A stretch of DNA of 64,000 nt. It comes from Patiriisocius marinus. Its GTDB lineage: Bacteria; Bacteroidota; Bacteroidia; Flavobacteriales; Flavobacteriaceae. Position numbers and translations under genes: made by a program. The notes beneath the pieces are model-generated. The model made no database searches. It worked only from the letters and a program-made list of their open reading frames with translations, and was not told the DNA's origin. Positions 1 to 64,000 of the stretch are shown one piece after another (the stretch's first letter is position 1; each line of letters starts with the position of its first letter). The stretch spans positions 310,001-374,000 of the forward strand of contig NZ_BKCG01000001.1 of assembly GCF_008974325.1 (NCBI RefSeq), written 5' to 3'.

Positions 1-61
1 TAGCAGGAGCTTTTTTAGGAGCTGGCTTTGCTTGAGACTTTCCGTTTGACTTTGTTGCCAT
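1..61 (-). CDS. Tiny Lys/Ala-rich basic protein, copy 1 (partial)
   Basis: The frame starts with ATG at 61 and runs off the left edge. Its 20 visible residues (MATKSNGKSQAKPAPKKAPA) match the start of the complete protein at 147-242 at 18 of 20 positions. It is lysine, alanine and proline rich, like the tails of bacterial histone H1-like proteins. The C terminus lies outside the window. The function is unknown; a nucleic-acid-binding role is only a guess from charge. Confidence 0.6.
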   Translation of the reverse strand, partial: MATKSNGKSQAKPAPKKAPA

Positions 62-118
62 AGTAATACAAATTAAATAGTTATTTGCAAATCTTTTGGA
101 TTGGCTACCAAAAGTGAA

Positions 119-136
119 GAAGTTCAGTAGAACTTC
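119..136. repeat. 7-bp inverted repeat between the two small basic genes
   Basis: GAAGTTC and GAACTTC are separated by four bases. The hairpin lies just past the stop of the copy at 147-242 on the minus strand, so it could be a weak terminator, but no T-run follows. Confidence 0.35.
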
Positions 137-146
137 AGTAAACAGG

Positions 147-242
147 TTACTTCTTTTTTGAAGCAGCCTGAGGTGTCTTGTTAGCAGGAGCTTTTTTAGG
201 AGCTGATTTTGCTTGAGACTTTCCGCTTGACTTTGTTGCCAT
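147..242 (-). CDS. Tiny Lys/Ala-rich basic protein, copy 2
   Basis: This is a 31-residue protein (ATG at 242, TAA at 147-149) too short for ordinary gene finders. It begins MATKSSGKSQAKSAPKKAPA and ends AASKKK, with ten lysines and no acidic residue. It is a tandem paralogue of the frame at 1-61, which supports it being a real gene rather than a chance ORF. The pattern resembles the basic tails of histone H1-like or ribosome-associated proteins, but no family can be assigned. The 87 bases between it and the next gene hold nothing I can name. Confidence 0.6.
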   Translation of the reverse strand: MATKSSGKSQAKSAPKKAPANKTPQAASKKK

Positions 243-329
243 ATTTATATGTTTTAATAACGATATAAAAGTAAATTAAGAAACCGTATGTTGTATTTTT
301 CTTAGCTAAAATTTAACTAAAAAAAGCAT

Positions 330-539
330 TTATTTTTTAGGTCCAAAAAGTCTGAACAAGGACACACCAACTAACGTTAAAACAACAGGCCAAATTACAA
401 ACAAATCTACACGCAAAACATCTTCACCACCATCTGGCTGATAGCTTAGCCACTCTTGCATATAATATTCCCAAACTACCGCAGCAATAAGCACCGCAAC
501 AGTTATTATGTATAATAATATTTTAGGTTTTAGTATCAT
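330..539 (-). CDS. Small two-helix membrane protein, unknown function
   Basis: This 69-residue protein has two predicted membrane segments (about residues 5-25 and 47-65) joined by an acidic loop containing QPDGGED, and a short basic tail GPKK. It resembles the many small inner-membrane proteins of Flavobacteriaceae that have no assigned role. It stands alone between the small basic genes and the metal operon on the same strand. I do not recognise a family. Confidence 0.6.
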   Translation of the reverse strand: MILKPKILLYIITVAVLIAAVVWEYYMQEWLSYQPDGGEDVLRVDLFVIWPVVLTLVGVSLFRLFGPKK

Positions 540-552
540 TTTTTAAAGATAT

Positions 553-582
553 AAAAAAGCCATTCACAAATATGAATGGCTT
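553..582 (-). terminator. Rho-independent terminator after the metal operon
   Basis: A 10-bp perfect stem (AAGCCATTCA and its complement, 557-582) has a six-base loop and is followed on the minus strand by a run of T. It lies 20 bases past the stop of the HMA protein gene and marks the end of the operon that begins near 5034. Confidence 0.8.
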
Positions 583-602
583 AATGTTATAATTGAGAAG
601 CA

Positions 603-965
603 TTAATTTTTATGGTCTTCTTGTACTTTTTCATCTCTATACAGACAACAAGGATGTACACTATTATAAGCTTCATCTGTTGCTTTAACTTCCTTAGTAT
701 CGTGACCTACATTTGCAACACTTTGACTTATTGTAGCTAAGTCTGTTTTACGCTCATCATAGATTACACTCAATTGTTTAGACTCTATATCCCAAACAGC
801 AGATTTTACACCTTTAGTTTTTATAGCTCCTTTTTCGATGCGCACTTTACACATTCCGCAAACACCATCAACGTCCATTACAGCACGAGCATTTTTATTT
901 TGTGCTGTTGCTGTCAACCCTATTAGCGCTATGGCGCAAACTATTAAAAAATTTTTCATATTCAT
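603..965 (-). CDS. Secreted heavy-metal-associated (HMA) domain protein
   Basis: The 120-residue product has an N-terminal signal peptide (about residues 1-22, ending ATAQ) and an HMA fold whose metal-binding motif is CGMC (Cys36 and Cys39). A second Cys pair (HPCC, near residue 106) lies close to the C terminus. MerP and CopZ-like proteins use this fold to carry Cu(I) or Hg(II). Here the protein should be periplasmic. It is the last gene of a run with a TonB receptor and an HMA-MauE fusion, so it probably receives or passes on the same metal. ATG at 965 or 959 could both be the start. The identity of the metal cannot be read from the sequence. Confidence 0.85.
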   Translation of the reverse strand: MNMKNFLIVCAIALIGLTATAQNKNARAVMDVDGVCGMCKVRIEKGAIKTKGVKSAVWDIESKQLSVIYDERKTDLATISQSVANVGHDTKEVKATDEAYNSVHPCCLYRDEKVQEDHKN

Positions 966-997
966 TGTTTTATATAAAATTACAGTTTTTTCATCAA

Positions 998-3229
998 TTA
1001 GTTTAAAGTGTACCTTAGTCCCATATAATAATTACTTCCAAAAATAGGACCGTATACAAATGTAGTATCAAAGTTCGAACCAAAAGGATTCTCAACATCA
1101 ATAATTGGGTTATCCTGTCGTTCATCTGTAATATTCTCCGCACCTAAATAAATTTCAAATGCTGGACCAAATACTCTAGTTACCTGAGCATTGAGCGTAC
1201 CAATTGAGGGAGAAAACTCATCACGTCTATATGGTTCAGGATTAGACAAAGTAGCTGGGTAGCGTTGTTTCCCTAACCAATTGTAGGTTGTATCAAACTT
1301 CCAGAAAGCTCCATTTTTATTTGACGTCTCAACACTAACATTTGCAAATATGCGATGACTAGGTGTTAATGGCTTTTGCATAAAACCGTTTTCGAAATTA
1401 GTTTTAACATCGTAATATTTATAGGCTGTTCTTAAATCTACATTGTCTATAATATTATAATTAAATTCTAATTGATAGCTATTTGCAAAACTCTTACCGT
1501 TCAAGTTTGAAAAAATAATTTCATTAGGATTTCCCCAATCAACGACTATTTGATTTGTGAAATCAGTACGATAAAAATCGAAAGTTACATCCCCTTTTCT
1601 TCCAAAAAGATTAAAGCCTTGTAAAAATGATACTCCATAATTCCAAGCAATTTCTGGATCTAAACCATAAATAGAACCACCTTCATCATCAATCACTATT
1701 TGTCTTGAACTTGCAAAAAATGATTGATTTTCAGTAAAAATATTAGCAGATCGTTTACCTCTACCTGCAGAAACTCTTAAAGCAGCTTTATCCCAAGGAG
1801 TATAACGTGCGTGAATTCTAGGCGTAATAAAGGTACCAAGTAAATTATGATTATCAACTCTTACACCGGCTGTCATCGTGAAATTAGACAAATCATCATA
1901 CGAGTATTCAAAAAATGCTCCAACAGAGTTTTCTATCCTCCCGTAATCAGTAGATTCAACTAACTCTTCATACTTATCATAAGTAGCACCAAAACCTGTT
2001 TTAAATTTGTGTCGAGAGTCACTTATAATAGAGTTAAATATTGCATTTGCATATAAACTATTATGCTTAATATTATAATCACGTAAACCATAATAGGAAT
2101 CTTGCTCGTGGTTACTATAAGCTACTTGTAATCCCATACTTTGATAGGGTATTTCAGGAAATACATAACCTAGTTTCGCTGAAATACCGTAACGCTGTGT
2201 GTCAATTTCTCCACCCCAAGCATTTAATGTTCCTCGATCTGTATCTGGATTAAAAGCTGTCTGCCCTACTTGTTTATTATCTTTCAAAAAATTAAGATTG
2301 ATAAAACTTACAAAACCATTTTCAGGATCTGTATACTGCCAACGGTTCATTACATTAATTTGTTCAGCTAAAGGTGTATCTAAAAAACCATCATCATTTC
2401 GATCATTTTTAATGGTACGAGTATTTCCGTGGAGATAAACTCCTGTATTCCATTTATCCGAAACTTTAGTATTTGCGTGTGCATTTAACTCAAACCTACC
2501 ATTAACAGCTCCGTATGCGTTTACAAACAAAGGAGCATCTGTAGTAGGTTTAACAAACTCAGCATTAATTTGACCAGCAATACTTTCAAAACCATTTACA
2601 ACACTTCCCGCACCTTTGGTTATTTGTATACTCTCAACCCAAGTACCTGGAATAAAACTAAGTCCAAATGACTGTGCAGCTCCTCTAATTGCTGGAATAT
2701 TTTCTGTTGTGATTAATGTATACGGACTTGTTAAACCTAACATTCGAATACGCCTAGTTCCTGTAATTGCATCTGCAAAATTTACATCAATAGAAGGATT
2801 GGTTTCAAAACTTTCCGAAAGATTACAACAAGCAGCTTTCAATAATTCTGCACTACTTACATTAATTACATTTTCAGCTTTCAAAAATGACCTAGATGTA
2901 GCTAGTTTTCGCTTTGTAAGCAAAACCTCATCTAAGGTTCCATTTGATTGTAGCGTATGCCTAATCTTTCTAGGAGCCGAAATTGTCAACGTATCATTAT
3001 CATACCCAACATAACTAATAATTAACTTATTATTCTCCTCACTATATGGAATCTCAAACAAGCCATTAAAATCTGTAACCGTACCAATACTTGTATCTAA
3101 CCAAAATACATTAGCACCAGGCAATGGAACTTCTTTATCTCCTGAAATTTTAAGAATAATACCTTCTACCTTTTCCTGCGACCATACCATCATTGGTAAA
3201 AACATCGCTATAAATAGTAACTTTTTCAT
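998..3229 (-). CDS. TonB-dependent receptor of the metal locus
   Basis: This 743-residue outer-membrane receptor has a signal peptide (1-17), a carboxypeptidase-like regulatory domain (about 20-95), a plug (about 115-220) and a C-terminal beta barrel ending in an aromatic-rich strand. The plug contains an adjacent Cys pair (AACCNLSES, Cys134-135), an unusual feature for a periplasm-facing plug, and fits delivery of a thiophilic metal to the neighbouring HMA proteins. Its start overlaps the stop of the upstream HMA-MauE gene (ATGA), so the two are translationally coupled. A copper, mercury or metallophore substrate is inferred only from neighbours. Confidence 0.9.
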   Translation of the reverse strand: MKKLLFIAMFLPMMVWSQEKVEGIILKISGDKEVPLPGANVFWLDTSIGTVTDFNGLFEIPYSEENNKLIISYVGYDNDTLTISAPRKIRHTLQSNGTLDEVLLTKRKLATSRSFLKAENVINVSSAELLKAACCNLSESFETNPSIDVNFADAITGTRRIRMLGLTSPYTLITTENIPAIRGAAQSFGLSFIPGTWVESIQITKGAGSVVNGFESIAGQINAEFVKPTTDAPLFVNAYGAVNGRFELNAHANTKVSDKWNTGVYLHGNTRTIKNDRNDDGFLDTPLAEQINVMNRWQYTDPENGFVSFINLNFLKDNKQVGQTAFNPDTDRGTLNAWGGEIDTQRYGISAKLGYVFPEIPYQSMGLQVAYSNHEQDSYYGLRDYNIKHNSLYANAIFNSIISDSRHKFKTGFGATYDKYEELVESTDYGRIENSVGAFFEYSYDDLSNFTMTAGVRVDNHNLLGTFITPRIHARYTPWDKAALRVSAGRGKRSANIFTENQSFFASSRQIVIDDEGGSIYGLDPEIAWNYGVSFLQGFNLFGRKGDVTFDFYRTDFTNQIVVDWGNPNEIIFSNLNGKSFANSYQLEFNYNIIDNVDLRTAYKYYDVKTNFENGFMQKPLTPSHRIFANVSVETSNKNGAFWKFDTTYNWLGKQRYPATLSNPEPYRRDEFSPSIGTLNAQVTRVFGPAFEIYLGAENITDERQDNPIIDVENPFGSNFDTTFVYGPIFGSNYYMGLRYTLN

Positions 3230-3963
3230 AAAACGAAATTTTTAACTAACAATACTGTAGCCATAATAATCATTATCGCATTCTCAATAAATGTTGCCTG
3301 CGTCATAGGTAGTTTTAATACTGTTCCTAAACATGCACATTGAATTGTCTGTTTACTTAGTAGCGACCTTAATACACCAATAGTGGTAACACCTAAAATG
3401 AGAATTGTTACTATTAAAACAACTGAAATTTGAACTCTTGCTAATAAGCAAATACCCAAAGTCAACTCTATAAAAGGATATATTTTACCATAGGCAGGAA
3501 GTACTTTTGCTAGCGGATCGTACATTGCAAAAGATTGTGAAAAACCTTTCAAATCGAAAAATTTAAACAAACTGAATACAAAATAGAACAAGCCCATAAA
3601 ATCGAGCATTGCATCTGCACTATTCCAACTATTATAATTGATTGCAATAGTCATCAAAGCAATAAAACCAAAAATCAAGAATAGCGGCTTTAATTGTTGT
3701 AACTTAGTTAACTGTTCTTCTTCGGAAACTTTAAATATATTTCCACTTTCGGCTTTAACAGTAGCTTCAGATAAGGTGAATTTTTTAGGTAGGGCATTTT
3801 TCAAAACGTTTGTAGGAATATGATTTTTCATTCCTATTTCGACTTTGCCTAGCTCTAGATTTACATCAACTGATGTTATATCATCGAGAGTTGATAGATG
3901 TTTTTCGACAGATGCTTTACATCCGCCACAAGTCATCCCTTGTATACTATATGTGTGTGTCAT
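3226..3963 (-). CDS. HMA domain fused to MauE/DoxX-like membrane protein
   Basis: The first 70 residues form an HMA domain with the canonical GMTCGGC motif (Cys12 and Cys15). From about residue 92 the protein carries four or more membrane helices resembling the MauE/DoxX redox membrane family, including a QCACLG segment near residue 208 with two cysteines. MauE proteins are linked to periplasmic disulfide or redox maturation, so this fusion may couple metal capture to a membrane redox step. It overlaps the TonB receptor gene by four bases. The family composition is clear; the biochemical role is inferred. Confidence 0.85.
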   Translation of the reverse strand: MTHTYSIQGMTCGGCKASVEKHLSTLDDITSVDVNLELGKVEIGMKNHIPTNVLKNALPKKFTLSEATVKAESGNIFKVSEEEQLTKLQQLKPLFLIFGFIALMTIAINYNSWNSADAMLDFMGLFYFVFSLFKFFDLKGFSQSFAMYDPLAKVLPAYGKIYPFIELTLGICLLARVQISVVLIVTILILGVTTIGVLRSLLSKQTIQCACLGTVLKLPMTQATFIENAIMIIMATVLLVKNFVL

Positions 3964-4035
3964 TTTTTTAACTTTAAATTAATAGTATCATCCTTCCATT
4001 ATTAGTGGAAGTATAGGCGTTACCATAATCTAAAA

Positions 4036-4443
4036 TCAAATTAAAAAAGTCTCGAAAAGAACTGGTATGTCTTTTATGAGAGGAGGTGGTTGATATCGAG
4101 CAAAAAGGGTATTTTGATCGTTTATAAATGTTTCTGTTTGAAGAATAAAAACTGAAACAAAAGTGGCTGCAAAAATAGGACTTACTTGGAAATTGAAGTC
4201 TGAAGCAGTATAGTTTTCGTCTGTATTGATTTGTGAATATTCATTATCACAACAATCGTGGTCTTCTTGAGTTTCACTATCGCAAGTGGATTCACTAATG
4301 GTCATTCCACAAGATAAATGTTCTTGCCCTAATGTAACTTTAGCTAACATTTCAAAATCGCCACAAAAATGTTGTGCATAGGTTATCCCTGAGCTACTTA
4401 AAAGCATCAGTAGAGATAACGTTATTGAAATGAATTGTTTCAT
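4036..4443 (-). CDS. HYC_CC_PP-type small exported protein
   Basis: This 135-residue protein has an N-terminal signal or anchor segment (1-24), a QHFCGD motif at about 24-29, an acidic Cys-containing stretch with DHDCCDNE, a second hydrophobic segment and a C-terminal YQPPPL motif. That order (HxC, CC, PP) matches a small Bacteroidota family that I recall as HYC_CC_PP, usually found beside HMA proteins. The Cys and His residues suggest metal binding. It sits between the DUF3347 gene and the HMA-MauE gene on the same strand. The function has not been established. Confidence 0.7.
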   Translation of the reverse strand: MKQFISITLSLLMLLSSSGITYAQHFCGDFEMLAKVTLGQEHLSCGMTISESTCDSETQEDHDCCDNEYSQINTDENYTASDFNFQVSPIFAATFVSVFILQTETFINDQNTLFARYQPPPLIKDIPVLFETFLI

Positions 4444-4491
4444 TAATATAAAGTTAAGGCTTATAATTTAACACGCCTTATCAATTAAAAA

Positions 4492-5034
4492 TTATTCTAT
4501 TTTAGCATCGACACGACCACATTTTAGCATTTTATCACCAAAATATGGGTTTCTAATTTCTTTAGAGTCACTTATCCAGTATGCCCCTGTATTTCCAAAA
4601 GCCATTGGGCAATATTGCTTGTAAACGATTCCACTTTCAACTTGACCTTCCACTAATTTTTCTATTGCAGCAGAAACGGTCATAAAATGCTTTCGTTGAT
4701 CTTCAACATCAGTACTCTCCATTATTGACTTAATTGCTTCTTTTACATTTTCGTCAGCTTCTTGCATAATTTCAGATCTGTAAAGAATATCGGCATATTT
4801 TGCAGCATCTTCAGAGTTAGTATTTACCAAAGCAGCTCTAACTGCATTGTATAATTTAAAACTCGTAGTCACTCTATTATCCTTAAAAGTAACCCCAGAG
4901 CGTTCACTTACATCTAAATCTGCGCCTTCGTTAGAAGCAACTTCAATTACTTCAGGATTTGATGAGTTTTCATTTTTACAAGCTGTAAAAGCAATCACTA
5001 CTGCGAATAAATATAAAAATTTCTGAAATTTCAT
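4492..5034 (-). CDS. DUF3347 lipoprotein
   Basis: I take ATG at 5034 as the start, giving a 180-residue protein with a lipoprotein signal (AFTAC). An upstream TTG at 5055 gives a longer but implausible N terminus. The C-terminal part (QYCPMAFGNTGAYWIS, then NPYFGDKMLKCG) is the signature of DUF3347, a domain repeatedly found with heavy-metal efflux or HMA proteins in Bacteroidota. Its conserved Cys, Met and His residues suggest soft-metal binding at the membrane surface. It is the first gene of the operon running down to 603. Confidence 0.85.
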   Translation of the reverse strand: MKFQKFLYLFAVVIAFTACKNENSSNPEVIEVASNEGADLDVSERSGVTFKDNRVTTSFKLYNAVRAALVNTNSEDAAKYADILYRSEIMQEADENVKEAIKSIMESTDVEDQRKHFMTVSAAIEKLVEGQVESGIVYKQYCPMAFGNTGAYWISDSKEIRNPYFGDKMLKCGRVDAKIE

Positions 5035-5116
5035 AATGCTATAATTTAACTGCAAAAATACAAAATGAGATTGTATTTCAGAAAAATGACTGCATAAAGT
5101 ATTTATAATAATTGGT

Positions 5117-6034
5117 TTACTTTTTTAAAGAGGGCGCATTTCCGAAGAAATAAAAAGCTGGCACCAATAGAAATAACATTAACGGTTGTATCAAAAATCT
5201 ACGAACATAGAATAAAGGTTGATGTGGTCCATCACTATAAACGACTATGAAAAATGTAAAAAAACCAACACAAATTATAAAAAACATAACATATAATAGT
5301 ACTGAAAACTTGAGTACTTTTTTGTTTTTAAACACAAACCACAATATCGCTAATGATACTAAAGTATTCAATAAAAATCTAAATGTAAGACCTAGATATA
5401 GTTTAGAATAATCTAAAATTGGTAAGGCATTTATTGTATGATCAGTTTTAAAAAATAGCAGTAGTGGATCATAAAACAATTGGCTTTCAAATGTACGAAT
5501 TAGCACTAAAAGCCCTATTAACAAGAAAACCATTCCATAGATAATTCCAGGAAACACAACACCATGAAGAAAATCACTTTGATTAGGATACTTATATAAA
5601 GCGATCGCAAGAATGCAAATACGAACTAAATTAACCGCATAAATCAATGATGTTCCAGCTAACAAAAACAAGAAAGTCTTTTTAAATCCTTGGGCAAATG
5701 CAAGAATAAATGAAATAAATAATATAATAATACTCAGAGCATTACAACCTTCAATAATATTAGCGGTATAATGGTCATTTATTATCAGCTTCATATGCGG
5801 TGCAGATGTATCTGGCAAAATTTGCGCATCATACCCAAAACTATTAATCAGCGCAGTACTTTGTATTGCTACAAGATTTGTAATAGGATCTGCAGTACCA
5901 GTTGCTGAGGCGTAATAATTTAAATACGCACCATATAATAAACTCATCGCGATGTAAGTACTAAAAAATAGCCCGACAAAAATTAAAACTGGACGATATG
6001 TGTTTATTAGATTTTTCAAATGGGGGATTATCAT
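5117..6034 (-). CDS. xrtF: Exosortase XrtF fused to exosortase F-associated protein
   Basis: Residues 1 to about 175 form an eight-helix exosortase with the catalytic triad visible as Cys97 (IIEGCNALS), Arg138 (NLVRIC) and His157 (FLHGVV). From about residue 180 the sequence changes to the pattern of the flavobacterial exosortase F-associated protein (FESQLFYDPLLLFF, then FYVRRFLIQPL). As I recall the family, XrtF is usually a separate protein of about 180 residues next to a partner of about 145. Here one 305-residue frame covers both, and the helix at 165-180 serves as the end of one and the start of the other. No obvious sorting substrate is encoded nearby. Confidence 0.85.
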   Translation of the reverse strand: MIIPHLKNLINTYRPVLIFVGLFFSTYIAMSLLYGAYLNYYASATGTADPITNLVAIQSTALINSFGYDAQILPDTSAPHMKLIINDHYTANIIEGCNALSIIILFISFILAFAQGFKKTFLFLLAGTSLIYAVNLVRICILAIALYKYPNQSDFLHGVVFPGIIYGMVFLLIGLLVLIRTFESQLFYDPLLLFFKTDHTINALPILDYSKLYLGLTFRFLLNTLVSLAILWFVFKNKKVLKFSVLLYVMFFIICVGFFTFFIVVYSDGPHQPLFYVRRFLIQPLMLFLLVPAFYFFGNAPSLKK

Positions 6035-6127
6035 GGCATTTATTTAACACTATGATATAACAAAAATAAACCATTTGCATTTGGCACATACAGAGTCTTG
6101 AAATACTTTTACAAAAAAAATATCCCT

Positions 6128-6583
6128 ATGTCATTTAATTCCCTACAACTTAAGGTCACATCTGCTTTAAATAACACTACTGCAACAGCTAAAAAACGCA
6201 TGCACGAAGTTTGTGTATTACTTGAAAACGAAATTGAGTATTACAATTGGGTTGGTTTTTATTTTGCAAACCACGAACAACGCACACTTCATTTAGAAAC
6301 TTATGTAGGTGAAGAAACTGATCATACAGTTATCCCATTTGGCAAAGGAATTTGTGGTCAGGTTGCTGAATCTAACTCCAATTTTGTAGTACCTGACGTA
6401 AAAGCACAGGACAATTATATTGCATGTAGCATTACCGTTAAAGCCGAAATTGTTATTCCTATTTTTAAAGATGGAAAAAATATTGGACAAATAGATATTG
6501 ACTCAAACACTCCAGATCCTTTTACTAAGGAAGACGAACGTTTTCTAGAATGGGTTTGTGAACAAGTTGCTAAAATTCTTTAA
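6128..6583 (+). CDS. GAF protein, free methionine-R-sulfoxide reductase type
   Basis: From ATG at 6128 the protein has 151 residues and is a single GAF domain. It carries the motifs of the free Met-(R)-sulfoxide reductase family: YNWVGFYF, GKGICG, NYIACS and GQIDIDS. Two Cys residues (76 and 100 from this start) have the 24-residue spacing seen for the conserved pair in that family, while a third Cys found in E. coli is replaced. Enzyme activity is therefore plausible but not certain. The longer frame from 6098 adds ten residues with no support. It is divergent from the exosortase gene. Confidence 0.8.
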   Translation: MSFNSLQLKVTSALNNTTATAKKRMHEVCVLLENEIEYYNWVGFYFANHEQRTLHLETYVGEETDHTVIPFGKGICGQVAESNSNFVVPDVKAQDNYIACSITVKAEIVIPIFKDGKNIGQIDIDSNTPDPFTKEDERFLEWVCEQVAKIL

Positions 6584-6606
6584 AACTAAGTCATTTCTAA
6601 AATTAA

Positions 6607-6647
6607 AAAATCTCAAATCGATAACATTATTATTGATTTGAGATTTT
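6607..6647. terminator. Bidirectional terminator between convergent genes
   Basis: A perfect 13-bp stem (AAAATCTCAAATC and its complement) lies between the ends of the GAF gene and the ABC permease gene. A/T runs on both sides would serve both strands. Confidence 0.75.
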
Positions 6648-6670
6648 AAGTATATATAGTTTTTTTTCTA

Positions 6671-7927
6671 TTACATCCCTGTTCTAATGGCTTCAACCGG
6701 ATCTAACCTTGAAGCAGAAATAGCTGGTAATATTCCAGAAATCAAACCTATTGCAGCAGAAATAACAGTACCAATGACCATATTTCCAATTGACAATACA
6801 AAATTGAATTCCCCTGTCATAGAAGATGCTAATAGCGAGACTAGATACACTAAAACGAGACCAATTAATCCTCCAATGATTGCAAGAATTACTGCTTCAA
6901 ATAGAAACTGAAATAAGATAAATTTATTTTTAGCTCCAAGTGATTTTTGAATTCCAATAAGGTTTGTTCTCTCTTTTACACTCACAAACATAATATTAGC
7001 AATACCAAAGCCACCAACCAATAAAGAAAAGAGACTTATCACAAGACCAATAACATTCATTTGCCCTGTTATATTGTCAATGATATCTGCAATACCTTGA
7101 AATTGATTTACGAAAAAAGTATCTCCTTCTTCAGCACGAATACCCCTTATAGTTCTAAGTCTTAAAGAAATAGTTGCCATAAACCCATCTTGATCAATAT
7201 TTTTTTCTGGCTTAATTGTTATTTGAGGAAAAACCGATTTACTATTATCTCCATAAATTCTTCTCGCTACATTTACAGAGACAAGCGCAGCAGTATCTTT
7301 AGAACCACCACCTAATGCATTTCCTTCTTTTTTAAGCACCCCAATTACAGTAAATTTTCTACCGTATAATCGTATTTTTTTTCCTAAAGCTTCATCTGGC
7401 GATCCAAATAAACTATTTGCAATTTCATCACCAATAATTAGCACAGGAGCACCTCCACCAGATTCAGATTCTGTAAAAAAACGTCCTCCACTTAATTCGA
7501 GAGTTTCTATTTCTGGGTACTCATAGGTTACAGCCGCAATATCAACGTTAGAGACTGTTCTGTCTTCATACTTTAAAGTTTCCGAAGGTACATTTAACAC
7601 ATAGCAAACAGCTTTTGCATCCGGAAGAGAACGTTTTAAATACTCGTACTCTTCATAAGTTACATCAGGAAATTGTCGCCATTTCCATTGTGGAATATCT
7701 GTAGATGTAAATGGAAAACGCATAACAATAATCGTACTGTTGTCAATACCACTCAAACTACCTTCAATTTCTTTTTTTAACGAATCAACCGCAGCAAGCA
7801 CCGCAATTATTGAAAAAATCCCAATTGTTACTCCCAACAAAGACAAAAAAGTACGCAACTTATTATTTGTCAATGCGTTAATAGCAAAATTAAAACTCTC
7901 CTTTAAAACTCTAAAATAGATTAACAT
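6671..7927 (-). CDS. MacB-like ABC transporter permease (FtsX family)
   Basis: The 418-residue protein has an N-terminal membrane helix (about 18-45), a large periplasmic domain of the MacB_PCD type (about 45-270) and three C-terminal helices of the FtsX domain (about 285-410) ending in the usual LDPVEAIRTGM. Such permeases work with a cytoplasmic ATPase to move lipoproteins, peptides or envelope molecules by a mechanotransmission cycle. No ATPase gene adjoins it, so the partner is encoded elsewhere. The substrate is unknown. Confidence 0.9.
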   Translation of the reverse strand: MLIYFRVLKESFNFAINALTNNKLRTFLSLLGVTIGIFSIIAVLAAVDSLKKEIEGSLSGIDNSTIIVMRFPFTSTDIPQWKWRQFPDVTYEEYEYLKRSLPDAKAVCYVLNVPSETLKYEDRTVSNVDIAAVTYEYPEIETLELSGGRFFTESESGGGAPVLIIGDEIANSLFGSPDEALGKKIRLYGRKFTVIGVLKKEGNALGGGSKDTAALVSVNVARRIYGDNSKSVFPQITIKPEKNIDQDGFMATISLRLRTIRGIRAEEGDTFFVNQFQGIADIIDNITGQMNVIGLVISLFSLLVGGFGIANIMFVSVKERTNLIGIQKSLGAKNKFILFQFLFEAVILAIIGGLIGLVLVYLVSLLASSMTGEFNFVLSIGNMVIGTVISAAIGLISGILPAISASRLDPVEAIRTGM

Positions 7928-8035
7928 TGGGTTGGTTTATTGCAAATGTTGAATGGCAAAGCCGAAATTTTAAAACTCAAAAATCTTGAATCAAAAATAA
8001 GATTTTAAAGTTATGAAAAGTAAGACGCAAAGTGT

Positions 8036-8047
8036 TAACAATTGTTA
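8036..8047. promoter_or_regulatory. 12-bp palindrome upstream of purH
   Basis: TAACAATTGTTA is a perfect palindrome ending 22 bases before the purH promoter box. It shares the core ACAATTGT with a palindrome upstream of the hemerythrin gene (62808-62823). It may be an operator; short AT-rich palindromes also occur by chance. Confidence 0.3.
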
Positions 8048-8068
8048 CATAAATGAGACATGATTCTG

Positions 8069-8076
8069 TACTTTTG
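8069..8076 (+). promoter_or_regulatory. Bacteroidota -7 box for purH
   Basis: TACTTTTG matches the TAnnTTTG consensus of the Bacteroidota housekeeping sigma factor, 84 bases before the purH start. A TTG at 8042 may be the -33 element, although the spacing is slightly long. Confidence 0.5.
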
Positions 8077-8159
8077 CAGCTTTAATTCACTATTATGAAG
8101 CATAAAATAGTGAATTTATAAATTTCAATCATTTAAGCACTACAAACAATCTACATTTT

Positions 8160-9692
8160 ATGAGTACTTCAAAAAAAATAACATCGGCTTTAATATCAGT
8201 ATTTCACAAAGACGGCCTCGCCCCTATTGTTCAAAAACTGAACGAACTTGGTGTTACAATTTACTCAACTGGTGGTACAGAAAAATTTATCACAGATCTT
8301 GGAATTAAAGTAATCCCTGTGGAAGATGTAACTGATTATCCTTCAATTTTAGGCGGACGAGTAAAAACACTTCACCCTAAAGTTTTTGGTGGAATATTAA
8401 ATCGCCAAGATAATGAGAGTGATGTTCGCGAAATGGACAAATTCAACATTCCACAACTTGATGTAGTAATTGTAGACTTATATCCTTTTGAAAAAACAGT
8501 CGCATCTGGCGCTTCTGAACAAGATATTATTGAAAAAATTGATATAGGTGGTATTTCACTTATTAGAGCTGCCGCAAAGAACTTTAAAGATACCGTTTGT
8601 GTTTCATCAATGGATGATTACAATGAGTTTTTAGAAGCTATTTCAGAAGATAATGGAACACTTTCTTTAACGACAAGAAAACATTTTGCTGCAAAAGCAT
8701 TTAATGTTTCATCACATTACGACACTGCAATTTTTAATTACTTTAATGGCAATCAAGAAATTCCTGCTTTAAAAATTAGCGAGACAAATGCACAAGTACT
8801 TCGTTATGGTGAAAACCCACACCAACGTGGTTTCTTCTTCGGAAACTTCGATGAAATGTTTGATAAGCTTCACGGAAAAGAGCTGAGCTACAATAATTTA
8901 CTTGATGTAGACGCAGCTGTTAATTTAATGAACGAGTTTAAAGGCGACGCTCCTACATTTGCAATATTAAAGCACAATAACGCTTGTGGTATTGCACAAC
9001 GCGAAACATTATTAGAGGCATACAATAGTGCTCTTGCAGGTGACCCTGTTTCGGCTTTTGGCGGAATATTAATATCGAATACAGAGATAGATGCCCCAAC
9101 CGCAGACGAAATACACAAATTATTTTGTGAAGTGGTTATTGCACCTTCATTTAGCGAAGAAGCAACTACAATTTTAAAAGGTAAAAAGAATCGTATTTTA
9201 TTAATTCAAAAAGATGCGAAATTACCTACAACTACCGTTAGAACTTGTTTAAATGGTGTTCTTGTTCAAGACAAAGATGCTAAGACAGATAATATTTTGG
9301 AATTAAGTAATGCAACTGACAATAAACCAACTTCTCAGGAGTTAGATGATTTAATGTTTGCATCTAAAATATGTAAGCATACAAAAAGTAATACAATTGT
9401 ACTTGCTAAGAACAAGCAATTATGCGCAAGTGGAACAGGGCAAACATCACGTGTAGATGCTTTAAACCAAGCGATACACAAGGCTCAAAACTTTAATTTT
9501 GATCTTGATGGAGCTGTAATGGCTAGTGATGCATTTTTCCCATTTCCAGACTGTGTAGAAATTGCAAAAAATGCGGGAATAACTGCAGTAATCCAACCGG
9601 GAGGATCAATAAAAGATCAACTCAGCATCGATTATTGCAACTCATCCAAAATGGCTATGGTATTTACCGGAACGCGCCATTTTAAGCATTAA
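8160..9692 (+). CDS. purH: Bifunctional AICAR transformylase/IMP cyclohydrolase
   Basis: PurH catalyses the last two steps of de novo IMP synthesis in the cytoplasm: formyl transfer from 10-formyl-THF to AICAR, then ring closure. The 510-residue length is normal. The N-terminal cyclohydrolase (MGS-like) domain covers about residues 1-145, with TGGT and GGRVKTLHP motifs. The transformylase domain follows, with its Lys-His motif KHNNACG near residue 270. The C terminus ends in the family pattern GTRHFKH. It precedes the mre operon on the same strand and probably has its own promoter. Confidence 0.98.
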   Translation: MSTSKKITSALISVFHKDGLAPIVQKLNELGVTIYSTGGTEKFITDLGIKVIPVEDVTDYPSILGGRVKTLHPKVFGGILNRQDNESDVREMDKFNIPQLDVVIVDLYPFEKTVASGASEQDIIEKIDIGGISLIRAAAKNFKDTVCVSSMDDYNEFLEAISEDNGTLSLTTRKHFAAKAFNVSSHYDTAIFNYFNGNQEIPALKISETNAQVLRYGENPHQRGFFFGNFDEMFDKLHGKELSYNNLLDVDAAVNLMNEFKGDAPTFAILKHNNACGIAQRETLLEAYNSALAGDPVSAFGGILISNTEIDAPTADEIHKLFCEVVIAPSFSEEATTILKGKKNRILLIQKDAKLPTTTVRTCLNGVLVQDKDAKTDNILELSNATDNKPTSQELDDLMFASKICKHTKSNTIVLAKNKQLCASGTGQTSRVDALNQAIHKAQNFNFDLDGAVMASDAFFPFPDCVEIAKNAGITAVIQPGGSIKDQLSIDYCNSSKMAMVFTGTRHFKH

Positions 9693-9699
9693 AAATTTG

Positions 9700-9707
9700 T
9701 ACATTTG
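9700..9707 (+). promoter_or_regulatory. Bacteroidota -7 box for the mre operon
   Basis: TACATTTG matches TAnnTTTG and lies 51 bases before mreB, just past the purH stop, so the shape operon can be transcribed independently of purH. A clear -33 element is not evident. Confidence 0.45.
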
Positions 9708-9757
9708 TTAAGCAACAATACTGATTTAGAAATATTTATAATACCTCATATAAGCAC

Positions 9758-10786
9758 ATGGGATTTTTTGATTTCCTCACCGAAGAAATAGCCATTGATT
9801 TAGGAACCGCAAACACGCTTATCATTCACAATGATAAAGTAGTAGTTGATGCGCCATCTATTGTGGCTCGCGATAGAACTACAGGTAAAATTATAGCTGT
9901 TGGTAGGGAAGCCGCAATGATGCAAGGAAAGACCCACGAGAATATTAAAACCATTCGTCCATTGAAGGATGGAGTAATCGCAGATTTTGACGCAAGTGAA
10001 AAAATGATAAACATGTTTATCAAAGACATTCCAGCATTAAAGAAAAAATGGATTACACCTTCGTTAAGAATGGTAATTTGTATTCCTAGTGGAATTACTG
10101 AAGTTGAAATGCGAGCAGTAAAAGAAAGTGCAGAGCGTGTTAATGGAAAAGAAGTTTATTTAATACACGAACCTATGGCTGCTGCCATAGGTATTGGTGT
10201 AGATATTATGCAACCAAAAGGAAATATGGTTGTAGATATAGGTGGTGGTACCACAGAAATCGCCGTTATTGCCCTTGGTGGTATTGTGTGTGATAAATCT
10301 GTAAAAGTAGCCGGTGATGTATTTACTAGTGACATAGTTTACTATATGCGTACACAACACAACCTCTATGTAGGTGACCGTACTGCTGAAAAAATTAAAA
10401 TCCAAATAGGTGCAGCTACTGAAGACCTTGAATTACCTCCAGATGAAATGGATGTTCAAGGACGTGATTTATTAACAGGAAAGCCTAAGCAAGTACAAAC
10501 AAGCTATAGAGAAATTGCTAAAGCACTAGACAAGTCTATTTTGCGTATTGAAGATGCAGTAATGGAAACATTATCGCAAACTCCTCCAGAATTAGCAGCA
10601 GATATCTATAATACAGGTATTTATTTAGCAGGTGGTGGATCTATGTTACGTGGTCTTGACAAACGACTTTCTCAAAAAACAGATTTACCAGTATATATTG
10701 CTGAGGATCCACTGAGAGCAGTTGTTAGAGGGACAGGTATTTGTCTTAAAAATCTTCCAAAATTTAAAAGCGTACTGATTAAATAA
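9758..10786 (+). CDS. mreB: Rod shape-determining protein MreB (actin homologue)
   Basis: MreB polymerises on ATP under the inner membrane and guides lateral wall synthesis. The 342-residue protein shows the actin-fold phosphate loops DLGTANTLI (about 13-21) and DIGGGTTEIAVI (about 160) and the adenosine motif GIYLAGGGSMLRG near the C terminus. The MGFFDF start is the family's amphipathic membrane-binding N terminus. It heads the contiguous run mreB-mreC-mreD-pbp2-rodA, the complete elongasome core. Confidence 0.98.
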   Translation: MGFFDFLTEEIAIDLGTANTLIIHNDKVVVDAPSIVARDRTTGKIIAVGREAAMMQGKTHENIKTIRPLKDGVIADFDASEKMINMFIKDIPALKKKWITPSLRMVICIPSGITEVEMRAVKESAERVNGKEVYLIHEPMAAAIGIGVDIMQPKGNMVVDIGGGTTEIAVIALGGIVCDKSVKVAGDVFTSDIVYYMRTQHNLYVGDRTAEKIKIQIGAATEDLELPPDEMDVQGRDLLTGKPKQVQTSYREIAKALDKSILRIEDAVMETLSQTPPELAADIYNTGIYLAGGGSMLRGLDKRLSQKTDLPVYIAEDPLRAVVRGTGICLKNLPKFKSVLIK

Positions 10787-10894
10787 CAGCTAGTTTAAAT
10801 TAAACAGAAGTTGTTTTACTTCGGAAATGTGACTTCAATGCAATTTGTTGCACATATAAAATAGACCATGAATTAAAGACCTTGAGAATACCTA

Positions 10895-11719
10895 ATGCAG
10901 CAAATTATTAACTTCTTTATTAAGAACAAGAACTTTTTGCTCTTCGCTGTGCTTTTCTTTTTTTCATTTTTATTGACGATTCAATCACACTCGTTTCATA
11001 ATAGTAAAATGGTAAGCTCTACTAACTTTTTTAGTGGCAGTCTTTTTGAAATCACATCTAACATTAATAATTATTTTCATTTAAAGGAACAAAACGAAAT
11101 ACTTGCAGACGAAAATAGCAGATTACGGAACAGCCTTTCAACTCTTAAAATTTCAGAAGAAATAGCTCCAATTATTGTTGATAGCACCATAGGTGGATTT
11201 GTTTACAAAGGTGCAAGGGTCATAAAAAACAGCTACAGCAAAACTAATAATCAACTCACCATAAACAAAGGTGCTAATGACACTATAGAGGTTGATATGG
11301 GCGTAATAACTTCAAAAGGTTTAGTAGGAATTGTGAATAGAGTTAGTGCAAATTATGGTAGGATTCAATCAATTCTAAATACGAATAGCCAGATTAACGC
11401 AGCATTAAAAAAATCTAATCATTTTGGTTTTTTATCTTGGAATGGTAAAAACCCAAACGTTGTTCAACTAACTGAAATACCAAAACTAGCACCCCTTCAA
11501 GTTGGCGATACAATTATTACTGGTGGAAACTCTTCTATTTTTCCACGTGGAATATTAGTAGGAAGAGTTGAAAATTTTAGTGTAAGTAGTGAGGATACAT
11601 TTATAGTAGATGTAAAACTCTTTAATGATATGACAAAATTGTCCCACGTATACCTTATTAAAAACCCGAATTTAATAGAAATAAAAAACTTAGAAGAAGC
11701 TAACGACAATGCAGAATAA
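10895..11719 (+). CDS. mreC: Rod shape-determining protein MreC
   Basis: MreC links cytoplasmic MreB to the periplasmic synthases PBP2 and RodA. The 274-residue protein has one N-terminal membrane helix (about 14-30), a short coiled coil (about 62-85) and a periplasmic beta domain containing the conserved stretches GVITSKGLVGIV and TGGNSSIFPRGI. The gene follows mreB after 108 bases and overlaps mreD by 11 bases, so the two are probably translationally coupled. Confidence 0.95.
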   Translation: MQQIINFFIKNKNFLLFAVLFFFSFLLTIQSHSFHNSKMVSSTNFFSGSLFEITSNINNYFHLKEQNEILADENSRLRNSLSTLKISEEIAPIIVDSTIGGFVYKGARVIKNSYSKTNNQLTINKGANDTIEVDMGVITSKGLVGIVNRVSANYGRIQSILNTNSQINAALKKSNHFGFLSWNGKNPNVVQLTEIPKLAPLQVGDTIITGGNSSIFPRGILVGRVENFSVSSEDTFIVDVKLFNDMTKLSHVYLIKNPNLIEIKNLEEANDNAE

Positions 11720-12215
11720 CGCTATTTTCATAAACGCTCTTAGGTTTTTAGGGTTGCTCCTATTACAAGTACTTGTGCTTAATAATATAAATTTTTTAGG
11801 ATACATAAACCCGTACCTTTATATATTATTCATACTCATTTTTCCATTTACTGGAAACAAATCATTGTTAATAGGACTTTCATTTTTACTTGGATTAAGT
11901 ATCGATTTTTTCAGTGATTCTGGCGGTGTTCACGCTGCTGCTTCAGTATTTATAGCCTATTTACGTCCATTTTTATTAAAGTTTTCATTTGGTGTTAGTT
12001 ATGAATACAACGCAATTAAACTTAGTAAAGTTACCTTTAGTGAACGCCTCATTTATATCTCATTAATGGTAATACTGCATCACCTTGTATTATTTTCTTT
12101 AGAAATATTTAGCGTTTCACGCATACTTCTTATACTCAAATCAACGTTATTCTCAGGAATATTCAGCATTATATTAATTCTATGTTCGTTAGTGCTTTTT
12201 AGCCGTAAAACATAG
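11709..12215 (+). CDS. mreD: Rod shape-determining protein MreD
   Basis: This 168-residue integral membrane protein has five or six helices and the family pattern LLGLSIDFFSDSGGVHAAA at about residues 60-80. MreD partners MreC in the elongasome. Its start lies inside the end of mreC, and pbp2 follows after 48 bases. Sequence conservation in MreD is low, but position and topology make the call firm. Confidence 0.93.
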   Translation: MQNNAIFINALRFLGLLLLQVLVLNNINFLGYINPYLYILFILIFPFTGNKSLLIGLSFLLGLSIDFFSDSGGVHAAASVFIAYLRPFLLKFSFGVSYEYNAIKLSKVTFSERLIYISLMVILHHLVLFSLEIFSVSRILLILKSTLFSGIFSIILILCSLVLFSRKT

Positions 12216-12263
12216 CAAATCCGAAATTTTCATCATTTAATATTTCGGCACATACTTTTTACA

Positions 12264-14129
12264 TTGAGAAAATTATTACTCTTATTTTTAGTTATCGTTA
12301 CTGGCTTTTTATTTGCCGGAAGACTTTTCTATCTCCAAATTCTTGATACATCATTCGCTCAATTATCTGAAAGTAACGCTGTAAAAACCTCATACGATTA
12401 TCCACAACGAGGTTATATTTTTGACCGTAATGACAAACTATTAGTTCAAAACCAACCATCGTATGATGTGATGGTAATACCTCGAGAAATAAAAAACCTT
12501 GACACTATTGAGTTTTGCAGGGTTTTAAAAATTACTAAGGAGCAATTAGAAGATAAACTTGCAAAGGCAAAGCACTATTCTCCAAGATTACCCTCTGTAG
12601 TAATACCACAATTAACGAAAGAAGAATATTCATCTCTTTCTGAAACAATGTACAAATACAATGGTTTTTACATTCAAAAACGTTCCCTTAGAGATTACCA
12701 AGTTGAACACTCTGCAAATGTTTTAGGATACATTAGAGAAGTAGATCAAAACATCATTAATAGAAACTCAGATTATGCCATGGGTGAGATTATTGGGATG
12801 ACAGGAATTGAAAGTCAATATGAAGATATTTTACGAGGACAAAAAGGTGTAAAATATATTCAAAAAGATAGATTCAATAAAGATATAGGTAGTTACAAAG
12901 ATGGAATATTTGACACCTTACCTCAACGTGGAAAAGACATTACCCTTACTATAGACAAAGAACTACAAGCCTACGCTGAAAAACTGTTTACTAATAAACG
13001 TGGTGGTATAGTTGCTATAGAGCCTAAAACAGGCGAAATTCTATCACTAGTAACAGCACCAAATTATAAACCTGAGTTATTAGTAGGAAGAGAACGATCT
13101 GCAAATTTCAATAAATTATACTACGACTCTATTGCACTGCCTCTTTTTGATAGAGGATTAAAAGGAGAATATCCCCCTGGGAGCCCTTTCAAAACATTAA
13201 CCGCACTTATTGCCCTACAAGAAAATGTAGTTTCCACTAGCGAAACAATTGCCTGTAGAGGGGGTTATTATTACGGAACAAGAGGGAGAAAACTAGGCTG
13301 TCACGCTCACAAATCGCCCTTAGATATGGAAGGTGGTATCGCAAAATCATGCAATGCATATTTCTGCACTGTTTATAGACGTGTAATTGAAAAATACGAT
13401 ACACCACAAGAAGGTATTGATAACTGGCGGAATCATTTAATGAGTTTTGGTTTAGGGCAATTTATGGGATACGACTTGCCTGAGGGAAGAAGAGGTAAAA
13501 TCCCTAGTTCAAAAACCTATAATGCAATGTACCCCAATAACAATTGGTATGCGACAGCAACTATATCCAATGCAATAGGACAAGGTGAAGTTTTATTAAC
13601 TCCTATGCAAATGGCAAATTTTACCGCTGCTATTGCAAATAGAGGTTGGTATATTAAACCACATATGATAAAACATATTCAGGATTCTGACACTATTCCA
13701 TCTAAGTACACTACAGTCAATAAAACAACAATAGACCCTAAACATTTTGACCCCGTTGTAGAAGGTATGCACCAAGTTTATCTAAATGGAACAGCCACTT
13801 TTCTACAAGTTCCAGGTATAGACATATGCGGAAAAACAGGTACCGCAGAAAATTTTAAACGTATTGATGGTGTAACTAGGCAGCTAACTGATCACTCTGT
13901 TTTTATTGCTTTCGCTCCTAAAGATGATCCAAAAATAGCTATAGCTGTTTTTGTCGAAAATGGATATTGGGGCGCACGATGGGCAGGACGTATGGCAAGT
14001 TTAATGATTGAAAAATACATTAAAGGTGAAGTAACCTTGAAAGCAATGGAAGACTACGTTATAAACGGAAGTCTTGAAGAAGAATATGCCAAACCCTATT
14101 CTGGCGAACCATTTAACATCAATCAATAA
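12264..14129 (+). CDS. mrdA: Penicillin-binding protein 2, transpeptidase of the elongasome
   Basis: This class B PBP cross-links new peptidoglycan during elongation in the periplasm. The start codon is TTG (12264); no in-frame ATG precedes it, and the product begins MRKLLLLFLV with an uncleaved signal anchor. The dimerisation/pedestal region covers about 45-210, and the transpeptidase domain shows SPFK (catalytic Ser307), SCN (about 360) and KTG (about 524). The 621-residue length is normal. It lies three bases upstream of rodA, its glycosyltransferase partner. Confidence 0.96.
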   Translation: MRKLLLLFLVIVTGFLFAGRLFYLQILDTSFAQLSESNAVKTSYDYPQRGYIFDRNDKLLVQNQPSYDVMVIPREIKNLDTIEFCRVLKITKEQLEDKLAKAKHYSPRLPSVVIPQLTKEEYSSLSETMYKYNGFYIQKRSLRDYQVEHSANVLGYIREVDQNIINRNSDYAMGEIIGMTGIESQYEDILRGQKGVKYIQKDRFNKDIGSYKDGIFDTLPQRGKDITLTIDKELQAYAEKLFTNKRGGIVAIEPKTGEILSLVTAPNYKPELLVGRERSANFNKLYYDSIALPLFDRGLKGEYPPGSPFKTLTALIALQENVVSTSETIACRGGYYYGTRGRKLGCHAHKSPLDMEGGIAKSCNAYFCTVYRRVIEKYDTPQEGIDNWRNHLMSFGLGQFMGYDLPEGRRGKIPSSKTYNAMYPNNNWYATATISNAIGQGEVLLTPMQMANFTAAIANRGWYIKPHMIKHIQDSDTIPSKYTTVNKTTIDPKHFDPVVEGMHQVYLNGTATFLQVPGIDICGKTGTAENFKRIDGVTRQLTDHSVFIAFAPKDDPKIAIAVFVENGYWGARWAGRMASLMIEKYIKGEVTLKAMEDYVINGSLEEEYAKPYSGEPFNINQ

Positions 14130-14131
14130 AA

Positions 14132-15388
14132 ATGGCATTTGGTAAAACCGCATTAAAGTTTGATTGGATTATCATGTTGCTTTTTGCAATGTTGGTAACT
14201 GCTGGATGGTTCAATATATATTCGGCATCTTATTCAAGTGACGCTACTGGCCTACTAGATTTTTCACAACCTTATGCTAAACAATTATTATGGATTTGCT
14301 TAAGCGTTGTTTTAATAGTAATAATACTCGCCCTCGATGAGAAATTTTACGAACGATTTTCTAGTATCATCTATCTGGTCTCACTAGTTAGTTTGGCCGG
14401 TTTATATCTTTTTGGGAATAATGTAAATGGGGCTACATCGTGGTATTTAATTGGCCCAGCAAGTATTCAACCCAGTGAGTTCGCTAAAGCAGCTACTGCT
14501 CTTGCATTAGCTAAATATGTAAGTGACATTCAAACTAATATGAGTTTGTTTAAAGATCAACTTAAAGCATTTCTAATCCTTGCAATTCCAGCTTTATTAA
14601 TTGTACCTCAACCAGATCCTGGAAGCGCACTAATTTATGCCGCATTCATATTTCCGCTATATAGAGAAGGACTTCATTTTGTTTATTTATTACTTGGATT
14701 TTTTGCCGCAGCCTTATTTGTAGGAACACTAGTTCTAGGTGCAACTTGGGTGAGTTTAATGGTATTGATTATTACCGCTGCAGTATTTCTGAAAAATAGA
14801 AAACGGAAACCTTCGCGATCTAAATACGCAATTATTGCAATAGCTTGTGTTGCTTTTTCTTTTTCAGTTAGCTATATATTCAATAATGTATTTGAACAAC
14901 GTCACCGCGACAGATTTAATATTGTATTAGGTAAAGAAACTGACTCAAAAGGAATAGGTTATAATACCAACCAAAGTGAAATTGCTATTGGTAGCGGAGG
15001 CTGGTTTGGAAAAGGCTGGACTCAAGGAACGCAAACCAAAGGTAATTTTGTCCCTGAACAACACACTGATTACATTTTCAGTACCGTTGGGGAAGAATGG
15101 GGCTTTTTAGGAAGTTTAGGAGTTGTAGCGTTATTTGTATTCTTAATAATTAGAATATTAGTTTTAGCTGAACGGCAGAAAAGCCAATTTGCTCGAGTTT
15201 ATGGCTACAGTGTTGCGGCTATAATCTTCTTCCACTTTTTTGTAAATGTAGGTATGGTTACAGGCCTCTTCCCTACAGTAGGAATACCCTTGCCTTTTTT
15301 TAGTTATGGAGGATCAGGACTTTGGGGGTTTACAATTCTGCTCTTTATTTTCGTTAGGCTTGACGCAGCTAACTACTACTATACTTGA
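14132..15388 (+). CDS. rodA: RodA, SEDS peptidoglycan glycosyltransferase
   Basis: RodA polymerises lipid II into glycan strands during rod elongation. The 418-residue membrane protein has about ten helices and the SEDS signatures QPSEFAK, PQPDPGSAL and PFFSYGGSGLWG. It follows pbp2 almost directly and closes the mre operon. A few more residues than the E. coli protein are present in a cytoplasmic loop rich in Arg and Lys (RKRKPSRSK, near residue 225). Confidence 0.97.
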   Translation: MAFGKTALKFDWIIMLLFAMLVTAGWFNIYSASYSSDATGLLDFSQPYAKQLLWICLSVVLIVIILALDEKFYERFSSIIYLVSLVSLAGLYLFGNNVNGATSWYLIGPASIQPSEFAKAATALALAKYVSDIQTNMSLFKDQLKAFLILAIPALLIVPQPDPGSALIYAAFIFPLYREGLHFVYLLLGFFAAALFVGTLVLGATWVSLMVLIITAAVFLKNRKRKPSRSKYAIIAIACVAFSFSVSYIFNNVFEQRHRDRFNIVLGKETDSKGIGYNTNQSEIAIGSGGWFGKGWTQGTQTKGNFVPEQHTDYIFSTVGEEWGFLGSLGVVALFVFLIIRILVLAERQKSQFARVYGYSVAAIIFFHFFVNVGMVTGLFPTVGIPLPFFSYGGSGLWGFTILLFIFVRLDAANYYYT

Positions 15389-15431
15389 TTTAAGCTGAAT
15401 TCAAAATTAAGAAAAAACAACTCCTATAATA

Positions 15432-16235
15432 TTATTTCCAAAATTTAGAATCGCTCTCGGCCTCTATTTTATTCTCAATATCATCAGGTAATTGTTCAAA
15501 GAAATCAATTCCAGTAAGCGCTTCAATTTTATCTACTGTAGTCATGTATTTGTAAAAAGAATCTTTTCCAGCAGATTGAGGAATTAAAAACGCAGCCACT
15601 TTATATCGACCTTTACTCTTATCTAATACAATTTTATAAAACTGCTCAGGAACAGAAACATTTTCAGTACCTATAGTTTTTAATCCGTTTTTTAACACAC
15701 CACCCGTAACAACATATACGTCGTTATAACGTCCTGCCCAATAGCGCACTTTCTGCTCAAGGCTGTTCCAAACCCCAGCATTAAACTCGTGGTTCTGCGG
15801 ACTTATGTTACTTGTTAAAAATGTTTCAAAATATGCTTCATAATCAAAACCTCTATCTCCTGCTGGACAAAGATGGCCTCTATCATACCCACTCTTTTTA
15901 TAATTACGCCAGTGAGCAGACTTAGTGTTCACGTCTTTATCTTCAATAAAGTAGGGACGATCAAAATCATTTTTTCTAATATGATCTTTACGCAACTCGT
16001 AAGCAACCCACTCAGCTTGTTCGTGTATTTCACTGTACGATAATGTATAATAACTATGAGCAACTATTGCACCTGTGGTTGAACTTGGTAGTAAATTATT
16101 CCCAAATTCAGCTGAAATCCCATCTTTAGCTGGCGAAGGATAATCTTTTGTTTCTTCGGAAACTTTCATTTCTAAAAAATATAGGACTACCGTAACAAGA
16201 ACAATCAATAATGGATAGATGTATTTTCTTTTCAT
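15432..16235 (-). CDS. Secreted DNA/RNA non-specific endonuclease
   Basis: The 267-residue protein begins with a signal anchor (residues 6-21) and carries the NUC family active site DRGH at 118-121, followed by the metal-ligand region SNISPQNHEFNAGVWN. Such enzymes cut DNA and RNA without sequence preference in the periplasm or outside the cell, for nutrient scavenging or defence. It is convergent with rodA and is followed on its own strand by an OppC-like permease. No inhibitor gene is visible. Confidence 0.92.
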   Translation of the reverse strand: MKRKYIYPLLIVLVTVVLYFLEMKVSEETKDYPSPAKDGISAEFGNNLLPSSTTGAIVAHSYYTLSYSEIHEQAEWVAYELRKDHIRKNDFDRPYFIEDKDVNTKSAHWRNYKKSGYDRGHLCPAGDRGFDYEAYFETFLTSNISPQNHEFNAGVWNSLEQKVRYWAGRYNDVYVVTGGVLKNGLKTIGTENVSVPEQFYKIVLDKSKGRYKVAAFLIPQSAGKDSFYKYMTTVDKIEALTGIDFFEQLPDDIENKIEAESDSKFWK

Positions 16236-16248
16236 TTAAACAATGTTT

Positions 16249-17352
16249 TTAATTTCTTACATCAAGTGCATCTCTAAGCGCATTTCCTATTAACATAAAT
16301 GCGGTAACTAAACTCATTATAGCTAACCCAGGGATTAATGCTAAAAATGGTTTCCCTAAAATGATGTAACTGTAATGATCCTTGATAATACCTCCCCAAC
16401 TAGGCATTGGTGGTTGTGCTCCTATTCCTAAAAAACTCAAACCGCTTTCTATTAATATAGCTCCTGCAAAGTTTGCGGCACTTATAATAATTACTGGTGC
16501 CATTGCATTGGGTAAAATATGTTTTGTAATAATTCTAAAATTATTGAATCCTAAAGCCCTAGCTGCGGTAACATATTGCTGCTCCTTAACCCCTAACACT
16601 TGCCCTCTAACAACTCTTGCCACTTCTACCCACATTGTGAGTCCAACAGCTATAAATACTTGCCAAAAGCCTTTCCCTAGTGCTAATGTAATTGCTATAA
16701 CTAATAATAATGTTGGGATAGACCAAGTAACATTTATTATCCACATTATAACTACATCAACTTTTCCACCGTAATACCCTGCAATTGAACCTAAAGTTAT
16801 ACCTATTACAAGAGATATAAATACAGCAACAAAACCTATAGATAATGAGATTCGGATTCCTATAAGCATTCTGCTTAATAAATCTCTACCATATTTATCT
16901 GTACCCCAATAAAACGTTTTGTTTGATATATAATTAGGCGCTATTTGATCAATGGAAGTTACTTTAGGGAATAATTGTAATGGATATAATTTTTCTAAAC
17001 CTTTAGTTTCTCCTCCGGCATATTCAGTTACTAATAATCCTTCTTTTGTTACTGAAAAATCACTAATTGGTATTTCAGTATCTGCATTTTTACTTCCTAA
17101 AAAAAAAGACGAAATACTCGATTGCTTTTCTAATGCTACAGGAATAGTTAACAAAGTGACCTTAAATCCGGGAGATTTTGAATGAATAGACAAATGCATT
17201 TGATTTGCATTTTCGCTTGAGTCTGGAGCTATAGCATATGCGAATATTGCAACTAGAATACAGCATATTAGAAAAACAAAACTAAGCATTCCCCATAAGT
17301 TTTTCTTGAACTTTCTAAGTGCTAATTTCGATAAGGATGTGGCATTTTTCAC
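16249..17352 (-). CDS. Peptide/nickel-type ABC transporter permease (OppC/DppC-like)
   Basis: The 367-residue inner-membrane protein has an N-terminal helix, a periplasmic segment of about 90 residues and a BPD_transp_1 domain with the coupling EAA-type loop AARALGFNNFRIITKHILPNAMAP. The terminal NALRDALDVRN motif is typical of OppC. Its partner permease, ATPases and binding protein are not adjacent; scattered opp genes are usual in Flavobacteriaceae. It lies 13 bases from the nuclease gene on the same strand. Confidence 0.92.
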   Translation of the reverse strand: MKNATSLSKLALRKFKKNLWGMLSFVFLICCILVAIFAYAIAPDSSENANQMHLSIHSKSPGFKVTLLTIPVALEKQSSISSFFLGSKNADTEIPISDFSVTKEGLLVTEYAGGETKGLEKLYPLQLFPKVTSIDQIAPNYISNKTFYWGTDKYGRDLLSRMLIGIRISLSIGFVAVFISLVIGITLGSIAGYYGGKVDVVIMWIINVTWSIPTLLLVIAITLALGKGFWQVFIAVGLTMWVEVARVVRGQVLGVKEQQYVTAARALGFNNFRIITKHILPNAMAPVIIISAANFAGAILIESGLSFLGIGAQPPMPSWGGIIKDHYSYIILGKPFLALIPGLAIMSLVTAFMLIGNALRDALDVRN

Positions 17353-17408
17353 AGGAGTAAATTTAGGGAAAATTTCAGCTTAATAATGAGTTTATAGTAT
17401 GCTAAATA

Positions 17409-17437
17409 AAAAAGCCTATCTCTTTTGAGATAGGCTT
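17409..17437 (-). terminator. Rho-independent terminator after the tail-specific protease
   Basis: An 11-bp perfect stem (AAGCCTATCTC and complement) with a TTTT loop is followed on the minus strand by six T. It lies 24 bases beyond the stop of the protease gene. Confidence 0.85.
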
Positions 17438-17461
17438 GAAATATACTGTGTATTGATAAAA

Positions 17462-19648
17462 TTAATTTTTCACTTTTGCCATTTTAGATTTTGTAATGTT
17501 ATTCAGTTTTAAATCCTGCAATACATTTACAGCTTCTTCAACGTAAACGTCTTTAGCTAAATTAGTATGCCATCTTTTACGTTTTTCTCTTAACGTTGTA
17601 TCTTGCTTCATTAAGTTAACCTCACCTGGCAGTGAGATAAAATTCATTTTATTATCATACGTATCAATTGCGTCGAACTTTTCAAGTTCTGCTTTGTTTT
17701 TAGCAATTTGTTCGCTGTAAGCACCTAGGTTTAAAGTAACATCCATTTCATCACGGCGTTGCTTAATATATTTAGCACTAGCATCAATCAACTTTAATTG
17801 TTCGTTTAATTCAATACGCTCCTTACTTTTATCTATTGCTTCTTGAAAATCGATATAACCGTCCCAAACTTTATAATCTGCTGGGCTAATTTTATCGTAT
17901 GGCAATGGATTATCATAATCACGTTCTCCAACTTCAAAATAAGAATAACGATCTGGCATAACCACATCACTCTTAACACCTTCCAATTGAGTAGAACCTC
18001 CATTAACTCTGTAAAATTTCTGAGTAGTTAATTTTAAAGCTCCCATATCGCCCATATCACTTTGGCGCAACCATTGGTTAAGGTCAACCATGTTTTGCAC
18101 AGTTCCTTTTCCGTAAGTTTGAGTACTACCAATAATAATCGCTCTTTTATAATCTTGCATTGCTGCTGCAAGAATTTCGGAAGCTGAGGCAGATAATTCA
18201 TTAACTAATATAACTAACGGACCATCCCAAACAACTTCATTACTTTTATCATCAAGCACCTCTTTATTTCCACCACTACTTGCAACTTGAACAACCGGGC
18301 CATTTTTAATGAACAAACCAGCTATATCTACAGCAGTACGTAAGGACCCACCTCCGTTATCTCTTAAATCTAACACTAGACCTTCAACACCTTCTTTTTT
18401 AAGTTCGATGATTTCTTTTTTAATATCTGTTGCAGCATTACGTTCTTTGTAATTCTGCATATCAAAGTAAAATGACGGTAAGTTAATAAGTCCGTATTTT
18501 TTAGTGTCTTTTCCAATAATAGAACTTTTAGCATAAGTTTCTTCAAGCTCAACCACATCTCTAGAAATGGTTTCTTCGCGAAGAGAACCGTCAACACCTT
18601 TAACAGTTAAAACTACTTTAGAACCTTTAGGTCCTTTTATTAACTTTACAGCATCATCAATACGCATACCTACAATACTGACAGCTTCACTTTCATCTGC
18701 TTGACGTACTTTCATTAAAATATCACCCACTTCAATGTGCTCACCTCTCCAAGCTGGTCCACCGCTAATAACTTCCATTACATTAATGTAATCGTTTTTC
18801 TTTTGTAAACGAGCTCCAATACCCTCAAGTTTTCCAGACATACGCTGGTCAAATCTATCTTTATCTGGTGGTGCTAAGTAGTTTGTATGGGGATCAAATT
18901 GTTCTACAACTGTTGTCAAGAAAATTGCGAAATAATCTTTACTCTCTAAATCATCAACAAAATCAAAATATTCAGATAAGGACGTGAGTGTAGTTTTACG
19001 GGACTTTGCTTCTAATTCTTCCTCTGAAAGTGTTTCGTTACCGGTTGGTATAAATTCTTTTCCTTCCTCTTCAGCAGTTGCTTTTCTAGATTCGAATGTA
19101 TTTTTTTCTTCTAACAGATCATAAAAGTTAGAAATTGTAGAAAATTTAAGTTGTTGTCTCCATCTAGCTTTCAATTCTTTTTTAGAAGATGCGTAAGCTA
19201 ATTTATCGTAATCAACATTAATAGTTTCATTTTCTGTATAATCAAAAGGTTTCTCTAATGCTTCTTCATATAACTCCTTAGCTTCCTCCATACGTCTATC
19301 AAGTTTGGAATACACTAAATTAAAGAAAGTGAGGTCTTTGGCTTTAATTTGATCATCAATTTCAAATTCGTAAGCACTAAACTCCTCTATATCCGAAGCT
19401 AAGAAAAATCGTTTAACAGGATCTAAGCCGTCAATAAATTTACGATAAACTTCCTTTGAAAAGTCATCATCTATTTCAGCAGCTTCATAATGTCCTTTTT
19501 CTAAAACATAAGTGATAAGGTCGATTAGCAGCTTATCTTTATCTGGGTCATCAAATGATTTTGTAGTAAAACTACAAGATGCAGCAGCAACAAATACTGC
19601 TAACAATAATATTTTTAAATTCTTTTTCATTAATTGCATATCGCTCAT
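17462..19648 (-). CDS. prc: Carboxy-terminal processing (tail-specific) protease
   Basis: This 728-residue S41 protease degrades or trims periplasmic proteins from the C terminus. A lipoprotein-type signal (AAASCSF) suggests membrane anchoring. The order is an N-terminal helical Prc domain, a PDZ domain (about 245-340), the S41 catalytic core with SASASE (Ser) and YGKGTVQ (Lys) as the Ser-Lys dyad, and a C-terminal DUF3340-like domain. ATG at 19648 or at the internal MKKNLK could be the start. It ends at a strong terminator. Confidence 0.95.
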   Translation of the reverse strand: MSDMQLMKKNLKILLLAVFVAAASCSFTTKSFDDPDKDKLLIDLITYVLEKGHYEAAEIDDDFSKEVYRKFIDGLDPVKRFFLASDIEEFSAYEFEIDDQIKAKDLTFFNLVYSKLDRRMEEAKELYEEALEKPFDYTENETINVDYDKLAYASSKKELKARWRQQLKFSTISNFYDLLEEKNTFESRKATAEEEGKEFIPTGNETLSEEELEAKSRKTTLTSLSEYFDFVDDLESKDYFAIFLTTVVEQFDPHTNYLAPPDKDRFDQRMSGKLEGIGARLQKKNDYINVMEVISGGPAWRGEHIEVGDILMKVRQADESEAVSIVGMRIDDAVKLIKGPKGSKVVLTVKGVDGSLREETISRDVVELEETYAKSSIIGKDTKKYGLINLPSFYFDMQNYKERNAATDIKKEIIELKKEGVEGLVLDLRDNGGGSLRTAVDIAGLFIKNGPVVQVASSGGNKEVLDDKSNEVVWDGPLVILVNELSASASEILAAAMQDYKRAIIIGSTQTYGKGTVQNMVDLNQWLRQSDMGDMGALKLTTQKFYRVNGGSTQLEGVKSDVVMPDRYSYFEVGERDYDNPLPYDKISPADYKVWDGYIDFQEAIDKSKERIELNEQLKLIDASAKYIKQRRDEMDVTLNLGAYSEQIAKNKAELEKFDAIDTYDNKMNFISLPGEVNLMKQDTTLREKRKRWHTNLAKDVYVEEAVNVLQDLKLNNITKSKMAKVKN

Positions 19649-19817
19649 TCTTTAGATTGTTAAAAATATATAAAAAACCGTGCCATACCGAAGTCTGACT
19701 TGTAAATTTTTGTTAATTGGATATATCCGAAATATTCCTGTTTATAATTGAAGTTAAATGACGAAACCCATTAGCTCCTGCGACAAAAACAGGTTTATTT
19801 TATAAAAATTTTAACTG

Positions 19818-19825
19818 TATTTTTG
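19818..19825 (+). promoter_or_regulatory. Bacteroidota -7 box for surE
   Basis: TATTTTTG fits TAnnTTTG and lies 20 bases before the surE start codon, a spacing common in this phylum. Confidence 0.45.
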
Positions 19826-19844
19826 TTCTTTAAAATTTCAGAAT

Positions 19845-20624
19845 ATGTCCAAAAAAAAGCCCTTAATCCTAGTGACGAATGACGACGGAATTACTGCACC
19901 AGGAATTAGAGCACTCATTGAAGTAATGAACACTATTGGTGAAGTTGTTGTTGTAGCCCCAGATACTCCTCAAAGTGCTATGGGTCACGCAATAACTATC
20001 AATGACACTTTATACTGCAACAGTATTAAAGTAGCAGAGCATGAACCTCAAATTGAGTTTTCTTGTAGTGGAACGCCCGTAGACTGTGTAAAGTTAGCAG
20101 TAAATGAATTACTTGATAGAACCCCAGATTTATGTGTAAGTGGTGTTAACCACGGAAGCAATTCTTCTATTAATGTTATTTACAGTGGTACAATGAGTGC
20201 TGCTGTTGAGGCTGGAACCATCGGGATTCCTTCAATTGGTTTTTCATTACTTGACTATTCGTTAGAGGCAGATTTCGAACCTGCAAAAAAATACATTAAA
20301 TTAATGGTTAATGAATGTTTGCAAAACGGACTACCAGAAGGAGTTGTTTTAAATGTAAACATCCCTAAACTACCTGAATCTGAAATTAAAGGTGTAAAGG
20401 TTTGTAGACAAGCAAATGCGCATTGGGAAGAAAAATTTGACAAACGCACCAATCCTCTTGGTCGTGATTATTACTGGTTAACTGGCGAGTTTATTAATAA
20501 AGACAAAGGAGAAGATACTGATGAATGGGCACTAGCAAATGGTTATGTTTCTGTAGTACCTGTTCAATATGATTTAACTGCACATCATGCGATACAAAAC
20601 ATCAACACATGGAGCCTAGACTAA
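19845..20624 (+). CDS. surE: 5'/3'-nucleotidase SurE
   Basis: SurE is a cytoplasmic metal-dependent phosphatase of nucleoside monophosphates and short polyphosphates. The 259-residue protein has the metal-binding start LVTNDDGITAPG, the SGVNHGSNSS motif (about 100) and YSGTMSAAVEA. The C terminus overlaps the next frame by 16 bases, linking it to the small membrane protein and lpxB in one transcription unit, an arrangement common in Flavobacteriaceae. Confidence 0.97.
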   Translation: MSKKKPLILVTNDDGITAPGIRALIEVMNTIGEVVVVAPDTPQSAMGHAITINDTLYCNSIKVAEHEPQIEFSCSGTPVDCVKLAVNELLDRTPDLCVSGVNHGSNSSINVIYSGTMSAAVEAGTIGIPSIGFSLLDYSLEADFEPAKKYIKLMVNECLQNGLPEGVVLNVNIPKLPESEIKGVKVCRQANAHWEEKFDKRTNPLGRDYYWLTGEFINKDKGEDTDEWALANGYVSVVPVQYDLTAHHAIQNINTWSLD

Positions 20625-20935
20625 CCGAAAAAAAACAAAAACAATACCTATTTAAAGAAATTTTTATAGGATTCATAGTTGGATTACTTGCTACTTGCTT
20701 AGGAGTTTTTATCTGCCTAGTTGTAATTTCAATACTCAAAGGCACTGGCATTGTTGATACGTTCAATTTTTATATCAATAGCGGTAAATTATGGACAGTA
20801 CTTACTTTAGGTGCCTTACCTAATTTAGCTGCTTTTTTTGGTTTCTTAAAGATTAATAAAGAATACAAAGCGCGTGGTGTTATTTTAGCCACCTTTATTG
20901 TAGCAATTACAGCATATATTATTTACTTTACGTAA
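20609..20935 (+). CDS. Small membrane protein between surE and lpxB
   Basis: The 108-residue protein has three predicted helices (about 19-43, 60-76 and 86-106) and a basic N terminus. It starts inside the end of surE and is followed by lpxB after 23 bases. No named family is recognised, but its constant location suggests an envelope-related or assembly role. That is inferred from position only. Confidence 0.75.
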   Translation: MEPRLTEKKQKQYLFKEIFIGFIVGLLATCLGVFICLVVISILKGTGIVDTFNFYINSGKLWTVLTLGALPNLAAFFGFLKINKEYKARGVILATFIVAITAYIIYFT

Positions 20936-20958
20936 TAAAAAATAACCAAAACTACCCA

Positions 20959-22083
20959 ATGAAATACTATATCATCGCAGGAGAAGCATCAGGAGATTTG
21001 CACGGCGCAAACCTCATGAAAGCACTCAATAAAAAAGATGATCATGCTGAGTTTAGGTTTTGGGGAGGCGATTTAATGGAAGCACAAGGTGGCACCCTTG
21101 TTAAACACTACCGTTCGCTTGCATTTATGGGTTTTGCTGAAGTACTAATGAATCTTCGCACAATCTTAAAAAATATTACAACGTGCAAAAAAGATATTGA
21201 AGCTTATCAACCTGATGCGATAATTTTTATTGACTATCCAGGCTTTAATCTTCGTATTGCAAAATGGGCAAAACAAAAAGGAATTCCAACACACTATTAT
21301 ATTTCACCTCAAATATGGGCTTGGAAAGAAGGACGTATTAAAGAAATAAAAAGAGATGTTGATGAAATGTATGTTATTCTCCCATTTGAAAAAGATTTCT
21401 ACGAGGACAAACATAAATTTCCCGTCCACTTTGTAGGGCATCCACTTATTGATGCTATAGCAAATAGAGACGCTGTAAACCCAACTAAATTTAAGCAAGA
21501 ACACGGCTTAGATGATCGCCCTATTATTGCATTACTACCAGGAAGTAGGAAACAAGAAATTAGTAAAATGCTTGATGTAATGCTTAAAGTAACTAAGCAA
21601 TTTGAAAATCACCAATTTGTAATTGCAGGTGCACCAAGCCAAGATGAAGCTTTTTACAGACAATTTATTAAAGAGCAGAAAATATACTTACTACAAAATA
21701 AAACATATGAGCTACTCTCAGTCTCTCAAGCTGCTTTAGTAACTTCTGGAACAGCAACATTAGAAACCGCACTCTTTAAAATACCACAAGTGGTGTGCTA
21801 CAAAGGAAATAGAATTTCATATGAAATTGCAAAGAGAGTAATAAAACTAAAATATATATCACTAGTAAATCTAATACTTGACAAAGAAGTTGTAACGGAG
21901 TTAATACAAACCGAATTTAACGAAAAACGTTTAAAAGTTGAATTAGACAAAATATTAGATCCTAATAACAGAGCTGCACTTTTTATAGAATATTACAACC
22001 TCGAGAAAAAACTAGGTGGAATAGGTGCTAGCGACAAAACTGCTCAATTAATTTATAGCAGTCTTAAAAATAAAGTTGACTAA
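20959..22083 (+). CDS. lpxB: Lipid-A-disaccharide synthase
   Basis: LpxB is a GT19 glycosyltransferase that joins UDP-2,3-diacylglucosamine to lipid X at the inner membrane. The 374-residue protein has the N-terminal AGEASGDLHGA motif, the YYISPQIWAWKEGR segment (about 115) and the LLPGSRKQEI nucleotide-binding stretch (about 190). The length is normal. It forms an operon with surE and the small membrane protein. Confidence 0.97.
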   Translation: MKYYIIAGEASGDLHGANLMKALNKKDDHAEFRFWGGDLMEAQGGTLVKHYRSLAFMGFAEVLMNLRTILKNITTCKKDIEAYQPDAIIFIDYPGFNLRIAKWAKQKGIPTHYYISPQIWAWKEGRIKEIKRDVDEMYVILPFEKDFYEDKHKFPVHFVGHPLIDAIANRDAVNPTKFKQEHGLDDRPIIALLPGSRKQEISKMLDVMLKVTKQFENHQFVIAGAPSQDEAFYRQFIKEQKIYLLQNKTYELLSVSQAALVTSGTATLETALFKIPQVVCYKGNRISYEIAKRVIKLKYISLVNLILDKEVVTELIQTEFNEKRLKVELDKILDPNNRAALFIEYYNLEKKLGGIGASDKTAQLIYSSLKNKVD

Positions 22084-22137
22084 AAGTCGTTTTCTAATAA
22101 GGACTAAATTCTAAACACAAAAAACTAGCTGTTCCAT

Positions 22138-22641
22138 ATGAAAAGATTATTACCACTAATACTACTTCTACTCTTAATAACTTCATGTGGTAGTTCTAAA
22201 TCTACATCAAACAATACTTACAAAAAAGAACGAACTTCATCAAGAACTTCGCACAAAGCCGCTTCAAATAATATTATTGATTATGCTAGAACTTTTAGAG
22301 GCACACGATATAAATATGGCGGAACAACCTCCAGAGGTATGGACTGCTCTGGTTTAGTATATGTTTCTTTCGGAAATGAGAATATTCAAATGCCACGTGT
22401 TTCCAGAGAAATGGCAAAAAGAGGAACTAAAATTTCACTTTCAAATGTAGCCGAAGGAGATTTAGTGTTTTTTAGAACAAACAAAAATAGCAGAAATATT
22501 AACCACGTTGGTATCGTTACAGAAACTAACGGAGGAGGTATTAAATTTATTCACTCCACCACTTCAAAAGGAGTTATAGAGTCCTCTTTAGATGAACGTT
22601 ACTGGAAAAATGCATTTGTTCAAGCACGCAAAATTCTATAA
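22138..22641 (+). CDS. NlpC/P60 (C40) peptidoglycan endopeptidase lipoprotein
   Basis: The 167-residue product has a lipoprotein signal (ITSCGSS), a short Ser/Thr-rich linker (about 20-45) and an NlpC/P60 domain with the catalytic Cys in MDCSGLVYV and His in NHVGIV. Such enzymes cut the D-Glu to diamino acid bond in wall stem peptides. Its stop codon lies at the point where the ComEC reading frame appears to begin, so the two genes are probably co-transcribed. Confidence 0.93.
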   Translation: MKRLLPLILLLLLITSCGSSKSTSNNTYKKERTSSRTSHKAASNNIIDYARTFRGTRYKYGGTTSRGMDCSGLVYVSFGNENIQMPRVSREMAKRGTKISLSNVAEGDLVFFRTNKNSRNINHVGIVTETNGGGIKFIHSTTSKGVIESSLDERYWKNAFVQARKIL

Positions 22642-24719
22642 ATTTTGTACATTTAACTCAGCTCCCTACTTTATACGCAGTAACCAAACTGTTTATCCAC
22701 CTCAATAAAGTTATTTTATTAATTGCTATTTATTACGCTACAGGTATTGTTGCTAGCAATTTTATAGTATTTGAAAGTCTAGAAATTCTTATTTGGACTA
22801 TCATTGGGACGATTTCCTGTTTAACAATACTTTGGTTATTACTTCGGAAATTTTACTTTCGGAATATATTATTTGGTGCTTTAGCAATGGTGCTGTTTCT
22901 ATTAATTGGAATACTCTCATTTCAAGCTAGACTACCTGCGCATCAACCAAAACATTTCGAATGTTTTTTATCTGACGAAAACCAAAAATTGGTTGAATTT
23001 AAAGTGCTTGAAATATTAAAAAGTGACACTTACAATTTCAAATATATTGCACAAATTAACAAAGTAGGATCTTTTAAAACTACTGGAAAGGTTTTGCTTT
23101 CATTGCAAAAAGACAGCTTAAACACGCCACTAAACATAGACAACTCTATACTAGTTAAAACTTTAATTGAAAGAGCCCCCTACTCAAAAAACCCTTATCA
23201 ATTTGAATATAAAAACTACTTAAAAACTTTAGATGTATATCACCAAACAAGAATTAAAGCTTCGGAAATTTTAAAAATTTCAACCACTGAAAAAACCATT
23301 AGAGGTACCGCTGAAAGTGCAAGAGAATTTTTAATCCATAAACTTTCTGCTACACCAATACCAATTAGAGAAAGAGCAATAATACAAGCGCTAGTACTGG
23401 GACAAAAGAGAGATATTGACAAAACACAATATCAAGAATTTGCTGCGGCAGGAGCTATACATATTTTAGCCGTATCTGGACTTCACGTTGGAATTATATA
23501 TTTCATACTATTATTTATCACAAAGCCTTTACAGTATATAAATTACGGGCGCGTTATTCAATCCTTGTGCATCATTACAAGTTTATGGACATACGCATAC
23601 ATAACGGGGCTATCGCCTTCGGTTTGCCGTGCTGTAACGATGTTTTCATTCCTAGGCTTAGCAACACTATCAAAACGCAAAACTAACACTGCTAACACCC
23701 TATTATTATCATTCATTTTTCTTTTAGTTTACAACCCAATGCTCATATTTCATGTTGGTTTTCAAATGAGCTATATGGCAGTGTTAGCTATAATCATCAT
23801 TCAACCTAAACTCTACAACTTTTATACACCTCGCAATTATTTTAAAAGACTATTTTGGGGAATCCTCACTGTTACAATTGCAGCACAAATAGGCATTATG
23901 CCTTTAAGCTTATATTATTTCCATCAATTTCCTGGATTATTTTTTATATCTAACTTAGTGATTCTTCCTTTTCTAAGTTTAATTCTAGGCGGTGGAATTT
24001 TAATTATACTACTAGCAGCCGTTAATTTTAGTTGGAATTGGGTTTACTTATCGTATGGATGGATTGTACGCCAACTAAATAACTTTATTAAATGGATTTC
24101 TCAACAAGACAGCTTTCTGTTTACTGACATCTTTTTCTCTGCTGAAATGCTCATAGCTTCATACTTTTTACTCTTCAATTTTATATTATTTTGGAACAAA
24201 CAATCATTTAAAAGAATAACATTAATTTTAGTTAGCATATTAATGATAACTGGAATTTTTCATTGGCAAAATCATAAAGACTTAGAAAGCGAATTAGTCA
24301 TTTTTCATAAATCTAAAAATTCACTAATAACTATTAAAGAAGGAAATAATCTACAAGTAATCTCAACTGATTCAATAAATCTGAAACATGAGTATCCACT
24401 AAAAAGTTACATAATAGAACGAAACATCACAGAAATAAAATATTTAAAATTTCAGAATATATTTACATATAAGAATCAATTATACACCATAGTTGATAGT
24501 ACAGCGGTCTATTGTGCTAAATTCCAAAACGCAATAGTAGTTTTAACTCAAAGTCCAAAAGTAAATTTAGAACGTTTAATTGACGGCCTTCAACCATTAC
24601 AAGTTATCGCAGATGGAAACAATTACCAAAGCTATGTTGAACGATGGAAAAAGACTTGCTTAAATAAAAAAATCCCTTTTCATAGCACGTACGAAAAGGG
24701 TGCTTATAATATTGATTGA
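22638..24719 (+). CDS. comEC: ComEC/Rec2 competence protein (start uncertain)
   Basis: ComEC forms the inner-membrane channel for DNA uptake. The first ATG in this frame is 22887 (610 residues), but the frame is open back to 22596 and encodes a typical hydrophobic ComEC N terminus from about 22640 (for example KVILLIAIYYATGIVASNF). No ATG, GTG or TTG occurs in frame between 22596 and 22887. I therefore extend the gene to ATA 22638, which overlaps the preceding TAA; CTG at 22689 is an alternative. The core shows a DUF4131-like region, then the competence domain with AAAGAIHILAVSGLHVGI. The C-terminal hydrolase-like region is short. Confidence 0.75.
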   Translation: MNFVHLTQLPTLYAVTKLFIHLNKVILLIAIYYATGIVASNFIVFESLEILIWTIIGTISCLTILWLLLRKFYFRNILFGALAMVLFLLIGILSFQARLPAHQPKHFECFLSDENQKLVEFKVLEILKSDTYNFKYIAQINKVGSFKTTGKVLLSLQKDSLNTPLNIDNSILVKTLIERAPYSKNPYQFEYKNYLKTLDVYHQTRIKASEILKISTTEKTIRGTAESAREFLIHKLSATPIPIRERAIIQALVLGQKRDIDKTQYQEFAAAGAIHILAVSGLHVGIIYFILLFITKPLQYINYGRVIQSLCIITSLWTYAYITGLSPSVCRAVTMFSFLGLATLSKRKTNTANTLLLSFIFLLVYNPMLIFHVGFQMSYMAVLAIIIIQPKLYNFYTPRNYFKRLFWGILTVTIAAQIGIMPLSLYYFHQFPGLFFISNLVILPFLSLILGGGILIILLAAVNFSWNWVYLSYGWIVRQLNNFIKWISQQDSFLFTDIFFSAEMLIASYFLLFNFILFWNKQSFKRITLILVSILMITGIFHWQNHKDLESELVIFHKSKNSLITIKEGNNLQVISTDSINLKHEYPLKSYIIERNITEIKYLKFQNIFTYKNQLYTIVDSTAVYCAKFQNAIVVLTQSPKVNLERLIDGLQPLQVIADGNNYQSYVERWKKTCLNKKIPFHSTYEKGAYNID

Positions 24720-24724
24720 GAATA

Positions 24725-25264
24725 CTAAAAAGTACCTTTAAAATTATTTTGATATTCTTCCCAACTTTCTCTTGTAGTCAATTCTTTATAATCATCACTT
24801 GCTATCATTTTAAGATATATCTCTAATTGCTCTGGTGTTTTGTACCCTGGCAATGCTTGGATTAAAGTACCATCATCTGTAAAAAAAACTAAACTTGGAT
24901 ATCCCCTTAACTTGAGTGCATCAGCAAAAAAATGTGTAGAATTCCTTCCCTTTTTATCTTCTCTATATCTAGGATTTGTATAGGTAAAGCCTTTGTGTGT
25001 AATCTCGTCTGGTCCTTCAGCATTAAATTTTACTGCGTAATAGTTGTTGTTAATATACTTTATTACTTTTTTATCACTAAAAGTGTTTTTGTCTAACATT
25101 TTACAAGGTCCACACCACAAAGTATAGACGTCCATAAATATCTTTTTAGGAGTTATTTCCTGTGCCGCTAATGCTTCGTCCATTGACATCCAATTAATAC
25201 CTTCTTGGGCATTTACTGTAATTGCAAACAAACCTATTATTGTAATTAATAGTAATTTTTTCAT
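24725..25264 (-). CDS. Secreted thioredoxin-like protein, paralogue 1
   Basis: From ATG at 25264 the product has 179 residues with a signal peptide (1-20, ending VNAQ) and a thioredoxin fold with active site WCGPC (Cys51 and Cys54). After the signal it shares the pattern INWMSMDEALAAQ with the neighbour at 25295-25840, so the two are tandem duplicates. A periplasmic disulfide reductase or isomerase role is expected from the family. The upstream ATG at 25291 would add nine residues before the signal peptide and is less likely. Confidence 0.88.
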   Translation of the reverse strand: MKKLLLITIIGLFAITVNAQEGINWMSMDEALAAQEITPKKIFMDVYTLWCGPCKMLDKNTFSDKKVIKYINNNYYAVKFNAEGPDEITHKGFTYTNPRYREDKKGRNSTHFFADALKLRGYPSLVFFTDDGTLIQALPGYKTPEQLEIYLKMIASDDYKELTTRESWEEYQNNFKGTF

Positions 25265-25294
25265 AGTTACTGAGTCGTTAACATTTATCAATAC

Positions 25295-25840
25295 TTACCC
25301 TTTAAATACAGGCACAAAATTCTCCGTATAGGTATTAAATTCCTCCTGAGTTTTTAATTTTAAATAAGTCCCTTCAGCAAAGAGTTTTAGATACACTTCA
25401 AGTTGTTGTGGTGTTCGGTAACTTTTAAGTGCAGTAAGAAGTTCACCTTTTTCGTTTAAAAAGACAACTGTAGGGTAAGCACGAATACTTAAATGTCTAG
25501 CAAATTGATGCTGCGAATTTCTTCGTGTTGCTTTAGCTGGGTCGTAATTTGGGTTTCCAAATTCATTTTCCATATATACTACAGGCTCATCACCTTCAGC
25601 ATTAAATTTTACTGCATAGTAGTTATCGTTCATATAATCAATTACATCCGTATTGCTAAAAGTTTTTTTATCGAGAAGCTTACAGGGCCCACACCAGTTA
25701 GTGTACATATCAATAAAAATTAACTTTGGATTTTCAGCTTGAGCCGCTAATGCATCATTCATTGACATCCAATTAATTTGCTTTTGAGCCATCATCGAAG
25801 TGGCAGTGAATAGCGCTATTAGCACGAATATATTTTTCAT
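25295..25840 (-). CDS. Secreted thioredoxin-like protein, paralogue 2
   Basis: This 181-residue protein starts at ATG 25840 with a signal peptide (1-19, ending MMAQ) and has WCGPC as active site (Cys50 and Cys53). It shares the mature N terminus INWMSMNDALAAQ, the KTFS segment and the C-terminal QQLEVYLKL region with its downstream neighbour. The pair probably handles periplasmic or outer-membrane disulfides. It is the first gene of the two-gene unit. Confidence 0.88.
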   Translation of the reverse strand: MKNIFVLIALFTATSMMAQKQINWMSMNDALAAQAENPKLIFIDMYTNWCGPCKLLDKKTFSNTDVIDYMNDNYYAVKFNAEGDEPVVYMENEFGNPNYDPAKATRRNSQHQFARHLSIRAYPTVVFLNEKGELLTALKSYRTPQQLEVYLKLFAEGTYLKLKTQEEFNTYTENFVPVFKG

Positions 25841-25879
25841 AAACAAAATTTGATCTTTAAATACTAAATGTACTGAAAC

Positions 25880-25910
25880 AAAAAACGTTCCACAAAATGG
25901 AACGTTTTTT
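25880..25910. terminator. Strong terminator after the peptide transporter gene
   Basis: A perfect 13-bp stem (AAAAAACGTTCCA and complement) with a five-base loop is flanked by six A and six T. It ends the minus-strand unit of the peptide transporter gene, whose stop is at 25935. Confidence 0.85.
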
Positions 25911-25934
25911 ATAACAAATAATTGTGTTTTATAA

Positions 25935-27524
25935 TTATCTAATACCGTGCATTTTTTTAAGTAGAAACTTATTAAGTATCAACATTATTACACCAGCTCC
26001 TATAGGAATTAGGGTGAATATTAAAAAGAAGTATGACAATCCTTTTTCCTCTAGAATAGGATCCATATAACTACCCGTTATACCGGCAGCAGTATTAGCA
26101 ATAAAGTTAGCAACAAACCAAACTCCAAACATTAAACCAATAAGCTTAACTGGCGCTAATTTACTTACATACGAAAGTCCTACCGGAGATACACAAAGCT
26201 CTCCTAAAGTATGTAGCAAGTAAGCTACAATCAAGAAAATCATACTTACTGATGCCGTTTTAGCTCCTAATGGAATTCCCATTGAACCGTAAGCTAATAC
26301 ACCAAAACCTAATCCTAATAAAATTAAACCAATAGCAAATTTAACTGGTCCTGTTGGGTTCAATTTACTTTGCCATAATTTAGAAAATAGTGGTGCAAAG
26401 GCAATGATGAAGAATGAGTTTAAAATACCAAACCAAGACGCTGGAACCTCTGAAGAATCAGCATTAAACTCTCTTACTAACATCCAGATTACAATACCCC
26501 AAATAATAACAAAACTACTTCCTAATAAAATATTAGAAATTGAATATTTTGAATATGTCTGTTTAAATAGCATCGCTAACACCCAAGTAATAATTAACAT
26601 TGGCACAACAGTAAGTATCGTGTTAAAAACTTTAAAAATCATTGCTCCATCACCTACCAATAAACGGTCTGTATAATCTGCAGCAAAAATTGTCATAGAA
26701 CCACCTGCTTGCTCAAAAGCCCACCAGAAGAATATTGTAAAGAAGGCTAATATACCAATTACAATTAATCTATCCTTTGTTACTTTGCTTGAAGCCGCCT
26801 CTTCCATTGTATCCTCAATAGCGTCCTTTGTATCTTCAAAAGTATTCTCAATAGCATCATCAAAATCTTGTGAGTTTTTAGGAGAAAGTCCTATTCTTCC
26901 AAAGATAGTTTGTGCGAAATAAAACTGTAGCATTCCAAAAAACATGAAAATACCAGCTAATCCAAATCCATAATGCCATCCCACAGATTCACCTATGTAA
27001 CCACATAATAGAATTCCTAAGAAAGCTCCTGCATTAATACCCATATAAAATATAGTATATCCTGCATCCTTCTCTTTTCCTTGGTTTTTGTATAACTGTC
27101 CTACCATTGAAGAAATATTCGGCTTAAACAAACCGTTTCCTAAAATCAACAAACCAAGGCCCAAGTAAAAAAATGGATTTGCAATACCTTCTAATGCCAT
27201 AGATGCATGACCTAATGTCATTAATAGAGCACCTATCAAAATAGCATTTCTATAACCTGTTAGTTTATCTGCGATTAAACCTCCAAAAATTGGAGTAATA
27301 TAAACTAGCCCTGTATAAATACCATATAACACTAATGCTTCAGAGCGTTCCCATCCCCAACCTTCGTCAAGCATTGAAGCCACTAAAAATAACACTAAAA
27401 GTGCTCGCATACCGTAGTATGAAAATCGCTCCCACATTTCTGTGAAAAACAAAACAAACAGACCTGACGGATGCCCTAGCACCGTACGCTGATTTGTTTC
27501 TGAACCTCCAAATTTAAATTCCAT
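25935..27524 (-). CDS. Proton-dependent oligopeptide transporter (POT/PTR family)
   Basis: The 529-residue MFS protein has twelve or more helices and the family motifs ERFSYYGMRALLVLFL (TM1, the ExxERFxYY motif), FYMGINAGAF (about 165) and GELCVSPVGLSYVSKLAP near the C terminus. It imports di- and tripeptides with protons. It lies 22 bases after the DPP-IV gene on the same strand, which makes functional sense because that enzyme releases dipeptides outside the inner membrane. Confidence 0.95.
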   Translation of the reverse strand: MEFKFGGSETNQRTVLGHPSGLFVLFFTEMWERFSYYGMRALLVLFLVASMLDEGWGWERSEALVLYGIYTGLVYITPIFGGLIADKLTGYRNAILIGALLMTLGHASMALEGIANPFFYLGLGLLILGNGLFKPNISSMVGQLYKNQGKEKDAGYTIFYMGINAGAFLGILLCGYIGESVGWHYGFGLAGIFMFFGMLQFYFAQTIFGRIGLSPKNSQDFDDAIENTFEDTKDAIEDTMEEAASSKVTKDRLIVIGILAFFTIFFWWAFEQAGGSMTIFAADYTDRLLVGDGAMIFKVFNTILTVVPMLIITWVLAMLFKQTYSKYSISNILLGSSFVIIWGIVIWMLVREFNADSSEVPASWFGILNSFFIIAFAPLFSKLWQSKLNPTGPVKFAIGLILLGLGFGVLAYGSMGIPLGAKTASVSMIFLIVAYLLHTLGELCVSPVGLSYVSKLAPVKLIGLMFGVWFVANFIANTAAGITGSYMDPILEEKGLSYFFLIFTLIPIGAGVIMLILNKFLLKKMHGIR

Positions 27525-27545
27525 AGTTTAATTGATTATAGTTGA

Positions 27546-29723
27546 TTATAAATTCTCTTTAATAAAATTAGTCATTTTTGTATATAAGTGTAATCGAGTG
27601 TTTCCACCGTAAATACCATGATTTTTGTCTGGATAAATTGCCCAATCAAATTGCTTATTTGCTTGCACTAAAGCTTCAACAAGTCTTGTAGTATTTTGAA
27701 CATGAACATTATCATCAGCACTACCATGTATTAGTAAAAAATCCCCTTTTAATTTATCTACGTGAGACATTGGCGAATTAACATCATATCCACTAGCATT
27801 CTCTTGTGGCGTTGTCATGTAACGCTCTGTATAAATGGTATCGTAAAATCTCCAGCTTGTAACTGGTGCAACAGCAATAGCCATATTAAAAGTATCAGCT
27901 CCTTGAAACAAACAATTACTAGACATAAAACCTCCATAACTCCATCCCCAAATTCCTATCCTTTCAGAATCAATATAAGACAACTCTCCTAATTTTTTAG
28001 CTGCTGAAATTTGATCCTGAACTTCATACTTCCCAAGTTCGTTTTGAGTCACTTTTTTAAAATCACGTCCTTTCAAACCTGTCCCTCTACCGTCAACACA
28101 AACAACAATATATCCTTGTTGCGCTAACATTTGATGCCAATAATCATTTGAACCATTCCAGCTATTTGAAACATTTTGTGATCCTGGTCCAGAATATTGA
28201 TACATAAAAAGTGGATACTTTTTTGAAGCATCAAAATCTAATGGCTTAATCATATACATATTAAGATCATTGCCATTTACAGCAATAGTAGAAAATTCTT
28301 TAGCCGAAATTTTATAATTCGACAATTGTTCTTTCAATTTATTATTGTTCTTGATTTCTCTTACAACAGTACCCGACTTAGCATCATTTAACGTAAACAT
28401 ATAAGGTGTATTTACATCATTAAATGTGTTTATATAGTAAGTAAAATCTGCACTAAATGCTGCGCTATTTGTTCCCGCTTTAGTAGATAGTAATTTTTTA
28501 TTTTTTCCATCTACACCTATACTATAGACACCACGATTAATACTTCCGTTTTCAGTGCTTTGATAATAAACTGTTTTCGATTTTTTATCAAAACCATAAT
28601 AGTTAGTCACTTCCCAATCTCCAGAAGTGATCTGCTTTTTTAACATTCCATTTTTATCATAGTGATAAATGTGGTTCCATCCATCTTTCTCACTTGTCCA
28701 AATAAAACTATTATCATCAAAAAACGTAAGATTATCTGTTACATCAACATAAGCAGCATCTTTCTCTTGACGCACTAAATTTGTATTATTCTTTCTTGCA
28801 TCAACAAAAACAAGATCAATTACATTCTGTTTTCTATTAGTTAATTGAACACTTAAAATAGTAGCATCCATAGTCCACTCTAATCTAGGAATGTAATAAC
28901 TGTTGTATTTACTTAAATCAACATTAGTTGTTTTAGACGTCGCTAATTCATAAAGATGTAAACTTACTTTAGCATTAGCATCTCCAGCCTTAGGATATTT
29001 AAATACTTGCTGCGAAGGATACAATTCAGTTCCATAAACATCCATAGAAAATCGAGGCACTTCACTTTCATCAAACTTTACATAGGCTAATCTCTTTCCA
29101 TCTTTACTCCAGTCAAAAGCTCTTACAAAAGCAAATTCCTCTTCGTATACCCAATCAGTAATACCATTTATAATACTGTTTTTTAATCCGTCTGTAGTAA
29201 TTTGAGTTTCTATACCTGAAGCTAAATTCTTTATAAACAAATCATTGTCACGACCATATGCAACCTTTGTCCCATCTGCATTAAGCGTCGGCTCTTGTAT
29301 TTTCTTTTCAGAAATCAACGTAAGCTTTTTTGATACCAAATCATAAACATAAAAAGTACCTAACGATGACCTTCTATAAATTTGCTCAAGCTGAGTAGCT
29401 ATGATTAACTTAGACTCGTCATCACTAAACTCATACGAAATTATATAATCTATACCGTCAAGATCTTTTGAAGAAACTAAGGTTCGAACTTTCTCACCGC
29501 TCTTATAATCGTAAACATCTACTGTCGATGCAGCAAGGCTTCTATCATAATTCAAAACAGCATATTCTTTCCCGTTTTGTAATGAACGTAAAACATCTAG
29601 ACGTTCGGTCCTGAATGCTCCCCCCCATATTTCTTCTAATGTAATGTCTTTTTGTTGCGCCGTTGCTGTAGAGGTAACTACTAAAAATAGTAGGAATAAA
29701 CGACTGAGGATTGTGTACTTCAA
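27546..29723 (-). CDS. Dipeptidyl peptidase IV-like S9 protease
   Basis: The 725-residue secreted enzyme has a signal peptide (1-22), a beta-propeller domain (about 50-475) and a C-terminal alpha/beta hydrolase with the catalytic triad visible as GWSYGG (Ser), SADDNVH (Asp) and KNHGIYG (His). The propeller holds the Glu pair EEEFAF that recognises the substrate N terminus. It releases dipeptides with Pro or Ala at position two, for the adjacent peptide transporter. Confidence 0.95.
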   Translation of the reverse strand: MKYTILSRLFLLFLVVTSTATAQQKDITLEEIWGGAFRTERLDVLRSLQNGKEYAVLNYDRSLAASTVDVYDYKSGEKVRTLVSSKDLDGIDYIISYEFSDDESKLIIATQLEQIYRRSSLGTFYVYDLVSKKLTLISEKKIQEPTLNADGTKVAYGRDNDLFIKNLASGIETQITTDGLKNSIINGITDWVYEEEFAFVRAFDWSKDGKRLAYVKFDESEVPRFSMDVYGTELYPSQQVFKYPKAGDANAKVSLHLYELATSKTTNVDLSKYNSYYIPRLEWTMDATILSVQLTNRKQNVIDLVFVDARKNNTNLVRQEKDAAYVDVTDNLTFFDDNSFIWTSEKDGWNHIYHYDKNGMLKKQITSGDWEVTNYYGFDKKSKTVYYQSTENGSINRGVYSIGVDGKNKKLLSTKAGTNSAAFSADFTYYINTFNDVNTPYMFTLNDAKSGTVVREIKNNNKLKEQLSNYKISAKEFSTIAVNGNDLNMYMIKPLDFDASKKYPLFMYQYSGPGSQNVSNSWNGSNDYWHQMLAQQGYIVVCVDGRGTGLKGRDFKKVTQNELGKYEVQDQISAAKKLGELSYIDSERIGIWGWSYGGFMSSNCLFQGADTFNMAIAVAPVTSWRFYDTIYTERYMTTPQENASGYDVNSPMSHVDKLKGDFLLIHGSADDNVHVQNTTRLVEALVQANKQFDWAIYPDKNHGIYGGNTRLHLYTKMTNFIKENL

Positions 29724-29886
29724 ACTGTTAAAATTTTGTTCTCACAAGTTTAACAAATTTTAAGCAAACTAGCCTTAGATTTACTGTTAAATCCACTATT
29801 AGCCCTTGTTCCGAAACTTTCGAAAGCAACTTAATCTCAATATTTGAGAATTCGACACCACTGCCTCACAAGCATCGCATTTTCAG

Positions 29887-29894
29887 TATCTTTG
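29887..29894 (+). promoter_or_regulatory. Bacteroidota -7 box for the HMG-CoA reductase unit
   Basis: TATCTTTG is a perfect TAnnTTTG match 20 bases before the start codon of the reductase gene. Confidence 0.55.
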
Positions 29895-29914
29895 TAATCT
29901 ATAACAAAGGCACC

Positions 29915-31234
29915 ATGAAGAACCCCGTTTCTGGATTTTCCAAATTAACAAAAACCGAAAAAATAAATTGGCTAACTACGCATTATTTTGAAGGCAATAT
30001 TTCGGCTAAAAACACTTTAGAACAATATTGGAACACTAATTTATCATTGCAGAAACTACACGATGATTTTATAGAAAATACCATTTCAAATTATTATTTG
30101 CCCCTGGGCGTGGCTCCTAATTTTCTAATTAACGATACACTGTACACCATCCCAATGGTCATCGAGGAAAGTTCAGTTGTTGCTGCCGCAAGTAACGCAG
30201 CTAAATTTTGGTTAGAAAAGGGCGGTTTTAAAGCCGAAATAATATCCACAACTAAAAATGGGCAAGTTCATTTTAATTACTTCGGAAATTTTAATGATTT
30301 GCAAACTTTCTTCAATGAAACAAAGCCCGCATTAATTTCAGGAATAGAGACACTTCAAACCAACATGAAAAAACGTGGTGGCGGTCTAATCGACATTACA
30401 CTTGTTGATAGCACTAAAAAACTCGAAGGATACTATCAATTACATTGTACTTTCGAAACATTAGATGCTATGGGAGCTAACTTTATTAATAGCTGTCTTG
30501 AAACAATAGCGACAATATTTGAATCAAAAACACAAGAATACACACCCTTTAAAATTTCAGAAAAAACACCTGAAATAGTGATGAGTATTTTGTCAAACTT
30601 TGTACCTGAATGCACCGTTAAAGCATCAGTTTCTTGCCCTGTTGAGTCTTTAACAGTTGGTAAGATTTCAGGTCAAGTATTTGCCGAAAAGTTAACTAGA
30701 GCCGTTGCAATTGCAAAAGCCGAACCTAGAAGAGCAGTTACACACAACAAAGGTATTATGAATGGTGTGGATGCAGTGATACTCGCCACGGGAAACGATT
30801 TTAGAGCCGTTGAAGCGGGAGTTCATGCCTTCGCTGCAAAAAATGGAAACTATTCTAGCTTAACACATGCAGCTATCGAAAATGGAATATTCACATTTTG
30901 GATTGAGTTGCCACTAGCACTTGGTACCGTGGGAGGATTAACCTCTTTACATCCTTTAGTGAAATTTGCTTTCGACTTATTACAAAAACCAAATGCTAAA
31001 GAATTAATGAAGATAGTAGCAGTTGCTGGTTTAGCCCAAAACTTTGCTGCACTAAAATCATTAGTCACTACGGGAATTCAAAAAGGGCATATGAAAATGC
31101 ACTTAATGAATATATTAAATGGACTTAATGCAACAAGCACAGAAAAAGAACAAGCAATAGAGCACTATAAAACTAATCCAGTTTCGCATAGTAATGTAGT
31201 TACATTTATTTCCAACTTACGCGATATAAAATAA
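29915..31234 (+). CDS. Class II hydroxymethylglutaryl-CoA reductase
   Basis: The 439-residue enzyme interconverts HMG-CoA and mevalonate. Class II signatures are present: LDAMGANFINSCLE (about 190), GVDAVILATGNDFRAVEAGVHAFA (about 290) and a C-terminal helical region with the catalytic His. Flavobacteria make isoprenoids by the mevalonate route, so the enzyme is likely biosynthetic here despite the degradative label of its class. Its stop codon overlaps the start of a GHMP kinase (TAATG), which fits the same pathway. Confidence 0.95.
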   Translation: MKNPVSGFSKLTKTEKINWLTTHYFEGNISAKNTLEQYWNTNLSLQKLHDDFIENTISNYYLPLGVAPNFLINDTLYTIPMVIEESSVVAAASNAAKFWLEKGGFKAEIISTTKNGQVHFNYFGNFNDLQTFFNETKPALISGIETLQTNMKKRGGGLIDITLVDSTKKLEGYYQLHCTFETLDAMGANFINSCLETIATIFESKTQEYTPFKISEKTPEIVMSILSNFVPECTVKASVSCPVESLTVGKISGQVFAEKLTRAVAIAKAEPRRAVTHNKGIMNGVDAVILATGNDFRAVEAGVHAFAAKNGNYSSLTHAAIENGIFTFWIELPLALGTVGGLTSLHPLVKFAFDLLQKPNAKELMKIVAVAGLAQNFAALKSLVTTGIQKGHMKMHLMNILNGLNATSTEKEQAIEHYKTNPVSHSNVVTFISNLRDIK

Positions 31235-32145
31235 TGACTAAATCAACTACATATTACAGTAACGGAAAACTCCTTTTAACTGGAGAGTATGTTGTTTTAG
31301 ATGGTGCAGACGCATTAGCAATCCCTACAAAACTAGGGCAAAATCTCAAAGTTTCAATTGTTGACACTCCTGGTTTACATTGGAAAAGTTTTACCAACAA
31401 AAACCAATGTTGGTTTGAAGCATTTTTTGTACTCTCTACTTTAGAGAGTACATCTACAGATCCGGTTGCAAAGACATTAACTGTTATTTTAAAAAGTGCA
31501 AGATCTTTAAATTCTTCATTTCTAATAGACAATATTGGCTTTGAAGTAAGAACAACATTAGATTTTGACAGATCTTGGGGATTAGGCTCTTCTTCCACCC
31601 TTATTAACAGTATTGCCAGCTGGGCAGGTGTTGATGCATTTACCTTATTAGAAAAAAGTTTTGGCGGTAGTGGTTATGACATTGCTGCTGCTCAAAACAA
31701 TACTCCTATCATTTATACAAAAAGAAAAAAGTCAGTTGATATACGTAATGTGTTTTTAGATTGGGATTTTAAAGACAGTATTTATTTTGTTCACCTAAAC
31801 AAAAAACAAGATAGTAAAGAAGGGATTTCAACTTATAGAACAAAGCCAAAGGACTTAAAAGTTATAGAAGCTATTTCAGCAATTACAAATAAACTTTTAA
31901 TGTGTTACACCTTAAAAGACTTCGAAACTTTAATGCAAGCACACGAAACACATATTTCAAAACTTACAGGCTTAGCAACAACTAAAAGCAGACTGTTTTC
32001 AGATTATCCGCACACAATTAAAAGTTTAGGAGCTTGGGGTGGTGATTTTATACTTGTCGTTTCTCCAAATCAAAATTTAGAATATTTCAGAAATAAAGGA
32101 TACACCACTATCATCCCTTTTAACGAAATGATTTTGAATAAATAA
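31234..32145 (+). CDS. GYDIA-family GHMP kinase (mevalonate pathway type)
   Basis: The 303-residue protein has the GHMP kinase ATP motif GLGSSSTLIN (about 118-127) and the sequence GGSGYDIAAA (about 145-155), which defines the GYDIA subgroup of Bacteroidota. Members are thought to act as mevalonate or phosphomevalonate kinases. Coupled translation with HMG-CoA reductase supports this; the exact substrate is not shown by sequence. It ends at an exceptionally long terminator stem. Confidence 0.9.
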   Translation: MTKSTTYYSNGKLLLTGEYVVLDGADALAIPTKLGQNLKVSIVDTPGLHWKSFTNKNQCWFEAFFVLSTLESTSTDPVAKTLTVILKSARSLNSSFLIDNIGFEVRTTLDFDRSWGLGSSSTLINSIASWAGVDAFTLLEKSFGGSGYDIAAAQNNTPIIYTKRKKSVDIRNVFLDWDFKDSIYFVHLNKKQDSKEGISTYRTKPKDLKVIEAISAITNKLLMCYTLKDFETLMQAHETHISKLTGLATTKSRLFSDYPHTIKSLGAWGGDFILVVSPNQNLEYFRNKGYTTIIPFNEMILNK

Positions 32146-32151
32146 ACTCAG

Positions 32152-32212
32152 AATAGCACATACTAAAAAAGCCTTCTCAATTTTTGAGAAGGCTTTTTTA
32201 GTATGTGCTATT
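32152..32212. terminator. Bidirectional terminator with a 29-bp perfect stem
   Basis: The arms 32152-32180 and 32184-32212 are perfectly complementary over 29 bases with a three-base loop. The G/C-rich core AGCCTTCTC is flanked by six A and six T, so the inner part is a classic terminator for both the GHMP kinase (plus) and the PpiD-like gene (minus). The outer 13 bases of stem go beyond what termination needs. Confidence 0.9.
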
Positions 32213-32216
32213 GTTA

Positions 32217-34340
32217 TTAAAACATATTCGCTCTGTTATCTTCAATATCAGATGCTTTTTTAAGCGCTTGATATACTTTAGTATTTACAGCAGGAGTAGC
32301 TGCGTTATTCAATTGGTTAGCATACATTGAGTATGTTTCAAGATCAGGCGCATTATTTACTGCAACAACCTTTACTTTAAATACTCCTTTTTCTCCATTG
32401 ATTAATCCTGTAGTTTCACCAACATTTTTAGCGAAAGCTGCTCCAACTACTGCTGGTTCTGCTCCTGCTCCTGGTAATGTAGGTGCAGCCATTGTAATTG
32501 CTGTAGCATTCTGTACAGTAACACTTTGACTTGACGCAACATCTTGAAGCGACTCACCTGAAATAGCTGCTCTAATTTTCGCTGCTTTTTTCTCGTTACG
32601 TAATTTAGGAGAAACAATTGCTGAAGCTTCTGCAACACTCATTAAGCCTTTAGGGCTTTTTCTTGTTAATTGAGCAATTACATATCCATCTGCAGTACTA
32701 AATCTTTTAACATCTCCTACTTCAGTTTCCTCATTAAAAGCCCAGTTTACTATGGTACGGTTGTTACCAACACCTGGAATATTAGCATCTAAGGCACCAA
32801 TTTTATTTACTGGCTTTAATGCTAATTCTTGTGACTTAGCAACCTCTGCAAAATCTCCTTTTTGAGAAGAAACTTCAAATTTAGAAGCTTGAGCAAAAAC
32901 ATCATTTAAAGTTGTCTCACTAGCCTCAACCTCTTTAGTAATAGTCGCTACTTTAATTGCCTTTTGCTTATTTCTTTGATCCTCAACACCAACTACGTGA
33001 AAACCGAAATCAGTTTCTACAACTCCTACTGTTCCTGTTGGATTTTCAAATATAAATTTATCAAAAGCAGGAACCATTCTTCCTGGTCCAGAGAAACCAA
33101 GATCACCACCTTTTTCACTATTAGATTTATCATCAGAAAAAGCAATAGCAAGTTCTTTAAATTTAGAAGGAGCTCTCTTTATAGCTGCATTTAAGCTGTC
33201 AGCTAATTTTTTAGCATCTGCCTTAGAACGAGTAATTGCATCTGAAGCTCTTAAAGAACCACTATATCTAATTAATATATGCTTAGACTGAACTGAATCT
33301 GGCATTGTCTTCTCAGCAATCACTTTGCTTATGTTATTTGTATTCCCAAACTTGTATGGACCATAGATAGCTCCTACAGGAGTTGCGAATAATGTATCAG
33401 CGATTGATGCCGGTAAATCCTTTTTAAAGAAATAACGATCCTGAAATGCTGCATCACTATTTGCATTAACAAATTCAGCATAGTTAGTAGTATTCTTAAG
33501 CCCTAAAACTGTTTCTGTTTGGTTTGTCGCTTTGTTATAAACCTCTTTATCATTTAAGAATGATAAGATATCTTTTTCTGCGTCTGCGATATCTGCACTA
33601 GAAGGTGCTTCGCTAAATGATACATATTGAATATCAACTTGTGGGGCAACTTCAAATTCACTTGCATGATTTTTAACGTAACTTGTAATGTCAGCATCTG
33701 TAACTTCTACATCAGCATCTGGAATTTTTGTATAAGGAACAAAAACAAATTCTAAGTTACGTTTATCATTTTCAAAACGGTATTGCTTTTCACCCTCACT
33801 TAATGTGCTGCGTAAACCACCACGTATCATATTATAATACGTATTTTGAAGTGTAATTGACTTAATACTTTCTTCGTAATCTAACCAAGATTGGTAAGCA
33901 GAAGGATTTGTCAATTTCACATTAGCCACATATTCCTGAACTTTCCCAGGACTATAGTTTCCATTTGCATCTTGAAACGTTGCGTTAGTTGCAAGTCCAT
34001 TACGCATTTCATCTTCTAATTTTTCTGGCTGAGCAGTTAAACCTAATAATTCATACTGCTGTTGTTGAAGCACAGTTCTTAGTTCTCTATCCCAAACTGA
34101 GTTAATTGCTTGCGCAGTCGTTCCATTTGGACCTAAAGAACGTTGAGTTGTCTCCACTTTTTTCATAAACGCCTCTCTAGGCATATTTTCACCATTAACA
34201 GTAGCTACCGTCGTTAATGACTTTTCAGTTGAAAAACCACCATTTCTAATTACATCTGCTAGGATGAAAGAGAAAAGCGCTAGCGCGATTATAATAATCA
34301 AGAACACTCCTCTTTTACGAATACTATTTAATATTGCCAT
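32217..34340 (-). CDS. ppiD: PpiD-type periplasmic peptidyl-prolyl isomerase
   Basis: The 707-residue protein is anchored by an N-terminal helix (about 12-28) and has a SurA-N-like chaperone region, a parvulin domain (about 345-450) with the motifs QSKHILIRY, GGDLGFSGPGRMVPAFD and DFGFHVVGV, and a second degenerate rotamase-like region. It folds outer-membrane and periplasmic proteins at the inner-membrane surface. It heads the conserved minus-strand block shared with the CNNM protein and the lptC group. Confidence 0.93.
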   Translation of the reverse strand: MAILNSIRKRGVFLIIIIALALFSFILADVIRNGGFSTEKSLTTVATVNGENMPREAFMKKVETTQRSLGPNGTTAQAINSVWDRELRTVLQQQQYELLGLTAQPEKLEDEMRNGLATNATFQDANGNYSPGKVQEYVANVKLTNPSAYQSWLDYEESIKSITLQNTYYNMIRGGLRSTLSEGEKQYRFENDKRNLEFVFVPYTKIPDADVEVTDADITSYVKNHASEFEVAPQVDIQYVSFSEAPSSADIADAEKDILSFLNDKEVYNKATNQTETVLGLKNTTNYAEFVNANSDAAFQDRYFFKKDLPASIADTLFATPVGAIYGPYKFGNTNNISKVIAEKTMPDSVQSKHILIRYSGSLRASDAITRSKADAKKLADSLNAAIKRAPSKFKELAIAFSDDKSNSEKGGDLGFSGPGRMVPAFDKFIFENPTGTVGVVETDFGFHVVGVEDQRNKQKAIKVATITKEVEASETTLNDVFAQASKFEVSSQKGDFAEVAKSQELALKPVNKIGALDANIPGVGNNRTIVNWAFNEETEVGDVKRFSTADGYVIAQLTRKSPKGLMSVAEASAIVSPKLRNEKKAAKIRAAISGESLQDVASSQSVTVQNATAITMAAPTLPGAGAEPAVVGAAFAKNVGETTGLINGEKGVFKVKVVAVNNAPDLETYSMYANQLNNAATPAVNTKVYQALKKASDIEDNRANMF

Positions 34341-34542
34341 TTTAAATTTTCTATTACAGACTGTATATCATATAGCAGCCCACATTAATTTAGTGGGCGA
34401 AAATACCATTTTCCCTGCATTTATAAAAACAGAATAGCTAAAAAATGATTGCTTAAAAAAGGGAATAAAATAATTAGAGAAAAAGTGCAGCAAACATCAC
34501 TAGTAACGGAGTACTTCTGAAATTTTAAATATTAGAAGATTG

Positions 34543-35799
34543 CTATGATTCAGAAGTGGCAGGACTTAACTTCACAAGGTCTATTTTAGTGTTTGAAACT
34601 TCAAGAATTTCAATTTCATAATCTGAAATTTTTACTAACTCGCCTTTTTCCGGAATTCCTTCCGTTATATGAACTATCATTCCACCAAGGGTTTCATAAT
34701 GCTCACTATCAGGAAGATCTAGTTTTAGCATTTCATTTAAATAATCTACTTCATGTCGTGCAGACAATATGTAAACTCCTTCTTCCAAAAGTTCCTCAAT
34801 TAGCTCAATACTATCGTGTTCATCTTCTATTTCACCAAAAAGCTCTTCAATAATATCTTCCACAGTAATAATACCACTGGTACCACCATATTCATCTACC
34901 ACTACAGCTATACTCTTATGCTTTTTACTTAAAATATTCAGCACATCTTTAGCTAACATGGTTTCAGGAACAAACACCACTGGCATCAATACCTCTTTAA
35001 TGGTTTCCGGTTTCTTGAACAATTCGAAAGAATGTACATACCCTAAAATATCATCGATGTTTTCTTTATAAATAAGAATTTTAGAAAGTCCTGTTTCAGA
35101 AAAAATCTTGTTTAAATCTTGTGGTGTAGTTTTTAAATCAACGGCAATAACCTCTGTTCTCGGAATCATTGTTTCGCGAGATTTAATTTCAGAAAAATCT
35201 AATGCATTTTGAAAAATCTGAATTTCTGTATCAATTTCATCCTCTACTTCAACAGAATCCATTTGCTCACTAATATAAGCTCCCAATTCAATTTTACTAA
35301 AACTAAGCTGGACAGTATCGCCTTCTATTTTAAAAATATATTTTAGAACTAAATCTGATATCCAAATAATAAACTCAGAGATAAACGTAAAGAAAATGTA
35401 GAAAAAGTAAGCAGGCACTGCAAAGATTTTAACTAAGTCGTTTGCATAAATTTGAAAAAACACCTTAGGCAAAAACTCGGCAGTCAACAATATCACAATG
35501 GTAGAAACAACGGTTTGTATCAACAATCCTGTCGCTCCATCAATGGGAATATAATCCATTAACAACTCCCCCATAAAAAAACCATAAACAACAAGCGCTA
35601 TATTATTACCAACAAGCATTGTAGCAATAAACTTCGACGGCCTTTTTGTAATTTTCTTTAATACACCAGCGAGAAAGTTATTTTGTTTTTTCTCAATTTC
35701 AATATGGATCTTGTTAGAAGAAACATACGCAATCTCCATCCCCGAAAAGAATGCGGAGAAGATTAAAGAGAGTATTATAATAATTAAATGGTATTCCAT
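34543..35799 (-). CDS. CNNM/CBS-pair (CorC/HlyC-type) membrane protein
   Basis: The 418-residue protein has a four-helix CNNM transmembrane domain (about 1-165), two CBS domains (about 195-325, including SRETMIPRTEV) and a C-terminal CorC_HlyC domain (about 335-415). Related proteins transport or sense Mg2+ or Co2+; the old label hemolysin is misleading. In other flavobacteria this gene lies next to lptC, but here about 4 kb of accessory DNA intervenes. Confidence 0.93.
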   Translation of the reverse strand: MEYHLIIIILSLIFSAFFSGMEIAYVSSNKIHIEIEKKQNNFLAGVLKKITKRPSKFIATMLVGNNIALVVYGFFMGELLMDYIPIDGATGLLIQTVVSTIVILLTAEFLPKVFFQIYANDLVKIFAVPAYFFYIFFTFISEFIIWISDLVLKYIFKIEGDTVQLSFSKIELGAYISEQMDSVEVEDEIDTEIQIFQNALDFSEIKSRETMIPRTEVIAVDLKTTPQDLNKIFSETGLSKILIYKENIDDILGYVHSFELFKKPETIKEVLMPVVFVPETMLAKDVLNILSKKHKSIAVVVDEYGGTSGIITVEDIIEELFGEIEDEHDSIELIEELLEEGVYILSARHEVDYLNEMLKLDLPDSEHYETLGGMIVHITEGIPEKGELVKISDYEIEILEVSNTKIDLVKLSPATSES

Positions 35800-35940
35800 T
35801 TGGTTGACGACAAAAATATTAGGTCAGCTTTTTGAAGTACTCGACAAAGATAGCATGTGTTTTGGTATTAATGCGAAAAGCACTCCTCATTTATAAGAAG
35901 TGCATTGTTAATATTATTGATGTTTACTATTTCAGAAAAA

Positions 35941-37019
35941 CTACTTTTTAATTACAAGCATTTTTGTTGTAATGTTTCCTGTAATTGTTTTCATTTTTAA
36001 AAGATAAACACCTTCTTCTAAATTATCAATAGCTATTTCATTACAGGTTGTGCAAGAAACAACTAATTTACCTTGATAATCGTAAACACGAGCATTTACT
36101 ATTTGTTCATCTTTAGAAAATGACACGATGCTTGATGCAGGATTTGGGTATACTTTTATTTCTGAAATATCAAAATTTGAAACACTAAGCAATGGGTCAT
36201 TAATACGATACAAACCATCATCCGTTGAAAAATAAAAAAATATTCCATCGTGAACTATAGAAAACAATGTACTTTCATTTTCTGGAATAATTGATGTAAA
36301 TACCGTTGCTACTGTTGCTGGAAATACTCCATTAATATCAGCACGATACACAGCGTTGTTTTCATTAGAACCCAAGTAAAGAAAGCCTCCATTTTTAGCA
36401 ATAGTAATTATCCTGTCTGGAGTTATAGCCACCAATTCTGGTTGTGGATTTGCACTTGTTAAATCCAATCTAAATATTTCAAAATCTATAGGCGCCGTAA
36501 AGCTTGATTGCGAACTGTAATACAAAAAGTCGCCAATTATTTCTGTATTAAAAATAGGCAATGGCGAAGATGGTTCGTAAAAATTTTGTAGGGAGTTATC
36601 TGCATCATCTGGATTAAAAGAGATTATTTGAGGAGCCGTTGTAGTAAAATACACCTTATCATTATAATAATCCATTCCGGCAACCTCTAACTCAAATGTA
36701 CCTAAAGGTGTAAAATTAGGGACAGCACTACCATTCAATGGTGCTTCCCATAGTTGCCCGTTAAAATCTGACAAATACATTTGTGTCGCATCCTCATTAA
36801 TCGCTGCTCTCAAAAATGAGTTATCTGTAAGTAGCCCAGAAGCAATAACTGCACTAGGAAAATTTGGATTATCTATAGCTACTAAAGCAGCCTCTTGATT
36901 AAGACCGCTGCGTATTAATGTAGTACCATCAAGAAATAACTCCCCAAGGTTTTGGGGAGTTATTTCTTGATGGTAAAGGCAAATAATAGTGTAATAAAAA
37001 CTAAATGTATCTTTTTCAT
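35941..37019 (-). pseudogene. T9SS-sorted extracellular protein with split signal peptide
   Basis: The long frame (stop at 35941) encodes a beta-propeller-like body with repeated LYRxD and IVHDGIFFYFST patterns and a C-terminal type A sorting domain (KVYPNPASSIVSF to KMLVIKK) for type IX secretion. A normal signal peptide (MKKIHLVFITLLFAFTI) starts at ATG 37019 but is in another frame and stops after 19 codons. Between the two lies a perfect 24-bp palindrome (36924-36975). The body frame resumes at PQNLGELFLDGT. The gene appears to be disabled by a hairpin-associated frameshift; an assembly artefact remains possible. Confidence 0.75.
36924..36975. repeat. 24-bp perfect palindrome inside the T9SS gene
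   Basis: The arms 36924-36947 and 36952-36975 are exact reverse complements with a four-base loop (GGTT). The right-hand arm lies in the signal-peptide coding part and the left-hand arm in the mature part. No T-run follows on either strand, which argues against a terminator. Confidence 0.9.
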
Positions 37020-37028
37020 AGTTTATTT

Positions 37029-37505
37029 TTATAAACAAGGCCCCTCACAGGGTATTGTGTTTTCAAAATCTTCTTGGGTAATTTCAAATTGAAATTCATT
37101 ATTGCCTATTGAAACGTAGTTGCCATTCCTTAGAAGATTTCTTAATATTGGTTCTGAGAAAAATCCAAAACCTACATCTTCTTCGCTAAAACTACTAGTC
37201 AGCATCTTTTCTTCATTAAACAAAATTATTATTTCACTAGCATTTAGAGATGACGCAGCTGTACTTTCATTAGGAATTTCATTTGGCAAAGGTCCAGTTG
37301 TTTCAATTACATCACCTACAAAAACTTCTAACGGCATCAAATTGATTAATTCTGGCTCTTCATCAGCAAATAAAAAAATGACAAGTTTAACGTTTTCAGG
37401 AGAAACATTTTTAACAGAAAATATTTTCTTAGTCATTGATGTTTCAGGAAAAGGCTGGCAACTAAACACAAATAAACCAATAAATAATTTTATTAAATTC
37501 CTCAT
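37029..37505 (-). CDS. Small lipoprotein of the accessory insert, paralogue A
   Basis: From ATG at 37505 the 158-residue product has a lipoprotein signal ending FVFSCQPFPE and a C terminus ITQEDFENTIPCEGPCL. It shares both ends and the general layout with the neighbour at 37518-37994, so the two arose by duplication, including the shared 14-base upstream stretch ending GGGAATAATG. The Cys pair in PCxGPC near the C terminus is conserved in both. I know no family for it. It lies between two disabled genes. Confidence 0.7.
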   Translation of the reverse strand: MRNLIKLFIGLFVFSCQPFPETSMTKKIFSVKNVSPENVKLVIFLFADEEPELINLMPLEVFVGDVIETTGPLPNEIPNESTAASSLNASEIIILFNEEKMLTSSFSEEDVGFGFFSEPILRNLLRNGNYVSIGNNEFQFEITQEDFENTIPCEGPCL

Positions 37506-37517
37506 TATTCCCAATTA

Positions 37518-37994
37518 TTATAAACAAGGCCCAGCACAGGGCGCTGCGTTATTAATATCTTCCTGGGTGATGGTATACAACAACTCATCATCACCTATTT
37601 GCTCATAAGACCCAACTCTTGTAGGGTTTCTGTCTATTGGATTAGTGAAAATATTCTCTCCATTAACTATATCAAATGAGTAGCTTATTATTCTATTGTT
37701 ATCAAATACAAAAATTATAGAATCTCCTTTTAAAGAAGTTATAGGCATAATACTTGAAGGGTCTACGTAATAATCTTCATTACTAGATTCAATATTATCA
37801 CCCCTAAAATTTTCTTGAGGTTGTAAAAAACTAATCTCAATTTCTTCGAGATTAGTCTTAAATGTTCTTTGTATAGAAACCTGTTTATCAGTATCGTTTT
37901 TGATAATACAAGTAAGATTAAACATTTCTGATTCAGGAAATGGCTGACAACATATAAAAATTGAAGCCATTAATGTTAAAATAAATAATTTCAT
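37518..37994 (-). CDS. Small lipoprotein of the accessory insert, paralogue B
   Basis: From ATG at 37994 this 158-residue protein has a lipoprotein signal ending FICCQPFPE and the C terminus ITQEDINNAAPCAGPCL. Its start codon overlaps the stop of the upstream metalloprotease-like pseudogene (TAATG), implying that they once formed one operon. The mature region is acidic and probably beta-rich. No function can be assigned; a partner or inhibitor of the neighbouring protease-like protein is only a possibility from context. Confidence 0.7.
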   Translation of the reverse strand: MKLFILTLMASIFICCQPFPESEMFNLTCIIKNDTDKQVSIQRTFKTNLEEIEISFLQPQENFRGDNIESSNEDYYVDPSSIMPITSLKGDSIIFVFDNNRIISYSFDIVNGENIFTNPIDRNPTRVGSYEQIGDDELLYTITQEDINNAAPCAGPCL

Positions 37995-39850
37995 TATTCC
38001 CAATTATTAAAAAGTTGTGGTAAAGATAATTCAGTAATATTGGCCGTTTGATTTGCTAAGATTAACCTCCATTGTAAAAAAGTGTTAGCACCATCTATAG
38101 CATTTTCTAATTGACCTAGAGTATAACCTGAAACATTATCTATTGGGAAAGCCCCACCATAATCTTGTCTTTGATTTTCATCATCTATCATATCCCTACC
38201 AGCTGAAGTATAGTATTCTTCTCCAGCAGTTGTAACAAATTGATGATTATCATTCTTATAATTATAATTATTCTGTCCAAATTGATTTACATATCTATTA
38301 AGAACTATTTCTATTTCTACGGTAGTTGCCCAAGTTTCTAATAAACGACGTGCCGATTGATGATCTGAATTACTTGGATCATTACAACCTGAAAAAGTTA
38401 CGCAGGGTAATACATAACCTCTGGAAACTAATGAAGAATAGCGTGTAGGATCTAAACTTCTGTGTGCACTATGAGCTAATTCGTGAATGGTTGTTCCATA
38501 TCTTTCTTCTGTATTATCGCTCCATTCCTTAATCTTAATTTTTGGTTGAAAAGGAAACAACAAAAAGTTAAACTCTGGTATATGAGAAGAAGGACCATCT
38601 TGTTCTAATGCAGCAATTTTCATTTGAGAACGCCCCGCTCCATTAGTTTGAGGTCTATGTGTACCTAAAGTATTTCCGTAATAATATTCGTGGGTTGCTT
38701 CATGGATTATAGCGTGATACGCATCCTCACCTCCTGTAATAACTTTATTCCAATTTTGCTGCTTTACGTTAAGCCCTCTTAACTCTGCCTGTAATGTAAG
38801 ACCGTCACGAATACTAAAGTGATAACGCTCCTACTGCACAACATACCTTGCTTTCCCTCTAACATAATCAGTTGAAAAATATCCGTTTATATCTGTAATA
38901 GCCTGTCTAACGGTAAATAGTTGTCTCATCAACACTTGCACTCCGTCTAAAGGTATTACTAATCCCTGAGTATCAGGTAACGTTTCGCACTCCGTAACAT
39001 ACGTCCATATAATACAATCCATATCAATCACACCACCATCAGGCATTCTTTGACTTTCTGGGCACTCTGAATAATCTGCGTAAGCAAGCGTTGTGCATTC
39101 TTCACCACCAGGGGTGATACCAGCATGTTGATCAAACATACTTATGCTCCCTGAAGGATACCATTTTCTTCCAAAAATAAAAATACGATTTGCTGTTCCA
39201 TCTGTAGTAAAACAACCTCCATCTTCTAACAGTAAATTTTCCTGACCTCTTAAAGAATAGGCTTAGCATAAAAGATGATGCAATAAATCTTCCTTATTAC
39301 CTATTACCGTTTCTCTAGTAAGAAACTGCCCTTCTTCTTCAAAATATAAATCTTGTTCTGGTAAATATAAATCACCCAGTACTTCGTGAGTAACATTTGG
39401 TATTGTTTTATCAACTGCTATTGTTGCAAAATACTCTGGCATATAATCCTCAAACGGTACTGTTCGAGATTCAAAATAAGATTCTGCAAAAATATAGTCT
39501 AAAGGATAATCCGCTAAAAATAAGGTACTATCTCGCTTTAAAATCGCAAATTCTGTCTCAGATTGTGGAGTGAATTTAACATATTTATGAGAAGTTGAAA
39601 TTTCAAAATCATCAAAACCGTAAGGATTTCTTTGGTCTGGTGTGTAATCAAACAATATGTAAGTGCCTGCTTCAATTTTATCCTTAATTATCTGCAAAGC
39701 ATCCTTCATATTATTCACATCATAAGGATTTTGTAATTGCACACCTCCTGCGTAAGGATCAAAATTAGTTGGAGATTGCCCATTTTCATTATCAGGAAGT
39801 AAATCGTCTTGTGTGCAACTGGAAAGGAGTAAAAGTACCATAATAGCCAT
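37994..39850 (-). pseudogene. Metalloprotease-like lipoprotein with two in-frame stops
   Basis: One continuous reading frame of 619 codons runs from ATG 39850 to TAA 37994 but is cut by TAA at 39263-39265 and TAG at 38831-38833. All three pieces are in the same frame and read on sensibly (GNKEDLLHHLLC/AYSLRGQENL and GKARYVVQ/ERYHFSIRDG). The product has a short lipoprotein signal (LLLLSSC), acidic N-terminal region and two HExxH-type motifs, HEATH (in the 38624-38830 stretch) and HELAH (in the last piece), typical of Bacteroidota zinc-protease-like lipoproteins. GAA to TAA and TGG to TAG changes would explain the stops. TAG and TAA are normal stops elsewhere in the window. Confidence 0.8.
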
Positions 39851-39877
39851 TAAGCCATTAAGCCATTAAGCCATTAA
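39846..39877. repeat. Four copies of an 8-bp tandem repeat at a start codon
   Basis: GCCATTAA is repeated four times without variation; on the coding (minus) strand each unit contains ATG. The last ATG is the start of the metalloprotease-like frame. Because eight is not a multiple of three, a change in copy number changes which upstream ATG is in frame. Confidence 0.9.
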
Positions 39878-39961
39878 GATAAAACATTTTTGGAGATTTT
39901 TTCATATTTATTTAGATAAAATTTATGTTGATCGCAATTTATCACTAAATAAAACACCTCC

Positions 39962-39979
39962 ATTACGGTTTTCCGTAAT
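39962..39979. repeat. Inverted repeat upstream of the accessory insert
   Basis: ATTACGG and CCGTAAT are separated by TTTT. The hairpin lies about 110 bases upstream of the metalloprotease-like start and 65 bases after the stop of the small gene at 40044. No T-run follows, so an operator is as likely as a terminator. The rest of 39851-40043 shows no other feature. Confidence 0.4.
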
Positions 39980-40043
39980 CATAGATTTCATAAACTAAAA
40001 CAAAAGGTTTTTACACCTAGCCTATTGACAAGTAATTAAAAAA

Positions 40044-40250
40044 TTATTCATCTTTCTTTGTATATCGTTCTTCAGTCATTTTTCTAAACTTGCGTTTAAA
40101 AAAGAACATAAATACCGCTACAATTGCAAAAAAGATAAACATATACGCTCTACCACGATTTTCATCCCAAAGGGTAAAAACTAAATAACCAGCCGCGATA
40201 GCCATTATTATATATGCGTATTCAAATAATTTATAAATCTTGCTTCCCAT
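40044..40250 (-). CDS. Small membrane protein downstream of lptC
   Basis: The 68-residue protein has two helices (about 11-27 and 34-50) followed by a strongly basic tail (KRKFRKMTEERYTKKDE). It overlaps the end of lptC by 20 bases and so is translated with it. Proteins like this sit after lptC in many flavobacteria; no function is established. Confidence 0.75.
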   Translation of the reverse strand: MGSKIYKLFEYAYIIMAIAAGYLVFTLWDENRGRAYMFIFFAIVAVFMFFFKRKFRKMTEERYTKKDE

Positions 40251-40815
40251 CTTCTTGTATTTCTTTTTGATCTATTAATTGTACTCCTGTATTTTTACGT
40301 GATAAAAACTCGGTAAAATCTTGACTTGAATCAAAACGTGCACCATCGTTATACGATCCATCTTTAAACTTGATTTGATAAGGCTGATCTGTAAAAACCC
40401 ATTTATTATTTTGATCCCAATATAACTGAGATGCTTTTAAAACAAGACTATCACTTGTGACCAACACTACATTATCACGAAGATCTATCATACCTGTGCC
40501 ATTAAACCTAATAGCATAGTCTGATGTTACCGTACTACGTTTTCCATCCTGCCAAAAACGAACTTCTATACCTTCAGGAAATTCTTGATAAGGAAAATCG
40601 TAATTAGAATAATCAAGTAACGCTTCAGCTAGAAGGTTAGTAACCACCTTACCACTATCTGTGTACTTCAAATTAATTTCCTTTCCCATGGCTAATGGAG
40701 CGTCATCTTTAATAGACAATTGCTGTTTGTCCTTATAGCTACCATCACATGCAAAAAGCGTGACAGCCATAGAAATGGCTATCACGCTTTTTAGTGAATG
40801 TGCTATTGCACTCAT
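40231..40815 (-). CDS. lptC: LPS export protein LptC
   Basis: LptC is the bitopic inner-membrane component of the Lpt bridge that moves LPS from the ABC transporter to LptA. The 194-residue protein has an N-terminal lipoprotein-like signal (TLFACDG) and the beta-jellyroll pattern with FPEGIEVRFW (about 80) and LVLKASQLYWDQNNKWVFTD (about 125-145). The signal-peptide codons overlap a strong terminator-like hairpin. The gene lies between the TPR protein and a small membrane protein in the conserved coaX-to-lptC block. Confidence 0.85.
   Translation of the reverse strand: MSAIAHSLKSVIAISMAVTLFACDGSYKDKQQLSIKDDAPLAMGKEINLKYTDSGKVVTNLLAEALLDYSNYDFPYQEFPEGIEVRFWQDGKRSTVTSDYAIRFNGTGMIDLRDNVVLVTSDSLVLKASQLYWDQNNKWVFTDQPYQIKFKDGSYNDGARFDSSQDFTEFLSRKNTGVQLIDQKEIQEDGKQDL
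40753..40792 (-). terminator. Terminator-like hairpin inside the lptC signal-peptide codons
   Basis: A stem of 18 bp with one mismatch (AAAAAGCGTGACAGCCAT against its near-complement) and a four-base loop ends in five T on the minus strand. It lies 27 bases past the stop of the TPR gene and within codons 8-21 of lptC. Confidence 0.6.
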
Positions 40816-40818
40816 ATA

Positions 40819-42180
40819 TTATAAATTAGGTACTCTTACGCTACCACCAACCCAACATCTAAGTGAGATTGTTTTTCCTTGCATACCTTCGTTAAAGATA
40901 TCAACCTTTTGTGGCGCTCTACCTCTATAACTTGCTGCTGCTGCTCTCGCATTAGCTGCAATTGAAGGATCAACACGTGCTGCTCTATCTGCAAACTCAG
41001 CTGCTTTCCAGTTAACTGCTCTTTTTTCAAATGGTGTTCCACCACAGCTGTTTGAGCTTGAAGCAATCATTTGAGCTATTTTCAATAATGATCTACCATC
41101 ACTTGGACGTACATCAAGTACTTTATTATAGTACTTTCTTGCTTCTCCGTAAGTTCCAGCCTTACGCTTTTCTTCTGCTATTTTGTAGTAGATACGCGCT
41201 TGTTTGTTTGGGTCTGACTGCATTCCTGCAGACTGCTCAAAATACTCTAAAGCTTTCGCTCCATTTCCTTTTTGGGCTTCTAATTGACCTAAATACATTT
41301 TAGTATCTGCAGAAGGCTCTAATCTATCTAACTGTTCAACTAATTGAATAAACAATGGGTCATCAGTACAATCTTTTCCTGAAAGTCTTCCAGCTGCTCC
41401 ACGAATCCAGTTGATATCATTTTTCTTAGCCTCAAAGTCTTTTCTGTATAATGGAACTAAGTTAGGACAGTCTGCAACGTTACCTAATTTAGTATCAACA
41501 CTACCTTTTACTTTACCAAAAATAGTTAAGTTTTTTTCGTAAGCATTCATACGCTTCTTATCCTTAGAACTTAAAGTTTCTCCAGCTTCTTCTCTATCAA
41601 TATACTGAGTAAGTTTTTGAGCTAACTTACCTTCTTCAAGTTCCATTTTTTCCTTTACCACATCGTAAAGATTAAAAACATCTTGTAAGTCTTTTTGACC
41701 TTCAGTAAATAAATCTTTTGCTAATGAAAAGTAAGTATATAAACCTTTAGGGCTAGAAAAACTAGCTGCATCAGTTTTATAAGCATTATCAAATGCATTA
41801 AACTGCTCTAATTTTGTTCCTATTTCATTATCGTAACGAACTTGAGCAAGATCAGCTAATACATCTCCTTCTTTGGTTTTAGCAGGATAGTATTGCATAC
41901 GCAAACGCATATTTTTTTCAAGCTCAGTTATTTTAGACTTATCTCCTTTTTCAATAAAGTCTTCAAACATTTTAGCACCATATTGATAGATAGCCATAGT
42001 GCTTTGTGGACATTCTGCCACTACTTTGTCGTAATGCTTATATGCTTCTTGATAATTTTTTGCTTTTGCTGGTTCAGTAAACATAGAAACCTTAGCGATA
42101 CAGTCTTGCCCTTGAGCGAAGAGTGAGCCACTAAATGTAACTGCGAATAATGCTAGTGTTAATATTGCTTTAATTTTCAT
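40819..42180 (-). CDS. Exported tetratricopeptide-repeat protein
   Basis: The 453-residue protein has a signal peptide (1-22, FSGSLFAQ) and a largely helical body with TPR-like units, clearest at about 300-375 (AKALEYFEQSAGM, ARIYYKIAEEKRKAG, EARKYYNKVLDVRPSD). It belongs to the conserved block coaX, outer-membrane protein, TPR, lptC found in flavobacteria and is likely an envelope assembly factor. It starts 19 bases after the outer-membrane protein gene and ends three bases before lptC. Confidence 0.85.
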   Translation of the reverse strand: MKIKAILTLALFAVTFSGSLFAQGQDCIAKVSMFTEPAKAKNYQEAYKHYDKVVAECPQSTMAIYQYGAKMFEDFIEKGDKSKITELEKNMRLRMQYYPAKTKEGDVLADLAQVRYDNEIGTKLEQFNAFDNAYKTDAASFSSPKGLYTYFSLAKDLFTEGQKDLQDVFNLYDVVKEKMELEEGKLAQKLTQYIDREEAGETLSSKDKKRMNAYEKNLTIFGKVKGSVDTKLGNVADCPNLVPLYRKDFEAKKNDINWIRGAAGRLSGKDCTDDPLFIQLVEQLDRLEPSADTKMYLGQLEAQKGNGAKALEYFEQSAGMQSDPNKQARIYYKIAEEKRKAGTYGEARKYYNKVLDVRPSDGRSLLKIAQMIASSSNSCGGTPFEKRAVNWKAAEFADRAARVDPSIAANARAAAASYRGRAPQKVDIFNEGMQGKTISLRCWVGGSVRVPNL

Positions 42181-42198
42181 AGTGATGGTATTAATAGG

Positions 42199-43440
42199 TT
42201 AATCTAAATATCGTTTGTCAAACCATTTATCATTTAATGATAAACTTAAGAATGTGTTGAAAAAGTTTTCTTGTATCAATCCTGCATCTGTAGTACCTCG
42301 TCTTCCTAACTCAAATCCTACATTAACATTAGAGAATAATCTCCCAACTGGTAGTCCTAACCCAAAAGATATGCCAAACTCATTTATCCCCTCTCCATTG
42401 ATGTTAATACCAGTCTCTTCAAAACGTATTCCAGCCCTATAAACAACTCTATTATAGTAGTTTCCAAGAGAATTATAGTTAGGAATAAAAAAACCACCAA
42501 TCTTAAACTTAGAAGCATCAGTAAACTCTACATTTTCTAATTCAAACGTTCTATTTGTAAAATTACTTGTTTTTTGGTCGTTGTATTCAACACCAACAAA
42601 CCAATGCTTTGGTTTCCCAATCCCTAAACCTAATGTGTATTGTGATGGAAATGTAAAATCTGTATTTGCAACATCCACTTCCACCTCATTCCTAACAACC
42701 TCAGCGCCAGATTCAAGAACAAAAACCGTAGCTCTTTGTCTTGAGTTATCGCTACTAAAATTAGTTTCAGGTGTGTAAGTTGCCGCAGCAGTTAATTGTA
42801 AATTGTCCGTCACCATTGTTTTGTAACGTGCACCAAAATTAAAACTAAAACCTAATAAGTCAGATCTATTAGTTTCGCGTGATGCTAACTCAAGCCCTTC
42901 AGTTTCACTAAATGATGTGTTTTGAATATTTCCGAAGTTATAATTGGTATCTATACCCAAACTAAGTTTAGGAGTTACCTTATAAGCAAAAGTGATAAAC
43001 GCTTTATTTAAACCACCTTCTCCTGTAAATCGAGAAGTTATATCACCATCTGTAGTTTCTAAATCGTACCCAACTGATGTATAAGGTATAATACCAAAAC
43101 TAGCAGCTAATTTCCCCATAGGAATACCAACAGCTATATAATCAAGACTTGTTGTAGATTGTTTTTGCTCTTCAGAGCTTGTTTTTTGAGTCACATATTT
43201 ATGACTTCCACCTACTGAATAGTTTATCAAACCTAAATCTGATAATCCTGCAGGATTCTGGATGCTCGTGTGGATACTATCGCTAAAGACACTTATGCCT
43301 CCCATCGATCTATTTTCAACAGTTCCTTTAAACTTCAACGTACCAATTCCGTAGAATGAGTATGGAGAGGTTGTTCCTTCCTGAGCTATAGATATGCTTG
43401 TAATGAGTATAAATACTCCTAAAATAATTCGCTTCAACAT
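42199..43440 (-). CDS. Outer-membrane beta-barrel protein beside coaX
   Basis: From ATG at 43440 the 413-residue protein has a signal peptide (SIAQ), an N-terminal GIGTLKFKGTVENRSMGG motif and alternating beta strands throughout, consistent with a FadL/OmpP1-like barrel. The start overlaps the coaX stop (TGATG), implying coupled translation. Its cargo is unknown. The position next to the TPR protein and lptC suggests an envelope role. Confidence 0.85.
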   Translation of the reverse strand: MLKRIILGVFILITSISIAQEGTTSPYSFYGIGTLKFKGTVENRSMGGISVFSDSIHTSIQNPAGLSDLGLINYSVGGSHKYVTQKTSSEEQKQSTTSLDYIAVGIPMGKLAASFGIIPYTSVGYDLETTDGDITSRFTGEGGLNKAFITFAYKVTPKLSLGIDTNYNFGNIQNTSFSETEGLELASRETNRSDLLGFSFNFGARYKTMVTDNLQLTAAATYTPETNFSSDNSRQRATVFVLESGAEVVRNEVEVDVANTDFTFPSQYTLGLGIGKPKHWFVGVEYNDQKTSNFTNRTFELENVEFTDASKFKIGGFFIPNYNSLGNYYNRVVYRAGIRFEETGININGEGINEFGISFGLGLPVGRLFSNVNVGFELGRRGTTDAGLIQENFFNTFLSLSLNDKWFDKRYLD

Positions 43441-44168
43441 CAATCGTTATTTTGTTCTAAAATGTAATTCAAGCCTTCTAACAGAAATTTTGAGTTGGCA
43501 AAGATGTCATTTTTTAATCTATCTCGCAAAAAATCAGTGTCTCCACCAGTTAAAATAATTGTTAAATCGGCATATTGTTCCTTGTATCGTGAAATTGCCC
43601 CGTCAATCTCGTCTATTGTACCCAAAATCACACCCACATGTATGGCATTATTTGTAGAATTACCTACAAATGTTTTTGGAAATTCAGATTTTAATAGAGG
43701 TAAGTTGGCAGTAAATTCATTTAAAGCCTTGTATCTCATGGAAAGCCCTGGTGAAATGGCACCTCCCAAGTATTCATTTTCTGAATTTAAAAAATCATAT
43801 GTAATTGCGCTTCCAGCATCAATAACTAACACATTATTCTTCGGAAATTTTAATGCGGCGCCAGCAATTAGTGCAATTCTATCTACTCCTAGCGTTGTTG
43901 GGGTAGCATATAAATTTTCAAAAGGGATATTACTTTTATGACTTAGTTCGTGAACTTTATATTCGCGTTTAAGTAAAGCCAAGTCATTTTCATTTAATTT
44001 TCCCGAAGCACTAATAATACACCTATCAACTTTAGGAAAATGCACTGTTATATAAAGCAGCGCCTCTTTTACCTCACTTGAAGTGTACACATCCTGGTAC
44101 AGCATTTGCCCATCATCAAAGACGGCAATTTTGTTTCGGGTATTCCCCACATCGATTATTAAATTCAT
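43440..44168 (-). CDS. coaX: Type III pantothenate kinase
   Basis: CoaX phosphorylates pantothenate in the first step of CoA synthesis and belongs to the ASKHA superfamily. The 242-residue protein begins with the phosphate loop DVGNTRNK (about 6-13), and has the TPTTLGVDRIALIAGA stretch (about 90-105), DAGSAITYDF (about 117-126) and GGAISPGLSMR (about 134-144). Length and motifs are complete. It is the first gene of the minus-strand block and overlaps the outer-membrane protein gene. Confidence 0.97.
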   Translation of the reverse strand: MNLIIDVGNTRNKIAVFDDGQMLYQDVYTSSEVKEALLYITVHFPKVDRCIISASGKLNENDLALLKREYKVHELSHKSNIPFENLYATPTTLGVDRIALIAGAALKFPKNNVLVIDAGSAITYDFLNSENEYLGGAISPGLSMRYKALNEFTANLPLLKSEFPKTFVGNSTNNAIHVGVILGTIDEIDGAISRYKEQYADLTIILTGGDTDFLRDRLKNDIFANSKFLLEGLNYILEQNND

Positions 44169-44327
44169 AGGCTAACGGAAAGACGACAAAAATACAAGGT
44201 TATTTCAAGAGGTAGCAATTAGTTTCAAATTTGAATTTATTTAAAATATTTTTCGATCCTCAAACCTTTAGAAACGAAGTAGTTTGAAAAAATTGTAAAT
44301 AAAAATGCTATTTTTCCTAAAATAAAT

Positions 44328-44357
44328 TTTGCTTAATTCTAAATAGTACTATATTTG
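44328..44357 (+). promoter_or_regulatory. Promoter of tRNA-Phe
   Basis: TTTG (44328-44331) and TATATTTG (44350-44357) are separated by 18 bases, a good match to the Bacteroidota consensus (TTTG, about 19, TAnnTTTG), 35 bases before the tRNA. The rest of the 44169-44391 spacer shows no other feature. Confidence 0.75.
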
Positions 44358-44391
44358 CAGCCGCTAAACTCGTTATACGGCTTTAGTAAAT

Positions 44392-44464
44392 GGTGCCTTA
44401 GCTCAGTTGGTAGAGCAATGGACTGAAAATCCATGTGTCCCTGGTTCGATTCCTGGAGGCACCA
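44392..44464 (+). tRNA. tRNA-Phe (anticodon GAA)
   Basis: The 73-base cloverleaf has acceptor stem GGTGCCT paired with AGGCACC, the D-arm GCTCAGTTGGTAGAGC, anticodon stem ATGGA/TCCAT with loop CTGAAAA (anticodon GAA), and the T-arm with GGTTCGATTCC. The discriminator is A64 and the CCA end is not encoded. It has its own promoter and terminator. Confidence 0.97.
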
Positions 44465-44468
44465 CATT

Positions 44469-44505
44469 AAAACCCTGAAACGTAAGTTTCGGGGTTTTTT
44501 GTTTT
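44469..44505 (+). terminator. Terminator after tRNA-Phe
   Basis: The stem AAACCCTGAAAC/GTTTCGGGGTTT (one G-T pair) with a GTAA loop is followed by TTTTTTG. It lies directly after the tRNA. Confidence 0.85.
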
Positions 44506-44528
44506 ACATCATTATAAAATTCATTATC

Positions 44529-45314
44529 GTGAAATTGCCAAACGCTTTATCATTAAACGTAAAATCATTAGCACTACTTGTAGTATTATTTTTTACAATT
44601 AACAGTATTAATGCACAAATACTTAATGTTGAGTCTTTAAGAAAAGTGACCGACACCTCAGGGTTTTCAGGAAATGCAAACTTCAACTTTGCTTTAAAAA
44701 GAAATACTAACGACTTCATTACGCTTTCAAATCAAATTCACGTTCAATATAAAATGAACAATCATTTGGTGTTATTTAAAAATGATATCTCATTTCAGAA
44801 AATCGAAGGAGACAATTTTGAAAATAGCGGAATTCAACACCTACGCTATAATTATAAAATAACACCAATAATAACTTGGGAAGTTTTTGGACAGTCGCAA
44901 TACAATAAGATTTCTAAAATAAACTTCAGAGGTTTATTAGGCACAGGACCACGATTTAAAATTTCAGGAAAAGAAAACTATCGCGTTTACGCAGGAACAT
45001 TAACTATGCTTGAATACGAAGAAGTGGACGATGGAGCGACAGGTATTCAAAGAGATATTAGAGGTAGCGCATATCTATCTTGCTCATTATTTCCATTAGA
45101 GAACATCAGCTTTGTAAGCACTACTTATTATCAACCTTTGTATAAACAGATATCAGATTACCGCATTTCAAGTCAATCATCTTTAGTAACTTCAGTGTAT
45201 AAAAATTTCGGACTTAAACTTAGTTACACGTTCACTTATGACAACTCTCCTGCGGTTGGAATTCCAAATAGCCAATATAATTTTAGCACAGGAATAAATT
45301 ACTCATTCGACTAG
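44529..45314 (+). CDS. DUF481-type outer-membrane protein
   Basis: I place the start at GTG 44529 because the longer frame from 44433 runs through the tRNA and its terminator. The 261-residue product then has a signal peptide (ending INSINAQ) and a beta-barrel body with the DUF481 pattern (FNFALKRNTNDF, FGQSQYNKI, GTGPRFKI, YRVYAGTLTMLEYEE). DUF481 proteins are outer-membrane barrels of unknown transport function. It stands alone and is convergent with phospholipase A. Confidence 0.85.
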   Translation: MKLPNALSLNVKSLALLVVLFFTINSINAQILNVESLRKVTDTSGFSGNANFNFALKRNTNDFITLSNQIHVQYKMNNHLVLFKNDISFQKIEGDNFENSGIQHLRYNYKITPIITWEVFGQSQYNKISKINFRGLLGTGPRFKISGKENYRVYAGTLTMLEYEEVDDGATGIQRDIRGSAYLSCSLFPLENISFVSTTYYQPLYKQISDYRISSQSSLVTSVYKNFGLKLSYTFTYDNSPAVGIPNSQYNFSTGINYSFD

Positions 45315-45345
45315 TAATTATACTTCGGAAAATTTACAGCCATTT

Positions 45346-46356
45346 TTACTTTCGCTTAGATTCTAACAAAAATGGTGTAAACCAATCCCAAGAAATTCCG
45401 AAAGAAAGTCTCGGATAACTATCTACAAAGCGATAGTTATAATCATCAAAACCGTAATCAAACTGGCTATAAAAACCTAAGTCAGTATTCCAAGGATGCA
45501 CTATCAATCTTGTTTGAGTTCTATATGGAGTTACCGAAGGATGTGCTCCTAATTGTAAAAATACATCTTGACCAGCAACAAGGCGCATACCTTTCCAGTA
45601 GAAAGTAAATTCATATTGTGCTTCAAAACGATGACGCCCTAAAATATCCCTATCTTTTGGATTATATCCTCCAAAATCAACTACACCAAAAAACTTATCA
45701 TGAAAAATTTGATAAGCCACAGTATAAGAATGAATACGCTTAGGGATTACCTCATCGGTGAATTTATTCTGCCTATAGTTAAATGAAATTTTAGTAAGGT
45801 TCGTTGAAAAATTACCTGTTTCACGATTTAAAATTTCAGATAAATCGGTATCATCAGTAATGGTATTGTAGACCGCTTGTCCCTCTGGACTTTCGTCTTC
45901 AAATTCAGCACTAAACGCACTATTAGACTGACCATTAGAATAATGACCCGACTCAATACCTAAAGTTAAAAAGTTATTATTTGACGTTTTAATAATAGGT
46001 TGCCAACCAAAAAGAATTTTATAAGATGGTGTTTTTACAGGCTTAGACTCTTCATTGTAAATTCTAATTTGAGGTTGAAAACTCAAATAAACAGCATAAC
46101 CCGGTGTTTTTTCATCTGCTGTTACAGCTTCACGAATATCATTATAAAAGCTATAATAAACAGAGGGTTTTGCGTCAAGCAGAATTTGTTCATACTCATT
46201 ATTCCCGAAACCTCCGGACAAATACGATCGTTGAGCAATAGGATAATACTCCTTAAAACCCGATGGAACTTGTGGAGTTTGCGCATTGATATAAGTACTC
46301 AAAAAAAACGAGATACTTAAAAGTGCATAAACACCTTTTACCTGAGTAATTTTCAT
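45346..46356 (-). CDS. pldA: Outer-membrane phospholipase A
   Basis: The 336-residue protein has a signal peptide (ending INAQ) and a 12-strand barrel pattern. The active-site motif ESGHYSNGQSN places the catalytic His138 and Ser140, matching the HxSNG signature of OMPLA. These enzymes hydrolyse phospholipids that reach the outer leaflet and keep lipid asymmetry. A calcium-dependent dimer is expected from the family. It is divergent from the arsenosugar-type locus. Confidence 0.88.
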   Translation of the reverse strand: MKITQVKGVYALLSISFFLSTYINAQTPQVPSGFKEYYPIAQRSYLSGGFGNNEYEQILLDAKPSVYYSFYNDIREAVTADEKTPGYAVYLSFQPQIRIYNEESKPVKTPSYKILFGWQPIIKTSNNNFLTLGIESGHYSNGQSNSAFSAEFEDESPEGQAVYNTITDDTDLSEILNRETGNFSTNLTKISFNYRQNKFTDEVIPKRIHSYTVAYQIFHDKFFGVVDFGGYNPKDRDILGRHRFEAQYEFTFYWKGMRLVAGQDVFLQLGAHPSVTPYRTQTRLIVHPWNTDLGFYSQFDYGFDDYNYRFVDSYPRLSFGISWDWFTPFLLESKRK

Positions 46357-46538
46357 AAAAACTAACTTTTTGCCAAAAATAGCTGATTCTTATTCGATAA
46401 GGAATAGTTTTAACAGCATTCTCTATAAGTTACATATTGTTGTAAGCATCTTCAATTACACAAGACTACTTTATGGTATATTTACTTTTTTAAAACTGAA
46501 AGGCGCAAAATTGCGTACTTATTTTATATAAGATATTT

Positions 46539-46877
46539 ATGGCAGCAAATAATTATTACGATCCAGCAGATTTACGAAAATTCGGAAAAATTACAGAATG
46601 GAGTGAAGAACTTGGGAACAAATTTTTCGACTACTACGGTAAAGTTTTTGAAGAAGGAGCTTTAACAGCAAGAGAGAAAGCCTTAATAGCACTCGCTGTA
46701 GCTCACACTGAACAATGCCCTTATTGTATAGATGCTTACACTAAAGACACACTACAACGTGGTGTAACTAAAGAGCAAATGATGGAGGCAATTCACGTAG
46801 GTGCAGCAATTAAAAGTGGAGCGACATTAGTGCACGGAACAATGATGATGAACAAAGTAAATAAATTAGAAATGTAA
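46539..46877 (+). CDS. Arsenosugar-associated peroxidase-like CMD protein
   Basis: The 112-residue protein belongs to the carboxymuconolactone decarboxylase/AhpD group, with the redox motif CPYC in HTEQCPYCIDAYT (about residues 66-69) and the conserved helix AIHVGAAIKSGATLVHG. This short form is typical of genes next to arsS. It may protect the thiol or arsenic chemistry of the pathway, by analogy with AhpD. It is the first gene of the long plus-strand locus. Confidence 0.85.
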   Translation: MAANNYYDPADLRKFGKITEWSEELGNKFFDYYGKVFEEGALTAREKALIALAVAHTEQCPYCIDAYTKDTLQRGVTKEQMMEAIHVGAAIKSGATLVHGTMMMNKVNKLEM

Positions 46878-46913
46878 GTTACTCAACGGAAATTGAGAAC
46901 GATAAAAAATTAA

Positions 46914-46977
46914 ACCCGCAAGCAGTAAGCAGATAGTTATTATCAATTTACTAAGGTCCCCCGCCTTTGCGGGTATT
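46914..46977 (+). promoter_or_regulatory. Alternative hairpins in the arsS leader
   Basis: ACCCGCAA (46914-46921) can pair with TTGCGGGT (46967-46974). The same GCGGG (46969-46973) can instead pair with CCCGC (46960-46964) in a short local hairpin that ends eight bases before the arsS start codon. The two structures exclude each other. Confidence 0.4.
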
Positions 46978-46981
46978 ACAT

Positions 46982-48049
46982 ATGGCAAAATTAAAACAAC
47001 AGTCACTACAAAAAAGAGATGCCGAACTTGCAAATGCAAAACGCCAACTCGAAATTTTAAGCAATGGTATTTTTCAAAATGGAGAACTACCCACTTTTGC
47101 TAAAAAAATTAAGGAAACAAATCAGCTTCCTCTTCGCCCTAAAAAACTTGAAATTCTTCAAATTAATGTAGGCTATATGTGTAATCAAGTGTGCGAACAC
47201 TGTCACGTAGATGCAGGTCCAGATCGTAAAGAAATTATGACTTGGGAGACCATGGAGCAATGTCTTGAAGTAATTAAAAACACCGAAGCCCATACATTAG
47301 ATTTGACAGGTGGTGCCCCGGAAATGAATCCACATTTTCGTCGTTTTGTTGAGGAAGCTAGTAAAGCAGGAATTAAGGATTTTATTGTAAGAAGTAATTT
47401 GACAATTATTCGAGCTAATAAAAAATATCACGACTTACCAGAATTTTTCAAGAAACACAATGTACATGTTGTGAGTTCTATGCCACACTGGACGCGAGGA
47501 AAAACTGACAAACAACGTGGTGAAGGTGTTTTTGACATGAGTATTAAAGCCTTACAAGAACTTAATGCAGTAGGCTACGGAATGCCAGATAGCGATTTGC
47601 GTTTAGACCTAGTTTACAATCCTAATGGTGCTTACCTTCCAGGAGACCAAGCGAGTATGGAAAAGGAAATGAAAGCAGCTTTATTAGAAGATTTTGATAT
47701 TCGTTTTCACAGCCTTTTCGCCATTACTAACTTACCAATTGCCCGTTTTCTTGATTACTTAATTGCAAGTGAAAACTATGAAGATTACATGTATCAACTT
47801 GTGGAAGCATACAATCCAGCCGCTGTAGAAAATGTTATGTGCACTAATACAATTTCAATTAGCTGGGATGGTTTTTTATATGATTGCGATTTTAACCAAA
47901 TGCTAAAATTACCTGTTGCTAGCAAAGTGAAGCATATTAAAGATTATAATGAAGATTTACTAAACGATAGAAATATAATGATTTCGCAACATTGTTACGG
48001 CTGTACTGCAGGAGCAGGAAGTAGTTGTCAAGGTACTGTTGCTAACTAA
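46982..48049 (+). CDS. arsS: Arsenosugar biosynthesis radical SAM protein ArsS
   Basis: ArsS joins dimethylarsenite to a 5'-deoxyadenosyl group, giving the nucleoside precursor of arsenosugars. From ATG at 46982 the protein has 355 residues. The radical SAM cluster motif is CNQVCEHC (Cys67, Cys71, Cys74). A Cys-rich C-terminal domain follows, with CTNTISISWDGFLYDCDF and QHCYGCTAGAGSSCQG. Some family members use selenocysteine; here all positions are Cys codons. ArsM, phosphorylase and transferase genes nearby support the assignment. Confidence 0.92.
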   Translation: MAKLKQQSLQKRDAELANAKRQLEILSNGIFQNGELPTFAKKIKETNQLPLRPKKLEILQINVGYMCNQVCEHCHVDAGPDRKEIMTWETMEQCLEVIKNTEAHTLDLTGGAPEMNPHFRRFVEEASKAGIKDFIVRSNLTIIRANKKYHDLPEFFKKHNVHVVSSMPHWTRGKTDKQRGEGVFDMSIKALQELNAVGYGMPDSDLRLDLVYNPNGAYLPGDQASMEKEMKAALLEDFDIRFHSLFAITNLPIARFLDYLIASENYEDYMYQLVEAYNPAAVENVMCTNTISISWDGFLYDCDFNQMLKLPVASKVKHIKDYNEDLLNDRNIMISQHCYGCTAGAGSSCQGTVAN

Positions 48050-48746
48050 CACTAAGAAAAAAGTTATCTATAAAAAAACAGCCATATTAATCTTTGCCCA
48101 ATCTGGCAAGCAAGAAGGAGTTTCAAAACCCTTTTTGAAATCGGCTGTACTTTTCAATGAACTCAATAAGAAAACTATTGCTAAAGTTGAAAAAACTGGC
48201 CTTCCCTATTTTCATATTTCTGAAACTGAACAAATAGGAAATTCATTTGGTGAGCGATATACAAATGCCATAAAGCAAGTATATGCTCAGGGATTTGAAA
48301 ATGTTATCACAATTGGTAATGATTCCCCGAGGCTAAAAACATCACAACTTTTAAAGGCTGCAAAAGAGTTAGAAAAAAAAGCTATGGTATTAGGACCATC
48401 TCGTGATGGTGGATACTATTTATTAGGTTTAAACAAGTCTCATTTTAATGCTGCATTATTTTTAAAATTACCGTGGCAAACATCAAGACTTACACAAAAT
48501 ATCACTCGACTATTTAGCACTAAAAACATAGAAGTTACCCTACTTGAAAGCCTTAACGATATTGATAATATTGATGATGCAAAGAGCTTTATTGATGGAT
48601 TCCAGAAAATTTCGGAAGAACTCCTAAAAATACTTCGTGCTTTTTTTTATTCTGAAAAGCTTCCTCTGAGAATACTGTCTTTTAGAGACAACATGTTTCA
48701 TCAAAAAATCTACTTCAACAAAGGATCTCCTTTTCCTTCTTTATAA
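48039..48746 (+). CDS. DUF2064/CofC-like transferase, copy 1
   Basis: The only usable start is TTG 48039, which overlaps the end of arsS by 11 bases. The 235-residue product has the nucleotidyl/glycosyl-transferase fold of the TIGR04282-like group, with ITIGNDSPRL (about 87-96) and LGPSRDGGYYLLGL (about 112-125). The N-terminal region lacks the basic KTR motif seen in the second copy at 56277, so this one may have a different substrate or be an accessory subunit. The last 40 residues are basic and aromatic and have no obvious counterpart. Confidence 0.8.
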   Translation: MLTNTKKKVIYKKTAILIFAQSGKQEGVSKPFLKSAVLFNELNKKTIAKVEKTGLPYFHISETEQIGNSFGERYTNAIKQVYAQGFENVITIGNDSPRLKTSQLLKAAKELEKKAMVLGPSRDGGYYLLGLNKSHFNAALFLKLPWQTSRLTQNITRLFSTKNIEVTLLESLNDIDNIDDAKSFIDGFQKISEELLKILRAFFYSEKLPLRILSFRDNMFHQKIYFNKGSPFPSL

Positions 48747-48845
48747 TTACAGACAAATTCCCTTTTGCCATAATAGAAAGGGTTTATTGAATTTCGATTT
48801 ATAAACGGAGTTTCAAATTGTTTTACTCAAACCAATTCCTTATTA

Positions 48846-51800
48846 ATGAAACAACTATATGTTGCTATATTACTGCTTTGCAGTTTTATTGGCTATACTC
48901 AAAATACCATTTCGGGTACTGTAAAAAGTGCTTTTGACAATCAACCTATTGCTTTTGCTAACATTAGCGCCAAAGGCACAGACCAAGGAACAACAACAGA
49001 CATCGATGGTAATTTCTCAATGATAGCACCTATGTCTAAAACTGTTTTTACAGTCTCTGCAATTGGATTTAAAACATTAGAATACACGTATTTTAATGAA
49101 AGTAGTTTATTCATATTATTACCGGTTTCAGAAGAAGCCCTTAATGAAGTTGTTATTACAGCACTTGGTATTAAACGTGAAGAAAAAGAACTTGGCTATA
49201 CTGTTCAAACTATAAAAGCTGAAGACATAAATGAAGTGAAAGCTGTAAATTTTTTAGATAACTTATCTGGAAAACTAGCAGGAGTAACAGTTTCTCAAGG
49301 TGCCACAGGAGTAGGCTCTTCATCTAAAGTAACTATTCGAGGTGAAGCTTCTTTTTCAAATAATAATCCACTATTTGTTGTTGACGGAGTACCTATAAAC
49401 AACGAAACTGTTTTCAACTTTACAAACGAAGCTGCTGCTGGATTTCAGGAAATTGATTTTGGAAATGGAGCGATGGAAGTTAACCCAGACGATATTGCTA
49501 GTGTTACTGTTCTAAAAGGCCCAAGTGCCGCAGCTCTTTATGGAACTCGAGCATCAAATGGTGTTATTGTTATTGAAACAAAAGGAGGTGGAAATTCAGA
49601 AGGAATGGGAATTAGCATTAATACTTCAACCTTTATTGACAGTGCTTTTAAACTCCCAGAATTTCAAAATCAATATGGCCAAGGAAACTCAGGACAGTTT
49701 GAATATGTTGATGGCCTTGGCGGTGGAACAAATGATAACATTACCTATTCTTGGGGGCCAAGATTAGATAGTGGTTTACTTATTCCACAATTTGACAGCC
49801 CTGTAGAATTGCCCAACGGAACCTTTGTTCGTGGTGGTGACACCGCTTTATACAATGGCCTTCCTATTACCGCAACGCCATTTAATAGTAACCCAGATAA
49901 TTTGAAAGACTTTTATAAAACTGGAGTAACAACTATCAATAATATTAGTGTAGCAACTGGCTTCGGAAATGGTAATTATCGACTATCGTTCACCGATTTA
50001 AGAAGTGAATCCATAATTCCAGGAGTCAATCTAGATCGTCAAACAGTAGCAACAAAACTACATTTTGACCCTTCCGAAAAAACTGATATTGACGCATCGA
50101 TTAGCTACGTTAATTCCAGTAGTGATAATCGTCCAAGTAATGGATATGGAAGTGAAAATGTAAATTATTCTCTAGTGGCTTGGGGACCTCGCTCACTTAA
50201 TATTAATAGTTTGCGTGACTACTGGCAACCCGGTCTTGAAGGTGTGCAGCAATATTCATTTAACTATACCTTTTTTGATAATCCATATTTCATATTATTT
50301 GAAAACCGAAATAGTTTTGATCGTGATCGTGTCTTCGGAAATATTAGTTTGAAACACCAATTCACTCCAGCATTTAGCGCAACACTCCGCACAGGAATGG
50401 ACTACTCTAGCGAACAACGCCAACTAAGAAGGGCTTTTAGTAGTAATAGATTTAGTAACGGCGCATATGCAGAACACGACGTAAAATACCGTGAAATTAA
50501 CACTGATTATTTATTGAATTACAAAAAAGACCTTGGTAGTATTAAAATAGATTTCTCTTTAGGTGGAAATAGATTAGATCAAACCGCTTCTACAAAACAA
50601 ACACAAACAGTTAACCTTGCACAACCAGGTATTTTTAGTTTAAACAATGCCGCCTCTCCTTTAGAGGTGTTTGAATTTCAGTCTCAAAAGAGGATAAATT
50701 CGGTATATGGAATTGCGAAATTTGGTTATAAAAACTTTCTATTTTTAGATATCACAGGTCGAAATGATTGGTCAAGTGCGTTAGCTACACCTTTTTCGGT
50801 TGATAACACGTCATTCTTTTATCCTAGCATATCTTCGAGTTTTATAATTTCCGAAGTTTTTGATCTCCCTTCTCAAGTTTCCTTTGCAAAGTTGAGAGTG
50901 AGCTATGCGCAAGTGGGAAACGATACTCAGCCATATCAAACTACGGGTGCTTTTGTATCGCAAACACCATTTAACGGTCAGCCTACATTTAGTGATCAAG
51001 ATTTTATTCCAAATGCGAATCTGCGTCCAGAAAGTGTAACAAATTATGAGGTTGGTTTTGATGTTAGATTATTTAAAAGCAAAGTAAAGCTAGATGTTAG
51101 TTATTACAATGCATTAACGAAAGATCAAATTATTTCATTGCCAATTGCTATTTCATCTGGGTATAATCAACAGGTTGTAAATGGTGGAAATGTAAGAAGT
51201 CAAGGGCTTGAAGCTATTGTAGGATTAACACCTGTGAAAACCTATAATTTTCAATGGAATTCTACTTTCAATTTTAGCACAAGCAAAGCTGTTGTGGAAA
51301 GCTTACCACAAGAAGAAGGTCGATTAACACTTGCTTATAGCCGTATTTACGATAGTGCAAATCAAACAGTTTGGTTTCAAGTGGAAGAAGGCGGACAAGT
51401 GGGAGATATCTACGGGACCGGTTATTTAAAAAACGAAAATGGCGGCTTTATCATTGATAACGAAGGTAAATACATAGCAGATAACGAGCTTCAATTATTA
51501 GGGAACTATAATCCAGATTTTGTATTGGGATGGAATAATGAATTTGCTTACAAAAAATGGAATGCATCATTTCTTTTAGATTGGAGACAAGGCGGAGAAA
51601 TTGTATCAAGAACGAGTGCATTAGGTAACGTAGGTGGTCAATTAGCCGAAACAGCATACAGACCTGAAGAAGGTATTGTTGCAAACGGAGTTGTAAATAC
51701 AGGAACTGTAGAGAACCCAAATTATGTACCTAACACGACAGCAGTTTCTGCTGAAAGTTATTACCGTCAATTTTATGATCGAAATCATGAAGAGAACAAC

Positions 51801-52061
51801 GTATATGATGCTAGTTATTTAAAGCTACGTCAGTTTTCAATAGGCTATACTTTTGACTTAAACAAAGGAGCTTTAGGGCTTGAAGAAGGTGGTGATATTA
51901 GTGTTTCATTTATTGGTAAAAACATATTTGCTATTACTGAAAACCCTCATTTTGACCCTGAACAATTAGCAGTTCAAGGTAATGGCTTTGTTAGTGGTGT
52001 TGAAGATATGAGCTATGCAACTACAAGAAGTTTTGGTTTAAAAGCTAGTATTAATTTTTAA
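48846..52061 (+). CDS. SusC/RagA-type TonB-linked outer-membrane transporter
   Basis: The 1071-residue protein has a signal peptide (1-18), a carboxypeptidase-like domain (about 20-95), the plug with the SusC signature VTVLKGPSAAALYGTRASNGVIVIETK (near 220-247, family-typical) and a 22-strand barrel ending FGLKASINF. It forms an outer-membrane import complex with the SusD protein that follows. No glycan-degrading enzyme is nearby; instead it sits inside an arsenosugar-type locus, so an organoarsenic or related substrate is possible but unproven. Confidence 0.92.
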   Translation: MKQLYVAILLLCSFIGYTQNTISGTVKSAFDNQPIAFANISAKGTDQGTTTDIDGNFSMIAPMSKTVFTVSAIGFKTLEYTYFNESSLFILLPVSEEALNEVVITALGIKREEKELGYTVQTIKAEDINEVKAVNFLDNLSGKLAGVTVSQGATGVGSSSKVTIRGEASFSNNNPLFVVDGVPINNETVFNFTNEAAAGFQEIDFGNGAMEVNPDDIASVTVLKGPSAAALYGTRASNGVIVIETKGGGNSEGMGISINTSTFIDSAFKLPEFQNQYGQGNSGQFEYVDGLGGGTNDNITYSWGPRLDSGLLIPQFDSPVELPNGTFVRGGDTALYNGLPITATPFNSNPDNLKDFYKTGVTTINNISVATGFGNGNYRLSFTDLRSESIIPGVNLDRQTVATKLHFDPSEKTDIDASISYVNSSSDNRPSNGYGSENVNYSLVAWGPRSLNINSLRDYWQPGLEGVQQYSFNYTFFDNPYFILFENRNSFDRDRVFGNISLKHQFTPAFSATLRTGMDYSSEQRQLRRAFSSNRFSNGAYAEHDVKYREINTDYLLNYKKDLGSIKIDFSLGGNRLDQTASTKQTQTVNLAQPGIFSLNNAASPLEVFEFQSQKRINSVYGIAKFGYKNFLFLDITGRNDWSSALATPFSVDNTSFFYPSISSSFIISEVFDLPSQVSFAKLRVSYAQVGNDTQPYQTTGAFVSQTPFNGQPTFSDQDFIPNANLRPESVTNYEVGFDVRLFKSKVKLDVSYYNALTKDQIISLPIAISSGYNQQVVNGGNVRSQGLEAIVGLTPVKTYNFQWNSTFNFSTSKAVVESLPQEEGRLTLAYSRIYDSANQTVWFQVEEGGQVGDIYGTGYLKNENGGFIIDNEGKYIADNELQLLGNYNPDFVLGWNNEFAYKKWNASFLLDWRQGGEIVSRTSALGNVGGQLAETAYRPEEGIVANGVVNTGTVENPNYVPNTTAVSAESYYRQFYDRNHEENNVYDASYLKLRQFSIGYTFDLNKGALGLEEGGDISVSFIGKNIFAITENPHFDPEQLAVQGNGFVSGVEDMSYATTRSFGLKASINF

Positions 52062-52079
52062 TTAAATGGCTGTTTGAAT

Positions 52080-52098
52080 TACACCTTTATAAGGTGTA
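52080..52098. repeat. Hairpin between susC and susD
   Basis: TACACCTT and AAGGTGTA flank a three-base loop between the susC stop and the susD start. There is no T-run; it may set the ratio of the two mRNAs or proteins. Confidence 0.45.
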
Positions 52099-52118
52099 GC
52101 AGTTTTAAAATATATAGT

Positions 52119-53561
52119 ATGAAAATAACATTTAAAATATTCAGCTTGCTTTGCTTGATACTAGCATCGAGTTGTACAAAAGATTTTGAAGAAATAAATA
52201 CAAATCCAAATGCCCCTAATAACGTGCAACCAAGCCTGTTGCTTAGACAAGTTATTTATGATTTTGGTGAACAAATGAGTTACGAAGGTTTTGTAGCTGG
52301 CGATTTATTATCACAACATCGAACCGCTTTAGACTTTAATTTATTTGATCGTCACGCATTAAAATCGCCTCAATTGGGGGGAAATCCTTGGCCTATATTT
52401 TACACGAATCTTCGTGACAATCAAATAATACTAGAACAAGCACAAAGCGTAAATACCTATGCTGTTTACGAAGGTCCTGCGCTGCTATTAAAAGCATATA
52501 TGACTGCTGGATTGACTGACATGTTTGGTGATGTTCCGTACAGTGAAGCATTTAATGGTGTTAATGGCACCGTAACTCCGCGTTATGATTTACAAGAACA
52601 TATTTATCTCAATGAAGATGGCATTTTAGATAATATTGACAAGGGTATAGCGGCAATAGAAGCCTATAATGATGTGATTCCCCTCGATGGCGATATATTA
52701 TTTAATGGCGATTTAAACGCATGGATTACCTTCGGAAATTCTCTAAAAATAAAACAGCTCCTTCGCATTAGTAATAAGGTAGATGTTTCACTAGAAATGC
52801 AAGCAATTTTTGAAAGCGGAAATTACTTTACGGCAAACAGTCAAAATGCTATTTTCAATTTCACAAACACAGACCCTAATAGCTTTAGACTTGCCCAACT
52901 ACGTGTGGGAGATTTCAATAATTTTGTGTTATCTGAAACAATGGAAAACGTATTAAAGAACTTAAACGATACTCGTATAAGACAATTTTTTCGCCCAACA
53001 GAAAACTCAAATGGCATTGAATTTGAAGGTTTAATTAACGGAATTGACGCATCAACTACCTCAATAGAGTTGGCTTCACTATCATTAGCAGGTACCGCTT
53101 TTAGAGAAGATACTTCTTCATTAGACGCTAATTTTCTAACGGCTTGGGAGACCTATTTCAATCTAGCTGAAGCAGCCGAAAGAGGAATCATTAATGCAGA
53201 CCCACAATCACTTTATGAGACTGGAGTTGCCTTAGCATTTGAATATTGGCAAACTGAACTCCCATCAGATTACTTATCAGGAGCCGCAGCATATAATGCT
53301 ATTGGGACTTCGCCTATTGAACAAATTGTCACTCAGAAATGGATAGCACAAATTATTAATGGATATGAAGGATGGATTGAATGGAAACGAACTGGATTTC
53401 CAACATTTCTAGATGTACAATCTAGTTTAAATGGAGGTTTAATTCCTATTAGAATGCCTTACCCTTCAGAGGAAGAAGCTTTAAACAATGAAAATTACCA
53501 ACAGGCTGCTACTGCTACTAATGGTAATAGTTTAGATACACCTGTTTGGTGGGACGAATAA
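52119..53561 (+). CDS. SusD/RagB-type surface lipoprotein
   Basis: From ATG at 52119 the product has 480 residues with a lipoprotein signal (LASSCTKDFEEINTNPN), the usual SusD start. The central region has TPR-like helices, including LTDMFGDVPYSEAF, and the C terminus LDTPVWWDE is typical of the SusD/RagB subgroup of the SusD_2-like type. It binds substrate at the cell surface and closes the SusC barrel. The upstream ATG at 52074 would precede the signal peptide and is unlikely. Confidence 0.92.
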   Translation: MKITFKIFSLLCLILASSCTKDFEEINTNPNAPNNVQPSLLLRQVIYDFGEQMSYEGFVAGDLLSQHRTALDFNLFDRHALKSPQLGGNPWPIFYTNLRDNQIILEQAQSVNTYAVYEGPALLLKAYMTAGLTDMFGDVPYSEAFNGVNGTVTPRYDLQEHIYLNEDGILDNIDKGIAAIEAYNDVIPLDGDILFNGDLNAWITFGNSLKIKQLLRISNKVDVSLEMQAIFESGNYFTANSQNAIFNFTNTDPNSFRLAQLRVGDFNNFVLSETMENVLKNLNDTRIRQFFRPTENSNGIEFEGLINGIDASTTSIELASLSLAGTAFREDTSSLDANFLTAWETYFNLAEAAERGIINADPQSLYETGVALAFEYWQTELPSDYLSGAAAYNAIGTSPIEQIVTQKWIAQIINGYEGWIEWKRTGFPTFLDVQSSLNGGLIPIRMPYPSEEEALNNENYQQAATATNGNSLDTPVWWDE

Positions 53562-53581
53562 TTGTAGAATAACAAAAAAAG

Positions 53582-54916
53582 ATGGAAACAATTATCTGGC
53601 AATGGCTTCTAATAATCGTATCAAGTTTGATACTGTTTTTTTTGTCGCCATTAGCAAAAAATGCAGATCAGTTTTTTAAGGCGAATCATAAAAAGAAAGC
53701 GCCTTCTGCTCTATGGTTAACAGGGAGTTTGATTATATCGTGGATCTTCGCAAAGAGTATTACCAATGCTGCCAACTTAGGTTTAGATTTTGGAATTGTT
53801 GGTGGTGTAGCGTATGCGGGATATTATTTATCCTTTGCTGTGGCGGGAGTACTTATATATCAACTAAGAGTTAAAGGTGGGTTTTCAAGTATTCATCATT
53901 TTTTAACTACACGTTTTGGAAAAGGGGCAATGGCACTATTTTCTATTTTAATTGCCATTAGGCTTTTCAATGAAGTATGGAGCAATACGATGGTTATTGG
54001 TAATTATTTTGGAGATTCTGGAACTGCAGCTTATTATTGGGCAATTCTTGTTTTTACATCCCTAACTTTAGCATATGCAATTAAAGGTGGACTAAGTAGT
54101 TCAATTTTTACAGATGTAATACAAATGGTATTATTTTCGGTATTATTAATTATTATTTTAGGAGCTGTATTTACAAAGGGAGATATTTCGGTTACAGAAG
54201 TTGCACTTTCGGGCAGCTGGACTTTTGAACTTGGACTTAACCTATTTTTTGCTGCAATAATCCAATCCTTTAGTTACCCTTTCCATGACCCCGTATTGAC
54301 AGATCGTGCCTTTTTAAGCTCACCAAGGGTAACAAGACGCAGTTTTTTATGGGCAAGTGTTTTAGGCGCTATATGTATTATACTTTTTAGTGTTATTGGC
54401 GTGTATGCTCAAAGCGAAGGAATGAAAGGACAAGCAGCAGTTGAAGTTGGAAAAGCATTTGGTGTAGTAATACTGCTTGTTATTAATTTTATTATGATAA
54501 CCTCAGCCGCTTCCACACTAGACTCTACATTTTCATCCTTTTCAAAATTACTAGCGGTAGATTTAAAGCTAGGAAACAACCTAACCTTTGGAAGATTATC
54601 AATGGCTATAATTGCCATTTTAGGAACAATCCCAGTGTTTTTAAATGCCGAAATATTAAGTGCCACAACAATTTCTGGAACAATGGTTATTGGATTAACT
54701 CCTGTATTTTTATTTTGGAATTTAAAAGTGCCGAAAATCAGTTTTTATTTAAGTGTAATTTCTGGTTTGGTATTCGGCTTCTTGCTTCTCTTTAATACAT
54801 TTCCAGAGGCATTAATTTTAACTAAAGGAAGATACGCAGACCTATTGTGGGTGAATGTTTGGGGAATAGCAACTTGTATAATTTTATATATAGCACCATT
54901 GTGGATAAAAAGATAG
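53582..54916 (+). CDS. Sodium:solute symporter (SSS family)
   Basis: The 444-residue inner-membrane protein has about twelve helices and SSS-family features, including the GGLSSSIFTDVIQM stretch (TM5, about 180) and the conserved core of inverted repeats. Such symporters carry sugars, nucleosides, amino acids or urea with sodium. Located after susCD, it would bring the same compound across the inner membrane, or return a pathway product. Its stop lies inside the start of the metallophosphoesterase gene. Confidence 0.88.
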   Translation: METIIWQWLLIIVSSLILFFLSPLAKNADQFFKANHKKKAPSALWLTGSLIISWIFAKSITNAANLGLDFGIVGGVAYAGYYLSFAVAGVLIYQLRVKGGFSSIHHFLTTRFGKGAMALFSILIAIRLFNEVWSNTMVIGNYFGDSGTAAYYWAILVFTSLTLAYAIKGGLSSSIFTDVIQMVLFSVLLIIILGAVFTKGDISVTEVALSGSWTFELGLNLFFAAIIQSFSYPFHDPVLTDRAFLSSPRVTRRSFLWASVLGAICIILFSVIGVYAQSEGMKGQAAVEVGKAFGVVILLVINFIMITSAASTLDSTFSSFSKLLAVDLKLGNNLTFGRLSMAIIAILGTIPVFLNAEILSATTISGTMVIGLTPVFLFWNLKVPKISFYLSVISGLVFGFLLLFNTFPEALILTKGRYADLLWVNVWGIATCIILYIAPLWIKR

Positions 54917-55728
54917 AAAATTTAGGAATTTTAGACGGTAAAATATTAATTTTTGGTGGTGTTTACAGCAATCTGCAAGCACTCGAAAAACTGAAACATA
55001 TTTCAGAAGAATTAAATATTGCGCCTGAAAACTGCATTTGCACGGGTGATATAATTGGCTATTGTGCACAACCCGAAGAAACAATTCAGTTGTTTAAATT
55101 GTGGGGAGCACGAAGTATTGTTGGAAATGTTGAAATCCAACTACGAGACAATGAAACAGACTGTGGCTGTGACTTTAGAGAAGGAAGCAGATGTGATGGT
55201 TTTTCACAATTATGGTACCCTTTTGCCCAAAGTAAATTAACCCAAAACTCATTAGATTTTATCGCAACACTACCAGATCATATTACCTTTAGTTTCGGCG
55301 GAAATATTAATACCGTTGTACATGGTTCATACAACAATGTATCTGAGTTTATATTTAAAAGCACCCCTTGGAGTTTAAAAGAAACTTCTTTTAATGACAC
55401 TAAAAGTGATGTCATAATTGCAGGGCATTGTGGACTGCCTTTTAAAGATGAACAAAATAAAAAACAGTGGATTAATCCTGGTGTAATAGGAATGCCTGCA
55501 AATGATGGTGAACCGCACGTATGGTATGCTGTTTTAGAAGAAATAAATGGCAAGATGATTGCATCACATTATACAATGAATTACAATCATCAACTTACAA
55601 GCCAACTTATGAAAAACGGTTTGTTACCTGAAGAATACGCTAGAACAATAGTAACAGGAATTTGGGACAATACCGAAATTTTACCCGCTGTAGAAAGTGG
55701 CTTACAAGGTTTTGGAATACGTATTTAA
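54901..55728 (+). CDS. Metallophosphoesterase of the arsenosugar-type locus
   Basis: The start is taken as GTG 54901, overlapping the symporter gene by 16 bases; the product has 275 residues. Calcineurin-like metal-binding motifs are seen as FGGVYSN (a variant of GDxHG), CTGDIIGYC (about 45-53), GNVE (about 80), HG (about 140) and AGHCGLPF (about 175). It probably removes phosphate from a sugar or nucleotide intermediate. The replacement of the first Asp motif is unusual and might alter activity. Confidence 0.8.
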   Translation: MDKKIENLGILDGKILIFGGVYSNLQALEKLKHISEELNIAPENCICTGDIIGYCAQPEETIQLFKLWGARSIVGNVEIQLRDNETDCGCDFREGSRCDGFSQLWYPFAQSKLTQNSLDFIATLPDHITFSFGGNINTVVHGSYNNVSEFIFKSTPWSLKETSFNDTKSDVIIAGHCGLPFKDEQNKKQWINPGVIGMPANDGEPHVWYAVLEEINGKMIASHYTMNYNHQLTSQLMKNGLLPEEYARTIVTGIWDNTEILPAVESGLQGFGIRI

Positions 55729-55761
55729 CTCAGTAAGGCATAATTTGAATAGTACTAAAAA

Positions 55762-56277
55762 ATGACAAAAATTATAATTACAATAACTTTTCTATTTTCA
55801 GTAAGCTATGGCTTTGCTCAGAAAACTTTAGAGGCATTATTAAATCAATACAACACGCAAAGTATCCCATATATTTCGGTGCAAGAACTGAGAATGCTCC
55901 AACTTAATAGTGATATTGCAATATTAGATTCAAGAGAGCAAAACGAATATGAAGTAAGCCATATAGATGGTGCAACTTTAATTGGGTTTAACAAGTTTTC
56001 GGCAGATGATATTTCCGAAGAAATAAAAGATAAAGATGCTCCCATTATTGTGTATTGTTCCCTTGGAATTAGAAGTGAAGAAATAGGAGAAAAACTCAAA
56101 AAAGCTGGATTTACAAATGTGAAAAACTTATACGGTGGTATCTTTGAATGGAAAAATAACGACTACCCTATTGTAAACAACGCATCAGTTGAAACGGATA
56201 GTGTCCACACGTTTTCAAAAGGATGGAGCAAATGGTTAAACCGAGGTATTAAAGTTTATAAAACAGATAATAATTAA
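55762..56277 (+). CDS. Exported rhodanese-like protein
   Basis: The 171-residue protein has a signal peptide (1-19, YGFAQ) and a single rhodanese domain with the active-site loop YCSLGIRS (Cys near 93) and ILDSREQNEYEVSHIDGA (about 53-70). Periplasmic rhodaneses transfer sulfur or bind thiophilic anions such as arsenate or arsenite; some arsenic operons encode one. The stop overlaps the start of the next gene (TAATG). Confidence 0.85.
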   Translation: MTKIIITITFLFSVSYGFAQKTLEALLNQYNTQSIPYISVQELRMLQLNSDIAILDSREQNEYEVSHIDGATLIGFNKFSADDISEEIKDKDAPIIVYCSLGIRSEEIGEKLKKAGFTNVKNLYGGIFEWKNNDYPIVNNASVETDSVHTFSKGWSKWLNRGIKVYKTDNN

Positions 56278-56960
56278 TGGCTATATTAGGAATTAAAAAT
56301 GATGATAATGCCAGAAAAGATAATGATGTATTTCACTATCCCACTTCTAAAAACGCACTTATTATTTTTACTCGAAATGCAGAATTAGGAAAATGCAAAA
56401 CTCGCTTAGCAGCTACTGTTGGTGATGAATCGGCTTTAGAGATTTATAAATTTTTATTACGACATACTGTGGACATTACCACACCATTGAATGTAGATAA
56501 ATTTGTTTTTTATTCTGTAAAAAAACGTGATAATGACCTTTGGGATGAAACGATTTTTAGAAAGAAAACACAATACGGTGACGACTTAGGAATTAGAATG
56601 CAAAATGCTTTTGACGATGTTTTTGAAATGGGATATTCTCGAGCAATTATCATTGGTAGTGATATGTATGATATGACTACAAACGATTTACAAAACGCCT
56701 TCAATAAATTAATTGATAGTGACGCTGTTGTAGGCCCAGCAAAAGATGGAGGATATTATTTACTAGGAATGAAAGAAGTGCAACAAGCTGTGTTTAAAAA
56801 TAAAACTTGGGGTACAGATACCGTTTTAGAAAGCACACTTGCAGATTTAAAAGATAAAAAAATCGCATTATTAGATAAAAAAAATGATGTGGATTATTAT
56901 GAAGATATTGCTGATATAGAAGTATTTCAACAATTTTTTCCGGCGGAATTAAAAAAATAA
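56277..56960 (+). CDS. TIGR04282-type arsenosugar glycosyltransferase (CofC-like), copy 2
   Basis: The 227-residue protein has the motif set of this family: LIIFTRNAELGKCKTRLA (about 30-46, substrate-binding Lys/Arg), IIIGSDMYDMT (about 121-131) and VVGPAKDGGYYLLGM (about 149-163). The family accompanies arsS and arsM and is thought to take part in building the arsenosugar. The N-terminal 25 residues are an unusual charged extension (KNDDNARKDND). It is coupled to the rhodanese gene and followed by the phosphorylase gene. Confidence 0.88.
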   Translation: MAILGIKNDDNARKDNDVFHYPTSKNALIIFTRNAELGKCKTRLAATVGDESALEIYKFLLRHTVDITTPLNVDKFVFYSVKKRDNDLWDETIFRKKTQYGDDLGIRMQNAFDDVFEMGYSRAIIIGSDMYDMTTNDLQNAFNKLIDSDAVVGPAKDGGYYLLGMKEVQQAVFKNKTWGTDTVLESTLADLKDKKIALLDKKNDVDYYEDIADIEVFQQFFPAELKK

Positions 56961-57001
56961 CAATAGCTCTTTTTAAAGAGATTTAAATTATACAAACACA
57001 T

Positions 57002-57814
57002 ATGAAAAAATATATTAAAGAAGCAGTAGAGTTTCTACAAAGTAGAGGCTTCGGAAAACCAGAAGTAGGAATTATTCTAGGGACAGGTTTAGGGAAAATT
57101 ATTGATGAAGTTACTATTGAAGCTGAAATGAGCTACAATCACATTCCTAACTTTCCTACAGCAACGGTTGAATTTCATAAAGGAAAATTGATTTATGGAG
57201 AATTAGCTGGTAAAAAAGTGGTGTTAATGCAAGGTCGTTTTCATGTTTATGAAGGATATTCTTTAACTGATGTTACTTTCCCTGTACGTGTAATGAAAGA
57301 ACTTGGTATTTCTAAACTTCTTGTAAGCAATGCCTCTGGAGCAATAAATCTTAACTTTAAAAAGGGAGAAATCATGTTAATTGATGATCACATCAATTTA
57401 CAAGGAGGATCTCCCCTAGCTTTTAAAGGAGTTGAAAAACTTGGTGAGCGCTTTGTAGATTTAAGCGCGCCTTATGATGCTAAAATGAATGCTTCTCTTG
57501 AAGAAATTGCTTCTAAAAACAATATCAATTTACACAAAGGGGTATATGCAAGTGTTGTTGGACCACAACTTGAAACTCGTGCTGAATATCGCTATTTAAA
57601 AATTATAGGAGCTGATGCTGTTGGGATGAGTACTGTTCCTGAAATTATTGTTGCAAACCACTTAAACCTTCCTGTTATTGCATTATCAGTTTTAACTGAT
57701 GAATGCGACCCAGATAATTTGAAGCCAGTAGATATTGCTGATATTATCGCACATGCAGGAACAGCAGAACCTCAAATGATTACACTTTTTACAGAATTAA
57801 TTAAAACACTTTAA
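57002..57814 (+). CDS. Purine-nucleoside phosphorylase, family I
   Basis: The 270-residue enzyme has the class signatures GIILGTGLGKI (about 19-29), QGRFHVYEGYS (about 80-90), LVSNASGAIN (about 105-114) and the catalytic region VGPQLETRAEYRYLKIIGADAVGMSTVPE (about 180-208). It splits purine nucleosides with phosphate. In this locus a natural role is phosphorolysis of the arsenic-bearing deoxyadenosine made by ArsS to free adenine and give a sugar phosphate. That role is inferred from context; a general salvage role is the alternative. Confidence 0.92.
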   Translation: MKKYIKEAVEFLQSRGFGKPEVGIILGTGLGKIIDEVTIEAEMSYNHIPNFPTATVEFHKGKLIYGELAGKKVVLMQGRFHVYEGYSLTDVTFPVRVMKELGISKLLVSNASGAINLNFKKGEIMLIDDHINLQGGSPLAFKGVEKLGERFVDLSAPYDAKMNASLEEIASKNNINLHKGVYASVVGPQLETRAEYRYLKIIGADAVGMSTVPEIIVANHLNLPVIALSVLTDECDPDNLKPVDIADIIAHAGTAEPQMITLFTELIKTL

Positions 57815-57815
57815 A

Positions 57816-58013
57816 ATGAAAAATGTTTTTTCAGTGTTATTAATTGGAGTTGCTTTTTTTAAACTCACTGTTTCAATTTTAAATCCTAATGAAATTGTAA
57901 CGCTATTCGGTGCAGAAGTTAATATTTGGATTTACCGGGCAATATGGCTTTCTGCCGGTTTGCTATCAGTATATTCTATCAATAAGGAGCGCAACAAAAC
58001 CTCCGAAAATTAA
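57816..58013 (+). CDS. Small two-helix membrane protein of the arsenosugar-type locus
   Basis: The 65-residue protein starts two bases after the phosphorylase stop and has two helices (about 3-20 and 35-55) with a short polar C terminus. Its tight spacing suggests co-translation. I recognise no family. Confidence 0.7.
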   Translation: MKNVFSVLLIGVAFFKLTVSILNPNEIVTLFGAEVNIWIYRAIWLSAGLLSVYSINKERNKTSEN

Positions 58014-58074
58014 AATACTTGTACCTATCAACTTCTTTAAAAGGTAGATAATCACTAAAATAAAACAAATACAC

Positions 58075-59043
58075 ATGAGCTATTTAGATGCTACACACGA
58101 TGTTTACAAAAAAGCAGCCTTAACTCCAGATGTTGGATTATGCTGCACTACAAACCCAATATGGGAGTTACCAGGTTTAAAAATTCCTAAAATTATGCAG
58201 GAAATGAACTACGGTTGTGGTAGTACTGTTCACGCACGCGATTTATCAAACAACCCTAAAATGCTTTATGTAGGCGTTGGTGGAGGAATGGAATTATTAC
58301 AATTCTCTTATTTCAATCGTCAAAAAAATGGCGTTGTGGGTATTGATGTTGTTGACGAAATGCTAGAAGCATCACGTAAAAACTTCAAAATAGCAGAAGA
58401 ACAAAACGATTGGTTTAAAAGCGAATTTGTTGACCTCAAAAAAGGGGATGCACTTAACCTTCCTGTGGAAGACAACTCTATTGATGTAGCAGCGCAAAAC
58501 TGTTTATTCAATATTTTTAAAGCAGAAGATCTTAAAAAGGCCATTAAGGAAATGTACCGAGTTTTAAAACCTCACGGTAAATTAGTAATGAGCGATCCTA
58601 CTTGTGAACAAGAAATGAATCAAACATTACGTGATGACGATCGTTTACGAGCATTGTGCTTAAGCGGAAGTCTTCCTATTGCAGAATATGTAAAAGCATT
58701 AACCGATGTTGGTTTTGGAACTATTGAAATTAGAGCTAGAAAACCTTATAGAATTTTAGATCCTAAAAATTATCCTACAGACGAGTTAATCTATATCGAA
58801 TCTATAGAAGTTGCAGCAATTAAAGACCCAATGCCAGAAGACGGCCCTTGTATTTTTACTGGAAAAGCAGCTATTTATTACGGTGACCAAGATTTCTTTG
58901 ATGATGACCTAGGACACATTTTATTAAAAAACCAACCCTTAGCTATTTGTGATAAAACAGCAGGGGCTTTAAAAGAACTAGGAAGAAATGATATCTACTT
59001 TAGTGAATCTACTTTCCATTATGACGGTGGTGGATGTTGTTAA
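58075..59043 (+). CDS. arsM: Arsenosugar-type arsenite methyltransferase ArsM
   Basis: ArsM transfers methyl groups from S-adenosylmethionine to As(III). The 322-residue protein differs from classical ArsM and matches the arsenosugar-associated form. It has an N-terminal Cys motif GLCCTTNPIW (about 23-32), MNYGCGSTV (Cys49), the AdoMet site LYVGVGGGMELL (about 65-76), AQNCLFNIF (about 143) and SDPTCEQEM (about 180), and ends in GGGCC. The several Cys residues can hold As(III). A strong hairpin terminator follows. Confidence 0.9.
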   Translation: MSYLDATHDVYKKAALTPDVGLCCTTNPIWELPGLKIPKIMQEMNYGCGSTVHARDLSNNPKMLYVGVGGGMELLQFSYFNRQKNGVVGIDVVDEMLEASRKNFKIAEEQNDWFKSEFVDLKKGDALNLPVEDNSIDVAAQNCLFNIFKAEDLKKAIKEMYRVLKPHGKLVMSDPTCEQEMNQTLRDDDRLRALCLSGSLPIAEYVKALTDVGFGTIEIRARKPYRILDPKNYPTDELIYIESIEVAAIKDPMPEDGPCIFTGKAAIYYGDQDFFDDDLGHILLKNQPLAICDKTAGALKELGRNDIYFSESTFHYDGGGCC

Positions 59044-59078
59044 ATTAAACAAAATTGTCATATTAAAATTGTAATTTT

Positions 59079-59115
59079 ATAGTCTGTTGTTCGTCTGAAT
59101 AACAGACTATTTTTT
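59079..59115 (+). terminator. Terminator directly abutting the next start codon
   Basis: A perfect 10-bp stem (ATAGTCTGTT and complement) with a 12-base loop is followed by five T and A, and the start codon of the hydroxylase gene comes next at 59116. Confidence 0.7.
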
Positions 59116-60000
59116 ATGAATAAATACATCAACATATTTAAAGATTCCTATCAAGGATATTTCAATTATTTAATAAGTGAAATCACATCATTCCATTGGG
59201 ACAACTATTTCTACGGATTGATTATAGTTTCACTAATTGTATGGGGACTTGAAATTGCATTCCCGTGGCGAAAAAATCAAAAGATTTTCAGAAAAGACTT
59301 TTGGTTGGATACTTTCTATATGTTTTTCAATTTTTTCTTACTGAACCTAATAGTGTTAATAGTTCTTTCAAATACAGCCGAAAGTTTATTTAACGATGCC
59401 CTTGGATTAGTTAATTTAAATTTAAGTGATTTTCAATTATTAGATTTAAACGCTTTACCTTTTGGAGTAGGTTTACTTATCTTTTTTATAATAACAGATT
59501 TTGTACAATGGAATACACACAGGCTTTTACACCGCGTACCTTTCCTTTGGAATTTTCACAAAGTTCACCACTCAATTAAAGAGATGGGCTTTGCTGGCCA
59601 CCTAAGGTATCACTGGATGGAACCTATAGTTTACAAATCTATTTTATACATACCGCTTGCCATTATTGGTGGATTTAATGTAGAGCAAGTTGCGATTGTT
59701 CATTTCTCAGCACTAACTATTGGGCATTTAAATCACGCAAACCTAGGCTGGGATTACGGTGTTTTAAAATATGTTTTCAACAACCCCAAAATGCATATTT
59801 GGCATCACGTAAAAGAGCTTCCTGAAAACCATAAAAATGGAATTAATTATGGAATATCTTTAAGTATCTGGGATTACCTTTTTGGCACTAATCATGTACC
59901 CTATAATGGACGTGACATCGAATTAGGATTTGATGATGATGAAAAATTTCCAAAAACTTTTTTAAAGCAAGAAGCATATCCTCTATCACAAGAGAAATAA
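59116..60000 (+). CDS. Sterol desaturase/fatty-acid-hydroxylase family protein
   Basis: The 294-residue membrane protein has four or more helices and the eight-His diiron pattern: HRLLH (about 135), HKVHH (about 150), and HLNH with HIWHH (about 210-235). Relatives hydroxylate lipids or cleave ether lipids (alkylglycerol monooxygenase). In this locus it could act on a lipid-linked arsenosugar or its aglycone; the sequence alone does not show that. Its ATG lies immediately after a terminator hairpin. Confidence 0.85.
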   Translation: MNKYINIFKDSYQGYFNYLISEITSFHWDNYFYGLIIVSLIVWGLEIAFPWRKNQKIFRKDFWLDTFYMFFNFFLLNLIVLIVLSNTAESLFNDALGLVNLNLSDFQLLDLNALPFGVGLLIFFIITDFVQWNTHRLLHRVPFLWNFHKVHHSIKEMGFAGHLRYHWMEPIVYKSILYIPLAIIGGFNVEQVAIVHFSALTIGHLNHANLGWDYGVLKYVFNNPKMHIWHHVKELPENHKNGINYGISLSIWDYLFGTNHVPYNGRDIELGFDDDEKFPKTFLKQEAYPLSQEK

Positions 60001-60088
60001 AAAAGGCTATCATATCTTTTTGGAATAATGATTGTAATTGTTGTCAATACAACACGTCTCATATACTTTCATCAACAAATTTCTTCAT

Positions 60089-61033
60089 ATGAAAAAGCTA
60101 TTATTACTTTCAATTGCGTTTATAACATTACTGTCTTGTAACAACACAAAAAAAGTTGTCGAAGAAACTCCAAAACCTTCTGATTTTGATAAAAGTGTTA
60201 TTAACGATAACATAACAGTAAGCAATGGAAGGCTTATTGCTAAAACTCGGCCTGTTTCAGAATTAGATAAAAAAAGCGTTGCTCCTCAAGTTCCAGAAAA
60301 CATAACACCTGTTACAGTTGAAATAAACCCTCCTAAAGTGGTACCTCAACCTAAAGTGGAACCAATGACTCTACCGCTAGTTAAAAATATCACTCTTGCC
60401 CACCAATCCTTTAACACTCTATTACAAAACAATGTTAGTGCTAATGGAAATGTCAATTACGAAGGTTTTAAACGTAACCGAAAAGTGCTATCAAATTATA
60501 TAAAAGCTTTAGGTGAAAATATACCTCAGGATGATTGGACACAAAACGAGAAACTTGCTTATTGGATGAATGCCTATAATGCAATGACTATCGATTTAAT
60601 TTTACGTAATTGGCCAGTAGAAAGCATTAAGGATATTAAAAAACCTTGGGATCAACGCTATTGGAAACTGGGCGACAAATATTACAATCTGGAGGAAATT
60701 GAACACCAAATATTGCGTAAAATGGGAGATGCTCGTATTCACTTTGGTATAAACTGCGCATCATTCTCTTGCCCACCTTTATTAAACGAAGCCTTTACAG
60801 CGGCCAAAGTAGCTAGCCAATTAAATATTGTTGCTACAAAATTTATAAATGACTCTAGCCGAAATATGATTTCGGAAAACAGCATCGAAATTTCTAAAAT
60901 TTTTGATTGGTTTTCAAAGGATTTTAAACAAAACGGAAGTGTAATTGATTATTTGAACAAGTTTTCAGAAGTTAAAATTTCCGAAGATGCTAAAGTGCGT
61001 TATATGGATTACAATTGGGAACTTAATAAATAA
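60089..61033 (+). CDS. DUF547 lipoprotein, copy 1
   Basis: From ATG at 60089 the product has 314 residues with a lipoprotein signal (TLLSCNN), a Pro-rich spacer (about 75-105) and a DUF547 domain with ARIHFGINCASFSCPPLLNEAFTA near its middle. The upstream ATG at 60038 precedes the signal peptide and is unlikely. It is paralogous to the next gene. DUF547 proteins are often secreted and have unknown function. Confidence 0.85.
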   Translation: MKKLLLLSIAFITLLSCNNTKKVVEETPKPSDFDKSVINDNITVSNGRLIAKTRPVSELDKKSVAPQVPENITPVTVEINPPKVVPQPKVEPMTLPLVKNITLAHQSFNTLLQNNVSANGNVNYEGFKRNRKVLSNYIKALGENIPQDDWTQNEKLAYWMNAYNAMTIDLILRNWPVESIKDIKKPWDQRYWKLGDKYYNLEEIEHQILRKMGDARIHFGINCASFSCPPLLNEAFTAAKVASQLNIVATKFINDSSRNMISENSIEISKIFDWFSKDFKQNGSVIDYLNKFSEVKISEDAKVRYMDYNWELNK

Positions 61034-61130
61034 GCAGGCTTACTAATCTTATATTAAAATTAGCCCAAGCATTTGTTAACAGTACAGTAGGTGTTATTTT
61101 TTTAAGCTACTTTCATTCAAAATACCATCA

Positions 61131-61931
61131 ATGAAACTTTTAAAAATATCAATAACAATATTAATTGTGGCAGTTACTTTACAAAGTTGTAACTTATTAT
61201 CTGCCGCAGGCATCATTAGCCAAGGACAACCGGTAAAACAGGTTGAAGGCACTCTTACCTCAACTACTGCAAATAGCGCTGTAAATGTAGATCACAGCCT
61301 TTGGAACAGTCTTCTTAAAAAACATGTAAAAAACAACGGTTTAGTTTCATATAATGGGTTTAAAAAAGACAAGACTACCTTAGATAGTTATTTAGACCAA
61401 TTAGCTAATTTAGACCCTTCAAATAAATGGAGCGTCCAGGAATTACTGGCATACTACATTAATTTATACAATGCAGAAACGGTTAAGTTAATTGTTGAAA
61501 ATTACCCCACTAAAAGCATTAAAAATATAAAAGGGGCTTGGACGGAAGGAAGAGTAACAATTGGTAATCGCGAATTATCCTTAGGAGGAATTGAAAACGG
61601 AATTCTTAGAAAAATGAACGAACCTCGAATACATTTTGCTATTAATTGTGCCTCGATATCTTGTCCTAAATTATTAAATGAAGCTTACACTGCGGCCAAA
61701 ATTAATGAACAATTAGAAAAGGTAACTGTAGATTTCATTAATGGAAACAAGAATGACATCAATGCCACAAACCCTAAAATATCATCCATTTTTAAATTCT
61801 ATCCAAAAGATTTTAAAATAGATGGAGCGCAAAATATTGCAGAATATATTAATAAATACAGTAGCGTTAAAATAAATAACGATGCTACTTTAAATTATAA
61901 AGAGTACAATTGGAACTTAAATGAGCAATAG
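61131..61931 (+). CDS. DUF547 lipoprotein, copy 2
   Basis: The 266-residue protein has a lipoprotein signal (TLQSCNL) and a DUF547 domain with the same landmarks as its neighbour: LAYYINLYNAET, SIKNIKGAW, and PRIHFAINCASISCPKLLNEAYTAAKI. It lacks the long Pro-rich spacer. The conserved Cys pair (INCAS and SCP) suggests a thiol-based or structural role. It overlaps or closely precedes the glycosyltransferase gene. Confidence 0.88.
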   Translation: MKLLKISITILIVAVTLQSCNLLSAAGIISQGQPVKQVEGTLTSTTANSAVNVDHSLWNSLLKKHVKNNGLVSYNGFKKDKTTLDSYLDQLANLDPSNKWSVQELLAYYINLYNAETVKLIVENYPTKSIKNIKGAWTEGRVTIGNRELSLGGIENGILRKMNEPRIHFAINCASISCPKLLNEAYTAAKINEQLEKVTVDFINGNKNDINATNPKISSIFKFYPKDFKIDGAQNIAEYINKYSSVKINNDATLNYKEYNWNLNEQ

Positions 61932-61983
61932 TTTTCAAACTATTGAAAACCTAACAAAGCCAATTTTCGTAAGTTTACCATAT

Positions 61984-62751
61984 ATGTTAAGTGTAATCAT
62001 CCCCGTACTAAATGAAGCAGAAAATATTATATCTGTGCTCAGTCATTTAACTGAAAGCAGCTCTATTGAAACTACTTCAGAAATCATACTAGTTGATGGT
62101 GGTAGTGAAGATAACACAGTACAACTTGCATTAGATTTTTCTGAAAGAACTCCATTTTCAATATTCGTTATTTCTTCGGAAAAAGGGCGAGCAAAACAAA
62201 TGAATTCAGGTTTTAGAAAGTCAACGGGAAGTATTTTATATTTTCTGCACGCAGATTCGTATCCTCCTAAAAATTTTGATGCATTAATTATCAATGAAGT
62301 TAAAAAAGGAAATCCCGCTGGCTGTTTTAAAATGAAATTTGACAGTGATCATTGGTGGCTACAATTAGCAAGTTGGTTTACAAAATTTTCTTGGCGTGCC
62401 TGCCGTGGAGGAGATCAAAGTCAGTTTATTACTCGCGAACTATTTGAGGAAATAGGTGGTTTCGACGAAACTTTCATTATTTATGAGGATAACATTCTTA
62501 TTAACGAATTATACAAACGAAACAAATTTGTGGTAATTCAGGAATGGATAGGTTCATCTGCTAGAATGTACCAAGACAAAGGAGTTTGGTTTGTTCAATA
62601 TCATTTTTATATAATTTATTTAAAAAAATGGTTTGGAGCGGACGCTAATGAATTGTATGCTTACTATCTAAAACATATTAAGGATTGTCGAGTTGCTAAA
62701 ATTTCAGCAGAAAAAGCTACACTTTCAAAAAAAGCTTTTGCAGACGAGTAA
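61984..62751 (+). CDS. TIGR04283-type arsenosugar glycosyltransferase (GT2)
   Basis: I place the start at ATG 61984, giving MLSVIIPVLNEAENI, the standard N terminus of this group; an earlier ATG at 61921 adds 21 residues and overlaps the DUF547 stop. The 255-residue GT-A fold has LVDGGSEDNT (about 32-41), LHADSYPP (the DxD-like motif, about 89-96) and CRGGDQSQFITRELFEEIGGF. The family accompanies arsS and TIGR04282 proteins and is thought to add the aglycone or a further sugar. It is the last enzyme gene of the locus. Confidence 0.88.
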   Translation: MLSVIIPVLNEAENIISVLSHLTESSSIETTSEIILVDGGSEDNTVQLALDFSERTPFSIFVISSEKGRAKQMNSGFRKSTGSILYFLHADSYPPKNFDALIINEVKKGNPAGCFKMKFDSDHWWLQLASWFTKFSWRACRGGDQSQFITRELFEEIGGFDETFIIYEDNILINELYKRNKFVVIQEWIGSSARMYQDKGVWFVQYHFYIIYLKKWFGADANELYAYYLKHIKDCRVAKISAEKATLSKKAFADE

Positions 62752-62807
62752 CTAATCATTATTCACTTTACTATTAACAATTTGCAAGTAAAACTTTAAT
62801 ATTTCCT

Positions 62808-62823
62808 AAACACAATTGTGTTT
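62808..62823. promoter_or_regulatory. 16-bp perfect palindrome upstream of hemerythrin gene
   Basis: AAACACAATTGTGTTT is perfectly symmetric and ends 40 bases before the hemerythrin start codon. It is a good candidate for a dimeric regulator site and shares the core ACAATTGT with the palindrome before purH. Confidence 0.5.
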
Positions 62824-62863
62824 TAATTGATTGTAATTTAGAGGAAACTAAAAAACCAACATC

Positions 62864-63313
62864 ATGCAAAACATATTTGAAGCCATTCGTGCAGATCACG
62901 ATATCCAAAGAGACTTATTAGACAAAGCTTTAGAAACTTCTGGGAAATCAAGTGAAAGAAAAGAAATCTGGGACAAACTCAAAGTTGAATTAAAAGGCCA
63001 CGAAACTGCCGAAGAACGTAACTTTTACAAACAATTGATTGATAACGATATGATGGTAGAACATACGCGTCACGGCATTGCAGAACACCACGAAATTGAC
63101 GAATTGATTGAAAAAGTTGATGAATCTGATATGGATAGTAGCGCTTGGCTAGCACATATGAAAGCACTTGACCATCAGGTACGCCACCATTTAGAAGATG
63201 AAGAAAAAGCTTTTTTTCAATTGGCGGGTAAAGTTTTTAACGAGAAACAAAAAACAGATCTCGCAAAAGCATACAACGCTGAAATGGAAGCACAAAGAAA
63301 GGAAATGAGATAA
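62864..63313 (+). CDS. Hemerythrin HHE domain protein
   Basis: The 149-residue cytoplasmic protein has the helical HHE layout with candidate iron ligands in RADHDIQ (His13), LKGHETAEE (about 45), HTRHGIAEHHEID (about 68-80) and DHQVRHHLEDEE (about 108-119). Such proteins bind diiron and O2, NO or peroxide in stress responses. It has its own upstream palindrome and downstream terminator, so it is probably independent of the arsenosugar-type genes. Confidence 0.9.
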   Translation: MQNIFEAIRADHDIQRDLLDKALETSGKSSERKEIWDKLKVELKGHETAEERNFYKQLIDNDMMVEHTRHGIAEHHEIDELIEKVDESDMDSSAWLAHMKALDHQVRHHLEDEEKAFFQLAGKVFNEKQKTDLAKAYNAEMEAQRKEMR

Positions 63314-63334
63314 GAAAAATAAGTTTTCAGTACG

Positions 63335-63372
63335 GCACTTTTAGGTTTAATAAAACTTAAAGGTGCTTTTTT
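63335..63372. terminator. Bidirectional terminator after the hemerythrin gene
   Basis: GCACTTTTAGGTTT pairs imperfectly (G-T pairs) with AACTTAAAGGTGC, followed by six T. It separates the convergent hemerythrin and barrel genes. Confidence 0.7.
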
Positions 63373-63378
63373 CATATT

Positions 63379-64000
63379 CTAAAAATATTGCCCTATTCCT
63401 ATCACAAAACCCTGAGTTGCATTTTGCGTAACGCCAATACCGTAGTCGACTCTAAAAATTGTATTAAATATTTTTTTATGGATAAACCGAAGTCCAGCTC
63501 CAGGATAAACCCTCAAATTTTGATTGTCGCTAAAATCACCAAAATCACCACCAGGGTTTCTCCAACTTCCACCATCAACAAAAGCATTACCTTGTAATAC
63601 AAACCAACCTTTTTCGAAAAGTGTATGGCGGTATTCTGTGTTTAAAACAATTGCTGCAGTACCACGATCTATGGTGTTCCCTACTCCTCTAATATTTAAA
63701 TTATTATCAACAGCAAATGGAGCAAATGGACTATCATTATTAGTAGCAATACCAAGTCGCAATCTACTTGCCCAGTTTCCCTTTTTACCTACACGCTTGT
63801 AATACACAAAATCATTAAATCCTATTAAAAATTCAGGCAAAGTATCATCTCGACTAGTAACATATTGAAAGTTTAGTATACTCTTAAAACCTGCTACATA
63901 ATGATAAAAACTGCTTACGTTATTGTACTCATAAATTAGCTTATAAAGCAACTTTTTAACTTCTAGATTTTGAGGAACATCTGCACTAGTAGCACCACTT
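63379..64000 (-). CDS. BamA/TamA (Omp85)-like outer-membrane protein, C-terminal part
   Basis: The frame is open to the right edge, so only about 206 residues of the C terminus are visible. They show barrel strands with FVDGGSWRNPGG, the LRVYPGAGLRFIHKK segment and a terminal aromatic QYF, typical of Omp85-superfamily barrels. The Met-like TTG codon near 63951 is internal. Whether POTRA domains precede it cannot be seen. Confidence 0.8.
   Translation of the reverse strand, partial: SGATSADVPQNLEVKKLLYKLIYEYNNVSSFYHYVAGFKSILNFQYVTSRDDTLPEFLIGFNDFVYYKRVGKKGNWASRLRLGIATNNDSPFAPFAVDNNLNIRGVGNTIDRGTAAIVLNTEYRHTLFEKGWFVLQGNAFVDGGSWRNPGGDFGDFSDNQNLRVYPGAGLRFIHKKIFNTIFRVDYGIGVTQNATQGFVIGIGQYF

Follow-up and report, generated by a model that had tools for sequence, protein, structure and literature searches.

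Why would a run of arsenosugar-type genes carry its own outer- and inner-membrane transport genes? We addressed this question for a locus of Patiriisocius marinus within a window (the whole stretch analysed) of 64,000 nucleotides.

Gene content of the locus

A profile scan against curated cut-offs located every gene that the first-pass annotation had named between positions 46539 and 62751, all on the plus strand (Table 1), so that its inventory and its single plus-strand run both stood. One correction to it concerns TIGR04282: besides a transferase of this type (G82a), the run holds a second TIGR04282-like gene (G82b), which falls below the cut-off.

Table 1. Features of the run, with positions in the window and profile scores in bits.
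Feature	Coordinates	Strand	Model and score
CMD/AhpD-like protein, CxxC motif	46539..46877	+	TIGR04169, 190 vs cut-off 120
ArsS, arsenosugar radical SAM enzyme	46967..48049	+	TIGR04167, 435.9 vs cut-off 300
G82b, degenerate TIGR04282/DUF2064 paralogue	48039..48746	+	109.7, below cut-off 134
SusC, TonB-dependent outer-membrane importer	48846..52061	+	TIGR04056, 565 vs cut-off 368
SusD (SusD-like_2), lipoprotein by eye	52074..53561	+	PF12771, 271 vs cut-off 27
SSF sodium:solute symporter, separate subfamily	53582..54916	+	PF00474, 25.3 vs 22.8, weak
MPE, phosphoesterase-family protein (from first in-frame start codon; real start possibly further in)	54847..55728	+	PF12850, 34.5 vs cut-off 27
Rhodanese, signal-peptide-like start by eye	55762..56277	+	NF045521, 204 vs cut-off 145
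G82a, TIGR04282 CofC-like transferase, motif intact	56277..56960	+	208 vs cut-off 134
Class-I purine nucleoside phosphorylase (PNP)	57002..57814	+	NF006054, 338.5 vs cut-off 218
Small hydrophobic 65-aa ORF, between PNP and arsM	57816..58013	+	relatives in fetched loci
ArsM	58075..59043	+	NF038099, 570.7 vs cut-off 400
Terminator-like hairpin 3' of arsM	59079..59110	+	
Fatty acid hydroxylase superfamily protein	59116..60000	+	PF04116, 95 vs cut-off 31
DUF547 protein a, lipoprotein by eye	60038..61033	+	DUF547 model, cut-off 27
DUF547 protein b, lipoprotein by eye	61131..61931	+	DUF547 model, cut-off 27
TIGR04283 GT2 glycosyltransferase	61921..62751	+	217 vs cut-off 182
Hemerythrin-domain protein, same run, beyond the range first annotated	62864..63313	+	PF01814

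CMD, ArsS, ArsM, TIGR04282 and TIGR04283 are the already known arsenosugar core. ArsS, ArsM (NF038099), TIGR04282, TIGR04283 and TIGR04169 all scored over their cut-offs, with TIGR04167 giving one match above cut-off in the whole genome; judged from its genes, this is a cluster for arsenosugar biosynthesis, its product being a predicted one. G82a matched a single solved chain, 3cgx. G82b lacks the KTRL-type nucleotide-binding motif, and none of the 57 G82b-type sequences with letters at that place retained both its K and its R (six others were gapped there). The two DUF547 proteins scored 90.5 and 91.9 bits. The 65-aa ORF had relatives at six further fetched loci, with 37-48% identity (L003 and L118 being one genome), and the hemerythrin-domain gene was present in 9 out of 39 fetched loci carrying the transport genes.

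The purine nucleoside phosphorylase had been given a place in the pathway as the enzyme releasing adenine from the arsenic nucleoside, and its standing as a dedicated arsenic enzyme was weakened. It passed the class I test (NF006054), the MTAP model TIGR01694 remaining below cut-off (91.6 vs 274.85), and the genome has no second class-I PNP. The gene is general: it was found in 265 out of 299 genomes of the family, homogeneous and in one copy in most, including at least 50 of the 84 genomes scored as lacking arsS (an upper bound, because arsS was scored at an E limit of 1e-60 and one genome so scored, G292, carries arsS on its fetched stretch, L162). We therefore rejected it as a pathway marker. 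None of the positions compared between five stand-alone copies and 92 others held a diagnostic residue or told operon from stand-alone copies. With regard to adenine specificity, one residue, which presumably differs from that in human PNP, was considered as an adaptation to the arsenic nucleoside and rejected, since solved chain 4lna has the same residue. The enzyme may nevertheless act on the arsenic nucleoside.

The hydroxylase, by comparison at 65% identity or more, occurred in 31 out of 55 arsS-bearing and 0 out of 25 arsS-lacking genomes, a limit chosen after viewing the list and with a narrow gap below it (61%). It does not reach the cut-off for the ornithine lipid hydroxylase OlsE (NF052566, 89.5 vs 475). 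In agreement with the first annotation, no ArsR, ArsB or ArsC gene turned up in the scan, which took in 20 ORFs from 43440 to 63951 and only part of the window beyond them; an ACR3 gene with an ArsR-type gene lies on another contig of the genome. Because a terminator-like hairpin follows arsM, the run may comprise two transcription units. Such hairpins were no more frequent here than expected (11 vs 11.1), and sigma-70-like sites were not enriched either (93 vs 80.6 expected). The exact Flavobacterium-type promoter pattern occurred in this part only at 44329 (+) and 44218 (-), with none immediately upstream of CMD. An Rfam search returned one tRNA.

Association of the transport genes with arsS

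New in these data is that (G82b)-SusC-SusD-SSF-MPE behaves as a single cassette bound to arsS, usually led by G82b as its first gene. Within the window's family (Flavobacteriaceae), MPE orthologues were present in 40 out of 299 genomes, with 53-100% identity (next match, 29%), and all 40 carried arsS, which occurred in 215 genomes overall (hypergeometric 6e-7, ignoring kinship). With arsS so common in the family (72%), this test is modest by itself, and the genomes are related. A draw from the phylum yielded seven further MPE-bearing genomes, all with arsS (7 out of 7), compared with 26 out of 73 among those without MPE (sampled from 386).

The unit itself was stable. With the window included, SSF adjoined MPE in 47 out of 47 genomes and the order SusC-SusD-SSF-MPE was uninterrupted in 44, the four-gene unit being conserved in five families. 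SusD orthologues were found in 27 out of 30 MPE-bearing and 0 out of 50 MPE-lacking genomes (80 tested), and SSF orthologues in 41 of the 299 family genomes, namely the 40 with MPE and one other (G242); SusC matches at 21-40% identity were left out of the counts. In the genomes searched, orthologues of SusCD, SSF and MPE appeared solely where arsS was also present, except for SSF in G242. The first-pass annotation had counted a lack of co-occurrence of susCD, symporter, phosphorylase and hydroxylase genes with arsS/arsM as refuting its reading; for susCD, the symporter and the hydroxylase, the comparison with arsS did not refute it. Occurrence of the cassette only where arsS occurs, in the genomes searched, suggests import specifically for organic-arsenic chemistry.

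SSF just reaches the PF00474 gathering score and does not reach TIGR00813 (38 vs 184). Its relative in G242 (59% identity), a genome with no match for arsS, MPE or SusD, sits in an apparent phenylacetate cluster, as judged from gene names by eye, which raised the idea of SSF as a phenylacetate carrier.

Cassette and arsS were not always neighbors. They lay about 179 kb apart in one genome (G087) and on separate contigs in three genomes of the phylum draw (G605, G655 and G367), the cassette contig of G367 being just 17 kb, so that the two may or may not be distant there. The cassette is also optional, because 175 out of 215 arsS-bearing family genomes have no MPE; arsM, in turn, was absent from the fetched 20 kb at 24 out of 39 related cassette loci. 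On a FastTree tree of 128 ArsS proteins, the cassette label required at least 24 changes, 11 of them forced by starred branches (shuffles, 41.6), indicating repeated gain or loss, on a tree in which 13 of the 128 rows were unlabelled for too little flank, cassette loci were over-sampled, and the two long branches of L147 and L187 came together. Across 49 loci, pairwise identities of ArsS correlated with those of SusC (0.88), SSF (0.83), SusD (0.74) and MPE (0.65). Four genomes appear twice (L003=L118, L004=L121, L029=L126 and L056=L144), with the named and fetched sets of loci kept separate; the named set includes loci of Marinirhabdus gelatinilytica, Cochleicola gelatinilyticus and several Winogradskyella. 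The 39-locus counts were repeated by tblastn, the gene caller omitting overlapping frames.

The MPE protein and the SusCD pair

The first-pass annotation had assigned dephosphorylation to the metallophosphoesterase, and this step is now doubtful. D-x-H and G-H-x-H are what we take to be the metal-ligand motifs of metallophosphoesterases. MPE lacks D-x-H and the last H of G-H-x-H, ligands of the catalytic binuclear enzymes: G38, Y40 and G196 stand in their place, invariant in 57 out of 57 aligned sequences, whereas six paralogues retain D, H and GHTH. Four cysteines (73, 106, 108 and 116) are invariant in MPE. Two of them, 106 and 108, are shared with the six paralogues, where the GNHE His is likewise absent (Tyr), so neither feature is special to MPE. 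It is the three replaced metal ligands together with the four invariant cysteines that make dephosphorylation doubtful. MPE and CMD formed a single ORF at 7 out of 39 fetched loci and also at one locus in another family (L179). MPE is seemingly a phosphoesterase family member converted to another role, and the cassette shifts the search for the missing steps after ArsS away from a phosphatase.

SusC has a TonB plug and the TIGR04056 match, and SusD adjoins it, as in SusCD import pairs; none of the scanned cluster genes encodes a glycoside hydrolase, as would be expected in a polysaccharide utilisation locus. The closest other SusCD pairs found had only 38-39% SusD identity. One of the two nearest (L191) has phosphonate-lyase (PbfA) genes nearby, together with a PF01663 enzyme and a purple acid phosphatase. 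The other (L190) adjoins an ABC importer and a gene with weak resemblance to ribonucleoside hydrolases (78 bits vs cut-off 382). A SusD relative in G018 was near phosphonate genes. These contexts (PbfA, ABC importer) are in keeping with an analogy between C-P and C-As compounds. In an arsS-lacking genome (G001), SusCD is likewise preceded by a G82b-like gene and accompanied by an ABC importer; part of the cassette plan is therefore not arsenic-specific. A TetR gene was seen beside several cassettes, and a 75% like gene adjoins the L190 SusCD, making chromosomal place a possible confounder.

Proposed role, alternatives and known systems

On balance, we lean toward the reading that the locus is an arsenosugar cluster with a captured, dedicated TonB- and sodium-driven import cassette, most likely for an organoarsenical. 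SusC, lidded by SusD, would use TonB energy to bring a small compound through the outer membrane, and SSF would move it on through the inner membrane, driven by sodium, the direction being that expected of these families. In the cell, the cysteine-rich MPE, presumably without normal phosphatase action, may act together with the CxxC protein CMD to hold or reduce the arsenic moiety. The compound would most likely be a pentavalent C-As species, such as a methylarsinate or an arsenosugar, passing to ArsM and ArsS; a co-substrate of the pathway would be the next possibility. ArsS would form an arsenic-adenosine compound, from which the general PNP may free adenine, leaving a sugar-1-phosphate that G82a may activate and TIGR04283 would transfer.

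The co-substrate alternative is unlikely but substantial: the cassette would import a co-substrate or acceptor (riboside, polyol, sulfonate or organophosphorus compound), to which G82a and TIGR04283 attach arsenoribose. The settings of the two nearest SusCD pairs, with PbfA, PF01663 and purple acid phosphatase at L191 and the ABC importer and hydrolase-like gene at L190, fit it, as does the proposal of SusCD-like complexes (PusCD) for organic phosphorus in Flavobacterium (PMC8115612). Against it, the fusion of MPE with CMD and the cysteines of MPE would point to arsenic handling more than to an acceptor, and since most arsS genomes have no cassette, an acceptor would need internal synthesis there. 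We consider it improbable that the cassette recaptures arsenosugar leaked by the producer in a detoxification loop, rather than scavenging externally. The arsS-bound hydroxylase type and the exported or lipoprotein-like products of the run, which suggest envelope steps, speak for such a loop, although present results do not separate a leaked from a foreign compound, the 175 cassette-free arsS genomes do without it, and ACR3 elsewhere in the genome serves arsenite efflux.

Mere hitch-hiking in the cluster by ordinary nutrient transport genes, with no functional link to it, seems very improbable. In its favor, SusCD and SSF belong to families widespread in Bacteroidota, and the PNP of the same cluster is indeed general. 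But all MPE-bearing genomes carry arsS (40 out of 40 and 7 out of 7), four of them with the cassette not seen near arsS, and such unlinked co-occurrence speaks against hitch-hiking, as do the conservation of the unit in five families and the MPE-CMD fusion.

If the organoarsenical reading holds, one wider proposal, which we put forward tentatively and as less than probable, is that some Bacteroidota take up organoarsenicals by TonB- and sodium-driven transport and have turned a phosphoesterase fold into a cysteine-lined arsenic handler fusible to a CxxC redox protein; the locus would then serve scavenging and remodelling of arsenicals from algae and others, beyond arsenite detoxification. Our literature search, with most subscription journals outside it, found neither arsenosugar and TonB together nor ArsS, arsenosugar, radical SAM and ArsM jointly. 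A 2025 review of the body's arsenic handling, not of bacteria, states that it is largely unknown how small organoarsenicals, among them arsenosugars, are taken up (PMC12608789). The cassette's four defined genes, which in the genomes searched go with arsS, make bacterial uptake testable in ordinary flavobacteria.

Several known systems resemble parts of this locus. MPE has a weak sequence match over its domain to 3rqz, of Metallophos_2 type (37 bits), but differs in the replaced D-x-H and last H, in the CMD fusion seen in some loci and in cysteines 73 and 116. With the NCBIfam arsenosugar genes and the ArsM and ArsS steps reportedly worked out in Synechocystis, the locus shares the core enzymes, over curated cut-offs; it adds the transport cassette, PNP, the hydroxylase and the DUF547 genes, and the cassette genes match no arsenosugar-named model, bar G82b below its cut-off. 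PusCD likewise groups a non-glycan SusCD with inner-membrane transporters and phosphoesterase-type genes, whereas the present cassette is tied to arsS genomes and has an SSF importer and an altered MPE (PMC8115612). The arsinothricin cluster arsQML also joins a radical SAM enzyme with ArsM to make a C-As natural product, but it comprises three genes, its ArsL is a predicted 3-amino-3-carboxypropyl transferase, and its ArsQ is an efflux permease (PMC8552651).

The arsS locus and the distribution of its transport genes

A whole-genome profile search of the 3.56-Mb genome (G000), in which the window spans C1:310001-374000, returned a single match to TIGR04167, the radical SAM enzyme ArsS, whose closest named relative (96%) comes from a Flavobacteriaceae MAG. 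The gene set described in the first-pass annotation was present in full on one plus-strand run, and the families of the arsenosugar core, which is already known, exceeded curated cut-offs in the window. The run contains two TIGR04282-like genes, the first of which (G82b) scores under the cut-off and had been missed. The G-xx-K-x-R-L motif is gone from this gene, and is kept in 0 of 57 G82b-type homologues having letters at the motif site and in 97 out of 97 homologues of the other type, G82a (91 in the K-T-R-L form). The small hydrophobic ORF has relatives at six other fetched loci, two of these being one genome counted twice.

Features with coordinates in the window and in loci (L) fetched from the compared genomes (G)
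Feature	Position	Strand	Context
tRNA gene	44392-44464		upstream of arsenosugar region
Run with the described gene set	46539-62751	+	
G82b	48039-48746	+	first TIGR04282-like gene of run
Small hydrophobic ORF, 65 aa	57816-58013	+	between phosphorylase gene (PNP) and arsM
Hemerythrin gene	62864-63313	+	follows run
ArsR-type regulator, two ORFs without family match, ACR3 arsenite exporter	L189:6764-9333		window's own genome (G000:C6), separate from arsS locus
DoxX-like gene	L016:13948-14361		adjoins PNP in arsS cluster
Radical SAM protein, 365 aa	L157:7188-8285		G263, at ArsS position
Sodium:solute symporter	L164:9244-10623		G242

We use cassette for the order (G82b)-SusC-SusD-SSF-MPE, in which SSF is the sodium:solute symporter and MPE the metallophosphoesterase-family protein. 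Among 299 Flavobacteriaceae genomes, TIGR04167 occurred in 215, and 40 had an MPE orthologue scoring 359 bits or more (next match, 68 bits). Lists matched row by row, by eye, placed arsS in 40 out of 40 MPE-positive genomes, with a random-placement probability of 6e-7, uncorrected for kinship among genomes. SSF orthologues were found in 41 genomes, the same 40 plus G242, which yielded no MPE, SusD or arsS match when searched for each; its symporter, 59% identical to the cassette SSF, lies among genes that, on inspection by eye, appear to form a phenylacetate cluster. In 80 of the 299 genomes, SusD at 63% identity or more was present in 27 out of 30 MPE-positive, 0 out of 25 arsS-positive MPE-negative and 0 out of 25 arsS-negative genomes; the three MPE-positive genomes with no SusD match are those whose locus carries SSF-MPE and no SusCD.

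A phylum-wide draw revealed MPE in 9 of 395 genomes, seven of them new, and arsS was present in all seven versus 26 of the 73 other genomes sampled (p 0.0013). Four other families of the class account for five of the seven; within the class and outside the family, arsS was found in 5 out of 5 MPE-positive versus 0 out of 6 MPE-negative genomes sampled. Neighbourhood alone does not account for this link, because the cassette and arsS lie on different contigs in G605, G655 and G367 (where the cassette contig is only 17 kb) and about 179 kb apart in G087. In G087, arsM adjoins arsS, away from the cassette; arsM fell outside the fetched 20 kb in 24 of the 39 cassette loci. The added transport genes of the arsS locus do form a genuine module, which is tied to arsS genomes among those searched.

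Gene order and history of the cassette

The named loci were the 80 top-ranking matches of a contig scan that found 585 or more arsS relatives (titles mostly flavobacterial, with one Chlorobiota MAG; four genomes of the family set are identical to named flavobacterial genomes). Their flanks were 10 kb or less, so neighbourhood counts are lower bounds. The usual core was CMD-ArsS (CMD, the TIGR04169 CxxC protein), followed downstream at most loci by all or part of Rhod-G82a-PNP-ArsM-(hydroxylase)-DUF547-TIGR04283, with Rhod the NF045521 rhodanese. SusC orthologues at 14 out of 80 loci were all arranged G82b-SusC-SusD, and SSF-MPE followed in 13, the exception (L058) being a contig end. The cassette lay directly after arsS, as in the window, in ten loci and directly before CMD-arsS in L041, L044, L056 and L057; L032 had SSF-MPE without the rest. 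A DM13/T9SS-sorted family adjoins PNP in ten arsS clusters (L007, L010, L016, L018, L019, L020, L021, L025, L027 and L028).

SSF adjoined MPE in 47 out of 47 genomes, and SusC-SusD-SSF-MPE was consecutive in 44. These comprise the window, all seven phylum loci and 36 of the 39 loci fetched from the family; L175 has a short frame on the opposite strand that overlaps an otherwise consecutive cassette. In 38 of the 39 family loci, MPE shared the strand of ArsS and began 1.3-9.5 kb away from it. MPE and CMD formed a single ORF in seven of the 39, in L179 from another family and, at 401-415 residues, in the named loci L041, L044 and L057. On an ArsS tree (FastTree, 128 proteins), the cassette label required no fewer than 24 changes, versus 41.6 in shuffles; starred branches made 11 of the 24 unavoidable. 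The cassette is thus clustered on the tree, yet was repeatedly gained or lost.

The proposed phosphatase step and the pathway enzymes

Dephosphorylation by the metallophosphoesterase, part of the pathway initially proposed, is doubtful. Across 57 aligned MPE sequences, G38 and Y40 occupy the expected D-x-H positions and G196 replaces the last His of GHxH, with D68, N94, H159 and H194 retained; by the fold layout we assume, these substitutions take away metal site M1 and the other site stays. In six paralogues found in related genomes (26-29% identity), D, H and GHTH are intact. Judging from the residues, MPE is thus unlikely to be an ordinary binuclear phosphatase. V95 at the GNHE His position (56 of 57) is uninformative because the six paralogues have Tyr there. 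C106 and C108 are common to MPE and all six paralogues; C73 and C116 are invariant in MPE and absent from the paralogues. MPE might have a role in arsenic binding.

A route that would require no phosphatase can be proposed, in which PNP, a class-I purine nucleoside phosphorylase, would act first, followed by G82a as a CofC-like nucleotidyltransferase and TIGR04283 as a GT2 transferase. For G82a, 3cgx was the only solved chain matched. PNP homologues occurred in 265 of the 299 family genomes, as a single copy in nearly all those listed; no fewer than 50 of the 84 genomes scored as lacking arsS must therefore have one. Eight PNP loci fetched from such genomes comprised five with PNP alone (L155, L156, L158, L159 and L161), two with PNP in an ArsS-less cluster remnant (L157 and L160) and one (L162) in which arsS was found despite the score. 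PNP may serve both general and arsenosugar purposes. G263, the genome of L157, has no TIGR04167 match, and its cluster reads ArsM-X-Rhod-G82a-PNP-DUF547-TIGR04283; the radical SAM protein there reaches no curated cut-off and may be another C-As-forming enzyme. The fatty acid hydroxylase superfamily gene was present at 65-86% identity in 31 of 55 arsS-positive versus 0 of 25 arsS-negative genomes, and a second type (61% or less) in both. About 63 kb separate the first type from MPE in G274.

Other transporters and the wider SusCD group

A PHO4-family phosphate transporter gene follows arsM inside the arsS cluster at six loci (L019, L021, L024, L053, L055 and L066) and was seen in 0 of the 39 fetched cassette loci. 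One arsS locus (L174) has an MIP channel, and four (L005, L018, L050 and L076) have another outer-membrane barrel. These genes may reflect recurrent recruitment of arsenic-relevant transport.

The two best non-cassette SusD matches in 80 genomes searched (38-39% identity) were at L190 and L191, both from arsS-lacking genomes. L190 (G001) has the order G82b-like gene-SusC-SusD-ABC importer-weakly ribonucleoside-hydrolase-like gene; a nearby TetR is 75% like the TetR adjoining several cassettes. At L191 the SusC-SusD pair is accompanied by genes for a purple acid phosphatase and a PF01663 enzyme; within 5 kb there are also two PbfA genes that exceed the cut-off. For the wider SusCD group, these neighbours hint at substrates of the phosphorus or riboside type. 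Through the analogy between C-P and C-As compounds, they lead to our guess that the cassette imports an organoarsenical; they also underlie the rival idea that it imports a co-substrate.
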